From Actinomucor elegans (taxonomy: Eukaryota; Mucoromycota; Mucoromycetes; Mucorales; Mucoraceae): DNA of 64,000 nt. Within the stretch, counting starts at the first letter, position 1; each line of letters starts with the position of its first letter. A program made the position numbers and the translations under genes. Location: assembly GCA_026027325.1 (NCBI GenBank), contig JAMSLZ010000016.1:124001-188000 (forward strand). The letters run 5' to 3'. The notes under the pieces are model-generated. The model was not told the origin of the DNA and did no database searches. It saw only the letters and a list, made by a program, of their open reading frames with translations. This document shows positions 1 through 64,000 of this stretch, piece after piece.

Positions 1-37
1 AATATTATGGGTAGCACACAATATTTTCGCCATAGTG
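1..37 (-). mobile_element. terminus of a CACTA-type transposon (mostly outside window)
   Basis: The last bases, read on the minus strand from position 37, are CACTATGGCGAAAATATTG, matching the end of the element at 16915-22852 for about 14 bases. The chromovirus protease frame begins directly after it, so a second copy of this CACTA family interrupts gypsy 1 between gag and protease. Only one end is in the window, so its target duplication cannot be tested. Confidence 0.7.
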
Positions 38-3000
38 CAAGAAGTACATTTAATCTAATGACACCCATTTATATAGAGGGTCGTAGACTCGTTGCCAAGG
101 TGGATAGCGGGAGTGATGTAGCTTGTATTAATAAAAAGATATTGAATAAAGACTTTTCTGATATACACATAAACAAAGTGAATGGTTATCTAAATTTTTT
201 AGCACTCAATAACGAAGGCAAAAATAGTAAAGCTAAAAGGATCGGTAAAACACGACCTATGACTGTTACATACACAAATAATATATCCTTTAAACATGCT
301 TTTGAAGTCGTAGAATTTAGTGACGTTATGGAAACTGAATTTGACGTACTCTTAGGTACTGATATATTACCAAAGATGAATATCTATCTTGGAGGCGTTG
401 CTTTTAACTGGCCTAATGACATTGCAAAAGAAAGTAAACAGTTTGAAAACGTTAACTTCGATAATGACAAGCATTATGACCCTGACAATGCACTATATGG
501 AAACACTGAACAAAGAAAAGAGTATATGAAAATGATTCAGGCTTCAATTAACAAAATGCTACTATAAAACCTAAAGCGGTATGCACTATACCTGAATCAA
601 TTGTGAAGATTCCGATGAAAAGTGGCGCTAATTGCTATGTAAGACAATACCCATTACCTGTTCATGCGAAAGCAGAAATAGAGAAACAACTCAAAGAGTG
701 GTTGGACAACGGTATAGTTGAAAAATCCAAGCCTAGCGCTAGATTTCATTCACCATTATTAGCTGTACCTAAAAAGGATGAAAATGACAAACTCACAAAG
801 CTACGCATTTGTTGTGATTTGAGAAAAATCAACGCATCTATTTCAGAAGACTTACAAGAAAATTTTGCTGTACCAAAAATTACTGAGATCTTCGATAGAG
901 TCTCAAAAAAGGCAAAAATCATGTCTAAAATTGATCTCAAACAGGCTTATTACTCTTTCGCTGTTGATGAGGCTAGTAGAGAAGTATTATCATTCTCTTA
1001 TAATCATATAAACTACAAATGGTGCCACGCGCCCTTCGGATTAAGCTTTCTTACAAGCCAATACTGCAGGGTTATGAACATCCTCTTGGGAGACTTAGAA
1101 GGAGTAGAAACATATGTAGATGATTGTGTACTCTATAGTGAAACGATAGAAGAACATATTAAATTGATAAACACAGTGCTCGAAAGATTGACTTCTGTAA
1201 ATTTAAAGATCAATCCCGACAAATGCACATGGTTTCGAACGGCATTATATTTATTGGGCTTTATTGTTGGACCTGGCATTACAAAGATCGATCACAGACG
1301 ACTTTCAAACATTGATAAATGGCCAATTCCTAAAAACGCTGCACAAGTACGAAGTATTATGGGTGTGATTTCTCATTTAAGGGATTACTGTCCTATGCTT
1401 AGTAAAGTAGCTGCACCTTTAGATCAACTACGTAATGATAAGGATGTACAAACCAAATGGACGTCTTTACATACTGATCGATTCAATCGGATTAAACAGA
1501 TTCTTGTGTCTAATGCCGTGCTTCACCAGCCTGATCTATCCAAGAAATTTTATCTGGAGACAGACGCATCTGTATATGGGATAGCTTGTGCACTCACTCA
1601 AAGAGATGAATTTAATAGAACTGTACACATTGCTTTCATTAGCAAGTCTCTCAATTCGGCTGAGCGCAATTGGTCCACCAATAGACGCGAAACTGCTGCA
1701 ATTGTATTCGGATTGATCAGATTTAGACCTTTGCTATGGGGGCATCCATTACCTATCGAGGTGCTCACTGATCATATGGCTCTTACTTACATGTTCACGT
1801 CTACCACGTTGAACAGTACATTACAATCTTATATGGATGTTATTGGACAATTCAATCTGAATGTAGTTCACTTAAAAGGCATTGCCAATAAACTACCTGA
1901 TGCACTATCTCGCGTTTACCCTCCTATTATTGAAGATCAAACGCTGGAGGGGGAGCAGGATCGCAATATTAAACGATTAGAGAAATACATCTTACTAAGA
2001 AGAGCTTCATCTAACAATGACAAAGATAGATTTATTCATAAAAAGAAGATCTACTCGAAAGATAAACGTTTGAACATCCTCGCGGTGAAGCTTAATAGTA
2101 AAGACTTCAAATCTAAAGGAACAGAGTATGCTTGTCCTCCAGCCCACGAGAGAGATCAAATCATCCACGATGCACATGCACTTGGACATTTCGGTATTGA
2201 GAGTGTAGTAAAGCACATCCACACTTACCAGGGGTTACATTGGAATACCATCTACGCTGACTGCAAAGATATCCTTTCACGCTGCAAAGAATGTGCACTT
2301 CACAATGTATCCAAGAAGGGTTTCAATCCACAAAAATCTATAGTTGCATTCGAACCATTCAGTCATGTAACAATGGATCTCTTTGGACCACTTCCTGTAA
2401 CTGAGGCTGGTAACATATATGGGCTAGTACTTGTCGATATTTGCACCAAATATATTATCACTAGACCTATACCCAACAAACAAAGTGATACCGTAGCTAA
2501 AGCTTTGATTAATATCTTTGCTGACTATGGATTACCTGACATCATTGGTAGCGATAACGGAAGGGAATTCAGGAACGGATTGATGCATACATTAACCAAT
2601 ACCTTGGGCATCCAGCACCGATTCTCTACACCTTATTATCCTCAATCCAATGGTGCTGCTGAGAGATCCGTGCAGATGGTGAAAAACACACTGCGGAAAC
2701 TTTGTGGTAATGATACAAGTAACTGGGACGAAAGGCTAGGACTTGTACAATTATGCTGCAATATCAAAGTAAGAGATCGCACTGCTAGTACACCATTTTC
2801 GTTAATGTTTGCTAGACAAGTAGACTTGAGCACAAATCATGATCCTAAAATGAAGGGCAAAAAGAATCCTGTATCAGTAAAAGAACTGGTAAAGAGAGCT
2901 GATTACATGGCTGACGTTGTATTTCCTGCTGTTGAAGAGAGAACACGTAAGATCGTCGAAAAGTACAATGAGGATTTCAACAAGAAGCATCGCATTATTG

Positions 3001-3569
3001 ATATCCCAATAGACACTCCTGTAATGGTCAAATTACAAGGTGGTCGACCAACATCGTTATCGCCTCTATATGATGGGCCATATACTGTAGTTCGAAAGAC
3101 ACGTGCTGGCACCTATGTATTGAAGGACGAGTCGAATGAACTATTACATCGTGAATATGTACCCTCAGAACTCAAAGTCGTATCTATTGACGAATCTGCT
3201 ATAGAAGAAGAACTGTTTGAAGTCGAGGAGATACGAGACCATAAAGATGAAAATGGCCAAAGGTTATATCTTGTAAAATGGGTAGGCTATGGTGAACGAG
3301 AAAATGACTGGATCTCAGTTGATGCATTTTCGTCTCCTGTCACTATCGAAAAGTATTGGGAAAAGGTTAGACAGTCAAAGCGATTAGCAAAGGAAAGGTT
3401 GAAAGACACTTACCAAAAGAAAACTCATACCAAATCACCAACTAAGAACACAATTACTGATCAAAAATCTGATAATGTGTCGAATAATAAGAGAATGCGA
3501 ACTGGTGAGGTAACTGATTTAAATCATCCCATATCACAGACTAGACGTAGTAAAAGAAGCAGGAAGTAA
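38..3569 (+). pseudogene. pol: chromovirus pol polyprotein, frameshifted
   Basis: The protease part (38 to about 555) has the aspartic protease motif VDSGSD near base 105 and the flap-side LLGTDIL. A one-base deletion in an A run near 550-556 shifts the frame; the next part runs 603-3569. It contains reverse transcriptase with YVDDC (about 1117-1131), RNase H (ETDAS, then NRRETAA, then LTDH), an integrase zinc module (HFGIES to CKECALH, about 2190-2300), integrase catalytic residues in MDLFGP, SDNGREF and the glutamate of NGAAERSV, and a C-terminal chromodomain (about 3217-3360, YLVKWVGYG). All catalytic residues are present, so the frameshift is the only clear lesion in the visible part. It is closely related to gypsy 2. 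Confidence 0.9.
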
Positions 3570-3830
3570 TGACACGCAACAGTGAAAGAAACATTTTAAG
3601 TTCTCACTTGCCCGGTCAATATACAAAACTAAACAAAAAATATAATAATATACTGTCACGCAGTTATGCCTTGGAAATTGTATCTCAGCAGTTGATATCA
3701 TACTACAGTAAAAATAAACCTGGTAAAATTGAATCACTGGAGAACAAAAAACAACATAACACGTAGATACAACTTCTTGTTATTCTTTACTAATGTCGAC
3801 TCAGTGTGCACTGACTCTAGTGGGGGAGCA

Positions 3831-4132
3831 TGTGGTGAAATAGCCACATAATTGAAGTACAGACAGACTAGAGGCCTGTGCGCCCTAGCTGTAGCACATA
3901 CATACTAAAGCATCATTGATTACCTTATACAGCGATACAGTCCTTAAACAGAGATACGTCCTTCTTATACTTCTTATATGAACACAAGTAAATAACCTTC
4001 AGTCACAATTCAACGAGTATAAATACAAGCTAGAAAAACTAGTTAGAAAGAACTAATCACATTTAAGTTGAATAAACTATAACCAAGTTATAATCGACTT
4101 ACTACCTGCTTTTATATTTTAATTTTACCGCA
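3831..4132 (+). repeat. 3' LTR of gypsy 1
   Basis: Starts TGTGGTGAAATAGCCACA after the purine-rich AGTGGGGGAGCA and ends TTTTACCGCA, so it has TG...CA ends and is about 302 bp. A related solo LTR with the same first and last bases lies at 25716-26001. The 5' partner is outside the window. Confidence 0.8.
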
Positions 4133-4591
4133 GTATCTTATATAAAATATGCGAATTGTGGTTGAATTAATAAAAAAAATGACAAAAAACGCCTTATAAA
4201 AGAATAACTTCGTCTAACAACTAAAGTTCTGCATGCTATATATATGTTTGGATGCACAATTAAATTTTCTATAACTTTTGTTAAGCAATTATTTGTGTCT
4301 TTGCAATATTTTACTTGTAAGAAACGCTTAAATAACTTCATTTAACGAATTTTTGTTGAATTTTTGTTGAAGTTTTGAAACCCCCAAAAAATGATTCTTT
4401 CTTCTAATTATTGAAACAACAATAGCCAATAAAAGCATAATATTATTTTTATCCCGCCCTGCTCCTTGATTACTGATTGAAAGTAACTGGTATTAATTAT
4501 TGTTCGTACTACCTGCCGTGATTTACAAGAAAAGGCGGGTCAATTTTCGAAAAAGCGTTTTTCTCTATATTACAAACGTTTATATACTTCA
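4133..4591. other. non-coding gap
   Basis: About 460 AT-rich bases between the gypsy 1 LTR and the Tnp2-like fragment. I see no coding stretch, RNA gene or recognisable repeat. Confidence 0.6.
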
Positions 4592-5205
4592 ATGGTAAAG
4601 AAAGTTGTGTGTAGATGCACTGAATGTACTAAAACTACGCGTGGTTTCGGAATGGTTGTTCCTTTAACTAAATTACGCCATTCAAGAAAAGATAGAATGC
4701 GATCAATTTCGAATAGTAAGATAGAGTCGTTTTTAAAAAATTCCTCCCCGCAACTTTTTGGCTTTTTTCAACGAAAACATAATATTTTTTTAAAAAACTA
4801 GTGTCAATCGATGGTACTATCACTGCGATTTATTCCGAGATGAAAAAAAAATGCTTCATTATTATCAACTTTATTTTATTTCAAGAACATGAAAAAATGA
4901 AGATTTCGAGAAAAAAAAACGCATTTAAACTCAGCTAGAGTCCATTTCTATGTCTTCATCAACTTCATCGAGGTCTACAGTATTATCTACATTATGGAAT
5001 TCATCTTGATAGGTTATGCACTATAAGACGCTCTTTTTCCAAGCAGAGAGAAGCGATTTTTCTGGTACATTTTTTAATGAGCTTACCAACTTTTCTCTCA
5101 AAGTAGAAGCTGTCTCCTCAGGATCAGGATGGATGATTATCAAACGAGCTCTCACATCACGTGATAATAGAATATATTGTTTTAAGATTATTTTATTTTA
5201 TAAAT

Positions 5206-5502
5206 TTATAATTTTATTTTTTTAAGAACAGGTACAATATTGTTATTAACATTATTAAATATATCTTCCTCATTGTTTTCATATACTCTTTTGCTTTTTT
5301 TACTTTTGTTATATGTTTTAAATTCATAAACTTTTTTTATTTTTTTATTTGATCCATTTTTTTTAATATAAATTTCAAAACACCCATCTTTTTGTTTAAT
5401 TTTAAATTCACTTAAATCATATTTTTTTATTTTTTTTACAATCATACTTCTTTTAATATTATATTTAAAGTTATCATCGGCTATTAAATCTAATATGTTC
5501 AT
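5206..5502 (-). CDS. conserved 98-aa basic accessory protein of ISXO2-like element
   Basis: 98 aa, lysine-rich, no recognised domain. It shares most residues with the 98-aa product at 19064-19360, including IKQKDGC, EIY.KKNGSNK and KVYEFKTYNK. Length, order and strand relative to the transposase are the same in both elements, so it is a real gene of the element and not a chance frame. AAAATTGA lies 21 bases before the ATG. It could be a DNA-binding or regulatory partner of the transposase; function is unknown. Confidence 0.8.
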   Translation of the reverse strand: MNILDLIADDNFKYNIKRSMIVKKIKKYDLSEFKIKQKDGCFEIYIKKNGSNKKIKKVYEFKTYNKSKKSKRVYENNEEDIFNNVNNNIVPVLKKIKL

Positions 5503-5523
5503 TATTTTTCTATATAATTGTTT

Positions 5524-5531
5524 TCAATTTT
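5524..5531 (-). promoter_or_regulatory. AAAATTGA motif before 98-aa gene (copy 1)
   Basis: Minus-strand AAAATTGA ending 21 bases before the ATG at 5502. Copy 2 has the same octamer 23 bases before its 98-aa gene. It equals the mimivirus early-promoter octamer. Confidence 0.45.
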
Positions 5532-6042
5532 TAAATTTTTTATGTTGACATTATATCTAATCCAATTCATACTATTAAGTAACGCCGAGAACATATTAGA
5601 AAAGTTAATTTTACTAGAAAATAAATCTATATTATAATAATATGTATATTAAAAAAAGGAATCTATAATATAATTATTGAAAATAATTAAAATAAAAGTT
5701 ATATATATTATTGATTAATAAATCTTTTCTTGAAAAGTATATTCAACGATGTAAGATTCATTAAATTTATAATCAATGTATGTAATATAAGAATAATTAT
5801 TAGAACAATATGAAATGAATTATTTTATTAAAGATAATCATTCAAATATACTTATATACAAATTTTTTAGGTTTATAATAAAATAACTATATAATATTTA
5901 ATAAATCAGTTTAATAACATGATCAGATCATATTAATAATTGAAATAAACTTTCAAAATGCATTTTAAGTTTAATATATTTCGTGTCATATTACATTTTT
6001 ATAAAAAAATCAAATTGTATTTAATCAAGTTATATATAAACT
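5532..6042. other. spacer between the two genes of ISXO2-like copy 1
   Basis: About 510 very AT-rich bases with no convincing coding content. The same spacer is about 270 bases in copy 2, so copy 1 has extra sequence of unknown origin. Confidence 0.5.
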
Positions 6043-6924
6043 TTAATCTGTCAAAAACTTTTTCCATAAATTATATTCCCTATTTTTTTTCCTCCATTGA
6101 TATTCTTTTAAAAACAATAATATATCTTTTTTGTTTCTATGTCTGGGTATTATACTCTGTTTTAATCCATTCCAAGTACCTTCAATAGTATTAGTATGTA
6201 CACCTGTTATTGGATCTTTAAAATTTTTGGAATGATTTACAGTCATATGTTTATATCCTATATTCTTTAAATTATTGTATCCTTTCCATAAATCTGTATA
6301 TATTGTGGTTCCTTTTTTTACATATTTTTTAATAATTAAATCTATATTATCAATATTTCTTTCTTTAATAGGGACAAAAAAAGTTTTTTTATTTTCGTTT
6401 TTTATTTTATTTTTTAACATACTTCTTTCTACACCTCCAATAATCCATGCACCTTCTACTCTATGACCTCTATTATATTTTCTTTTAGCTATTTTACTTT
6501 CATCTACTTCTACAATTTTATTTCTACCCCCAATTTTAATATTTCTATTACTTAATAATTGCTTATTTTTTAAATGTTTTCTAAATAATTTATTATAAGA
6601 TGACACAGTATTCTTTGATATTCCTAATGTTGATGCAGTAAATGAACATGGCACTTTTCCAAGAAAATAATATAGTATATGTAATTGTATATTTAATGAT
6701 AATGTTAATTTATTAAATATTGTACCTTTTAAAGGTGATATAGCTTTTCTACATTTATAAAATCTGCAAACATATAATTTTTTATTTATATTTAATTTAA
6801 TATCATGGTTACATTTTAAACACTTTTCATAATGGTTAACATAGTTGTTTTCAATTAAATACAATAGTGCTTCCTTCTCATCATCAAATATTTTTTTCAA
6901 AGATTTGTATGGTTCTATAAACAT
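6043..6924 (-). CDS. ISXO2-like (Merlin/IS1595 type) DDE transposase
   Basis: 293 aa. N-terminal zinc ribbon (CLKCNH at about residue 35, then CRFYKCRKA at about 55). Catalytic residues of the ISXO2-like domain: EVDESK, IYTDLWKGY and NTIEGTWNGLK, with the usual VHTN before the last. Length is normal for the family and there is no internal stop, so it may be functional. The start ATG is shared with copy 2 (both begin MFIEPYKSLKKIFDDEKEA). Coding sequence is much more AT-rich than the surrounding Tc1 and gypsy genes. Confidence 0.92.
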   Translation of the reverse strand: MFIEPYKSLKKIFDDEKEALLYLIENNYVNHYEKCLKCNHDIKLNINKKLYVCRFYKCRKAISPLKGTIFNKLTLSLNIQLHILYYFLGKVPCSFTASTLGISKNTVSSYNKLFRKHLKNKQLLSNRNIKIGGRNKIVEVDESKIAKRKYNRGHRVEGAWIIGGVERSMLKNKIKNENKKTFFVPIKERNIDNIDLIIKKYVKKGTTIYTDLWKGYNNLKNIGYKHMTVNHSKNFKDPITGVHTNTIEGTWNGLKQSIIPRHRNKKDILLFLKEYQWRKKNREYNLWKKFLTD

Positions 6925-6974
6925 ATAGTTCTATAAAAACCTTTTTAAGTTATATTTTAAATATAAAACAAAAT

Positions 6975-6982
6975 TCAATTTT
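6975..6982 (-). promoter_or_regulatory. AAAATTGA motif before ISXO2-like transposase (copy 1)
   Basis: Minus-strand AAAATTGA 50 bases before the ATG at 6924, extended as AAAATTGAATTTT. Copy 2 has it at 52 bases. Confidence 0.45.
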
Positions 6983-8892
6983 GTATAAAACAAAAATTAA
7001 AATGATTTCGGAGTTTTAATAATAAACCTGAGAGTTCTTTTGGGATACATCCATCAGGATTATAGGCAATCGGATTTTTCACCATTGCCCATACCCTCTC
7101 GATTGGCTGCACCTCTGGATGATATGGAGGAGTAAATAGTAATCTATGCCCATGAAGAGTAGAAATATTGTAGCATGCGAATTGAGGCTTTATTCGCAAA
7201 TCTTTTATAGCTTGCAAAAGTGTCTTTTTTGTAGGCACTTTACCTATTGCATCGCTGGAAGGCACCAAAAGATTATTTTGCAAAAACCAATTGATGATCT
7301 CGCTCTTAGTTGATGCAGCAGTCGGTACTGGATTTATTCGACGTTTGTGATAAGATGCGCCGTCCATATGAATGATACAAGAGCCATAGGGTTGGATTGC
7401 GTGACAGATAGTATCAAACAAACGCTCGAACTTCTCAGCATTAAAGTGTCCATGATAGTCAGTATATAGATTTTTGTTATCTTGGACAGGCCATACATTC
7501 ACACTTTCTTGGATGATTTCTGCTTTTCGCTTGTGACCCTCTTTGAAGACAATGAAGGCGGCGAATATTACAAGTATCGGCTTTCTTCCGCTTTCGTTTA
7601 CAACACCCCGTGGCCTTACCCAGGTACGTCCTGTAGAATGATCTATATGACAGTAAGACTCGTCAAGAAATAATTCAGGTTGATTGGGGTTGAATTTGTC
7701 GTTAATATTAGCCAAACGCTGATTAACATATAGTTCTCTGTATAGCATGTTTGTAGATGAATCATGAAGGATGTTTCTTCTAATACCCTTTTCATACTTA
7801 AAACCCAAAATATGAATATCCCGTAAAAGTATATTATATGAAACCTTAATATTATAAGAGTCTTCTAGCATCTTCATCGTCCGTTTAACTGTATTGATTT
7901 TGCCACTTTCGTTGTTATAAAGAATGATTTCTTCTACGGCAGAACTATATTCCGGATCAAGAGAACGTCTTGGTCGACCAACAGGTTTATATTCGGAAGC
8001 TTCCGCAGGGTGATTATACATATGAATGGCCTTTCTTGCGACATGTTCAGAAACACCACAGACCTTCATTAGAAGGTCCCGTTTTTTAAGGTCGCGATAC
8101 TTTCTGTCTTCAAATTTTGTTTTCAAAAGAATACCATAAACATGGGTCAAAATCTTGTAAACGTCATTTGACAAATGTACATTTGTTGTTGTTCCAATGG
8201 GAGATTGCATTTTTTTAACTGAATATGATTAATGAAAACAATTAAGGTAAAAAAAATACTAATGAAACTCAAGTAGTTAGATTTTTGTCTTTTTTTTTAA
8301 GGAGCAATGGCTTTTTTTAAAAAAATGAAGAATTTCGGGGAGATAATTTTTGAAAACGACTATATATTTCTTTTCTTGCTTATTCATAGTTTCGAACTTA
8401 CAAATTGTCTTTATAGTCATTGTAGAAGAAGCAATTACCACCAATGAAACGGAATCACTAGAAAATGAAGAACAACTTGTTAGTGATAACGATGATGATA
8501 TTACTGAAGAAATTCAAGACGTCAACTTTGAAGTTGACAATGTTGAAAATTTTGATTACTGCCAGGGCGAGACTCTGATTGATGGTATGTTTCTTAAAAA
8601 TGATTTTTGTACAAATCAATTGACTGATTCAACGTTGTGTTATATCTGACAGAAAATGAAGACGTTGAAATACAAGAAACAGTAGTAGATATCACTGAAG
8701 AACTTGTTTTACCATACTTCTTGATGGTATTTCTCGTATTGTTTCAAAACAACGGCATATCAATTGCAACAGCAGAATTGCTCCTCAAGCTTTTCAACGC
8801 TGTATTCATCCTTGTAAGCTTGCCTTACCGCTTCCCTTCCAAGCTTGCTACCGTTAGAAATATTGTTGAAGCTGATTTCGTCACCAAAGGTA

Positions 8893-10933
8893 CAGTGACC
8901 AGCAAAACTGTTACAATGTTTTCAGTTTTTGAACATAATCGCTTATATCTCCACAAGATCGCATTCATACTAAATGAGAAATAGCTTATTCTGAAGCCCA
9001 AGTTATCGGCTTTATTAGGAATGTTTCAGATTTGTGACTGCGGTAGTATTTTCGGAGAAACAGATTGAGAAATGAGAGGACAACATTGTAACAGTTTTGC
9101 TGCTATCATGAAAAATTAAAAAAATGGAATACCACAACTTGGCTATTCCTCTTAGAGCCCACAGATTCAAGCCGAATCCTTTTAAAATCGTTAAAAACAC
9201 TGTACTATAACTTTAGGTTTTTTTACTCAGTAAATTTGTGATTTTATAACAACTTAACTCTACCTATGCGCGCAATCTCTGTCTCTCAACGTAATCGCAT
9301 TGTTTCTCTTTTGAAATCAGGCGAAACTATTCGGAAAGTATCCCAAAAGGTCGGCCTTAGTACCGCTACTGTGTGCCGAATCGGAAAGCAAGCTTGTTCG
9401 GACCGTAAAATGAACAAAGGCGGCAGACCACAAGCCCTGTGTCACATGCCGATGAAAGGTATTGCTCGCGCCAAATCACCACAGGGAAGTTGGATAACGC
9501 TGTGAAGGTCAAGAAAGCATTAAAAAAGGACCTTGGTATCCTTGTGAGCCCCGATACGATTAGAAGAGCCCTTCGTAGAGCAGGCTTGGGTGCTATTGAG
9601 AAGCCTAAGAAGCCATTGCTTAGTAAGAAGAACATCCGCAAGAGGCTTGAGTGGTGCAAAGCCCACCGTGACTGGACCATTGATGACTGGAAACGGGTTA
9701 TTTGGTCTGATGAGACCAAAATCAATCGATTTAACTCGGATGGCCGTGTCTGGGCTTGGATTAGGGACGGGGAGCAGCTTCAACCTAAACATGTCAAAGT
9801 TACACTCAAACACGGTGGTGGTAGTATCATGATCTGGAGCGCCTTAACTTATGCTGGAACGGGTTGGATGTGCAAGATTGATGGTAATATGGACAAAACA
9901 CTGTACAAAGAGATCTTACAAGACGAGCAAGATCGGACAATCAACTTTGCGGCAGAAGAATTGAATCTTAGGCGCGACCAGATGGTGTTCCAGCATGACA
10001 ATGATCCTAAGCATACGTCGAATTTGGTACAGGAATACCTCGAAAACCAAGAATATCAAGTATTAGAGTGGCCCCCACAATCACCAGACCTCAACCCAAT
10101 CGAGAATATGTGGCGGTTATTAAAAATAAGGTTGAACGAGTATGATACTCCTCCTAAGGGCATGCAAGAGCTTTATGAGAGAGTCACCAAGGTTTGGTAC
10201 GACGTTATAGACAAGGAAGAGTGCCGAAATGTCATACATAGCATGTCACGTCGTATTGAACAATGTATCAGAAGAAAAGGGCACTGAGCTACATTACATA
10301 TCATTAATAATTAATATATATATTATAATTATTTTCATATTATTAAATTAAAATTATATAGCTTTCTTTATTTATCAAGTTGTAAGTTGCTAAAAAACTT
10401 ACGACGTGCTTTTTAATCAATTTTAAAAGAAAAAAATTGTCGCACAACAGGGTTTCGATCTGGTGTGAAATATTATGAAAAAAAAAGTTTAATTGTATTG
10501 AAAAGTAATATAAAAGTTTAATCTTTATAAGTTTTGCATAATTATTGCAATTTCTTATTTTTACGTTAATTACCAAACTTTCAAAAATTACAATAAAAAA
10601 GTGTTAAACAAAAAAAAATATAATGACAAAAAACACTATTTAATTTAAAAACTAATTTTTATTTTTTTTTATTTTTAACGTTGCTCACTGGACTGACTAT
10701 TAAAATTGAATAAAGTGACTTAGTATAATAATGAGCCTAGCCGTGCAAAACTGTTACAATGTTGTCCTCTCATTTCTCAATCTATTTCTCCGAAAATACT
10801 ACCACAGTCACAAATCTGAAACATTCCTAATAAAGCCGATAACTTGGGCTTCAGAATAAGCTATTTCTCATTTAGTATGAATGCGATCTTGTGGAGATAT
10901 AAGCGATTATGTTCAAAAACTGAAAACATTGTA
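8893..10933 (+). mobile_element. Tc1-type transposon copy A, long inverted repeats, right end lost
   Basis: Starts CAGTGACCAGCAAAACTG after a TA at 8891. Inverted repeats of about 210 bp (8893-9105 and 10740-10931). Within each, the motif GCAAAACTGTTACAATG occurs near both outer and inner edges, an IR/DR-like arrangement. The last bases of the right repeat are interrupted by Tc1 copy 2 at 10934 and the true end is not recovered after it. A close copy (B) is at 16613-24208. Confidence 0.88.
9266..10287 (+). pseudogene. Tc1 transposase (copy A), frameshifted
   Basis: Begins MRAISVSQRNRIVSLLKSGE, the usual paired helix-turn-helix DNA-binding start, and ends RRIEQCIRRKGH. Catalytic triad is visible: WSDETKINRF, FQHDNDPKHTS and PQSPDLNPIENMW. 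Relative to copy B there are two extra bases (gt) near 9438, which break the frame after GGRPQAL. Otherwise it is full length for the family (about 340 aa). Confidence 0.9.
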
Positions 10934-12547
10934 CAGTAGTTTTACTGGCCGGTGCACAAAACTTTTAATTGCTATTATTCCGTCAATTTTTAAATTTAAC
11001 CAGATCAAGTAATATTGAGCTATAGCTCTAACATACTGCATGAAAATACTAAATGTTTAGGCTAGGGTTTATGTTACGTCATAGTGATAAAATGATGATA
11101 AACCGTTTTTTCAGCTTTTAAAATTTGAGGGCTTTTCCGTTTTATGACGTAAATAGACCATAATCACTAATAATAATTCCGTTTATCTATTGATACTAAT
11201 GAAACATTGCCTATGGCAACGGAAAATTATATAAAGAAGCCTATTCTGATTCATTTCAGCCATTCTCCTTTCTTCTTTCTTGACCATACTTCGTTCTATA
11301 TAATGCCTTATAAAATCTCTCATAACAAGCGCGACAGCATCAAATCACTGGTACTAAAACAAGAGCCAACCAGTATTATTGCGCAACATGTAGGAGTTTC
11401 AAAATGGACAGTAAACCGAATGAAAAACGAAATAGACCCAGAATACGTTCGACCTACCGGTGGTGGCCGTAGAATAGTGCCTCAACGTATTATGGTAACA
11501 CTGAAATACAAACTTCGAAGCGGATACTTAAGGAATGGTCGAGATGCACACAAATATTTAAACTCCCTCGGCTATTCAATCAGCTATAATGGGACTATAA
11601 AGTTGATCCATCAAACTGGACTTAAGGCTTATATTATGAAAAAGCGACCATATACCAAGGTTGATTATATGAAGGATAGACTCCAATACGCCAGAAAATA
11701 CCATGGTTGGACTGTTGAGCAATGGAAGAAAGTTGTATTTTCGGATGAAACGAAAATAAACATGTGGCAGTCTGATGGAGCTATTTATACATGGAAAGAG
11801 CCAGGCCAGAGAGTTCTTCCTCATAATACTCGTATGACCAAAAAGTTTGGTGGCGGAAGCCTAATGATATGGAGCTGTATGACATCACGGGAGTAGACTA
11901 CGCTAGTCAAGTACTACAAAAAACTATGGATTCAGACTGTTATATTGAAAACTTGGGTACATCGTTTAAGGATACTTTGGACTACTACGGCTGGAATCCT
12001 GATGATGTGATTCTTCAGCAAGATGGCGACTCAAAACATACATCCAAAGTAACTAAAAAATGGCTTAAAGCAAACAACATACAGTATATGAACAAGTGGC
12101 CACCATATAGCCCAGACTTAAATCCGATAGAACATCTATGGCATCATGTTAAGTCAAAACTAGGCCAATATGACACCCCTCCAAAAACAAAGCAAGAACT
12201 ATTCAAACGATTTGAGACGGAGTGGTACAAATTTACCAAAGCAGACATGGAGCCGTACTATAACAGTTTACCTAAAAGAATAGAGCAAGTCCTTAGAGCT
12301 AAAGGTGGCTATACTCGATATTAAAAGACAGCACCTTTAATTCTCTCAGCCAAAAAATTCCAAAATATAATTTTAGTAAAGTTTCCAAATGTAGTTACTA
12401 TACAGTTCATGTTTAAATTTGGCATATATCATTTAAATATACCAACAAACATACATTTAAAGTTTGGGCTTACTCGAGTGACTGTACGTTAAGAAACATT
12501 AAAAAAAGCAAATTTATATTTTTGTGCACCGGCCAGTGTAACTACTG
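10934..12547 (+). mobile_element. Tc1-type transposon copy 2
   Basis: Ends CAGTAGTTTTACTGGCCGG and, inverted, CAGTAGTTACACTGGCCGG, both continuing GTGCACAAAA, flanked by TA on each side (10932-10933, 12548-12549). Length 1614 bp, normal for Tc1. It sits in the right inverted repeat of copy A. Confidence 0.9.
11303..12324 (+). pseudogene. Tc1 transposase (copy 2), frameshifted
   Basis: Start chosen at the ATG giving MPYKISHNKRDSIKSLVLK, the helix-turn-helix region. Catalytic motifs: FSDETKINMW, LQQDGDSKHTS and YSPDLNPIEHLW. A single frameshift near 11885 follows GGGSLMIWSCMTS; the rest runs to 12324 and ends KGGYTRY, as in the Tc1 gene at 15409. One lesion only, so a recent loss. Confidence 0.9.
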
Positions 12548-12549
12548 TA

Positions 12550-13812
12550 ACAGGCGAACACATACCGCGGTAATAGTTGAACTGTTACGGCCGGAATATT
12601 TTGGTAAAAGTACGGTAATATTACATAATAATACCAATATATTACGGCCGTAAAAGTAGGTATTAGTTGCAGTGGGGTGCGGCTTGAACCTCTGGAATAC
12701 CTTTCGTTCTGAACCCGACAAAAGTGATAATGTGGGGTTTTGCTCTTTATGTTTACCTTGTATGAAAAATAAATGAAAGGATAAACACGTATATAAACAA
12801 TAATGATACTAGACTGAAAGATATATCAATTGAATATATAGAACAAAAGTGTAATAAAAATTAGGTGTAAGCTTCAAAAGACAGTGAAGGATGTATATCA
12901 GAAAACTTGATAAAGTGTGTAAAAAAGATATCAAAAAATCTTAATGTAAGAAAAGTTCTTCTTTTTTATTCTTCCTTAAACTATCAACCTTTTATATCTT
13001 TTCTATTGATTTACTGTTGATACTCTTCTTTAACCTTGATCCATCGGACTTTTGTAGGGAAAGGGCCCAGAGCGGGAAAGTCCAAACTAAACATAACTAA
13101 AAAAATTGCTATGTCAAAATTGACCCCTATTCTCACCCCGAACACAGACCATCCGATTGGTTAAAGAGAGCTCGACCTATATACTCCGAACAAAAATGCT
13201 GATTGACTAAACTTGTTTCCATTGTATCTTGGGAACCAAGCGTCACCAGAACTCCAAACAAAAACGACACAACTTCTTTTACACTTGCCTACGCGTTCAA
13301 CACCTTTCCTTGCTACTTTACATAACAACAACCCCTTCAAAACTGCTTCTGAACGAGCGAGAACAGCGTAACAGAAATTTCAACACATAACAAAGATGAT
13401 ACGTTTACGGTACTAAAGTGTGAATTCTTGATTTGAGTTGCTTTACGGTTCTTCTGATACAATTCACCCGAGATTAATATGAATTTATATCGAATATTGA
13501 TGTATAAATGTATATTTGTTCTATTAAGTTAATGATTCACGATTATCTTTTCAAATCCTTCCAAGTATCAATTCCAAACTCGTCAAAACGTCTTATTCAA
13601 TTTATAATCAAAAGAAAAGCTTGTTTATTTATAAGTTAAATTATAATGATATTTAAATTATCAGAGAGTAGAGTGTGTAACTAAGTTATTTCGTAGTGTA
13701 AGTAAAATATTAAGGTCGGACCTTAAGGGCCTAATATAGTAGGTGGTGTGCGTCTAGGGTTCTTTTAGTTTAGAGTGGGGATTATACACCACGCTACGTA
13801 TCAAAGAAGAGT
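12550..13812. other. non-coding gap before tRNA-Ile
   Basis: About 1.26 kb with no convincing coding region. A patch at 12560-12670 repeats the words ACGGCCGTAA / TTACGGCCG several times and looks like the edge of an unrecognised repeat. Nothing else I can name. Confidence 0.5.
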
Positions 13813-13886
13813 GCTCGTTTAGCTCAGTTGGTTAGAGCGTGGTGCTAATAACGCCAAGGTCACAGGTTCGACCCCTGTAATGAGCA
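13813..13886 (+). tRNA. tRNA-Ile (anticodon AAT)
   Basis: 74 nt. Acceptor stem GCTCGTT pairs with AATGAGC (one G-T). A box TAGCTCAGTTGG, anticodon loop CTAATAA, B box GGTTCGACCCC. No intron. It is the only host gene between the Tc1 cluster and the nested block, and lies 60 bases upstream of Tc1 copy 3. Confidence 0.95.
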
Positions 13887-16193
13887 ATTTTTTATTGCAT
13901 AATTGCTCCCTCAGGTGTTGTGAGCAGAGATGTATATTTTAATATACTGTATGCGAAAAAAGGGTTTCAATGTTTTATAAATTAACCTTTTTCTCTTTAC
14001 ACAGCTGTCTAAAATAAAACTATGCGGTTGATGTTAGTATCAATAGAGGGCTAAAACTTTAGCCTTTTTTCCTATAGGTTTTCCTTTATTGCGAACTCTA
14101 TTTAACACTACGGAGCTAAGGCGAATTTGAGAAATTTTGATTTTTTGATTTTTCAAAATTCGTCATTACTTAGCGTCGCATAAAATTATTTTAAATTGAG
14201 CTATCGAAGAAATTTAAAACATGTTCCAAAACAATGGGACGTTCTTTATGAATAGGAAAATTAAAATAAAGAATAAAAGAAGCTGGCTCGTCATGTCCAA
14301 ATTGAATATTTTCATCACTTTTTTTTTTATAAAAAAATTAACATCATGATTCGTTCTATTACTAAAGATAAGCAAGACACTCTCAAGTCACTGTTGTCAA
14401 CAAACACTCCATACTCAAGAATCCAGAAACAACTACCAAATATTTCTCTAGCCACTATTAGTAGATATAAAGCAAAGTTTTTTCCTACTACGAAGCCTGC
14501 TATCACTGGAAGGCCATGTTCAATAAGCAATACAACAAAGAAATACATTCGAAATAAGATGAAAGCCGGTCAATTCAAATCACCACAAGATAAAAAGGCT
14601 TATCTTATTTCAGTTGGAATTAATATGACAATCAGGAACATTCAGTTAATGCTTCATTCTATGGGCTTCAAAGCAAAAAGAAAACAGGAGTCTAATTTCA
14701 TCTCCGAAAGCAATAGAAAAAAGCGACTTGCGTGGGCTAAACAACATAGGGTGTTAGCCAAGGACAACTGGCGTAAGTGGATATGTTCAGACAAAACAAA
14801 GGTTAACATTTGGGCTTCAGACGGTATTAAGTACTATTGGTCTCAGCTAAACATGATGTTGTTCGCCCTCACTATTTAGATCTCCAAATTCAGTAGGAAG
14901 GGGGTAGTGTCATGTTTTGGACTTGTATAACAGCGAAAGGCCCTGGTTATGGTACTACAATCATTGAAGGCTCGATAAATTCATCTTTGTACGTTGAAAT
15001 ACTTCAGTCATCACTTAAAGATACCTTAGACTATTATGAGTTGGATTCAAAACATGTTCGTTTTCAACGAGACAAGGCCACTCCTCATAGATCAACTATT
15101 GCTAAAAAGTTGTTTCCCAAAAACAAGTTCAATGTGGACCAAATTTATAACTGGCCACCACAAAGCCCGGATTTGAACCCAATTGAACATACAGTGGGTG
15201 AAAAAACTGTTCACGCGTTTAATGATTTCGGATAAATCATTCCAAAACTCAAGAACTACTCGACATATAATTATGTAAAAATATCCATAAGAAACTTTGA
15301 TTGAATATGCAACTATGATAAAAAATATGCATCGATTACTTTATTGGTTGTTGTGTAATGTACTAAACAAATAAGGTACTACACGTGAACAATTTTTTCC
15401 CTATTAAACTAATATCTAGTTGGTCCACCTTTCGCATCCAAAACAGCTTTAATTCGAGCTGGCATACTTTCAGTGTACCTCCTACATTCCTCCTCAGTAA
15501 ATGTATTCCATTCTTCGTCACACCGTTTCCATAGATCATGTACACCGGTTGGCTTCGTGTCGTATGCGCTTAGTTTAAGTTTAAGGTGATGCCACAGGTG
15601 TTCAATTGGATTCATATCAGGGCTTTGAGGTGGCCAATCGTCAATCCAGTTGACATTATGTTCAGAGAACCACTTTTTTGTGGAATTAGCCGTATGTTTT
15701 GGGTCATTATCTTGTTGAAAGTAGATATCCTCCCATTTCAAACCATAGTAATCGAGGCTCTCTCGAAGTGTTGTGCCCAATATACCTTGGTAATCTTCGG
15801 CATTCATTGCTCCATCGTAAATTTGGCAAGCATATCCAGGCCCCCAGTAGGTCATGCAGCCCCACATCATAAGGCTGCCATTCCCATGCTTAACTGTAAC
15901 GTCTATATGATGGGGTTTTAATGGGTCACCGGGCCTAGACCAGTAGTACTTGCATCCATCGGAACCCCAAACGTTTATCTTCGTTTCATCTGACCAAACT
16001 ACACGTTTCTAATCGTCTACAGTCCAATGCTGATACTTTTTGGCCCAGTTGTATCGTTTTAGGCGATTTCTATGGCTGATGAATGGCTTCTTTTTCTTTA
16101 TTTCTGCATGGGAATCCCATTGATCTCAAAATATTTGTGGCTGTTTTGTATGACAAATGGTAACCAAGTGACAAAAACTGTTGAGTTTGCACA

Positions 16194-16425
16194 GAGGGAT
16201 ATCTATTATTTTTTAAACGATTATCTTTAATATAGATATTCATAAATAAAATTGTATATATTTTTATAATTTAAACAAAGTATTATCCTTCTAGATATTT
16301 CATTTAAATATAAATAATATATTTAATCAAGGATGCAACTGTTCCATTATGCATAAAAGGCAACATTTTCATTTATGCTTTGTTTAAAATAGACTTCTTT
16401 TTTATAATAATAAGAGATATCCCTC
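16194..16425 (-). mobile_element. solo terminal direct repeat of the TDR transposon family
   Basis: 232 bp with ends GAGGGATATCT / AGATATCCCTC, flanked by the exact 3-bp duplication ACA on each side. On the minus strand it contains the same core as the TDRs at 32903 and 36460 (GCATAATGGAACAGTTGC). Like a solo LTR it has a duplication but no internal genes. Confidence 0.85.
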
Positions 16426-17850
16426 ACAGTGAAATAATAAAGAAGACTAAAAAGAGTACTTTTTGAGACTGTGCTTTATTAACAAAGATGAATATAAAGA
16501 TGAAGATGCTACAACTATGTCTAAACTAAACCTATTTATACTAATCGTCTATCTAAGTGTGGTGAAGAGGATTTAAGAAGATGTTATGTTATAGGTCTAT
16601 GTTCTAGATATACAGTGACCAGCAAAACTGTTACAATGTTTTCAGTTTTTGAACATAATCGCTTATATCTCCACGAGATCGCATTCATACTAAATGAGAA
16701 ATAGCTTATTCTGAAGCCCAAGTTATCGGCTTTATTAAAAATGTTTCGGATTTGTGACTGCGTTAGTATTTTCGGAGAAACAGATTGAGAAATGAGAGGA
16801 CAACATTGTAACAGTTTTGCACGGCTAGGCTCATTATTATACTAAGTCACTTTATTCAATTTTAATAGTCAGTCCAGTGCCCTTTTCTTCTGATACATTG
16901 TTCAATACGACGTGCACTATGGCGAAAAAATTGGCTGCTAATATGCCAAAATGGGCAGGTAAACTGCCAATTTTTACTTATAATGCCTTGGCTGTTTTAA
17001 TGCAGTAAAAAATTTTCAAATAGCCAATAAAGGCATATTAATAGCCAAGGAAACTGGCAGAAAATATGCCATTATGGGCATATTAGTAGCCAATACTCTC
17101 ATTTTCAGTCTGCCAAATGGTACCATTAATGAATTGAAATATACGTATATACGTTTATGAAAATAATTATATTTTAATAATAACATTGATTTTATTACTT
17201 TTTCTTTCATTAGATCAAATAGTATAGTATAAAATATATAGTATAAAGCATATATAAAGGTAAAATATACCTGCTGTATAGTAATATATATCCCGGAAAA
17301 ATATCAACATAGCAACCAACTTACCGTTACCAGTCCTTTAATAAACGCACAAGAGTAGTCATTCATACAGAAAAATAAAAGGCAAAGTGACAAAAGCAAC
17401 TAAACACCGGTTATATTAGTCATTATTATGAAGGATAACTTATAAATCTTTGATAAAACTAACCTCAAACCAATCAAACGAACAAATTACTCAATCATCT
17501 ATTGCTACATCTATTCAAAAAGGAAGATGGTTAGACTAATAAAGCCTAAAGTATATATACTTTAACAATGTAGTAATACATACCTGTGGAGCTTGCGTCG
17601 CATAGCAACGCGTACGTAATATACTACACGACAATAGTACATTTAGAAAATAACAAGGCAAAGTTGATCCTATATATGTAAAAGAAAGAAAGAAAGAAAA
17701 TAACAATGAGTAATTCAGCGAGCAATGAATTGTAAAAAGAAACATACCAAAGTCAAACAAATGCAGCCTCTAAAAAAGAGGATGTATCCCAAAGGAACTC
17801 TCAGGTCCATATTGAAACTCCTACTACCACAAATTTTATTGTTATATGAA

Positions 17851-17858
17851 AAAATTGA
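17851..17858 (+). promoter_or_regulatory. AAAATTGA motif before ISXO2-like transposase (copy 2)
   Basis: AAAATTGAATTTT 52 bases before the ATG at 17911; the position matches copy 1 (50 bases). Confidence 0.45.
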
Positions 17859-17910
17859 ATTTTTTTTACAAATTAAAATTAAAAATAAAAAGGATTTAAT
17901 AAAATTGCAG

Positions 17911-18792
17911 ATGTTTATAGAACCATATAAATCTTTAAAAAAAATATTCGACGATGAAAAAGAAGCACTATTATATTTAATTAGTAATGATTACGTTAAT
18001 AAACATATAAAGTGTAATAAATGTGAACATGAAACTAAATTAAACTTAAATAAAAAATTATATGTTTGTAGATATTATAAATGTAGGAAAGCAATATCAC
18101 CATTGAAAGGAACAATTTTTAATAATTTAACTTTACCTTTAAATACTCAATTACACATATTATATCTTTTTCTTGGAAAAGCACCTTCTTCCTTTATAGC
18201 ATCAAGTTTGCAAATTAGCAAAAATACAGTGTCATCATACAATAAAATATTCAGAAAATACTTGAAAAATAAACAATTGTTAGGTAACAGAAATATTAAA
18301 ATTGGAGGTAGAAATAAAATTGTAGAAATCGATGAAAGTAAAATTGCAAAAAGAAAATATAATAAGGGGCATAAGGTAGAAGGTGCTTGGGTAATTGGTG
18401 GTATCGAAAGAAGTATGCTAAAAAATAAAATAAAAAATGAAAACAAAAAAATGTTTTTATTACCCATTGAAGAAAGAAATGTTGATAATATTGATTTAAT
18501 TATAAAAAGATATGTAAAAAAAGGTACAACAATATATACGGATTTATGGAAAGGGTATAATAACTTGAAAAATATAGGATACAAACATTTAACTGTAAAT
18601 CATTCAAAGCATTTTAAAGATCCAAATACAGGTGTGCATACAAATACAATTGAAGGCACATGGAATGGCTTAAAGCAAAGTATAATACCACGAAATAGAA
18701 ATAAAAAAGATATAGTATTGTATTTAAAAGAATATCAATGGCGTAAGAAAAATAGAGAGTATAACGTATGGAAAAAGTTTTTAAAGGATTAA
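17911..18792 (+). CDS. ISXO2-like DDE transposase (copy 2)
   Basis: 293 aa from the ATG that matches copy 1 (MFIEPYKSLKKIFDDEKEAL); the open frame extends upstream to 17725, but that part is flanking DNA. Zinc ribbon CNKCEH ... CRYYKCRKA, catalytic EIDESK, IYTDLWKGY and NTIEGTWNGLK. Very similar to copy 1 along its length and free of stops. Both copies are intact, so the family may have been active recently. Confidence 0.92.
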   Translation: MFIEPYKSLKKIFDDEKEALLYLISNDYVNKHIKCNKCEHETKLNLNKKLYVCRYYKCRKAISPLKGTIFNNLTLPLNTQLHILYLFLGKAPSSFIASSLQISKNTVSSYNKIFRKYLKNKQLLGNRNIKIGGRNKIVEIDESKIAKRKYNKGHKVEGAWVIGGIERSMLKNKIKNENKKMFLLPIEERNVDNIDLIIKRYVKKGTTIYTDLWKGYNNLKNIGYKHLTVNHSKHFKDPNTGVHTNTIEGTWNGLKQSIIPRNRNKKDIVLYLKEYQWRKKNREYNVWKKFLKD

Positions 18793-19032
18793 TTTTAATT
18801 TACATAAAAAATGCAAAAAATTGAATTTTTATATTTATTAAAAATATGATAGAAAATATATTGATAGTTATAAATGTGAAATGCATATTTGATATTCATT
18901 ATTCTTATTACAAGGACCTGACTAAGTCAGTAAACTAGCCTATTTAAGACACAATGATTATGTAATAGATCAGAGACAATTGGGTATTACATTATGAGTG
19001 GGATTAAATATATCTATTATAAAAAAATAAAA

Positions 19033-19040
19033 AAAATTGA
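19033..19040 (+). promoter_or_regulatory. AAAATTGA motif before 98-aa gene (copy 2)
   Basis: AAAATTGA 23 bases before the ATG at 19064, the same place as in copy 1. Confidence 0.45.
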
Positions 19041-19063
19041 AAAAGTAATAATATAAAAAAGAA

Positions 19064-19360
19064 ATGGATGAAATATTTAATATTATTGTAGATGATAAAT
19101 ATAAATACAATATTAAACGAAGTATAATTATAAAAGATATGAAAAAATATGATTTAGCAGAATACAAAATAAAGCAAAAAGATGGGTGTTATGAAATCTA
19201 CATGAAAAAAAATGGTTCAAATAAAAGATTAAGAAAAGTATATGAATTTAAGACATATAATAAAGATAAAAACAAAGGTATAAAAAGAAAAACATTAGAT
19301 AATAAGAATAATATGATACTTGATGAAATCGCACCCATCATGAAAAAACTTAAATTATAA
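19064..19360 (+). CDS. conserved 98-aa basic accessory protein (copy 2)
   Basis: 98 aa, lysine-rich, starting MDEIFNIIVDDKYKYNIKRS and ending MKKLKL. Conserved against the product at 5206-5502 through the middle (YKIKQKDGCYEIYMKKNGSN) and less so in the tail. It lies 271 bases after the transposase stop with its own upstream AAAATTGA, which suggests separate transcription rather than readthrough. No known domain. Confidence 0.8.
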   Translation: MDEIFNIIVDDKYKYNIKRSIIIKDMKKYDLAEYKIKQKDGCYEIYMKKNGSNKRLRKVYEFKTYNKDKNKGIKRKTLDNKNNMILDEIAPIMKKLKL

Positions 19361-19556
19361 TTTAAATATATTTTCTAAATTAAATTTTTCAATATATATT
19401 CCATTAATTTTAACATTTATATCATGCTGATAATTATTATCTAAATTAAATTTTTATTTTCTAAGTTTTTTATTTCTTCCTTCACAATATCTATTTCTAA
19501 TAAATTTTCATTATATTCATCATATGAGAAACATTTTAAATATAATTTTATTGTTA
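19355..19556 (-). pseudogene. small convergent gene remnant, frameshifted
   Basis: Read on the minus strand, two adjacent frames look coding (LKCFSYDEYNENLLEIDIVK, then YQHDINVKINGIYIEKFNLE), joined by a one-base shift near 19445. The final TAA overlaps the opposite-strand stop of the 98-aa gene in a shared TTATAA. Lysine/glutamate-rich; unrecognised. It could be a third gene of the element or another AT-rich remnant. Confidence 0.4.
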
Positions 19557-19599
19557 TTATATATTTTTAATTAATATTTTTATTATCTATTACTTGATA

Positions 19600-20329
19600 T
19601 ATAAAATTAAATAGTTTTAATAGAAAAACAAAATAAAATATTGAAAATAAAGGAAAAAGTAGAATTTATGATAAAAATATGAAAAAAAGAATTATTTTAG
19701 AAATTAGTAATAGTAATTATTTAAATACTTTTTGATATATTTATTGGTCATATTAAAAGCTTAAAAAACAAAAAATGTTAAGCATTTCCCTATGAAGTGT
19801 AAAATAAAATATTATGTATTATTAGTATAAATTAAATCTGAGACCTCGTTTGGTAATCACCCAAAAAAGAAAACACGTTAGAAAACAATAATGTTCGTCA
19901 TTCTAAAACATGAAAACAATACCTTAAGCAAATATATTAAGAAATGAAGTATGCTGAACCTAGGTAGCCATAAATACAGAAAAAGAAACAGAGCTAAGAA
20001 GAACTACTACTAAAAAATAAAGCTAACCATTAGAAACAATACAATTCTATCAAAAATGAATAGTATACACTTAAAAAAAAAGAAAGCATACACACCAAAA
20101 CGTCGTAAAAGGGGGCCTTTACTGAAAGAAAAGACAAAAGACAAATACATGCTGCTGCTTTTTAGGCATGCTATCGAGTTCATTAGTATACTTGTTTAAA
20201 TAAAAGAAATAAAAGGAAATAAAAAAGTGAAAACATGACGAAAAAACTAAACACTCAAAGGCTAAAAAGGACGCGTCATTGGCATTCAGCCAATTAAAAA
20301 GGACTAAAGTAGACTTTTATTGTTTTCTT
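19600..20329. other. non-coding interior of the CACTA element
   Basis: AT-rich then mixed sequence with no supported gene. Confidence 0.5.
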
Positions 20330-21453
20330 TTAACTAGATCTGGAAGCAGCTTTGCCTTTCTTTTGGCGTGAAATTTGAGGCGATTCAACTTCTTCGTCAT
20401 CATCGCTAAAAACAGTGCGCTCTTCTTCACTATCAACAGCTATCATACGTTTTCTTCCTTTAGCAGGGCGAAAAGAGTAATTAGATGCTGATGCAGCTAA
20501 TTCTCGAATACGAGCAGCAGAATTACTGCAATCGCCAGCAAAAGGAGATTCTCGTACTTGAACTGCAGAAGCAAAGCAATGCTGATTTAACACGCTGTTT
20601 TTATATATAAAAAATATGTGAATAAAAAGGCTGTTGAGCAATATTATTGCAAATGTTCCATACCTGAACTCAAGTTCATTTTCTAAATCAATAGAAACAT
20701 CACTTCTTTCAGCTTTGCTGTGATAAAATACATTACCTGTTAAACCAGAGGCAGAAATAGAAGCGGTAGATATAGAACTTTTACTCTTTAAACCGTTATT
20801 CTTTTTTTTAAAACACTGCAGTAATCAAAAGCTTTACATAAATGCAAATCGATATAATTCTCATCCAAGGCCTTCTTCCCCAAAATAACACAATACCACT
20901 CTTGAATGCTAATATCACTTTTGGCGATGTCTTTGAATGACATACCGTCAACGTACTCACTAGTCTTCTATTCCTTCATCATTGATTGCGCGATATTTGT
21001 CGTCATGCGCAACTGACTATAGACACCATCGACCTCATTAAAACACTTAGTCTCGTTTCATTTTCTTTTTACCAATAAATTGACAAGAAACTTGAGTCTT
21101 TTGGCAGCATGAAGAGCGGCATTCTTCTTGGTAGAAATAAAGCTTTCCTTTGCTTCCTCAGAAATCCTTTCAATACATCTTCTGCTTCTCAAATTGGGAT
21201 TAGCGACATTGGCAATCACTTCATTTCACGCTGTATATAATTATTACTTACATTATCAATCAAAGTATTCAAAAATAAATGAACCTTGAACGAGAGCTTC
21301 TTCTATTTGTTCGCTTGAAGATTGGGCCACTCTTTTACTTGGAAAAACAGGAGCCAAGACATGGATCAAATCTTGAAGCATTTGGCAAGTGCTTAGAATA
21401 CCTTGTTGCATCTTAGCGAGCGTTTGAATAATATCATCGTTCTTGTTAGGCAT
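20330..21453 (-). pseudogene. degraded CACTA-internal gene of unknown function
   Basis: On the minus strand the sequence reads MPNKNDDIIQTLAKMQQGIL (21453), then, after a likely intron around 21240, VANPNLRSRRCIERISEEAK, then after a stop FNEVDGVYSQLRMTTN and SIQEWYCVILGKKALDENY, and finally a basic, acidic-patch tail (SDDDEEVESPQISRQKKGK) ending at 20330. Several stops and frame changes separate the pieces. Coding character is clear; no catalytic motif is visible. It may be an accessory (TnpA-like) protein of the CACTA element. Confidence 0.5.
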
Positions 21454-21479
21454 TGTTTAAATAAAGTAAGGTTATAAAA

Positions 21480-22600
21480 TAAGAAGAGAACATATAACAA
21501 TATGTATAAAACTGTACTTCACCTTCATACAATCAGTGCGTCATAATACTTTGATTGATCCTTTTGAGAAAAATGGTTTTTTGTTGCTGGAAACATTCCA
21601 AAGAATAGATTATAGTCGTGAAAACTGTGGGTTCGATGACATGAAACAAAGTATTAAAGGTTATCCATATATGTACCAACTTGTTTCATTTGTAGACATG
21701 TAGAAACACTATTCACAACAACTGTTTTGTTGGCCCCATTTTTTCTTTTTTGAGCATGAATTTAACAACAGGATTCAATACTTGGTGCTGGCTGATGTTG
21801 CAAGAAGCAATTCCACCATCGACCACGGTAAATCTATACCAATATAGTGGAATTGAACAATGAAAAAGTCCATTCATATGCTGTTTGTTGCTAATGTTGG
21901 TCTTGTACGCTGTAGTTTTAGTAATAATAGAAAATACAAGGTTGTTTCTCATCATACTTTCAAGCATGAACTTCATAGTAGTGCTGATGCTTTAAACCGT
22001 TTGTAAAAATAAAATAAAAATAAAAGTACAAGAAAAAGAAAAAGACTATAAATAAAAAAAAATCGAAGAAATAAAACCTCCCCCAACTCAGAAATATTTG
22101 ACCTTTACGAATACAATAAAATATTTCTGTATGATTCCTCAACAACTCTGAGCTTAATGTCGCATTTGATCTCTTGAACATGTTTCAAATATGTTATTAT
22201 GTCTACCAGATCTTGTTTAAACTAATGCTTCATGCAGATTTCATTAAATTGTAGTAATCCGTGCCATTTCATTATAATTAAACCTTTAAATCTTAACTCT
22301 AGCCTGATTCCAGTCAAACATCACATCTGATTAGCATTATATATTCAAAATAGGCTGCTCAACCTACCAGAGTTTTAACTTGAACTAGAAAAAGCCAATA
22401 TATATTATATTTATATGGATAATTATCTGTAAAGTTTAAACAATTCTTATATCACCAAGTTTACATTTTAATAGCAACGTTTTTTTTTATCTGCTTATTT
22501 TACATAAAATATAAGAAGACGGTATGGTGTTAGTAGTTAATCAAACAGTACAAATACCCTAAAAGACTTTAAATGAAAAAAAAGTAGTCATCTCCCCTAT
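21480..22600. other. CACTA interior, no firm gene
   Basis: Two short minus-strand open stretches (21713-21976, 21960-22181) may be remnants of the element's proteins, but neither shows a recognisable motif. Confidence 0.4.
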
Positions 22601-25208
22601 AAGTAACAGTATTAGCTGAAATTTCACTTTATTGGCATATTTTCAGCCATTATTGGCAGGTACCTGCCAATTCCAAGAAAAGTCTTTTAATTTTTTGGCG
22701 TCAAAACTTAGAAAAAAATTTTTTTTCTCAAATTTCATTGGCTAATATAACAAATTGGCATAAAATCTGCCTCTATTGGCATAATTTTAGCCACTAATTG
22801 GCATAAAATATGCCTTTATTGGCAGCTAGTAACCAATTTTTTCGCCATAGTGCGTGGCATGCTATGTATGACATTTCGGCACTCTTCCTTGTCTATAACG
22901 TCGTACCAAACCTTGGTGACTCTCTCATAAAGCTCTTGCATGCCCTTAGGAGGAGTATCATACTCGTTCAACCTTATTTTTAACAACCGCCACATATTCT
23001 CGATTGGATTGAGGTCTGGTGATTGTGGGGGCCACTCTAATACTTGATATTCTTGGTTTTTGAGGTATTCTTGTACCAAATTCGACGTATGCTTAGGATC
23101 ATTGTCATACTGGAATACCATCTGGTCGCGCCTAAGATTCAATTCTTCTGCCGCAAAGTTGATTGTCCGATCTTGCACGTCTTGTAAGGTCTCTTTGTAC
23201 AGTGTTTTGTCCATATTACCATCAATTTTGCACATCCAACCCGTTCCAGCATAAGTTAAGGCACTCCAGATCATGATACTACCACCACCGTGTTTGACTG
23301 TAACTTTGACATGTTTAGGTTGAAGCTGCTCCCCGTCCCTAATCCAAGCCCAGACACGGCCATCCGAGTTAAATCGATTGATTTTGGTCTCATCAGACCA
23401 AATAACCCGTTTCCAGTCATCAACGGTCCAGTCACGGTGGGCTTTGCACCACTCAAGCCTCTTGCGGATGTTCTTCTTGCTAAGCAATGGCTTCTTAGGC
23501 TTCTCAATAGCACCCAAGCCTGCTCTACGAAGGGCTCTTCTAATCGTATCGGGGCTCACAAGGATACCAAGGTCCTTTTTTAATGCTTTCTTGATCTTCA
23601 CAGCGTTATCCAACTTCCCTGTGGTGATTTGGCGCGAGCAATACCTTTCATCGGCATGTGACAGGGCTTGTGGTCTGCCGCCTTTGTTCATTTTACGGTC
23701 CGAACAAGCTTGCTTTCCGATTCGGCACACAGTAGCGGTACTAAGGCCGACCTTTTGGGATACTTCCCGAATAGTTTCGCCTGATTTCAAAAGAGGAACA
23801 ATGCGATTACGTTGAGAGACAGAGATTGCGCGCATAGGTAGAGTTAAGTTGTTATAAAATCACAAATTTACTGAGTAAAAAAACCCAAAGTTATAGTACA
23901 GTGTTTTTAACGATTTTAAAAGTATTCGGCTTAAATCTGTGGGCTCTAAAAGGAATAGCCAAGTTGTGGTATTCCATTTTTTTAATTTTTCATGATAGCA
24001 GCAAAACTGTTACAATGTTGTTCTCTCATTTCTCAATCTGTTTCTCCGAAAATACTAACGCAGTCACAAATCCGAAACATTCCTAATAAAGCCGATAACT
24101 TGGGCTTCAGAATAAGCTATTTCTCATTTAGTATGAATGCGATCTTGTGGAGATATAAGCGATTATGTTCAAAAACTGAAAACATTGTAACAGTTTTGCT
24201 GGTCACTGTATATCCATCTGAGACATGAATCTTAAACATATCAACTCGTAAGTGCTTCCGTAAAGATGAGATTGATAATGAATAAGTCATTATTCATACA
24301 ATAGTCTCTATTCTATAACAAAAACTCTTTGTAGGCATCTTGGGCCGTCAAAAGCCTACCAAATAGTATCTTCCGTCTAACTAAAGCCTTGCTTGTATCG
24401 TCCACAATAGCGGGTCTACCACCAGTAGCACGTTGACCATCTCTTGTTGTACTTAGATACAACTCCAGCAGAGACGCCAAACCTTTTTGCAATCACTGAG
24501 TAGGGTGTTCCTTTGATAAGAAGAGCTTTCATGTCCATTTGGGTGTCGATAGATAGAGAATGAGTCATATCTGATGTATAATGAAGAGTATAGTTGTAAG
24601 GCCTGAAAAATAACATATAACCGAACGAATATTGGTTCTTTTATACTTTACAGTACCTTACCTCATTGCTTGGTATATTCGGATCATTTCGGATCAACAA
24701 TAATGGATTTACAGCACCATTGTTATGTTATATTACGTTTGGCGCCGGTGAGGAAAAAACTGTTCACGTGTATGCCCTATATTCAATCAGCTGTGTAACA
24801 TTCTGTATTACCCTGACATATCAATGAATATATTGGCATGATAGCACTTAAGCATTCTAATGATAGTTTTTCATAGCCGTATATCCATTTGGGGTCGAAA
24901 GCCCTATAAAAATATGTAAAAATACAAAACACGTGAACAGTTTTTTCACCCACTGTATGTGGCACCAATTGAAAAACCGTTTGGGACAGTACCCAAGTAA
25001 ACCTCATACTGTAGAAGAACTAGAAAAGAGGATCAATATAGAGTGGTATAAATTTACTAAGGAGGACTGCCTGAAATATATTGATAGCATGCCTGGTAGA
25101 ATTGAAGCTGTTATAAAAAGTAAAGGTCAACAAGAACAAATTATTAATTTTTTTTCCGTAATTTTTAGCAAGCTTAATTTTTTACTTTTTAACTTTATAC
25201 TTATATAA

Positions 25209-25683
25209 GTACTAATAAACTTTTGTTTGTTAAGAACAAAGCATATATCATCTGAAAGCCCTTCATTTCTTCTACAACTTTCTCTAAGTAACATGTTTGT
25301 TTTATAGAGTTATAAGCTGCTTATATGATGAAATATTCAAAATTGGAAAACATTGAAACCCTTTTTTCGCATACAGTAGATTTATACACAGTGGGTGGAA
25401 AACCGGCTCGGGTGTTTCCCAAAATTTTATATAATTTGGTATAAACAAGAACTACAGTGCCAAAGGGCGGTATTCAAATAATATATGGCGGTTTTGTAAA
25501 TATTGGTTTTTCCAAACGGTTTGCGCATCAGATTTTTTTTTTACGCTCCAAATTTTTTTTTTGCACATCAGATTTTTTCGGTTTGCGCATAAGTTTTCTA
25601 GTTTGCGTGCTTATTCTTCTCAGGATTTTTAAAAGTTTTATTTATGACATAATTTACTAAAGCATTGGCTCAAGAGCCAAACT
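25209..25683. other. non-coding: tail of Tc1 copy 3 and short AT-rich gap
   Basis: 25209-25376 is the 3' end and inverted repeat of Tc1 copy 3; 25379-25683 shows no gene. A run around 25500-25600 repeats the word TTTGCGCATCAGATTTTTTT in variants. Confidence 0.5.
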
Positions 25684-26001
25684 GTTGTAAACGCTCATGA
25701 TTATATTAATAAGAGTGTGGTGAAATCCACATATAACATTCTACATTATATTAAAACGACGGGATTCATTTAATAACTATCCATCAAAAGAGGGAGTTTT
25801 GAATCACCGCTGAAAATACAATTAATGAAGAATGAACATAGATTACAAAGACCTTTGATTGTTACTAAGAGACCATTTCTTTGGAAGTATAAATACAAGA
25901 GATACAAGCTAGATAGAAAAAACTTAACTCACTTTGAATCAATAAAACCCCATAAAACGGTTCTAACTGATTCACTCGCTTTTTATTCAATTTTTACCGC
26001 A
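25684..26001 (+). repeat. LTR fragment joined to a solo LTR (chimeric)
   Basis: 25684-25715 matches the first 32 bases of the gypsy 3 LTR (TGTTGTAAACGCTCAT...), with one difference. It then changes abruptly into a 286-bp LTR (25716-26001) of the gypsy 1 type (TGTGGTGAAAT ... TTTTTACCGCA). No 5-bp duplication surrounds the second LTR and the rest of the first LTR is missing, so this is a rearranged or recombinant solo LTR. Confidence 0.65.
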
Positions 26002-26215
26002 TATTCTTTTATTATTGTATTTTAAATTATATCCTTCGTCTTTAGCACCGGATATAACATTAATATAAAACTGTAATTAAGAGATAAACGATGATATTAT
26101 TATTTTGGCGTTCTATTTGGCATTTATACTAATTAAAAAGATACGCACAAATCCGTGTGCGCCTGACAGCACACAGAAACATTTCATTAAAATATGAATC
26201 ATTCATTTAAAAAAA

Positions 26216-26288
26216 AGCCCAACGGGGGGGTCGAACCCCCAACCTTGAGATTAAGAGTCTCACGCTCTACCGATTGAGCTAGCTAGGC
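26216..26288 (-). tRNA. tRNA-Lys (anticodon CTT)
   Basis: 73 nt on the minus strand: acceptor GCCTAGC with GTTGGGC (wobble pairs), A box TAGCTCAATCGG, anticodon loop ACTCTTAAT, B box GGTTCGACCCC, followed by a T run that serves as a pol III terminator. No intron. Confidence 0.93.
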
Positions 26289-26543
26289 ACTCCTCTTTTG
26301 TCTTTCGATAATTTAAATAAACCGGACAGTCAGTAAACTAGAGCCACTGCAAATTTTATCTGATTTTACAGTACTTTTACAGGTTGTAGAACTAGGAGTT
26401 CTACAGGTTAAATGCTAATATAAGGACACCAGGTGGATTTGGACGAATTGAGACCCTAAGGGGCTTTCCTAATTTGGACGAGGTCACGTGGTTTAAACTC
26501 CGGTCGGTAGGGGCAAAAATTATAAGTTTTAAAAATATAAAGT

Positions 26544-26616
26544 TGCGCACTTAGTAAAGTGGTAGTAATGCAATCTGACGCTGATGAGGCCTTAGGTTCA
26601 ATACTGGCTCAAGTCA
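26544..26616 (+). other. tRNA-like sequence, left subterminal
   Basis: TGCGCACTTAG start, an A-box-like TTAGTAAAGTGG and a B-box-like GGTTCAATAC at tRNA spacing, but stems do not pair well. The inverted counterpart is at 28589-28667. A decayed tRNA or a SINE-type promoter inside the element end. Confidence 0.45.
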
Positions 26617-26796
26617 GTTGTATTTTTTTAGTAGGTGGTAGTGCATGTAGTCAACATTATTATTGTGAAAGTCTATGAAAATGGATATTGTTTTGTATTT
26701 TATAAGACTTAAGATGCTGTACTTTGATTAGTAACTTAAAGTGTCATATATACATATATAAGTTGAATTTTAACATACAAATTTATTAATTTTAAT

Positions 26797-28328
26797 TTAA
26801 TTTAGCCTTCTTCTTCTATGGCGTCGTCTTTCAATTGGTATATCTTCTTCTGTTTCACGTTCTTCTATTACTTGAGTATATACTGGAGGATTGAACTCCC
26901 TACGGTTGAATTCAACCTCTCTCAAAGTCTTCAGAAGCCCTCCAAATATGTCGGCGTTGTATTTTCGACGCCACATAAACTCGAGCAATATCCAAGGCAT
27001 TTCTTCAGCGGTACGTTGGCGTGGTTTTGCATGGAGTTTAATACCATTCCAATTACCTAAAGTTTATAAATTGTGTTAATTAGGCGAGTTTATATTAATG
27101 TATTAATAAAAATACCTTCAATTACTTGAGTATGCACCCCAGTTCTTGATACAAATTCCGCTGAATGGTTTACTGTTTCATGCGAAAAGTCACCCCATTG
27201 AGGAATATTGTTATATGCCCTCCAGCAGTCTGAGTGGATAATCGTACCTGGTTTTATAAACCTTTGGATGATAACCTTCATCGTTTCAGCACTACGATTT
27301 GGTACTGTCACCATAAAACATCTTCGTTTGTTGGTGATCTCTACACCACCAACAACCCAAATACCATCAACTCGGTGGCCTCGATTATATTTTCGTTTAC
27401 CAAATTTGGATTCGTCAATTTGGACGATAATGGGATTTCTATTATCGTCCAGACCTCCTAAGGAGTTAATTTAATGTAAGTAACGTAAATTTATCTCGCT
27501 TCCTTAGCTGGTACACTTACCAATTTTAAGATCTTCTTCCGTTTGATTACCAGATAAAAAGTCCTCTTGCATTATCTGGTAAAAATCATCTATTACGCCT
27601 CTAATGGTGTCAGGATGGATACCAGTAGATAGAGTAATTGTATTACGAGGAGCCTTACAGCATAGCCAGTAATACAAAACAATAAACTGATCACGGAGAG
27701 TGCTTTTACGTTCAGCAAAGAACGATTGAAAAAGAACCGAACATCTACTTTTGTTGCAGCATTTGCTCTTGTGACAACGCCAAACATAGCCGCGATCGCT
27801 ATTAAAGGTTAGTTTCATGGTGATACCATTAGGACACTTTATTCCTGTGTGAGTATAGTCATAAAGTATTTTTTGTTCCATGAGATAACTAAATAAAATG
27901 AATTCAGTTAATTATACTTTATGCTAGGTGAATGTATATACGTACCGCACTGTACTATTGTCGTCTTTTAACTGATTTCCAATAAGTTCAAAGATAGTGA
28001 TCATTTTAGTGGTAGGTTTTCTAGACCAAAGCTCTATTTCACCAAGCTGACTAAGAGGCAAAGCCGTTGGGAGAGAAACGCCACTAAATGTACTTGGTTC
28101 AACTTGCTGAGGTTGAAGACTATCCAAATAAGCCAAATAAGCATCACCATCATCCTCCTCGTCGCCAGAGGATCTGGTTGAAGTCACAGTATTCTGCTCC
28201 AGACTTAGGTCATCCAATAATTGAGGACTAGTCGAGCGAACTTCAATAGAAGAAGTAGGAATAGGAGTTGAGAGAGAACCAGAAGCGTTGGTAGAACTGG
28301 AATCAAAAGCATGGAATGAGGAGAACAT
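26797..28328 (-). CDS. Merlin-type ISXO2 transposase, four exons
   Basis: Exons 28328-27946, 27888-27521, 27457-27116 and 27056-26797, joined by GT-AG introns of 57, 63 and 59 nt; all junctions keep the frame, giving about 450 aa. The N-terminus is Ser/Thr-rich and acidic (about 1-125). It is followed by a zinc ribbon (IKCPNG ... CHKSKCCNK), then the catalytic domain with IDESKFGKRKYNRGHRVDG, IIHSDCWRAY and the Glu of VIEGNWNGIK (split by intron 3), and an Arg-rich tail (RRRHRRRR). Intact in sequence. Only a distant relative of the intronless AT-rich copies. Confidence 0.88.
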
Positions 28329-28588
28329 CTTGACAAGAAGCTTAGATAAAATGAAGATAGTAAATACTTGATAAAAGAGATAAAGAAAGGGGAGAAGGTG
28401 GAAAAAGGCACCTTTTTATTACTTTTTTTCTACAACTAGCAGTCACAATGAGTCATAATATGTCATACTGAGCTATATAAGCCAGCCAATTACTAACTAC
28501 AAAAGAAAATGAGTCATTAAGACTCAAAATTGATGAGTAAGCCAGATAAAAGACTACATACACTACAGAGCAATGGAAAAATAATAAT

Positions 28589-28667
28589 GTTGACTACTAG
28601 TATTGAACTCCCAACCGTTTCAATATAACTGAACCGAGCCTACACCTAGGCCAAATGCGCACTCTTT
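28589..28667 (-). other. tRNA-like sequence, right subterminal
   Basis: Minus strand: GTGCGCATTTGGCCTAGGTG, then GAGTTCAATACTAGTAGTCA. Same first and last words as the left copy; A- and B-box-like words present, no clean cloverleaf. Confidence 0.4.
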
Positions 28668-28801
28668 TACAAATAAAAAAATGGTAACAGCCCAACAAGG
28701 ACATATATTAATCACGTGACCATCACGTGGTCTCATCCGAATTAGGTAACCCCCTTATGGTCTCAATTCGTCCAAATCCACCTGGTGTCCTTATATTAGC
28801 A

Positions 28802-30840
28802 CTGATCCTAAATGGATAGTAGCCTTTTTTTTAATATAGAATACTTTTTTTTTCGTTCAGTATGCTATAATGGTTGTCGAGATATCAACAATACCATAAT
28901 TGATTATGTAAGGAAATTAGTAACGTCTTGCGTAAATCACCGCTTTAATTCTCAGTGCCACTTAGCCCTTAAAACTTGTATATTTAAGAGGGGTTTAAAA
29001 TATTTTTATTCTTTTTGATTCGCTGTGTAGGATTAGTACTCTGAATGAAGAGCTATACATAACGCAATCTGATACCACTTAGTTAATGAAAAAATATATA
29101 CATTGGTTACTTTTGATTTAAATAAATGCTTCAATATATATACTGTTATTTATTTTGAATATAATTAACTGGAGCCAATTGCGACATTTGAATGAAATTA
29201 AGAGAGATTTAGAAATCATTAGACCTTATTTCACATTTAGTGTATGCAATCTACTGTCTTCCGTAAAAGTATAAAATACTAGTTACTATTGACATAAATA
29301 ACGGTTTATTAAGCTCCACAGTTCATTTCAAACATACATTGCAGATCAGATGCGACATTTGAATGAGATGCATTGAGATGTTCAAAATGAATTTTTTTTT
29401 TCCAAAGGGCATATTTTAGCGCCTAATGGGGCTCTATTGTCTTTATTTTTTCGAAAAATAAAAGCCTATTCTAGAGTCATTGTTTATAATCTAGTTTTAT
29501 TTCATACAGTTGTTTAGAGAATAAATTTGTAGTTTTTTGTAATTTTTTGTAGTTTTAAATTAACAATTTGAAAAATAAAATAAAACACGCATAAACGCCT
29601 AATTAAAATGAATTCTACCGTTCAAAAAGACCATATCGAATGATGTACAGACCATTTGATAGGGAAGTGAGTTTTTACATTTATCATTGAGCTTATTTGG
29701 TAATGTTAACAATTTTATATAATGTTTGAGAGATACTTCCTTATTAAATATTTATCAACTAAAATAATAATTAACGAGGCAGAAAATCGAGATACTTATT
29801 CTCCTACTGCTAGTCTTTTATTATTAATAATAGGCTGTACAGTAGTTTCACTGTAAAATTGAACGAATAGCTAACTGCACTTCTATCACAGCTCTCTATA
29901 TGAATAATTATGCCCGCTACAATGTTTTGATTCAAACCTCTGCATTATCAATGGGTTATAAAACTCCTCCAATGGTTTCATATTGCTTTATTTAAGAATG
30001 TACACTTTCTTGTTTCTCTCGTTTTTTCTCTTTCTTTTGTTTTTTTTATTTAATTCATTAAAGGTAAGTTATTATGATATAACCCATTGCTTGTAGTATA
30101 TTCATCGCTATATTATTTGATCTACTCATCATAGTTTGAACCAAACATGCTGCTTCTCAAAATATAAATTAATATAAAATATATGTATTAGTTTAAGGTA
30201 TTATTGCATATATATAAAAAATGAGCACATTTGTTTAATCGAAATACATACTAATATTATAAGAATACTTAGGAAATAGCAGATCTTTATTTAGGGAATG
30301 ATCTTTTTTTCTTTCTTTCTAGCAATTAAGGTCAGAATAAGTGTCAGGTAAGAGATTAAATACCAGTTAACTTTTCTTTCATTTTCATTGATAAGTATTC
30401 TCATTATCGTTTATTATTATATTAGTTTGCCTCAGCATGCGCTTCTAGGTTTACCGCTCAATTTTTAGTTATCTGATATGCATATATCAAGGCTACTAAG
30501 TAGCAACTCTTGTTGGTCTTAGTTTTTCGCATTAAACAGATAAGCAGGTAGTCATATAGAACCGTATTGTTATTTATTTAGAGTAGATTAAGCAATACTG
30601 TTAATGATGCCGTATTACACTACTTTTGAAACATGTAGTTTCTTTTGACATTTTAATAAAAGAAACAAACCTTAAAATTAAAACATTGATAAATGTTATC
30701 ATGCAGTTTGTAAAAAATCTGCATTAAACGGTCTGAAAAAGTGATGATGATAGCTGCATTACAGATGAATTTAATGCCATGATCCACCAATAAGAAACAA
30801 ATAATTGTGCCATGATTCTATACTAAAGTAATTTCAAAGT
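28802..30840. other. interior of the CACTG element, no gene seen
   Basis: About 2 kb of AT-rich DNA. The short open frame at 28812-29018 has no coding character. I see no RNA gene or known repeat. Confidence 0.5.
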
Positions 30841-31050
30841 TGTGAAAGCAGGAGATTAAGGTGGGGTAAAAACTGTAAAACTCGTAGTTATACAACTGTA
30901 AAATCAGGAGATTAAGGTGGGATAAAAACTGTAAAACTCGTAGTTCTACAACTGTAAAAGCAGGAGATTAAGGTGGGGTAAAAACTGTAAAACTCGTAGT
31001 TCTACAACTGTAAAAGCAGGAGATTAAGGTGGGGTAAAAACTGTAAAACT
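30841..31050. repeat. 56-bp tandem repeat, about 3.7 units
   Basis: The word CAGGAGATTAAGGTGG recurs at exactly 56-bp steps (30849, 30905, 30961, 31017); each unit includes GTAAAACTCGTAGTTCTACA. It ends in inverted versions of the same words, so it forms the right subterminal region of the CACTG element. Confidence 0.85.
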
Positions 31051-31586
31051 ACGAGTTTTACAGTAATTCTACAACTGTAGAACATACCAAATTCTTAGTT
31101 GTAGAACTAGGAGTTTTACATATGTAGAATCACTTTGAAAACACTGTAAAACTACTAGTTTCACAGTAATTCTACATATGTTTAATCAGATAAAATTTGC
31201 AGTGAGCACGTGACGAGCGGAGATTAGTATTATCCAATAAGAGAAGAGTATAACGATGTAGTTTTGAATAATGATATTTTTATTAGTTGTTGTCTTCTTT
31301 TTTAAATTAATACACAATATATATATATATTATTTATAATTCTATCTGGAAGGTGCTAGAAGTTATGATTGCCAAGTATGGTATAGTTTATGTCGTTTTG
31401 TTCTAGAAGGTGCCAAAGGGCTAAAACAACGCTTAGTTCGAGGCATTGTTCGGACCAAGGTGTTATAAAAATATATAAAAACGTTATAAGAATACAATTA
31501 AAATCCTTCTAATGGTTTATTGTGTAGAAAGGTAAAAGATGATTCTTAGTTAACTGAACTTCTTTAGATATAAAATCAGGCTCTAT

Positions 31587-31868
31587 GGAGGTCATACAGA
31601 TACTCGCAATTGTTGTACAATTACTCGTACAGGTTCTGGGTTAGTGGATGACCGGGTGCAATAGAATGTGGTTATACAATATGTCTCCGGCATTCCAAAT
31701 ATTTCTAGCCGTTTTAAAAATTGGAAATAGCCATTTAAATGGGTACACATATCCAGAGAACATCACAGCAGCCAAAAATATGCCCATGAGTAAATACCTA
31801 AGGTCATCCACTAACCCAGAACCTGTACGAGTAATTGTACAACAATTGCGAGTATCTGTATGACCTCC
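31587..31868 (+). repeat. left terminal direct repeat of TDR element 1
   Basis: Identical or nearly so to 40054-40335 in the same orientation; a solo copy is at 60139-60420. Its 67-base arms are inverted repeats of one another. Confidence 0.9.
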
Positions 31869-33183
31869 TAGTGGGATATCTCACCACACACTGGTAGACA
31901 TACGTTCCATAGCAAGGTAGTAGAGAGGGGGGGGGCCAAAAGGGATGATCTTGTCCAGAGACCTGAATAGTTTCAGCCCCCCTGGGAATGGAAACTAAGG
32001 AGCCTAAGGTTGTAGTACGAGTAACATGTGTTGACAGTTGGGCGAAGCTTTTAAAAAACAAGTACTCATACGTTGGTGATCTCGCATTCTACATCACGAA
32101 CACCACGTACTTTCTTTACTCGAATTATACAAACATAGAACAAGGTATGCTTCTCTAGTTGCTTCTCTACAACTTGTTTTAAACCTGGACTGCAACGGAC
32201 TGAGGTACCATTGGACAGCCGTAAGTGGAGATAGTTCTTACTTCGGAATGTACCATAACCATATCCGGTTACTTGGTACTTCACACCTACTTTCATGAAA
32301 GAATAATCTGGTTTAGCTCCAGACACTGGGAAGGGATCTAGATGCTGTAATAGTTTATCATCATGTGTCTCCTTGGCCAACCTGATGGTCGCAAGTTTAT
32401 CTCCTCTTTCAGGTCGCAGTCTACTTTTTGGCCATTCGAGGGTGATGTTGCGGAAAGAACAAATCCCTAAATCACCAAAAGAAGCTGCTTTGTTGGTTAA
32501 ATCCTTTCTATAGGGTGTTAAGGAGTTAGATATCCCTGGAACCAACGTGATGGCAGAACATCCTTCTTCACGACGATATATGCTGTCTTCGAGTATCTTA
32601 TATTCATGACTATTCTTCTCAAACTTAACTACCAGATAGTGGATGGGCCTATCGTTAAAGCTAAAGTTTGCAAGATGGAGCATTACGTACTCTTCTGGTA
32701 CTTTTGTATGAATTATGCCTTGCATTCGCTTGGTAAGGGAGTTCCACCAATGGCAGTAAGCGAAAGTCTTTGTTTTGGGAACATATATAGCTGCCATTTG
32801 CGTAAGGTTCTTAGCTAGTTGCTTCCATTGTCTGTCGAAGCTGACCTTGTATGTTGGACAATTATCAAGGAACTCAAGGACCCTAGACATAGTTTTGGTA
32901 TAGAGGGATATCTTTTTTTATATGAATTTAATATATATATTAGTAGAAAACATAAATATAATGTTGTTTTTTCATGCATAATGGAACAGTTGCCTTCTTG
33001 ATAATGTTTATTATACAGAATAATCATTTTAATTTATAAAAAGGTTATAAAGATATAAAAACTATGGATATATTAAAAAGTTTAAATATATATAGAAAAG
33101 ATAAAAATGATGTAATGTCTGTATATATCCGTCTACTATAATAATAATAACAGATTATTACTAATTTTTTTCTCTAATATACA

Positions 33184-33191
33184 AAAATTGA
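33184..33191 (+). promoter_or_regulatory. AAAATTGA motif before TDR-2 transposase
   Basis: AAAATTGAATTTT 18 bases before the ATG at 33210. Confidence 0.4.
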
Positions 33192-33209
33192 ATTTTCTAA
33201 CTAATAAAA

Positions 33210-34382
33210 ATGGAAACTATTAATATTAAATATAATTTACTAAGAGAATATCAAACTTTAACAAATGAATATTGGAAATTTTTAAATTATGGTTTGCCAA
33301 TTATTAATCAAAAAAAAATATCATACAAAAAGGCCAATTCCTATTAATAAAATCAAGGAAATTAAAAAGGTTTTATTTGAGAAGTTGGGAATTATACCAG
33401 TTTATTTCTTTTTAGTTACATTGTTTGGTGATGGAAACTATAGAGGATATAGTTTATATGTGGAGCCAATAATAAATAATTCAGAATTAAATGATTTTAA
33501 CTTTGTATATCTTATTAGAAAAGATAAAAATATAAATTTAGATGATGTTGAATTAAATTATAATGATCAATTTGGTAGTTTTAGATCAAAAATGGAGAAA
33601 GTTTTTTCTGATATTGGATTCATATTTCAGAGATTAAATAATAAAAAATCATTTTTAACATCTAATATAAATATATATAATATACAATTAAAAATTGCAT
33701 CTGTACTTCTAAATATTAAAAGATATGTAAAATGGACATGTTTATGTAACATTATAAATCATGTGATTTATAATTGTGTAACCAAACATTAATTGTTTTA
33801 AATAGAAAATAATAAAAATATAAAACACTTTTTAAAAAGTGTTCTAAATTGTTTTAAGAAGAAAATATAAATTATTAAAAATGTTGACATGAATGGCAAC
33901 TTTTTAATTTTTATTATTTTCAAATGACAAACAATTTGATAATATTTTTTATATTTTCAGAAAGACAAACAATTAAATAATATAGAACATTACAGTTTTC
34001 AATCAAATTGGATGAATGATAACTTTGATTTCGAATATAAAAATAATTTAACTAGTAATATAGATAGCTATAGTGCACCTCCAAAATTAAATGATAGAAT
34101 AAATAATTTAGATAAAATGAAATTGTTACAACATCAATTTTTAGGATTACAATTATCAAATGTTATAAATGATTTAATAATAATATGGATTTAGAGATAG
34201 TTGTAAATGATGATGAAAATATTTATGAGATTGATATTATTTTAGATCATAAAGGATTAGTAGTTGAAGATAGTTTTTATCTCATAAAATGGAAAAATTA
34301 CGATAATAGTGAAAATTCTTGGATACATTATACTAAATTTAATACTTTTGAATGTATTAATGCTTATTGGAACAGTAAATAA
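33210..34382 (+). pseudogene. TDR-2 transposase, internally deleted
   Basis: Starts METINIKYNLLREYQ and is related throughout to the intact protein at 37104-38546. A frameshift near 33313, a large deletion after LFGDGNYRG that removes the first catalytic Asp region, and about 230 extra bases (roughly 33733-33960) break it. The glutamate helix (SFRSKMEKVFSDIG) and the C-terminal chromodomain (YEIDIILDHKG ... YLIKWKNYDN) remain. Confidence 0.85.
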
Positions 34383-34441
34383 GTAATATTTTCGGAATAA
34401 ATATCAATGTTGAAAAAAATATTACAATATTAAATACAACT

Positions 34442-34741
34442 TTATTTAAAATCCCATATTTCTTTAATACTAATATAACCTTTTCTGAGAAACCATGATT
34501 TGAAATATGTTTTTCTAATTTCTTCTGTACTTTTCAATGTTGTTTTTATAACTAAATTTGCATGTACATTTGTATTATTATCACAAAAATCATAAAATGG
34601 ACCACTATATAAAATATCTTCAATATTCTTAATGTTTTTAATCCAAAATAATATTTTCTTGCTTAAAATTTCAAATTTTTTTCCATTAACGTCTTTTTTT
34701 TCAGGATCGAGTGTCAATACAACAGCGTAATAATGATATGT
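34442..34741 (-). CDS. small Rep-like protein of TDR element 2, truncated
   Basis: About 100 aa from the ATG at 34741 (MTYHYYAVVLTLDPEKKDV). Related over its length to the product at 44556-44975, including YSGPFYD, the central NVHANLVIKT and FLRKGYISIKEI. It stops after DFK, where the relative continues for about 40 residues including the third motif, so it is truncated by a stop. Confidence 0.65.
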   Translation of the reverse strand, partial: TYHYYAVVLTLDPEKKDVNGKKFEILSKKILFWIKNIKNIEDILYSGPFYDFCDNNTNVHANLVIKTTLKSTEEIRKTYFKSWFLRKGYISIKEIWDFK

Positions 34742-34911
34742 CATTGTAAAAAGATTAAATGTTTTTTTTTGTAAATATATAATAGAATATGTCAATATTT
34801 ATATTTTTTTTACAAGATATTTTTAGAAATACCAAGAAATTTATTTTTGTAATGTTCATGTGATTATTTTTAATTAATATAACAACTTTGTATTCCCTAT
34901 GCCCTATAGAA

Positions 34912-35143
34912 GAGGGATATCTTTTTTTATATGAATTTAATATATATATTAGTAGAAAACATAAATATAATGTTGTTTTTTCATGCATAATGGAACAGTT
35001 GCCTTCTTGATAATGTTTATTATACAGAATAATCATTTTAATTTATAAAAAAGGTTATAAAGATATAAAAACTATGGATATATTAAAAAGTTTAAATATA
35101 TATAGAAAAGATAAAAATGATGTAATGTCTGTATATATCCGTC
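34912..35143 (+). repeat. right terminal direct repeat of TDR element 2
   Basis: Same orientation and sequence as 32903-33133. Contains the hairpin AAAACA...TGTTTT at 34956-34979. Confidence 0.9.
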
Positions 35144-36459
35144 ATAATAGCTTTCCTTCTTGAGTTGGGTGTTATAAAACGTAATTTCTATTCTGGTCAT
35201 ACCATTACCACGATACTTATTAAGGCGCTCTTGAAAATCTTTGTCAGGGTTAGAAACCAAGTGGTGCAATTGGGAGCCGATTAAAGACCTTAATTCACGG
35301 CTTTCAAGCATTTGGACAAACTTGTTATAGATCTTTATTCGTAAGGGTATCTTAGCACTAGAACTATCATGCTGCCTCCATGATAAGCAGTTATCACCGA
35401 CTGAGTGACGATCGTTGACAATATCTTTATCTTCTACGCCATTAGAAGTAATGTACTCCTTAATAATATCGCGTGTTGATATGTAGGCGCAGTCGATGCT
35501 TATATCCAAGTCATGTAAAAGGATATAATTCTTTGCAACCTTACAGCATATCTTCTTAAGCTTTGGCCACAGTTCCCCATAGCTGATATTCTCAAACGAA
35601 ACTCTCAGCGATATATAGCCTGGCTGGTATTTATCCCAGCTAATACCTGATTCTTTTGCCTCCCTTTGTTGGATGTCGTTGACAAGTTTATCTTCACCAG
35701 CATGCCATTTACCCCTACCAGTGTAAAAGAGCTTGAACTGCTCCACTTGTAGGTGACGGGATAGAAGAAGCCGAAGAATGCTCATGTACATTCCTACAGC
35801 AGAACTTAGCTTCTCTTGTTCCCAATGTACAGCACACCAGAAGACAATGCTGTCGCAGAATACTGCGCTAACATAATCCCAGCCCACACGTTCTCTCGTC
35901 GCGCTACCACAAGTGTAATCGACACCATAGATATTACTAAGGTATTGGTTGTAATCTATAAAGATTTTACTAAGGGGCATTGTGTAGTATATGCTTAGAA
36001 TATGCTACCATGTGCTATTTAAAAGGCTTAAATATTCCATATATTTTAACAAGTTTTAAAAAACATCCCCTTGTGGAACCTACTTCTTCCGCCTTCTTCT
36101 AACGTCTTTCTCATACTCGATAATAATATCAGAGTCGTCGAAGTTGTTAGGAGAAAGCCAACTATTGCTACTCTCATCATAGCCTACCCACCTAACCAAA
36201 TACTCTCTACGATGCTTTGGTCCACGATGCCCAACAATGGCCTCAACCTCGTAGTGTCCTTGTGGTAAGTCCTCGTCGATGGGTTCGTCATCAGAGCCAT
36301 TATCTTCGTTCACCCCCAAAGAGAGAAACTGCTGCTGTATTTCTTTTACCATCTCAGCATCTTGGGACTTTTCCGCAATTGTAAGGGTACTTACTACGTC
36401 ATAGACATTCTTACTGCTGCCATTTGGAAAGTCGAAGTTAGGCTGCATCCAAAAAGTAT

Positions 36460-36691
36460 GACGGACATCTTGTTTCATATAAATTTGGTACGTATATTAG
36501 GAGAAAGCATAAATATAATATTGCTTTTTCATGCAAAATGGAACAGTTGCCTTCTTGATAATGTTTATTATACTTAATAATAATTTTAATTCATGAAAAA
36601 AAGTTATAAATTATAAAATATATGGATATATTAAAAAAAAATAGGACATATACAATAGATTTAAAAGATATATTAATTGTAGATATCCGTC
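36460..36691 (+). repeat. left terminal direct repeat of TDR element 3
   Basis: 232 bp, apparently identical to 38568-38799. Contains the hairpin AAAGCA...TGCTTT at 36504-36527. Confidence 0.92.
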
Positions 36692-37069
36692 TACTATAAC
36701 CATAGAGAAATGTTTCTGTTGCTATAAAATTCTGAATTATAAAATCAGCTTAACACTACAATTCTTTTCAAATTATCAATTTGTTTGTCATTCCATGAAA
36801 ATTAAAAATGTTCACAATTTGTGAACTTTTTATATTTTCTATTTCTTTAAAACAATTAGGATTTATTATATTTTGTGTAACACAAAATATTTATAAATCT
36901 GTCTATTAATAAAAAGTTCAAAAAAAATAATTGATTTTACAATTTTGCTGACTAAGCAAAATATAAAATTAATAAATTTTAGAATTACTTCAAACTTTTC
37001 AAAATAAAAAATGTTTTCTAAAACATAATAATGTATATATATTATTATTAATTTTATTTTAAGTTATAA
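36692..37069. other. 5' untranslated interior of TDR element 3
   Basis: About 380 very AT-rich bases between the repeat and the promoter motif; no gene seen. Confidence 0.5.
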
Positions 37070-37077
37070 AAAATTGA
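37070..37077 (+). promoter_or_regulatory. AAAATTGA motif before TDR-3 transposase
   Basis: AAAATTGAATTT 26 bases before the ATG at 37104. Confidence 0.45.
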
Positions 37078-37103
37078 ATTTATCTCAATATAAAAAAGAA
37101 CAA

Positions 37104-38546
37104 ATGGATAATATTAATAATGTTAAGGATACTTTATTAATGGAGTATCAGATTCTAACAAATGATTATTGGAAATTTTTAAATTATGGTTGGCCAGAGA
37201 TTGAACAAAAAAAATATCACACTAAAAAGATTATATCTATTAAAAAGATCAAAGAAATTAAAAAGATTTTATTAGAAAAGTTAGGAATAATACCTGTTTA
37301 TTTCTTCCTAGTTATATTATTTGGAGATAGAGATTATAGAGGACCATATAATAATATAGAAAAAGGCTTATTGATATTATATTTTATAGTAGAGAATATA
37401 TCAATTGAAGATATGGATGATTATATATCAAAAAGTACTTTTCATCAAATATACAGACAATTTTATTCATCAGATAGAATGTTAAAATTAAATAAGATTT
37501 TAAGTTTTTCTTTACAAAACATGTTTTCAAATATAAAAATTAGACTTTTAAATGGAATGATAGAGAATCCAGATTTGTTTAATCAAGTAACAATACATTT
37601 AGACGGCCATGATAAAAGAGGTATGGTATATGGTGCAGAAGATAAATCCATATATTATAGTTACAAACTTAAAAAAAATGGGTTTAGAACACAAGTTGCA
37701 ATAGATACAAATGGTATGGTATTATTTGTATCAGACAGTCAACCATGTAGTACTAATAATGATGGATCTATGCTTATAAATATGAATATTGAAAATAAAC
37801 TAAATTTGATGGATTGTATTGCATTAGATGGAGGATATAGCCTATACGTAGATAATATAATAAATAGTTCTGATCTAAATGACTATAACTTCGTATATCC
37901 TATCAGAAAAGATAAAAATATAAACTTAAATGAAATTGAAATAAATTATAACGATCAATTTGGAAGTTTTCGGTCTAAAATGGAAAAAACTTTCTCAGAT
38001 TTGGGATGTATCTTTAAAAGATTAAATAACAAAAAACCTTTTTTAACTACTAATATAAATATATATAATATTCAACTAAAAATTGCATGTGTCCTTTTTA
38101 ATTTAAAAAAATATATTAAACTAAACAATATAGAACATAGTGATTTTCATTCATATTGGATTAATGATAGCTTTGATTTTAAATACAAAAATGATATTTT
38201 GAATAATAATGAAAATTATAAATCACTTCCAAAGTTAAATGAAAGAATAAACAATTTAGATAAAATGAAATTATTACAGCAACAATTTTTAGGATTAGAA
38301 TTATCAAATATTGCTCATTTTAAAAATAATAATATTTATAATAATGAGAAAATGGACTTGGAAATAGATATAGATAATAATGAAAGTTATGAAATTGAAA
38401 CTATTTTGGATCATAAAGGGTTAATAGTCGAAGATAGTTATTACCTTGTGAAATGGCAAAACTACAGTGATGAGGATAATTCATGGATACATTACAGTAA
38501 ATTTAATAGTTTTGATTGTATTAATATATATTGGAATAGTAAGTAA
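37104..38546 (+). CDS. DDE_Tnp_4-type transposase with C-terminal chromodomain
   Basis: 480 aa from ATG 37104; the frame is open slightly further upstream, but without an ATG. Residues 1-165: helical DNA-binding region (YWKFLNYGWPEIEQKKYHTK, STFHQIYRQFY). Catalytic Asp in IHLDGHDKRG (about 167), YSYKLKKNGFRTQVAIDT, second Asp in IALDGGYSLY (about 242), Glu in SFRSKMEKTFSDLG (about 294). Chromodomain at about 428-480 with the aromatic cage positions in YLVKWQNYSDEDNSW. The catalytic core follows IS5/PIF-Harbinger transposases; a C-terminal chromodomain on such an enzyme is unusual and could steer insertion to heterochromatin, as proposed for chromoviruses. Confidence 0.88.
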   Translation: MDNINNVKDTLLMEYQILTNDYWKFLNYGWPEIEQKKYHTKKIISIKKIKEIKKILLEKLGIIPVYFFLVILFGDRDYRGPYNNIEKGLLILYFIVENISIEDMDDYISKSTFHQIYRQFYSSDRMLKLNKILSFSLQNMFSNIKIRLLNGMIENPDLFNQVTIHLDGHDKRGMVYGAEDKSIYYSYKLKKNGFRTQVAIDTNGMVLFVSDSQPCSTNNDGSMLINMNIENKLNLMDCIALDGGYSLYVDNIINSSDLNDYNFVYPIRKDKNINLNEIEINYNDQFGSFRSKMEKTFSDLGCIFKRLNNKKPFLTTNINIYNIQLKIACVLFNLKKYIKLNNIEHSDFHSYWINDSFDFKYKNDILNNNENYKSLPKLNERINNLDKMKLLQQQFLGLELSNIAHFKNNNIYNNEKMDLEIDIDNNESYEIETILDHKGLIVEDSYYLVKWQNYSDEDNSWIHYSKFNSFDCINIYWNSK

Positions 38547-38567
38547 CTAATTTAAAATGTTATAGAA

Positions 38568-38799
38568 GACGGACATCTTGTTTCATATAAATTTGGTACG
38601 TATATTAGGAGAAAGCATAAATATAATATTGCTTTTTCATGCAAAATGGAACAGTTGCCTTCTTGATAATGTTTATTATACTTAATAATAATTTTAATTC
38701 ATGAAAAAAAGTTATAAATTATAAAATATATGGATATATTAAAAAAAAATAGGACATATACAATAGATTTAAAAGATATATTAATTGTAGATATCCGTC
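38568..38799 (+). repeat. right terminal direct repeat of TDR element 3
   Basis: Same orientation as 36460-36691; hairpin at 38612-38635. Confidence 0.92.
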
Positions 38800-40053
38800 T
38801 ATGTTGTTCAGAGCTAGAAACACACCCAATGTTAACAAACTTCTTGATGTTTGCAAGAAGACATGCAAGCTTGAACTGTACCGTGAATGTCTCCATCTCG
38901 GTAACTCGAATAACGCCTTTACCGTTGAATCGTTGAAATAAGGTTCCAATCACTCCAAACGTTGCTTCTATCGAGGAACGAAAGCTTCCAAGAATGGAGT
39001 TGTAATTAACTTCTTCTTGTTTCAGACCCACTCCTCGAGACTTACGGATAGGGAATACAAAATTATGGCGATCCAGGTGACGATTATTTGCTACAATACG
39101 ATCTATAAAAGTAGTGTATCCACCATCAACGACAACACAATCGTACTTACTAATCTTCTTCTTCAACCGCATATCAGCAAGCATAGACCCATCGTTGTTA
39201 TCTGAACATGGTGCCGCATCGGAGACAAACAACACCATCCCATTAACATCTGTACATACTTGTGTTCGGAAGCCAGACTTCTTAAGCTTATACGAATAGA
39301 ACATGGCATGATCTGCAGCGTTGATATATGTTGCTCTAGAATCATGTCCATCTATCATCAAGGTAACATGCTTAAAATCTTCAGGGTTTCGGTGAAGAGC
39401 ACACATAATTCGCAGCTTTGTTGAGGAGAACATCTTTCGTAGGCAATAGTCCAAACAGGTATTCAGCTCCTCTCCGTATTTTGTATAAAAGGCATTGTAA
39501 ATAGCATGGTAGCTACTAGAAGGGATGAAACGTGCCATATGCGCAATAGAACAACCGGTAAGAAGCTGGTAGATTATCAACAATCCTTTGTCCACGTTGG
39601 AATATGGACCAGGATATTCTTGGTTTGCAAACAGCTCTACGAGAAAGAAAAAAACAGGTATGTAGCCAAGATGCTCCAACACATAAGTTTTTACATGCTG
39701 GATATCTTTTACAGGCTTAACCTCAGACCGGTGATACTTAGTCTTTTCCAACACTGGCCAATCTTTAGAAAGAAACTGCCAGTAAGTCGCCATAAGCAAC
39801 GTAAACGCATCTACTATTTCTTTCGGAAACATGTTTATTTAAGAATGCTGTAGTATAATAGGAGTTGTATGCTACCAAATGCTGTTGTTCACTCCCAGTC
39901 CTACAGTGTAGCCTTAGGCTCCTTAGTTTCCATTCCCAGGGGGGCTGAAACTATTCAGGTCTCTGGACAAGATCATCCCTTTTGGCCCCCCCCCCTCTCT
40001 ACTACCTTGCTATGGAACGTATGTCTACCAGTGTGTGGTGAGATATCCCACTA

Positions 40054-40335
40054 GGAGGTCATACAGATACTCGCAATTGTTGTACAATTACTCGTACAGG
40101 TTCTGGGTTAGTGGATGACCGGGTGCAATAGAATGTGGTTATACAATATGTCTCCGGCATTCCAAATATTTCTAGCCGTTTTAAAAATTGGAAATAGCCA
40201 TTTAAATGGGTACACATATCCAGAGAACATCACAGCAGCCAAAAATATGCCCATGAGTAAATACCTAAGGTCATCCACTAACCCAGAACCTGTACGAGTA
40301 ATTGTACAACAATTGCGAGTATCTGTATGACCTCC
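40054..40335 (+). repeat. right terminal direct repeat of TDR element 1
   Basis: 282 bp, same orientation as 31587-31868, ending GACCTCC directly before the TAT duplication. Confidence 0.9.
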
Positions 40336-42848
40336 TATATATATTATTGTCGGGTATATAATTAGTAGTATATACAAAGACCTCGGATGCAGAATTATAT
40401 TGTTTGTACAAGACGGTTGCTGAGATATATTTGTTAATGGAGTACATTATGATGATGATTATGTTTTAAGACGGAACTTATTATGTGCGAGATCTTAGTT
40501 CAGCACATGCTTCCCCACCAAGGTCAGCGAAGCTGACCTGTCAGTCTATTATTTGATATAAGTGTAGGATTTGGTATATATTTGTTACAATGTTCTATTT
40601 TATAATGCATATTATCTATATCATTATTTTTATTTTTACAAGTCACAGCTCTCTTTTGGCGTGATCTTTTACTGATGGTGGTACAGCTACAGCAACATCA
40701 GAGACAACAAAAAAGCAACAAGGACGTCTCCTTTTATTTGAGTTTTCTATTATTTATTATTATTATTATTTATTTATTTTTATTTTTTTAATCGTTTGGT
40801 ATGTTTTATGGGTTCATTGGAGTTATGATATCTCTTTTTAGTACAATCCAAGTTATTTGTATTCTTTTTGGAAGAAGTATCACTTTTCTTTAGCTTTCTT
40901 TCTTTATTTAGTTTTTCTATTTCGCGAACTTTTTTCCAGTAATTACGAATTGGTATAGGGGTGGAAAACATATCTGGAGTTAGCCAGTCGTTTTCTTTCT
41001 CACCATAACCTATCCATTTGACTAGGTACTCCTTTTGACCGTTTACAACTCTATGATTTCTAATCTCTTCGACTTCATAGACTTCATCTTCAATAGCCGT
41101 CTCATCCAAAGATACAATTTTTAATTCAGATGGAGTATATTCTCGGCTAAGAAGTTCATGCGCATCATTCTTTAGTACATATGTACCAGCACGGGTTTTA
41201 CGCACGACCGTGTAAGGTCCAGAATATAAAGGTGCAAGTTTAGACTCTCTTCCTTCTGCTAGTCTTATCATTACTGTAGTATCGTCTGGTATATTAATAA
41301 GGTAGTGTTTTTCATCAAACTTCTTATTGTATTCCTCAACTAGTCTTTTAGTTCTTTCTGTTATGGCAGGAAATACAATAGTGTTCATACGCTCAGCTCG
41401 TTCCCTTAAATCTTCAAGAGACAATGAAGGCTTTGTACCTTTATAATTCATTTTGTCAACAGTTCTTTTGAGATTCACTTGTCTCGCAAACATCAATGAG
41501 AATGGGGTAGTTGCAGTTCGTACACGTTCCTTCATGTTACATACAAGTTGAACAATGCTTAGGCGATCATCCCAGTTAGACGTATCATTACCGCACATTT
41601 TACGTAGTGTATTGGTTATTGTTTTTACAGCATTCTCTGCAGCACCATTTGATTGGGGATAATATGGAGTGGAAAAACGATGTTGGATTGGCAGTGCATC
41701 AGTCAATACTTTCATTAAACTATTACGAAATTCTCTTCCATTATCCGATTGCTGGATTGAAATAGGTGCTCCATAATCACCGTATATATTTACTAGTGTT
41801 TGCACGACAGTGTTACTTTGTTTATTTGGAATTGCACGGGCAATGATATACTTGGTACATAGGTCAACTAAGACTAAGATATATATGTTACCTTTATCAG
41901 TAACAGGTAATGGGCCGAGTAGATCAAATGATACATGATCAAATACATCATATGCTACAATAGACTTTTGAGGATTGAAACCTCTTTTAGCTATATTATG
42001 TTGAGCGCACTCTTTACACTGCATGAGTACTTCTTTACAGTCTTTATAAATGGTGTTCCAATGAAGACCATAGTTGGAGTGTATATGCTTTACTACACTA
42101 TCTATGCCAAAATGCCCAAGGGAATGTGCATCCTTTATTATACTAATACGTTCATTTACGGGAGGACAAGTATAATCCGTAGTTTGTGATTTGAACTCAT
42201 TGCTATTTAGTTTTATAGCTAGTATGTTTAGATTTTTATCTTTTGAATGGATTGCTTTTCTTCTTACGATTTGTTTAGTGTCCTTTTTTACGTCACTAGT
42301 CGCTCTTCTAGTGAGTATAAGTTTTTCTAGTCTTCGAATATGTCTATCCTGCTCTCCCTCCAGAGTTTTATCTTCATCGATAGGGGGATAAACTCGAGAC
42401 AATTTATCAGGTAATATGTTTTGTATACCTTTAATGTATGCGACAGTAAAGTTAAACTCTCCTAGTATTTCAAAATAGGTTTGCAGTGTTGAGTTTAACG
42501 TGGAACTTGTAAATAGAAATGTCAAGGAAAGATGGTCAGTCATGATTACTACATCAGGATGTCCCCATAGGAGAGGTCTGAAGCGCTCTAATCCGAATAT
42601 AATAGCAGCAGTTTCTCTGCGATTAGTGCTCCATCTTCGTTCCGTATCATTTAATGATTTACTTATAAATGCAATATGCACAGTCCTTCCAAGTTCATCC
42701 TTTTGAATCAAAGCACACCCAAGACCATATACAGAGGCATCGCAACACAAATATAGCGTACGGCTCAGATCTGGAGTGTGTAGGATTGCATTGGATAATA
42801 AGATCTGTTTGATGCTTTCAAAATGATCTGTGTGCAATTGAGTCCACT

Positions 42849-43069
42849 GATAAACATTTACAACTACTTAATATTTTTAACTTTCCTAAAAAATCAAGGC
42901 ATAAATATAATGTTGCCTTTTTATCCATAAATAAAATGTTGGTTACTTGTTCTATTTTAGAATAAAATTTATTTATATTATTATTTGTATTCAAAAAAAT
43001 CTATTATTTCCTAATTTTTTTATATATTGTACTATTTTGAACATATTTCTGTAATACTAAATGTTCTTC
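42849..43069 (+). repeat. left terminal direct repeat of TDR element 4
   Basis: Nearly identical to 45131-45350. Contains the hairpin AAGGCA...TGCCTT at 42896-42919. Confidence 0.9.
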
Positions 43070-43080
43070 TTATTAATTGA

Positions 43081-44517
43081 TTAATTATTTTCTATTGATT
43101 TCCAATAATTCAAAATAGTATCATGTGATGTAAAATCTTTTTCTTTTACCCATGAATTATGTTCTTTACCATACTTTTTCCATTTTACAAAATATTCATA
43201 TAAGTTCTTTACTTTTTTGTGTTTAATTATATATTGTATTTCATATATATTTTGATCATTATTACTAGTGATATCTTCCTCCATTTGATCCATAATATCT
43301 ATATTCACTTCATTTATATTTAAATTATTTAAAAATTGATTTTGTAATGATTTTATATCAACGATATTTTCTATTTTATATTGTGTTTTTAATGTTACTT
43401 CTTTATTCATTTCAATATTATTTTTATAATAATAATCAAAATTATCATTTAGCCATTTGTTGTAATGGGCATTTTCTTCAATTCCAAATAACTCTGTAAA
43501 ATATTTTATGTTCAGTAATACTATTGCTAATTTTAGCTGTATATTATATGTCTTATTATCTGTTATTCTAATCTTATTTTGTCCACTAAATCTTTTAAAA
43601 ATACTACCTAATTCTGCAAAATATTTTTCTATTTTTGACCTTAATCCACCTAATTCTTCATTGAATTTTTTTTCATCTATGGTTAATTCAACTCCTTTAT
43701 CTTTTTTTATAGGATAGCAAAAATTTTTCAAGGATATATTAAATCCAATATTACTAAATTTTTCTATAAATTCTTTTACTGTGTTTTCATATAATCCATC
43801 AAAACATATACAATCTATTTCATTATAAAACTTATTGATATTTATGTCTAAAAGCATTTTATCATCAGTATTATTTCTACAAGGTAAGGAATCAGATATA
43901 TAAACACATATTCTATTAATATCTATAATAAATTGTGTATTTAATCCATTTCTTTTTAATTTATACGAGAATAACTCTTTTTTATCTAGATTAATATCTT
44001 GATATGTTATACGATTATGGTGACCATCAATTAGTAATGTTACATTATCTAACATCATTGGATTAAATTTCTTAGCACAAAGTAATCTCAATGTATGTGT
44101 AGAAAAACATTTTTCTAATTTATTATTTATCCATTTTTCCAATAAATCATAATTATTTATATATAATGATTGATATAATTTATAAAAACTAGTAGATGGA
44201 ATATACATTTCCATTTCATTTATAGATTTTCCATTTAATAAATGTTCTAATAATATCAATACTTTATCTGCTGTTATATATGGACCTGGTAGTTTTATAT
44301 TGTTACATAAATCTGTCAAAAATACAAATGGAGCAATACTTCCTAATTTAATATATATATTTTTTTTAATTCTATCAATATTTGGTATACTCGTTATTTT
44401 AGATCTATGATATTTCAATTCAACTTTATATATATATTCATTTTTCATAAATTTCCAATACCTATTGTAAATATTTCTGTATTCATTTTCAATTAATAAG
44501 TCTATATGAGTGTTCAT
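43081..44517 (-). CDS. DDE_Tnp_4-type transposase with C-terminal chromodomain (TDR-4)
   Basis: 478 aa from ATG 44517 (MNTHIDLLIENEYRN). Catalytic LLIDGHHNRIT, SYKLKRNGLNTQFIID, ICFDGLYENT and GLRSKIEKYFAELG; chromodomain at the C-terminus (YEIQYIIKHKK ... YFVKWKKYGKEHNSWV). Related to the product at 37104 and to the broken gene at 61851-63327, closer to the latter. The stop lies 11 bases from the terminal repeat. No internal stops. Confidence 0.88.
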   Translation of the reverse strand: MNTHIDLLIENEYRNIYNRYWKFMKNEYIYKVELKYHRSKITSIPNIDRIKKNIYIKLGSIAPFVFLTDLCNNIKLPGPYITADKVLILLEHLLNGKSINEMEMYIPSTSFYKLYQSLYINNYDLLEKWINNKLEKCFSTHTLRLLCAKKFNPMMLDNVTLLIDGHHNRITYQDINLDKKELFSYKLKRNGLNTQFIIDINRICVYISDSLPCRNNTDDKMLLDININKFYNEIDCICFDGLYENTVKEFIEKFSNIGFNISLKNFCYPIKKDKGVELTIDEKKFNEELGGLRSKIEKYFAELGSIFKRFSGQNKIRITDNKTYNIQLKLAIVLLNIKYFTELFGIEENAHYNKWLNDNFDYYYKNNIEMNKEVTLKTQYKIENIVDIKSLQNQFLNNLNINEVNIDIMDQMEEDITSNNDQNIYEIQYIIKHKKVKNLYEYFVKWKKYGKEHNSWVKEKDFTSHDTILNYWKSIENN

Positions 44518-44555
44518 AAACAAATAAAATGATGTATTTTTATATAAAGAGAAAT

Positions 44556-44563
44556 TCAATTTT
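44556..44563 (-). promoter_or_regulatory. AAAATTGA motif before TDR-4 transposase
   Basis: Minus-strand AAAATTGAATTT 38 bases before ATG 44517. It overlaps the end of the upstream small gene. Confidence 0.4.
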
Positions 44564-44975
44564 TAATATTTTCTATATTTAATAAACTTTTATTTATATA
44601 TGAAAATTCAATTTTAATATTTTCTATATTTTCCAAGAACTTATGATTTCTTTTTGCATAATCTAACCATGATTTAAAATTATAAATTTCTTTAATACTA
44701 ACATATCCTTTTCTTAAACACCAGGATTTGAAATATTCATTTCTAACTTTTTCGTTATCATCTAAAATTGTTTTTATCACTAAATTGGCATGGATATTTG
44801 TATTGTTTTCACCAACATCATAGAAAGGACCACTATATAAAATTTTATCAATATTTTTTATATTTCCAACCCATTGCAGTATTTTCTTGTTTAATATTTC
44901 GGATGATTTATTCTTGACATCTTTTTTTTCAGGATTTAGAGTTAAAACCACAGCATAATAATAGATTTTTTCCAT
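44556..44975 (-). CDS. small Rep/HUH-like protein of TDR element 4
   Basis: 139 aa from ATG 44975 (MEKIYYYAVVLTLNPEKKDV); a further in-frame ATG exists at 45014. Three stretches sit where rolling-circle Rep endonucleases have motifs I-III: VVLTLNP (about 9), NIHANLVIKT (about 60) and WLDYAKRNHK (about 105). The His is single rather than HxH or HUH and the Tyr-Lys spacing is shorter than in CRESS Rep, so catalytic activity is uncertain. A relative, cut short, is in TDR element 2. It precedes the transposase by 38 bases, on the same strand. Confidence 0.65.
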   Translation of the reverse strand: MEKIYYYAVVLTLNPEKKDVKNKSSEILNKKILQWVGNIKNIDKILYSGPFYDVGENNTNIHANLVIKTILDDNEKVRNEYFKSWCLRKGYVSIKEIYNFKSWLDYAKRNHKFLENIENIKIEFSYINKSLLNIENIKN

Positions 44976-45130
44976 TAAATATAATATTGATGTTATTTTA
45001 AAAATAATTCTCAAATATTATAGATACTTTTATATTTTCCAAAATATCATGCCAAGAATTAGATGCCAAGGAAGTTGTTTTTAGATTTCTCAATGTGATT
45101 AAACGCAATGGAAGTCTAAAAATAGGACAA

Positions 45131-45350
45131 GATAAACATTTACAACTACTTAATATTTTTAACTTTCCTAAAAAATCAAGGCATAAATATAATGTTGCCT
45201 TTTTATCCATAAATAAAATGTTGGTTACTTGTTCTATTTTAGAATAAAATTTATTTATATTATTATTTGTATTCAAAAAAATCTATTATTTCCTAATTTT
45301 TTATATATTGTACTATTTTGAACATATTTCTGTAATACTAAATGTTCTTC
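45131..45350 (+). repeat. right terminal direct repeat of TDR element 4
   Basis: Same orientation as 42849-43069; hairpin at 45178-45201. Confidence 0.9.
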
Positions 45351-45782
45351 ACTCTTTCTCTACTGATTTCGAATTCCGTAACGAATCAATAGGAGCTGCG
45401 ATTTTTGATAGCATAGGACAATAGTCTCGTAAGTGTGATACAACACCCATTATGCTTCTTACTTGTTTGGCAGTTTTTGGTATTTTCCATTCATTAATAT
45501 TGGATAGTCGTCGCATATCAATTTTAGTTACACCTTGGCCAACAACAAATCCTAATAGATACACGGATGTTTTAAACCAAGTACACTTCTCTGTATTAAT
45601 ACGTAAGTTTACAAAAGTCAGACGAGTTATGACTTCATTTATTGTCTTGATATGACTTTCTATAGTTTCACTAAAGATTACACAGTCATCGACATAGGTC
45701 TCTACGTCAGGTATATCACCCAATAAGACACGCATACAGTAACAGAATTGGGATGTTAAAAATTTTAATCCAAAAGCAGCAT

Positions 45783-46288
45783 TGTTGTAAACGCTCATAA
45801 TTATATTAATAAGAGAATACTGTACAGATAGAAAATCGTATAGATATCCTTATATATAGCTGCAGAAGTGTATAAAGCATTATTACCAAGAACCAGAATG
45901 TAAATGACTGTATTTGATTATGTTAAAATATCTTTATTTATATATCACTCTGAGCAAGTAGACGCTAATTGATAAATACTATCTCTCACACCAAATATTA
46001 CATTCAATACTATTACCTTTGGATATATTGATCCCGACACTCCTCGCCGCTAATCTTGGTCCGCTCATTTGGTTATTATCCCTGGTCTTCTTTATACGCA
46101 GTCCAACCTTGTTCCTGGCAAATCGTAATATGAATTTAGAATCAAGTACCGACCGAGAAAAAGTATATAAGAGATGCGTTTTATCACCTTTTGACCAGTT
46201 AATCAATTCTTGATCTCTAATAAAAAACTATCCACAGTTTTAAAAGTATTTCTATCTTCCAAAATCTTTATCTACCACCTTTACAACA
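45783..46288 (+). repeat. 5' LTR of gypsy 3
   Basis: 506 bp with TATATAAG about 120 bases before its end as a possible TATA box. The base after the LTR starts TTTTTTAC, not the TGG expected for a tRNA primer site; gypsy 2 has the same word in the same place. Confidence 0.92.
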
Positions 46289-46333
46289 TTTTTTACTTTT
46301 AATTACTGTCCTATTTTCCTTACTTTTATCGAT

Positions 46334-49300
46334 ATGGCTTCCAACAACGTTTCTGGTTCTTCTTCTGCCAACTGTGGTGTTAACCCTGACACCCCCATGT
46401 TTGATGAATCGACCTTGTCAAGCAACCTTGATGAGTTTATCAAGTCTCCTGGTGCTAGTTCTTTGTTGTCTGAGTCGGCTGAGCATGCTGTTGCTGACAT
46501 GACTGACCCACAACTGATTGACACAAATATCGCCGGGCTCCGTGCAGATATTACCCGATACCTTCAAGCGTTTAGTCGTGCTCGTGTAGTCAGAGATGAC
46601 GTAGCGGCTGATGAAGCCTTGTTGGCCCTTGAACGCTCCAAGAGGATGCTCCGTGAGATCCAAGAGTGCAGTTCATTGATCGGTGAGGTTGATCGTGTTA
46701 AGCCACCTACTGGTTTGACATTGAATCGTCGCGACTTGCCCAAGTTCCAACTCTTGACCTCGGCTGTCAAACCTTTTCCAGGTTACGAAGCCTTCGAGTC
46801 TGTTGAGCATTTTTTGAGAGAATTTGAGGATGTAGTTGAGTCTTCTTCCATGTCCATTGATGAGGTGTGGAAGAACTTCTTACCCCTTTGCCTTCCCCAT
46901 GGCGATAAAGCATGGGTGAAAGATGAGCTGAGTAGAGGTTGTACCCTATGGGCAGATGCTCGTAGAGAGTTTAAGAAGCAGCACGGTTCTTCCCTTGTGT
47001 TGAGAAGATATACTGACCTTGTGTTTACCATGGTAATGGAAAACAATGAGTCGGTGGGCGACTATGCTAAGCGTTTTCAAACAGCAATGTTTGATGCAGG
47101 CCTACCTAGAGAGTGTCCTAGAGTAGCTGATCGTTTTTTGGCCTCGCTGACTAAACCTGTTCAGACGCTGATCAGAGTTGCAATGAATTCAGTGAAGGCT
47201 GGATCTTCTGGTGAGAATGCTGAATACACTGTCGATCAAATCGCACAGATTGGTCGTGATATTCTTGGTGACGACCATACGTCGTATAATGAGGCTGTTT
47301 CTCTTCTTCCTGGTGCGCCTGTTGTTGAGCGACGCAAAGAAAAGGCCCCCTATCACCATCATCACAAGAATGCAGCTCGTCGGGTGCAAAAGGCGAGTAA
47401 GGTGGCGAAACCCTTTTCGTGCATCCATCATGGTAACAATGCGACCCATGACACCAAGGATTGTTTTCTCGCTAAGAGAAGAGCTGAACGCCCTCCTTCT
47501 GTGAAGAAGGCGAAGGGTAAAGAGTGTTGGACTTGTGGTGTGTCTCCATGGCGTCCTGGTCATCGTTGTGGTGCTGCTGAAAGCAGTAGTAGCAGTACTG
47601 TCTTGGCTGTGATGCCTGCGGCTTCCTCGAGTGAGAAGTCAATTGAGCAGCAAGTTCAAGAGGACTTGGAGATGGCCGACTCCGAGATTGAGAATCAGAG
47701 CTATCAATGTAAGTACCTGAATGAGAACAAGAAGAGTGACAAATTAAAGGCTAATGACGCATTTAATTTATGTACACCGTTGATTGTAGAGTCTGAACGT
47801 CTCCTGGGACGCGTAGATACAGGAAGTAGTTGTAGCTTTGTTAGTTTGTCTTCTTTGAAGAATAAACTTCATATAAATAAAGTACATAAATTACCTGGTT
47901 CTTATAATTTCTTGTCTCATCAAAATACTGCAAAGAGAATTGGTATCACCGATCCTTTGGAAATAAAGTATGCAAATGGCATTAAGTTCAAACACTCATT
48001 TGAAGTAATGAACTTTAACGACGGATTCGAGTTTGATATTCTTCTTGGCACAGATATTCTTCCCAAAATGAATATCGGATTAACTGGAGTGGCTTTTCGC
48101 ATCAAAGATGATCATGCACATTCTGACGCTGCCTTGAGTGATGAAGCTATTTTTGAAAACTTGAACATTGAACGTGAAAGAAAACATGAACCTGACAATT
48201 CGCCTGCTGGTACGCCTGAGCAAAGAGCAGAGTTCATGAGTATAATTAAAGAATCACTAGAGATTAATCAGAGCATACCCATAACATCTTCATGTCCTTT
48301 GCCTGAATCCATTGTTCGATTACCTACGAAAGAGGGTGCAACGGCGTATAGACGTCAATACCCCATCCCTTATGCATTAAGACCAGTTCTCGATAAGCAA
48401 ATAAAAGAATGGTTGGAAACAGGTACAATCATTCGATCCCGAGTAAACACGTCATTCAACAGTCCATTACTGCTTGTTCCTAAACGTAACAAAGATGGTG
48501 AGATTGTGAGCCATAGAGCGTGTTTAGATGTGAGATCGTTGAATCAAATTCTACCTCCAACATTCAATTTTCCCGTACCTTTGGTTAAGGATATCTTTGA
48601 TAACTTGGCCGGTAAAAAAGTGTTTACAACTTTGGATTTGTCGAATGCATATCATCGATTCAAAGTGGCACCCGAGGATGTACACAAGTTATCGTTTACT
48701 TATAATGGCAATGGCTTTTCCTTTCAAAAAGCGTGCTTTGGAGTGAAAATGCTAACCTCGCAATTTCAAAAGGTCATGGCAACCTTGTTTGAAGGTATTG
48801 ATTGCGTTCAGAACTTCGTGGATGACTGTATTGTTGCCAGTGAAAGTATCGAACAGCATGCAAAAGATGTAAAGTTTGTGATTGACAGATTAAATTCCGC
48901 AAATTTAATCCTGAAAGAATCCAAGTGTTCATGGTTTCAACATTCAGTTCGTATGTTGGGATTTGTAGTGGACGCTTCAGGAGTTCGTGTGGATCAATCA
49001 AAACTTACCAATGTTTCAAAGTGGCCACTTCCAAATAAAAATAAGAAACACATCCAGCAATTTATGGGTTTGGTCAATTACCTGAGAGAATTCGTTCCGA
49101 TGATTTCCAGAGTAGCAGAACCACTCACCAGTTTAGTGAATGCAGAGAATGTGGAAGAGCTGTGGACCGATCGTCACACTAAGAGCTTTGAAACTATCAA
49201 AGAGATTTTGCAGTCGAAGATGATGCTGCATTATCCGGATTTGTCAAAACAGTTTTACGTAGCTACAGACGCATCACTTTATGGTGTCGCGGCAGTGTTG

Positions 49301-51259
49301 TTTCAAAAGAATGAGGCCGGCCAAGATCTTTACATAGGATTTGTATCGAGCTCCTTGTCACCTTCACAACGCCGTTGGAGCACTACTAAAAGAGAATTGT
49401 ATGCAGTCGTGTTAGCATTACTGAAGTTTCGCAAGTATATATGGGGCAAAAAGTTCACTGTATTTACAGATCACAAGGCACTAGTATACTTACATACGCA
49501 AAAGATCGCAAATCCCATGTTAATTGGATGGATCGAGACTCTTCTGGATTTTGATTTTGATGTAGTGCACATCCCCGGTATATTGAACAAATTGCCTGAT
49601 ATTCTGAGCCGTTTGTATTCACCTTTAGAAGATGAAAACAAACTGGTGGAGGATAGTGTTACGAGCAAAATCATCAGACGAAGCCCTAAAAAGAAAGCCA
49701 TCATTAGAAAAAAGCGATTTAGCCGAGATAAAACGATTAACGTACTCGCGACTAAACTAGTTGAAAGAAAAGATGAGCTGACTGACTATATGACTCCTCC
49801 TGAAGAAGAGAGAGATGCTCTGTTGAAAGAAGCGCATGCATTTGGACACTTTGGATCGCAAGCAATTGTGCGAGATTTACATTCACAAGGTCTCCATTGG
49901 GCGAATATCTACGCAGAAGCAAAAGACATTGTTAGTTCGTGTGTTGAATGTCAAAAGCACAACATCAGTAAGAGAGGTTATCACCCATTATCTAATGTTG
50001 TAGCCAACCGACCATTTGATCATATTGCTATCGACTTGGCTGGACCTTTTGACGTAACTGAAGAAGGATATGTTTACATGTTGGTTATAACAGATATTTG
50101 TTCGAAATTCGTTATTCTCAGACCTCTGAAGAACAAACAATCCGATACTGTTGCAAAAGAGTTGGTCAAAGTCTATGGTGATTTTGGTGTTCCACGTATT
50201 TGCCAGTCTGATAATGGTCTAGAGTTCAAGAATGCTGTGATGAACAGTATTTCGAAGAACCTAGGAATTGATAGAAGATACACTACGCCATATCATCCTC
50301 GAGCAAATGGAGCAGCGGAAAATGCAGTTCGTACCGCAACTAACACGTTAAGAAAAATGATGAAGTCAGACAGTCATAGTTGGGCGTATTATCTTCCTAT
50401 CATACAGCTCTGCATGAACCGACACATTAAAGCAAAAACTATGAGTTCTCCCTTCTCCTTGATGTTTGCACGTAGAGTCAACTTACCTGATGACTACGGT
50501 AACGAGAAGAAGTTCAAACTACCCATCGAGTCTATGACCATGCGAGAGTTGGAAGAACGCGTAGATTACATGGATAAGATCGTATTCCCAGCCATCCTCG
50601 AAAGAACTCAGAAGATAAATGAGGAATACAACAAAAAGTTCAATCAAAAGAGTGTTCTTGTCGACATTCCAGTTGGAACGCATGTCATGATCAGATTACA
50701 GAATCGATCTAGTAAGTTAGCTCCGATTTATGAGGGACCTTACACTGTTGTTCGAAGAAATACTGGTGGATCGTATGAACTAAAGGATGAACAGAATGAA
50801 TTATTATCCCGAAACTATGTACCGTCAGAATTGAAAGTCGTTACCCTGGATGAGTCTAGTATCGAAGAAGAATACTACGAAGTCGAAGGTATCCGTGATC
50901 ATCGAGGTGAAGAAGGTCATCGAGAATACTTGATTAAGTGGAAAGGTTATTCTGAGAAAGAAAATACTTGGCAAAAAGCAAGTGATTTCACCGATCCAAC
51001 TATCATTCAACGGTACTGGAATAAGCAAAGAGAATTACGACGTTTAGAGCAAACTAGAGTCGAACAGTCAATTCAAAACTCTGAACCTAACAGACGCAAA
51101 AAAGTTGGAACTTCCAAGATTCCTAAATGCAATGGGAATGAGATGTCAAATGTAGCGATCGAGATGTCGAAAAACAAAAGAGCAAATATTGCAGCCACTA
51201 CGAGTAGAGAAGAGAGAATACTGAATAGACGTTCAAACAAGAAAAGAAAGATAGAATAA
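46334..51259 (+). CDS. gag-pol: chromovirus Gag-Pol polyprotein, intact
   Basis: 1641 aa in one frame, so gag and pol are fused without frameshift. Gag with retrotransposon capsid region (about 100-280); zinc knuckle variant CWTCGVSPWRPGHRC (about 397); protease DTGSS (about 495); RT with FVDDC (about 829); RNase H ATDASLYG ... TDHKAL; integrase zinc region HAFGHFG ... CVECQKH (about 1168-1210) and catalytic IDLAGP, SDNGLEF, NGAAENAV; chromodomain about 1515-1567 (YLIKWKGYSEKENTW); basic tail. Every catalytic residue is in place. The protein processing would rely on its own protease. Confidence 0.95.
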   Translation: MASNNVSGSSSANCGVNPDTPMFDESTLSSNLDEFIKSPGASSLLSESAEHAVADMTDPQLIDTNIAGLRADITRYLQAFSRARVVRDDVAADEALLALERSKRMLREIQECSSLIGEVDRVKPPTGLTLNRRDLPKFQLLTSAVKPFPGYEAFESVEHFLREFEDVVESSSMSIDEVWKNFLPLCLPHGDKAWVKDELSRGCTLWADARREFKKQHGSSLVLRRYTDLVFTMVMENNESVGDYAKRFQTAMFDAGLPRECPRVADRFLASLTKPVQTLIRVAMNSVKAGSSGENAEYTVDQIAQIGRDILGDDHTSYNEAVSLLPGAPVVERRKEKAPYHHHHKNAARRVQKASKVAKPFSCIHHGNNATHDTKDCFLAKRRAERPPSVKKAKGKECWTCGVSPWRPGHRCGAAESSSSSTVLAVMPAASSSEKSIEQQVQEDLEMADSEIENQSYQCKYLNENKKSDKLKANDAFNLCTPLIVESERLLGRVDTGSSCSFVSLSSLKNKLHINKVHKLPGSYNFLSHQNTAKRIGITDPLEIKYANGIKFKHSFEVMNFNDGFEFDILLGTDILPKMNIGLTGVAFRIKDDHAHSDAALSDEAIFENLNIERERKHEPDNSPAGTPEQRAEFMSIIKESLEINQSIPITSSCPLPESIVRLPTKEGATAYRRQYPIPYALRPVLDKQIKEWLETGTIIRSRVNTSFNSPLLLVPKRNKDGEIVSHRACLDVRSLNQILPPTFNFPVPLVKDIFDNLAGKKVFTTLDLSNAYHRFKVAPEDVHKLSFTYNGNGFSFQKACFGVKMLTSQFQKVMATLFEGIDCVQNFVDDCIVASESIEQHAKDVKFVIDRLNSANLILKESKCSWFQHSVRMLGFVVDASGVRVDQSKLTNVSKWPLPNKNKKHIQQFMGLVNYLREFVPMISRVAEPLTSLVNAENVEELWTDRHTKSFETIKEILQSKMMLHYPDLSKQFYVATDASLYGVAAVLFQKNEAGQDLYIGFVSSSLSPSQRRWSTTKRELYAVVLALLKFRKYIWGKKFTVFTDHKALVYLHTQKIANPMLIGWIETLLDFDFDVVHIPGILNKLPDILSRLYSPLEDENKLVEDSVTSKIIRRSPKKKAIIRKKRFSRDKTINVLATKLVERKDELTDYMTPPEEERDALLKEAHAFGHFGSQAIVRDLHSQGLHWANIYAEAKDIVSSCVECQKHNISKRGYHPLSNVVANRPFDHIAIDLAGPFDVTEEGYVYMLVITDICSKFVILRPLKNKQSDTVAKELVKVYGDFGVPRICQSDNGLEFKNAVMNSISKNLGIDRRYTTPYHPRANGAAENAVRTATNTLRKMMKSDSHSWAYYLPIIQLCMNRHIKAKTMSSPFSLMFARRVNLPDDYGNEKKFKLPIESMTMRELEERVDYMDKIVFPAILERTQKINEEYNKKFNQKSVLVDIPVGTHVMIRLQNRSSKLAPIYEGPYTVVRRNTGGSYELKDEQNELLSRNYVPSELKVVTLDESSIEEEYYEVEGIRDHRGEEGHREYLIKWKGYSEKENTWQKASDFTDPTIIQRYWNKQRELRRLEQTRVEQSIQNSEPNRRKKVGTSKIPKCNGNEMSNVAIEMSKNKRANIAATTSREERILNRRSNKKRKIE

Positions 51260-51442
51260 GTAGGCAAGTTATGAAACAAGAACCAAGAAAAGCCACGATG
51301 CAAGAAAAGACCCTGAATTGGTGCGTAAAAGGAGGTATACCTGAGCGTGTTAATCAAAACTCAGCCGCATGAATGTACTATTTGGTGGAACTGACGCACT
51401 TGCCGAATCAATACAAGTTTGTTTGATTCTGGTGGAGGATAA

Positions 51443-51948
51443 TGTTGTAAACGCTCATAATTATATTAATAAGAGAATACTGTACAGATAGAAAATCGTA
51501 TAGATATCCTTATATATAGCTGCAGAAGTGTATAAAGCATTATTACCAAGAACCAGAATGTAAATGACTGTATTTGATTATGTTAAAATATCTTTATTTA
51601 TATATCACTCTGAGCAAGTAGACGCTAATTGATAAATACTATCTCTCACACCAAATATTACATTCAATACTATTACCTTTGGATATATTGATCCCGACAC
51701 TCCTCGCCGCTAATCTTGGTCCGCTCATTTGGTTATTATCCCTGGTCTTCTTTATACGCAGTCCAACCTTGTTCCTGGCAAATCGTAATATGAATTTAGA
51801 ATCAAGTACCGACCGAGAAAAAGTATATAAGAGATGCGTTTTATCACCTTTTGACCAGTTAATCAATTCTTGATCTCTAATAAAAAACTATCCACAGTTT
51901 TAAAAGTATTTCTATCTTCCAAAATCTTTATCTACCACCTTTACAACA
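51443..51948 (+). repeat. 3' LTR of gypsy 3
   Basis: Apparently identical to 45783-46288; preceded by the purine-rich GGTGGAGGATAA. Confidence 0.92.
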
Positions 51949-54468
51949 AGCATGATTCCATTCATAATTTTTATGATTAAAAGAGAAGTTTAAATATTTA
52001 CGTGATGACTCGGCTACTTCGAACGAAAAATAGGCTTGCCGCAGGTCAATTTTGCTAATAATTTTACCCCTCGAGGCAACGGAATTGAATATGTCCTGAA
52101 TTTTTGGGACAGCAAAGTTATGTTGATTGTCATCTGTCAAAGCCGCATTGATCTTTCTTAGATCGCAGCATACCCTCAGCTTGGTAGCTTTATTATTCTC
52201 GTCTTTCTTTGGCACAACAAGTAATGGTGAGTGATAATACGGTGATGGTTTTGCTTCAGCAACTATTCCATCTTTTAGCCATCCTTGTAATTGTTTTTCT
52301 ATTTCAGCGTGCGCTTTAGTGGTTAAAGGGTATTGACGTACGTAGCAGTTTGCGTCACTTTTCAACTTGATGTTTACTTGAGATTCCTTCATAGTACATA
52401 CTGCATTTGACTTAATATTTGTGTTACACGTCAATGCGTTTTTAATAGCGTCCATATAGGTGGATCGTTCATCAGGGTTGCCATAATCAGCATCCTCAGG
52501 GTTAATCTCGTTTTTATCATCATAATTGACGTTTTCAAACTGTAGATCTTCTTTATTGCTTTCTTCTTTGGGCCATTTATAAGCGACATTGGCAAGGTAT
52601 ACACCCATTTTGCTAAGTATGTCTCGACCTAATAATACGTCAAAGCTAGTTGACATTACATCGTTGAATTCTACAACTTCAAAAGCATGTTTAAAACGAA
52701 GATCATCACGGTAGCGCACAGACATAGGCTCAGTCTGTCCTATTCTTTTAGTTTTATTGCTACCATCCTTATTATCATTCATAGTTAGAAAATTTAGATA
52801 GCCTGTTGTATTACATATATCAATATTATTAAACTCTTTATTAATAATATATTTATTGATGCAGGATATATCACTTCCTGGATCACACAACCCTACAAGC
52901 TTCTTGTTTCCTATAATAATAGGTGTGATTAGATTAAAGCCATCATCATTTACAGGAGGTACATCATATTTACATTCATACTGTTCGTCCTCCATGGCTC
53001 TTTTAAAGCATTTAGCTTCATTGCTATTATTACTAGTCTTCCTAATCGAAAGTACGACCGGGTTACCAGCCTTATAGTTGCGGTACTCATCACATGTGTG
53101 TCCGCGAAACCAATCCTTGTTACAAAATCTACAAGGCTTATTACCAAAGGCCTTTCTTGGTACATTCTTACTAGACCCAAAAAAACGTTTACTCGGCGCC
53201 TCTAGCTTAGCAGCAGGTTTTATACTACCGGTATCATTATACTTGAGTTTTTTAAATAAAGTAGGCATAGTAGCAGCAGCATCATCCTTGCGTTTCTGCT
53301 TGCCCATGTAGATAGATGACCTCTTATTATTGGCATTGGTTTCCTTGGCATAGTTGTTGAAACCAGAAGAAGAAGCAGCAGACAGTGTTCCCCAGGTTTC
53401 TTATCACCATACACATGGTTAGCAGCGTTGGTCACTTCATCAACTAACCATTCTTGCTTGTCACCGTATAATGACAATAGCACAGCACTAATCTGCACTT
53501 GCCAATTCTCCGGAAAGCCATACATAAAAGTGTCAGAGAGAGTCTTGTCAAGTTTAGAGTAACCAGCTTCACCAGCAGCTCTTCCAAAACGTGCAGCATA
53601 CTCGTTCGCCGTTTCATTAAGACGCATCTTCATAGTCATAACCTCTCGTTTTGCCAAAAGTCTGGTATGCGTGTTATGAAAACGTTTTTCAAACTGCTTC
53701 TTGGCCTGTCCCCAAGTATTACATTTGAGCAAGACATCCTTCAACCAGTCGTGGTGTTCATCACCAAGAGCAACAGGAACATAATAGCGCCATACCGAAT
53801 CAATTGTCTTACCAGTGGACATAACAGTCTTCTCAAAGGCACGAAGAAAATGCTCCACAGTATCATATGCAGGTTCTGATGGAAAAGGCTTGTTTACTGT
53901 ACCTTTAAGCTGCATCTTTGGTACATCACGAGTTGACAACTTGAGGCCTGCATCAGACGATACAGAAGATCCCGAGCCAGTTGCATTGGCTTTAACAGTG
54001 ATAACAGAAGAAGATCCAATTTTAAGCGTCTGCTTAAATACAGTAATTGCCTTATTTAACTTCTCTATTCTATTTAATATAATATCACCATTGTTAGTTT
54101 CAGTGTCGCCAGCGATAACCTGATCAAGGTAAGGGCCAGAATACTCTTCAATTAATCGATCCCGTTCTTCAATCAAAGCTACCAGAGCTTCGCCACGATT
54201 ACGGTTTACAGTCATCGGAGCAGCTTCGGACTCAACAGATTCCTTGTCACCGATGCATACAGGAATATCAGCTTGATGATTCACCTCATCAGCGTTATGA
54301 GCAGGAATATCAGTGCAGTAGCGGCAACAGTAGCAGGAGCAATGGGCGTAGTATCAACAGTAGGAGCAGCAGGACCAAGCGACAATTTTTCCATGATTGG
54401 AGTGGTGGCAGTAGAATTGCTAGTATCAGACATTGCTTGAGAAAAGTGATTTGCTTTAATTGTAAAAA

Positions 54469-54765
54469 ATGTTATAAAAAATATATAAAAACGTTATAAG
54501 AATACAATTAAAATCCTTCTAATGGTTTATTGTGTAGAAAGGTAAAAGATGATTCTTAGTTAACTGAACTTCTTTAGATATAAAATCAGGCTCTATATAT
54601 ATTATTGTCGGGTATATAATTAGTAGTATATACAAAGACCTCGGATGCAGAATTATATTGTTTGTACAAGACGGTTGCTGAGATATATTTGTTAATGGAG
54701 TACATTATGATGATGATTATGTTTTAAGACGGAACTTATTATGTGCGAGATCTTAGTTCAGCACA
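54469..54765 (-). repeat. 5' LTR of gypsy 2 (uninterrupted)
   Basis: 297 bp, followed by the CAAGG duplication. Serves as the empty-site reference for TDR element 1. Confidence 0.92.
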
Positions 54766-54770
54766 CAAGG

Positions 54771-55083
54771 GAATTGCTCTCGAACTTTCGCTGACACTTT
54801 GTTGCATGTTGCATTTGGTTATTACCGCTTTTTCATTCACAATTTCTTCTTCTTCTTCGAAATGCCAAGTAACAAGCACAGTCAAGAATTTGATACATAT
54901 TGAAGAAAATTACAAGGAATTGCTCCATTTTTGTTTGAAGTCTCTAGCATATCTCTAGCCCGAGATTTTTGCATTTTAGTTTTCAGCCAATGAAGGACGT
55001 TCGTTATCTCCGCTCTCAGCCAATGAAATTGCGTCGCTCCTTTGGCTGTAAACTCAAGATCTCTCGGCTGAAGTGCAAAATAG
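54771..55083. other. non-coding gap
   Basis: No supported gene; leads into the 140-bp repeats. Confidence 0.5.
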
Positions 55084-55490
55084 GTCCAGGGAATGATGGG
55101 TAGTACATAGGAATTTGAAATTTGAAACACAGCATTTCTTAATTTTTTAAATCCGATATACAAATTTTCGGAGCTCTAGCTCCAAAACTCAGCCCTCCAA
55201 TAAAAATACAAAATACAAAAAACGTCCAGGGAATGATGGGTAGTACATAGGAATTTGAAATTTGGAACACAGTATTTCTTGATCTTTTGAATCCGATGTA
55301 CGAAATTTTGGAGCTATAGCTCTAAAACTCAGCTCTCCAATAAAAATACAAGATACAAAAATCGTCCAGGGAATGATGGATAGTATGTAGGAGTTTGAAA
55401 TTTGGACCATTATTAATTAGCTTTGTAAGTTTGACTTACAAAAATTCGGAGCTGTAACTGGAAAACTCAGCTCTCCAATAAAGATTACGA
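55084..55490 (+). repeat. 140-bp tandem repeats, three units
   Basis: GTCCAGGGAATGATGG recurs at 55084, 55224 and 55364. Units contain GGAGCT.TAGCTC.AAAACTC and CTCCAATAAA. The third unit is diverged. Related units in opposite orientation are at 60770-61090. Confidence 0.85.
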
Positions 55491-56187
55491 TTCAAATATT
55501 GCAGTCAAAAGCCTGCAATTTCGATCAAATATATTGTAATCAAGATTTATTCGCTGTCTGTCACCAATTAAGTTAATGTTAAACAGAGTTTATACTCAGC
55601 TTGTGAGGTACGATCTAATATTATTAATATAAAAAATTATTAAAAAATCCTTATAATTAAAATAATAAATAATTCCAAAACAGAAAAAACAAACAATTAG
55701 AATTTATATATTGATTATATATTAGTAATAGAAAAAAACATTTTATTTAAAAAACATAAAAAATAAATAATTTTTAATTTCCAAAAAGTTTATATATTGC
55801 AATAAATATAGACATATTATAATAATATATAGATTGATAAAATTATATTTATTTGGAGTAACATTTATATCAAAAAAAGTATTAATTTTAAAAATAATCA
55901 CCATCTGAAATATAATATTAAATTTTTTAATATTAGGTTGTTCCTCTGTGCTTTGACAATTTTTATCGTCGCTATGGAAATCAATATTTAGCGTAACTAA
56001 CTTTCATAAACTATCTATCACCGAATGGAAGTCATACTAGAGGAACAGATTATCATAAGCCCTTGTTAAATCCAGGTGAGCAGTCTTTGACTAACTCTTT
56101 TTTTTTTTTTTTTGTATGAAGTCTTTGACTAACTTATCCACTATGATGTGAAGTAAATCCAAAATTCAATTTTTTATAAGTGGCCTA
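55491..56187. other. AT-rich non-coding gap
   Basis: 55600-55950 is extremely AT-rich; 56090-56130 has a T run between two copies of GTCTTTGACTAACT. No gene seen. Confidence 0.5.
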
Positions 56188-56269
56188 TGTTAAATAATAG
56201 AGACTATTATATGAATAATAACTTATTCATTATTAATCTTATCTTTAGATGAATATATTAATTTATATA

Positions 56270-57929
56270 CTGTATGCGAAAAAAGGGTTTCAATGTTTTA
56301 TAAATTAACCTTTTTCTCTTTACACAGCTGTCTAAAATAAAACTATGCGGTTGATGTTAGTATCAATAGAGGGCTAAAACTTTGGCCTTTTTTCCTATAG
56401 GTTTTCCTTTATTGCGAACTCTATTTAACACTACGGAGCTAAGGCGAATTTGAGAAATTTTGATTTTTTGATTTTTCAAAATTCGTCATTACTTAGCGTC
56501 GCATAAAATTATTTTAAATTGAGCTATCGAAGAAATTTAAAACATGTTCCAAAACAATGGGACGTTCTTTATGAATAGGAAAATTAAAATAAAGAATAAA
56601 AGAAGCTGGCTCGTCCTGTCCAAATTGAATATTTTCATCACTTTTTTTTTTATAAAAAAATTAACATCATGATTCGTTCTATTACTAAAGATAAGCAAGA
56701 CACTCTCAAGTCACTGTTGTCAACAAACACTCCATACTCAAGAATCCAGAAACAACTACCAAATATTTCTCTAGCCACTATTAGTAGATATAAAGCAAAG
56801 TTTTTTCCTACTACGAAGCCTGCTATCACTGGAAGGCCATGTTCAATAAGCAATACAACAAAGAAATAGATTCGAAATAAGATGAAAGCTGGTCAATTCA
56901 AATCACCACAAGATATAAAGGCTTATCTTATTTCAGCTGGAATTAATATGACAATCAGGAACATTTAGTTAATGCTTCATTCTATGGGCTTCAAAGCAAA
57001 AAGAAAGCAAGAGTCTGATTTCATCTCCGAAAGCAATAGAAAAAAGCGACTTGCGTGGGCTAAACAACATAGGGTGTTAGCCAAGGACGACTGGCGTAAG
57101 TGGATATTTTCAGACAAAACAAAGGTTAACATTTGAGCTTCAGACGGTATTAAGTACTATTGGTCTCAGCTAAATGATGTTGTTCGCCCTCACTATTTAG
57201 ATCTCCAAATTCAGTAGGAAGGGGGTAGTGTCATGTTTTGAACTTGTATAACAGCGAAAGGCCCTGGTTATGGTACTACAATCATTGAATGCTCGATAAA
57301 TTCATCTTTGTACGTTGAAATACTTCAGTCATCACTTAAAGATACCTTAGACTATTATGACTTGGATTCAAAACATGTTTGTTTTCAACGAGACAAGGCC
57401 ACTCCTCATAGATCAACTATTGCTAAAAAGTTGTTTCCCAAAAACAAGTTCAATGTGGACCAAATTTATAACTGGCCACCGCAAAGCCCGGATTTGAACC
57501 CAATTGAACATATGTGGCACCAATTGAAAAACCGTTTGGGACAGTACCCAACTAAACCTCATACTGTAGAAGAACTAGAAAAGAGGATCAATATAGAGTG
57601 GTATAAATTTACTAAGGAGGACTGCCTGAAATAGATTGATAGCATGCCTGGTAGAATTGAAACTGTTATAAAAAGTAAAGGTCAACAAACAAATTATTAA
57701 TTTTTTTTCCGTACTTTTTAGCAAGCTTAATTTTTTACTTTTTAACTTTATACTTATATAAGTACTAATAAACTTTTGTTTGTTAAAAACAAAACATATA
57801 TCATCTGAAAGCCCTTCATTTCTTCTACAACTTTCTCTAAGTAACATGTTTGTTTTATAGAGTTATAAGCTGCTTATATGATGAAATATTCAAAATTGGA
57901 AAACATTGAAACCCTTTTTTCGCATACAG
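56270..57929 (+). mobile_element. Tc1-type transposon copy 3'
   Basis: Ends CTGTATGCGAAAAAAGGGTT and inverse, TA on both sides (56268-56269, 57930-57931), 1660 bp. Close relative of copy 3. Confidence 0.92.
56669..57690 (+). pseudogene. Tc1 transposase (copy 3'), many stops
   Basis: Starts MIRSITKDKQDTLKSLL as in copy 3. At least five in-frame stops (for example near 56867, 56967, 57136, 57214, 57632). Still recognisable: PQSPDLNPIEHMWHQLKNRL and the C-terminal IEWYKFTKEDCLK. It provides the uninterrupted reference for the Tc1 copy 4 insertion site in copy 3. Confidence 0.9.
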
Positions 57930-57931
57930 TA

Positions 57932-58100
57932 TTTATAACTATTTTATATGCTTATATTTAATTTAAAAATAATAAATTATATATAAATTGATAAATTACT
58001 CAAGAAAGCAGTTTTATGTTTATGCATAAAGAGGCAGCATTATATTTATGCTTGTCACTATTGACTATTTTTTATATTTTTCAGCTATAAATATGCGCCT
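57932..58100 (-). mobile_element. probable remnant of a solo TDR
   Basis: On the minus strand it contains AGCATAAATATAATGCTGCC, the core word of the TDRs, and ends GAGGCGCATATT; the other end would be GATGAATATATT at 56248, across Tc1 copy 3'. Ends and target duplication are too decayed to be sure. Confidence 0.45.
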
Positions 58101-58360
58101 CACGGAAGTACTTATGCGTTTATATGTTTAATATTCATGTCTCAGATGGATATATATATCTGGAATATACGCCTATAACATAACACCTTCTTAAATATTC
58201 TCTTCACCGCACTTAGATAGGCATAGTTATAAAATCTTCATCTTTGCATATATATCCTGGGTATTAAAGCACAGTTTCTTTTTTTTGTATTATTAAAAAA
58301 GAACAGTTTCAAAAAGTATTCTTTTTAGTCTTCTTTAGTATATCATTGGGCAAACAAAAG

Positions 58361-59229
58361 TTCCATTGCTAAATTAAAACAGAAAAAAAGGAATATTATA
58401 AAATGTTTGCATTGTTTCTCTTTATTTTGTAACAATGAGTCTCGGTTATGATAAATGATTTTATTTAAAATATAAAATAGCAACGACTTTTATATTAAGA
58501 ACAGTTATACTGTTTCTTTTTCAATGCCCCAATTTTTCAAACAAGCTTACAATCTTTCATTAACTTCCAATAAATTATAATGAGTATATTTTATATTGTT
58601 CCATATATTTAACAATTTCTTTTTTCTATCTAACAAGTTGTATTTTGAGTAATTTATTAAAAATAAAATCGTTTATATATTCACATTTCTTGAAGCGTTA
58701 AGGGTAAAACAAAATTTCTCCTCTAAAATAACGTGACTTGCTTCGAAAAAAACCTTTTCAGGTGTTGAATCCGAAGTAGCTAAAGACCAAAGATTCACGT
58801 AATAATAATAATAAGACTTGTATATGTAATCAGATTACTGATTGGTAATAAGATAGTTATTTCTTCTTTATTTCGATCATAAAATGAAGGTGTATTTATA
58901 TTAGTTAAAGGTCTTATGTTTAACCGATTGACAGGTACTGCTGAGAATGAATGAATGAAACAATAATTCATGTTTAGCCGATTACTTGCAAGTTACGGTA
59001 GAATTAGTTTATACAAGTAAACGTACTGTTCTTGTATTGGTTCTTGTATTATTACTGATGAGTAATGTTAATGACAAGTGATGATGAATCGATCTAGAAG
59101 CTTAATTGATTATGCGTGAATTGCTTGATTGGTGAAACCTGTTTGTCGGGTCAATCAGTTACGCAGTTAGATAGCTTTAATTGAGACATGTCGTATGTAT
59201 AGCCTGTGAATATAAGCGTGTATACGACA
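58361..59229. other. non-coding gap
   Basis: About 870 bases, AT-rich, no gene or known repeat recognised. Confidence 0.5.
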
Positions 59230-59690
59230 CTGTTCACAATTTCAACGCAATCTCGACATCTGCACACATTTGCAATATAATCTCGACATTTATTCTCAAT
59301 TTTAACGCAATCTTGACATTTGTACACATTTGCAATATAATCTTGACATTTGCACACATTTGCAATATAATCTCGACATTTATTTTCAATTTTAACGCAA
59401 TCTTGACAATTGCACACATTTGCAATATAATCTTGACATTTATTCACAATTTTAACGCAATCTTGACATTTGCACACATTTGCAATATAATCTCGACATT
59501 TATTCACAATTTTAACGCAATCTTGACATTTGCACACATTTGCAATATAATCTCGACATTTATTCAAAATTTTAACGCAATCTTGACATTTATTCTCAAT
59601 TTCAACATAATCTTGACATTTATTACCAAATGTAACGCAATCTCGACATTTTTATGCAATTGAACCGCAATCTCGACATTTGGTTTTCAT
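59230..59690. repeat. minisatellite, 60-bp unit of 20-bp subunits
   Basis: Subunits vary around AATCTTGACATTTGCACACA and AATCTCGACATTTATTCACA; lines 60 bases apart are nearly identical. Both strands stay open in one frame because the unit is a multiple of three with no stop. Confidence 0.9.
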
Positions 59691-59750
59691 TTCAATAACT
59701 TTTCTTAATTGCGCTTTCTCAATCGTTATAGTTTGCTTTGGGATTTAACA

Positions 59751-60138
59751 TGAGCCAATATACCGCTAGAATTGAGCCTCAGCGCCGCAGTAATCGTATT
59801 CAAGCTACCGTAGCAAGCTCTCGCATTCAAGCTACTCCCCTTTCCACTCAAAATGGTCGTGCACCCTTCCGTTCCCGTCTTCCTGCTTACGGTGATATAA
59901 TCGAAAATTCTCGACTCATCGCAAATGCTGATGCCTCATTGAGGTAATATTTCTTATATGATATTTTAATACAATAATTAACCAAGTACAACTTTTAGCC
60001 ACTTGCTCTCCAATGGCGCATTTGACCGTAGTGACTTGATTTGTGGTTACAATGGTTGCTCTTTAGAACTTCAAGAACATACACGTGCCAACAGAAACCA
60101 ACCATATTATTATAGATGCGTAGGCAGTCTTACTGGTA
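59751..60138 (+). pseudogene. N-terminal part of a zinc-ribbon transposase-like gene, truncated
   Basis: Exon 59751-59943 (MSQYTARIEPQRRSNRIQAT), intron 59944-59998 (GTAATA...TTTTAG, 55 nt), exon from 59999. The second exon reads LICGYNGCSLELQEH ... YYYRCVGSL, a Cys pair layout like the N-terminal zinc ribbon of ISXO2/Merlin transposases (compare IKCPNG ... YVWRCHKSKC in the gene at 26797). It is cut by the solo TDR at 60139 and does not resume. The family is an inference from the Cys spacing. Confidence 0.5.
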
Positions 60139-60420
60139 GGAGGTCATACAGATACTCGCAATTGTTGTACAATTACTCGTACAGGTTCTGGGTTAGTGGA
60201 TGACCGGGTGTAATAGAATGTGGTTATACAATATGCCTCCGGCATTCGAAATATTTCTAGCCGTTTTAAAAATTGGAAATAGCCATTTAAATGGGTACAC
60301 ATATCCAGAGAACATCACAGCAGCCAAAAATATGCCCATGAGTAAATACCTGAGGTCATCCACTAACCCAGAACCTGTACGAGTAATTGTACAACAATTG
60401 CGAGTATCTGTATGACCTCC
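60139..60420 (+). mobile_element. solo terminal repeat of the TDR-1 type
   Basis: 282 bp, a few substitutions from 31587-31868 and 40054-40335, with complete palindromic arms (GGAGGTCATACAGATACTCG and inverse). The flanks (GTA, CGA) do not form a 3-bp duplication, so it may derive from recombination or a deletion. Confidence 0.85.
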
Positions 60421-60769
60421 CGAGTATAATAAAGGCCATAAAATGACCAGGCTGATAAACGAATAGATGTATTAAGCTAGTAAAAGAATTGCTGTCATTT
60501 ATTCAAATTTAAGCTTAAATTTAACTAGGTGTTATAAATGATGAGTTAGTCAAAAACTCTGTTCATAAAGTTAACAACGATTGTAGTAATCCATTCCAGT
60601 ATGACTTACATTCTATGAGAGATAGAAATAGTTTATGAAGATTAGTTGTATTGCGTATTGATTTCCATATATACCTTTTGACCGATGAAGAGTTGCCGAA
60701 GCACAAGCTGAGTACAATTATTGCCAAATAGCAGCCTGATTGGTAGCGGAAACTGAATAAAATCATGTT
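60421..60769. other. non-coding gap
   Basis: No gene or repeat that I can name. Confidence 0.4.
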
Positions 60770-61090
60770 TGAAATTCACTCGATTGAAACTAGTGATTCG
60801 TTGTAGTTCCAATACTAGGCACATAATCTTTACTGGTGAGCTGAGTATTTTAGTTACAGCTCCGAAAGTTAGCATATCGAATCCACACAATTTAAAAATG
60901 CTGTGGTCTAAATTTCAAGCTCCTATGTACTACAGATCATCCCCTGTGCGTATTTTACACCTTGTATCCTTATTGGAGAGCTGAGTTTTCCAGTTACAGC
61001 TCCGAAAATTTGTAGATCGGATTTAAAAAATTAAGAAATCCTGTGTTCCAAATTTTAAACTCCTATGTACTACCAATCATTCCCTGGACC
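60770..61090 (-). repeat. 140-bp repeat units, inverted relative to 55084-55490
   Basis: At least two units spaced about 138 bases, ending TCCCTGGAC at about 61089, with GAGCTGAG, AGCTCCGAAA and CTCCTATGTACTAC. Opposite orientation to the array at 55 kb. Confidence 0.75.
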
Positions 61091-61586
61091 TATTTTGTAC
61101 CGTGTCCGATCTCTCTGGGGGAATAAGCAAGGTTTCAAGTTACTATCTCTCTTGGCCTGGTCTCAAACCATTGTATTTTTCTGACACATTTTCCTTTTTA
61201 TATATATTTTCTTATTATATTTGTTATTCCCTTTACTTTTAGTATTATATTCCCTTCATTCAGTTTTTCTTTTGTACATTTCACTCATTTCACTCATTTC
61301 ATTCACATTGTGAATCTTTATTTTCCCTTTTCTTTTATTCGATGTCCTTTTTCCATTTTTCCCGTCTTTTCCATTTTTCCCGTCTTTTCCTTTTTCCCCT
61401 TTTGTATATATTATCGTAGATCCATTCAATGTCTCGGTCCCTCGAATTTGACATTTGATCTAGTGTTACACCTAGATTCTTATTGTTCTCGAGTGATCGC
61501 AGATCAAATGCATTGACTCTGGATAAAGTTACTCGGTGCTCTGCTGCAGAAGATGAATGTTTTACGCTGGTTATGTTTCTGATGCT
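61091..61586. other. non-coding, with CT-rich microsatellite
   Basis: 61290-61310 repeats CATTTCACT; 61350-61400 repeats TTTTTCCCGTCTTTTCCA. No gene seen. Just before 61587 the sequence is interrupted by TDR element 5 (TCA duplication) and resumes at 63667. Confidence 0.6.
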
Positions 61587-61589
61587 TCA

Positions 61590-63666
61590 GAGAATCAATT
61601 CATCCATTTTAAAAATTATTAAAAAAAAAATATAAAAAAAATTAAAAATTGTTTGTTACTTTTATTGAAAACTTTAGGGTTCATTCTCGAGATAAATTAT
61701 GAAGTTAATAAAAAATTGGAAAAATAATTAATTTTGTAAATTTATTTTAACTTTCTAATGTTTTTTTAAATTTTAAATATTAAAACTAATGCTTTTATAA
61801 TTTTATTTTCTACATATTTAGTAATTTTAATAGTCTTTAAATTGTTTCTCTTATTCAATATTAATAGTATCCCAATAATTATCTATTATATCTTTGTTTA
61901 CAAATTCACATTCTTTAACCCAACTATTATAATTTTTATTATAATTTCTCCATTTCACATAATATTCTCTATCTTCTATATTTCCTCTATGTTTTATAAT
62001 ATATTGTAATTCATAAGTTTTATCATTTTTTTCTTTATTTTCATCTTTTTTTGGAATATATCAAGTATATTATTTTTAACATTTTCATCTAATACCATAT
62101 CATTATTTATTGATAATATTAATCCGTTTAATATATTATTTTGATGATTTTTTATATTATTTATATTATCTAATTTATATTGAGTTTTATATGAAAGATT
62201 ATTTTCATTTATATCTTGAATACTAGGGTCTAAAAACATAAAATTATAATTTTCTTCTACCCATTTTTATGATATTCTGATTCATTTATATTGGCAATAT
62301 TTGTAAATTCTTTAATATTTAATAAAACAATTGCTAATTTTAATTGTATATTATATAAATTATTATCTGTTATTCTAATTTTATGTTGCGCATCAAACCT
62401 TTTAAATTTTTTCCCAAAATTGGCAAAATATGTTTCTATAGTAGATCTGAATGAAGATAATTGTTTATTATAATTTTTTTCATCTGATTTTAAATCAATT
62501 TCTTTTTCCTTTTTTATAGGAAAACAAAAATTATTAATACTTATAGGTAAACCTATATTTTGATATTTATCAATTACTTCATTTACAGTATTTTCGTATA
62601 AACCATCAAAGCAAATACAATCTGTATCTTTTAAAAATTTATTTAATTTAATATCTAAAAACATATTATCATCATTATTCATCTTACAAGGTAAAGAATT
62701 AGATATATAAACACATATATTATTACAATCTATGATAAATTGAGTATTTAAACCATTAGTTTTTAATTTGTATGAATAAAGTTCCTTTTTATCTAGATTA
62801 ATATCTTGATATGCTATTTTACTATGATGCCCATCCATTAATAATGTCACGTGTTCAAAATTATTTGGATTATTTTTTTTAGAACTTAAAAGTCTTAAAA
62901 TATTATTTGAAAAACAATTATCTAGCATATAATCTAACCATTTATTTAAAATATCTCTATTATTGATAAATACAGATTGATAAATTTTATAAAAATTACT
63001 TTCTGGAATATATATTGACATTTGATTCATTGAAAAACCATTAAGTAAAAATTCTATTAATAAAATACATTTTTCTATTTCATTATAAGCACCTGATATT
63101 TTTATATGACTACAAAAACTGGTTAAAAATATATATGGTGCTATATATCCCAATTTATTATAAACATTAATTTTAATTTTATCTATATTTGGTATAGTTT
63201 GTATTTCAGTCCTATAATATTTAGTTTTACAATTTTTTATGTAATTTTTATTTAAAAGATATTTCCAATAATTATTATATAACTTATTAATTTCGCTATT
63301 AATATATATATCTATATCTTCTTCCATTTTGTTTATTTCTTAGATAAATATTCATTTTTATATAATTATATATGCATATATTCGATGTAGTTTTTTAATT
63401 GCTAAGAGAATCAATTCATCCATTTTAAAAATTATTAAAAAAAAAATATAAAGAAAATTAAAAATTGTTTGTTACTTTTATTGAAAACTTTAGGGTTCAT
63501 TCTCGAGATAAATTATGAAGTTAATAAAAAATTGGAAAAATAATTAATTTTGTAAATTTATTTTAACTTTCTAATGTTTTTTTAAATTTTAAATATTAAA
63601 ACTAATGCTTTTATAATTTTATTTTCTACATATTTAGTAATTTTAATAGTCTTTAAATTGTTTCTC
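61590..63666 (-). mobile_element. TDR transposon 5
   Basis: Flanked by TCA (61587-61589, 63667-63669). Direct repeats 61590-61850 and 63406-63666, 261 bp each, differing by a single base near 61637/63453 as far as I can see. Ends GAGAATCAATTC and, inverted, GAGAAACAATTT. One minus-strand gene, frameshifted. Confidence 0.92.
61851..63327 (-). pseudogene. TDR-5 chromodomain transposase, frameshifted
   Basis: Starts MEEDIDIYINSEINKLYNNY at 63327. Catalytic LLMDGHHSKIA, SYKLKTNGLNTQFIID, ICFDGLYENT and SFRSTIETYFANFG are in frame to about 62257. Frameshifts near 62265 and 62050 then separate the chromodomain (YELQYIIKHRG ... YYVKWRNYNKNYNSW), which ends with TAA abutting the terminal repeat. Closest to the TDR-4 protein. 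Confidence 0.88.
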
Positions 63667-63669
63667 TCA

Positions 63670-64000
63670 GTATTCACAATCTAATGGTCTTTAGATTGGT
63701 GATTGTATATGTTGTGATTAGAAGCCAGTTATTGAAGTTGCTGATGGTTTATCCGGTTGTACTTGTAGAATGTTAAGTTATGTAGTAGAAGTAGAAGGCA
63801 GATTGATGTCTATATAAGATAGATCAATCGTGCCTGTCAATAAACGAAAATTCAATTTTTGGGTCTTTCTTCCCTTACTTTATCACTTTTTCTTTTACTT
63901 GCTTTATTGTCTTTTAAAGCGAACACACCTAAAGCCCTTTCTGGATCTGTTCGATATATATAATAATTGTCTTTACAGTCTTCTATTACGCAATTATATA
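63670..64000. other. non-coding end of window
   Basis: Contains TCTATATAAGATAG and CAATAAACG, so it could be part of an LTR-like promoter region split by TDR element 5, but there is no partner in the window to prove it. Confidence 0.35.

What the first reader, a model, noticed from the sequence alone, without database searches (positions are those of the whole stretch)
31587..63666. A transposon family with LTR-like terminal direct repeats and a DDE transposase fused to a chromodomain
Five elements (31587-40335, 32903-35143, 36460-38799, 42849-45350, 61590-63666) share one plan: long near-identical direct repeats at both ends (282, 231, 232, 221 and 261 bp), an IS5/PIF-like transposase with a C-terminal chromodomain, and a 3-bp target duplication outside the repeats (TAT, ATA, TAT, ACT, TCA). 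Each repeat also has short inverted ends. Three insertions interrupt genes that rejoin in frame when one duplication copy is removed, and a fourth has an empty site. Cut-and-paste transposons normally end in inverted repeats; I know of no described superfamily with this design.
Basis: partly seen in the sequence, partly recalled or inferred. Interest (0 to 1): 0.93.

Follow-up and report, generated by a model that had tools for sequence, protein, structure and literature searches.

The report
Paired-end composite transposons in a fungus
A fungal genome carries many young jumping genes with a complete small mobile unit at each end, an arrangement so far described only in an unrelated animal transposon group, which suggests the design evolved more than once and gives a good place to learn how such elements keep their two ends identical.

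Summary
All five elements have near-identical terminal repeats (221-282 bp) and a 3-bp target duplication (TSD) outside them. The transposase is IS5/PIF-type (Pfam DDE_Tnp_4) with a chromodomain, broken or split in three of the five. The plan recurs in the genome: 43 of 48 pairs examined share a TSD. Each repeat is a mini-transposon with its own short inverted ends; 29 of 34 independent solo units examined have a TSD. Of 12 families opened, 9 have direct pairs, 1 direct or inverted pairs, 2 neither.

In one family, 19 of 19 pairs agree at four SNPs, yet 11 of 12 solo units carry combinations seen in no pair. So the two repeats change together, and the units appear mobile alone. One tandem dimer has a single outer TSD.

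'No described superfamily with this design' is wrong: KolobokP of animals (PMC9587614) has this architecture. But 0 of 21 transposases aligned here have Kolobok's C/DxxH motif. So this looks like a second, independent lineage, in Mucoromycota: a new variant of a known kind. How the repeats stay identical (one-repeat circle or gene conversion) is inferred, not shown.

The parts
31587..40335 (-). Element E1 (long form, about 4.16 kb without the nested E2 and E3), TSD TAT
31587..31868 (.). E1 left terminal unit, 282 bp, with perfect 67-bp inverted ends
40054..40335 (.). E1 right terminal unit, 282 bp, identical to the left
32066..32890 (-). C-terminal part of the second E1 protein, interrupted by E2; intact 556-aa version in another copy (L116)
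35072..35980 (-). N-terminal part of the second E1 protein; the ORF runs into E2 at its end
38699..39832 (-). E1 transposase, DDE_Tnp_4 part, interrupted by E3; the ORF runs into E3 at its end
36080..36478 (-). E1 chromodomain part; the ORF starts inside E3
32903..35143 (+). Element E2, TSD ATA, inserted in the second gene of E1; transposase broken
32903..33133 (+). E2 left terminal unit (231 bp)
34912..35143 (+). E2 right terminal unit (232 bp)
34442..34744 (-). E2 remnant of the small accessory ORF (ORF2)
36460..38799 (+). Element E3, TSD TAT, inserted in the transposase gene of E1
36460..36691 (+). E3 left terminal unit (232 bp)
38568..38799 (+). E3 right terminal unit (232 bp)
37104..38546 (+). 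E3 transposase 480 aa, DDE_Tnp_4 plus Chromo
42849..45350 (-). Element E4, TSD ACT, inserted in a Ty3/gypsy-like pol ORF
42849..43069 (.). E4 terminal unit (221 bp)
45131..45350 (.). E4 terminal unit (220 bp)
43081..44517 (-). E4 transposase 478 aa, DDE_Tnp_4 plus Chromo
44556..44975 (-). E4 accessory ORF2, 139 aa, ferredoxin-like model
61590..63666 (-). Element E5, TSD TCA
61590..61850 (.). E5 terminal unit (261 bp)
63406..63666 (.). E5 terminal unit (261 bp)
62257..63327 (-). E5 transposase 356 aa; chromodomain in another frame near 61958
60139..60420 (.). Solo E1 terminal unit, no TSD visible
54517..54676 (+). Empty site matching the E1 insertion point at 100% over 160 bp

Best explanation
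These are composite, paired-end DNA transposons. The transposase gene lies in a middle region between two complete non-coding mini-transposons (terminal units), each bounded by its own short inverted ends (GA or GG ... TC or CC). The IS5/PIF-type DDE transposase most likely acts on these unit ends. Using the two outermost ends it moves the whole element; using the two ends of one unit it moves that unit alone, giving solo units; a 3-bp TSD arises each time. The chromodomain probably steers insertion to repeat-rich, silenced chromatin. The two units of an element do not evolve separately but are repeatedly re-derived from one template. My preferred route (about 45%) is recombination between the units to give a circle with one unit, followed by replicative insertion that copies the unit (a translocatable-unit route as described for IS26). 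Gene conversion or unequal crossing-over between the units is nearly as likely (about 40%). Shown by sequence: structure, TSDs, empty sites, solo units, concerted change, one dimer. Inferred: end choice by the transposase, movement of units alone, the circle, chromatin targeting.
For: Structure and TSDs: 43 of 48 pairs, 29 of 34 independent solo units. Unit ends inverted in all 10 unit families compared, 8-12 of the first 12 bases, shuffle p from below 0.0001 to 0.031. Empty-site matches at 4 of 5 window insertions and an open joined frame at the fifth. Concerted change: E2 and E3 units differ by 35 substitutions, with 0 substitutions (one indel) within the window pairs; in family F11, 19 of 19 pairs agree at 4 SNPs, one unit having a gap at one site. 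Solo units: 11 of 12 fetched F11 solos have SNP combinations absent from all 38 paired units fetched, and 6 share one such combination at different sites. Dimer with outer TSD ATA/ATA. Middle-region class goes with unit haplotype in 14 of 14 F11 copies (read across by hand). Chromodomain closest in sequence to HP1/CBX chromodomains. Copies clustered: median nearest neighbour 12.8 kb against 85 kb simulated, 0 of 1000 simulations as low.
Against: No circle, excised product or strand-transfer product was seen; nothing here is an experiment. Long inverted arms in family F3 are also near identical (98-100%), which a one-unit circle does not explain but gene conversion does. The 19 F11 pairs fall into only two haplotypes, so the concordance reflects few independent events. 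In E1, 3 of 9 TSD-bearing pairs have inverted cores, which a simple circle route does not produce without a flip. 5 of 48 pairs and 5 of 34 solo units lack a matching TSD, and one E1 array has none. Clustering may come from selection against insertions in genes rather than from targeting.
Confidence: 0.82

Rival explanations
1. Linear cut-and-paste of the whole element from its outer ends; the two units are passively carried and kept alike by ordinary gene conversion or unequal crossing-over. Solo units are only recombination scars.
For: Near-identical inverted arms in F3; the dimer with one outer TSD fits unequal crossing-over; solo units keep unit ends and TSDs as recombination would leave them.
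Against: 11 of 12 F11 solo units do not match any of 38 paired units fetched, and 5 of the 6 that share one haplotype are identical to each other, which scars of the present copies would not be; scars of lost subfamilies are not excluded.
Confidence: 0.4
2. Circles join solo units by homologous recombination and so rebuild full elements (one model offered for KolobokP).
For: Solo units are common and a dimer exists.
Against: This should give elements whose two units differ; 0 SNP-discordant pairs of 19, although solo haplotypes differ from paired ones, and middle-region class and unit haplotype go together in 14 of 14.
Confidence: 0.08
3. The direct repeats are independent MITEs that landed on both sides of a transposase gene.
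For: The units look like MITEs and exist alone.
Against: No TSD at inner edges, constant inner junctions, identical pairs in many copies and families, TSD only outside.
Confidence: 0.02
4. A retroelement or LTR retrotransposon relative.
For: Terminal direct repeats, chromodomain and solo repeats recall chromoviruses.
Against: In the window elements the ATG-started ORFs of 100 aa or more are transposase or chromodomain pieces, ORF2, pieces of the 556-aa protein, and one 115-aa ORF antisense to the E1 transposase; Pfam finds no reverse transcriptase, protease or gag in those scanned; the relative F13 has ordinary short inverted ends.
Confidence: 0.02
5. The elements belong to KolobokP, moved into fungi.
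For: Same architecture and RR...YY ends.
Against: 0 of 21 aligned transposases have C/DxxH between the second D and the E; no nuclease match at significant E-value in the accessory ORFs scanned.
Confidence: 0.03

Closest known systems
KolobokP (Kojima and Bao 2022, PMC9587614)
   Same: Middle region with transposase between two long terminal direct repeats that have their own short inverted ends; solo repeats and multimers with outer TSDs; RR...YY termini
   Different: Kolobok superfamily (C/DxxH motif) with a His-Me nuclease, reported from 7 animal phyla, TSDs of 3-5 bp; here an IS5/PIF-type transposase with chromodomain, other accessory proteins, 3-bp TSD, in a fungus
PIF/Harbinger-ISL2EU-Spy (PHIS) and bacterial IS5
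   Same: DDE_Tnp_4 catalytic domain, D...D...E with 51-57 residues between the last two, 3-bp TSD as in canonical Harbinger (PMC12730594, passages seen); family F13 in the same genome has the ordinary short-inverted-end form
   Different: Paired terminal units, C-terminal chromodomain; no fixed TWA target (that preference is recalled)
Bacterial composite transposons and IS26 translocatable units (as cited in PMC9587614; details recalled)
   Same: Two mobile units in direct or inverted orientation flank a shared middle; a one-unit circle would regenerate the pair
   Different: Here the units are non-coding and the transposase is in the middle
Chromovirus Ty3/gypsy retrotransposons (recalled)
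   Same: C-terminal chromodomain on the integrating enzyme, terminal direct repeats, solo repeats
   Different: No reverse transcription genes found in these elements; different catalytic family; repeats are self-contained units with a 3-bp TSD

Membership tests
PHIS (PIF/Harbinger-ISL2EU-Spy)/IS5 group | DDE_Tnp_4-type catalytic domain | tested here: met
   10 of 11 transposases above the Pfam cut-off, F10 at 24.3 against 24.8; the broken E2 fragment, not counted, 13.6; D, D, E in 21 of 21 aligned; NCBIfam IS5 matches in 3 of 5 transposases scanned (E 7.7e-5, 2.2e-4, 0.076), all far below that model's cut-off
PHIS (PIF/Harbinger-ISL2EU-Spy)/IS5 group | 3-bp target duplication (canonical Harbinger) | tested here: met
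   43 of 48 pairs
PHIS (PIF/Harbinger-ISL2EU-Spy)/IS5 group | TWA target preference (recalled) | tested here: not met
   TTA or TAA in 10 of 72 TSDs; A+T-rich without a fixed motif
PHIS (PIF/Harbinger-ISL2EU-Spy)/IS5 group | Single element with terminal inverted repeats | tested here: not met
   9 of 12 families opened have direct paired units, 1 both orientations; F13 does have ordinary short inverted ends
PHIS (PIF/Harbinger-ISL2EU-Spy)/IS5 group | Position in a tree with Repbase PHIS transposases | not testable with these tools
   No Repbase sequences on hand
KolobokP | Long terminal direct repeats with own short inverted ends | tested here: met
KolobokP | Solo repeats and multimers with outer TSDs | tested here: met
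   29 of 34 solo units; one dimer with TSD, one E1 array without
KolobokP | Kolobok transposase with C/DxxH motif | tested here: not met
   0 of 21; motif named in PMC9587614
KolobokP | His-Me finger nuclease | tested here: inconclusive
   No significant match for ORF2 or the 556-aa protein in Pfam, PHROGs or NCBIfam (one ORF2 relative matches a PHROG homing endonuclease at E 0.17); ORF2 model ferredoxin-like; the 556-aa protein could not be modelled
LTR retrotransposon | Reverse transcriptase and gag in the element | tested here: not met
   Transposase, accessory and antisense ORFs only
LTR retrotransposon | tRNA primer site next to the left repeat | not tested
   not examined
IS26-like translocatable unit mechanism | Circular intermediate with one unit that inserts replicatively | not testable with these tools
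   No reads or cells; indirect support only

The most novel reading that the evidence does not exclude
Paired-end composite design is a recurring way of life for eukaryotic DNA transposons, evolved independently in Kolobok (animals) and in an IS5/PIF-type chromodomain lineage (Mucoromycota), and it works through a one-unit circle whose insertion copies the unit, so that terminal direct repeats are regenerated by DNA transposition alone, without reverse transcription.
Probability: 0.35. Interest if true: 0.85.

Novelty: new variant of a known kind. Interest (0 to 1): 0.66.

Why it matters
Terminal direct repeats are usually read as the mark of retroelements. Here many young, nearly identical copies in one fungal genome are DNA transposons whose two terminal units change in concert, in a superfamily other than the only described case that I found. 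That turns a single oddity into an apparent convergence and makes the open question from KolobokP (how the composite structure is kept) testable in a fungus with apparently recently active copies.

Tried and rejected

The second E1 protein (556 aa; 107 homologues, the named ones in Mucoromycota) has no convincing Pfam match; its structure prediction could not be started because the machine stayed busy.

A test for left-right differences shared by many copies was uninformative in E2, E3 and E4: most scored units are identical or differ by homopolymer changes (40 places each scored, of 108, 111 and 101 candidates for E2, E3 and E4; three E2 places at 97-98% identity are solo units). Homopolymer indels in F11 units were treated as possible assembly noise and not used.

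Inverted ends of the middle region: 67 of 120 matches against 55 for permuted partners, p 0.027; weak, E1 alone gives 12; not used.

Relatives elsewhere: viral contigs gave none; genome contigs gave two short contigs filed under bacterial MAGs, with no repeat pairs found in them. So the architecture was tested in this genome only; whether other Mucoromycota share it is unknown.

Literature: in the listings of searches (open-licence PMC papers only; three were cut: 20 of 80, 20 of 366 and 10 of 38 shown) I saw no fungal or IS5/PIF family with this design. Of PMC9587614 I read the abstract, passages, Results parts 1-2 of 3 and section 14; of PMC12730594 and PMC11943222 passages only.
Full report
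What was checked. I re-read the five elements with scripts. Each has two near-identical terminal repeats in direct orientation and a 3-bp target duplication outside. Pfam finds DDE_Tnp_4 above cut-off in E1, E3, E4 and E5, and a chromodomain in E1, E3 and E4. In E2 the transposase is broken and a chromodomain-like stretch survives near 34284; in E5 one lies in another frame near 61958 (by motif). E1 spans 8.7 kb only because E2 and E3 are nested inside it. Four of the five insertion points have an uninterrupted match over 160 bp among the sequences held: E1 at window 54517-54676, E2 in 7 and E3 in 16 matches (some of the loci overlap), E5 in 2 at 98.75 and 97.5%; for E4 none was found, but the joined flanks are open. 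The gene that E2 interrupts is an intact 556-aa ORF in another copy.

The window's own genome (36.5 Mb, 27 contigs) can be searched. The named homologues among the 120 listed come from Mucor, Thamnidium, Cunninghamella, Apophysomyces, Rhizomucor, Mortierella and kin, so the host is probably a Mucor-like fungus (inference; the grouping as Mucoromycota is recalled). The E3 transposase finds 90 matches and the E5 transposase 115 in this genome (lower bounds), which I merged to 128 loci. E3 units are 100% identical at all 40 scored places (40 of 111 candidates), E1 units at all 40 scored places (where each is matched again on the other strand because of its inverted ends); as the best candidates are scored first, older copies may be missing. 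The families are young or include young copies.

Families opened: 12. Direct paired units: E2, E3, E4, E5, F4 (L070), F9 (L071), F10 (L072), F11 (L073), F12 (L074); for E5, F4, F9, F10 and F12 one copy each was read. Direct or inverted: E1. Not of this design: F3 (L133 and L069; two modules each with inverted arms, TSD ATT and ATA in two copies and no match in a third) and F13 (L075, L160; an ordinary 2.15-kb element with short imperfect inverted ends, TSD ATA and CAA, and two reciprocal empty sites). More families exist in the lists and were not opened.

TSDs in full pairs: E3 10 of 12 and E1 9 of 10, F11 17 of 19, F4, F9, F10, F12 4 of 4, window E2, E4, E5 3 of 3: 43 of 48. In one search, five of 30 E3 loci and four of 30 E1 loci had no partner among the fetched loci and three E1 loci form an array with outer flanks TAA and ACT (no TSD); these were left out. 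Solo units, picked from the capped lists because no partner was seen: E3 3 of 3, E1 4 of 7, F11 11 of 12, E4 5 of 6, E2 6 of 6 independent (a seventh has the same flanks as another): 29 of 34. Four further fetched places proved to be parts of longer copies (L141; L152, in the E2 dimer; and L156 with L157, a pair counted above). The TSDs are A+T-rich without a fixed motif.

Each terminal unit is itself bounded by short inverted ends beginning GA or GG: 8-12 of the first 12 bases match in all 10 unit families; shuffles of the same unit reach this in 0 to 3% of cases. In E1 the inverted ends are 67 bp and perfect, and of nine E1 pairs with TSD six have direct and three inverted cores. The unit, not its orientation, seems to be what is required.

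Concerted change. E2 and E3 units differ by 35 substitutions, with none within either window pair (one indel in E2). In F11, four SNP sites define two haplotypes among full copies; 19 of 19 pairs agree between left and right, with a gap at one site in one unit. The middle-region class (two bit-score classes) goes with unit haplotype in 14 of 14 copies, read across by hand. Solo F11 units are different: 11 of 12 carry combinations absent from the 38 paired units, including six with CGGG at different sites, five of them identical. So either the units multiply alone, or whole subfamilies have been reduced to solos; the first is simpler. The absence of mixed pairs argues against frequent homologous integration of circles into solo units, one of the models offered for KolobokP. 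A tandem dimer of E2 (C22:744089, 746100, 748108) has outer TSD ATA/ATA and a shared middle unit.

Classification. The catalytic D, D, E are present in 21 of 21 aligned transposases, with 51-57 residues between the last two; the C/DxxH motif that PMC9587614 gives for Kolobok is absent in 21 of 21. Weak NCBIfam IS5 matches in 3 of 5 scanned agree with the IS5/PIF side. The tree (midpoint drawing, E1 and E5 rows incomplete) unites F9, F11, E4, E5, F4, F10, F12 (100/98); F3, F13 and a stray contig sit beside them (88/82), and E1 and E3 lie in the other large clade with the ten homologues that I added. The paired design was thus gained at least twice or lost in F3 and F13; the data do not decide.

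Accessory proteins. ORF2 (about 120-140 aa) has 62 matches in this genome, mostly of the E4 and E2 types, and 12 homologues in the protein search, none with a Pfam domain; its model is ferredoxin-like. The long form of E1 has a 556-aa protein with 107 homologues, no convincing Pfam family, and two Rhizomucor gene models in which a relative is joined to the transposase or its chromodomain, so it is probably a regular partner of this transposon lineage.

Mechanism. Shown: architecture, TSD, empty sites, solo units with TSD, concerted change, one dimer. Inferred: that the transposase acts on unit ends; that units move alone; that the pair is restored from one template, by a one-unit circle (about 45%), gene conversion or unequal crossing-over (about 40%), or otherwise. 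Near identity of inverted arms in F3 speaks for gene conversion, and few independent haplotypes limit the F11 test.

Novelty. KolobokP is the described precedent for the architecture; I saw no report of it in fungi or in the IS5/PIF group in the listings of searches. I therefore call this a new variant of a known kind: a second, apparently independent origin, with an added chromodomain and copies that are clustered in the genome.

Noticed in passing
window 45783-51742: Ty3/gypsy-like retrotransposon with a 1641-aa polyprotein whose C-terminus looks like a chromodomain by eye, between 300-bp stretches that are 100% identical.
   Followed up: no
window 59143-59742: Tandem array with 30-bp spacing, copies 60-84% like the reference.
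   Followed up: no
L116:175-1845 and window 32066-32890, 35072-35980: 556-aa protein of E1-long with 107 homologues and no known domain; a likely partner gene of these transposons.
   Followed up: partly
L133 with L069; L131, L132, L135: Family F3 has two back-to-back modules, each flanked by its own near-identical inverted arms (202 and 219 bp), one with an ORF that looks like ORF2 by eye and one with the transposase; in copy C22 the order of arms is reversed.
   Followed up: partly
G000:C21:2358212-2366250 (L048-L050): Array of three E1 units with two middle regions in opposite orientation and unmatched outer flanks.
   Followed up: no
L136, L137: Contigs filed under uncultured Bacilli MAGs encode relatives of the fungal transposase (36 and 47% identity); probably eukaryotic contamination.
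   Followed up: partly
L148 and L149: The same solo E2 unit with the same flanks on contigs C18 and C5, probably a duplicated segment.
   Followed up: no
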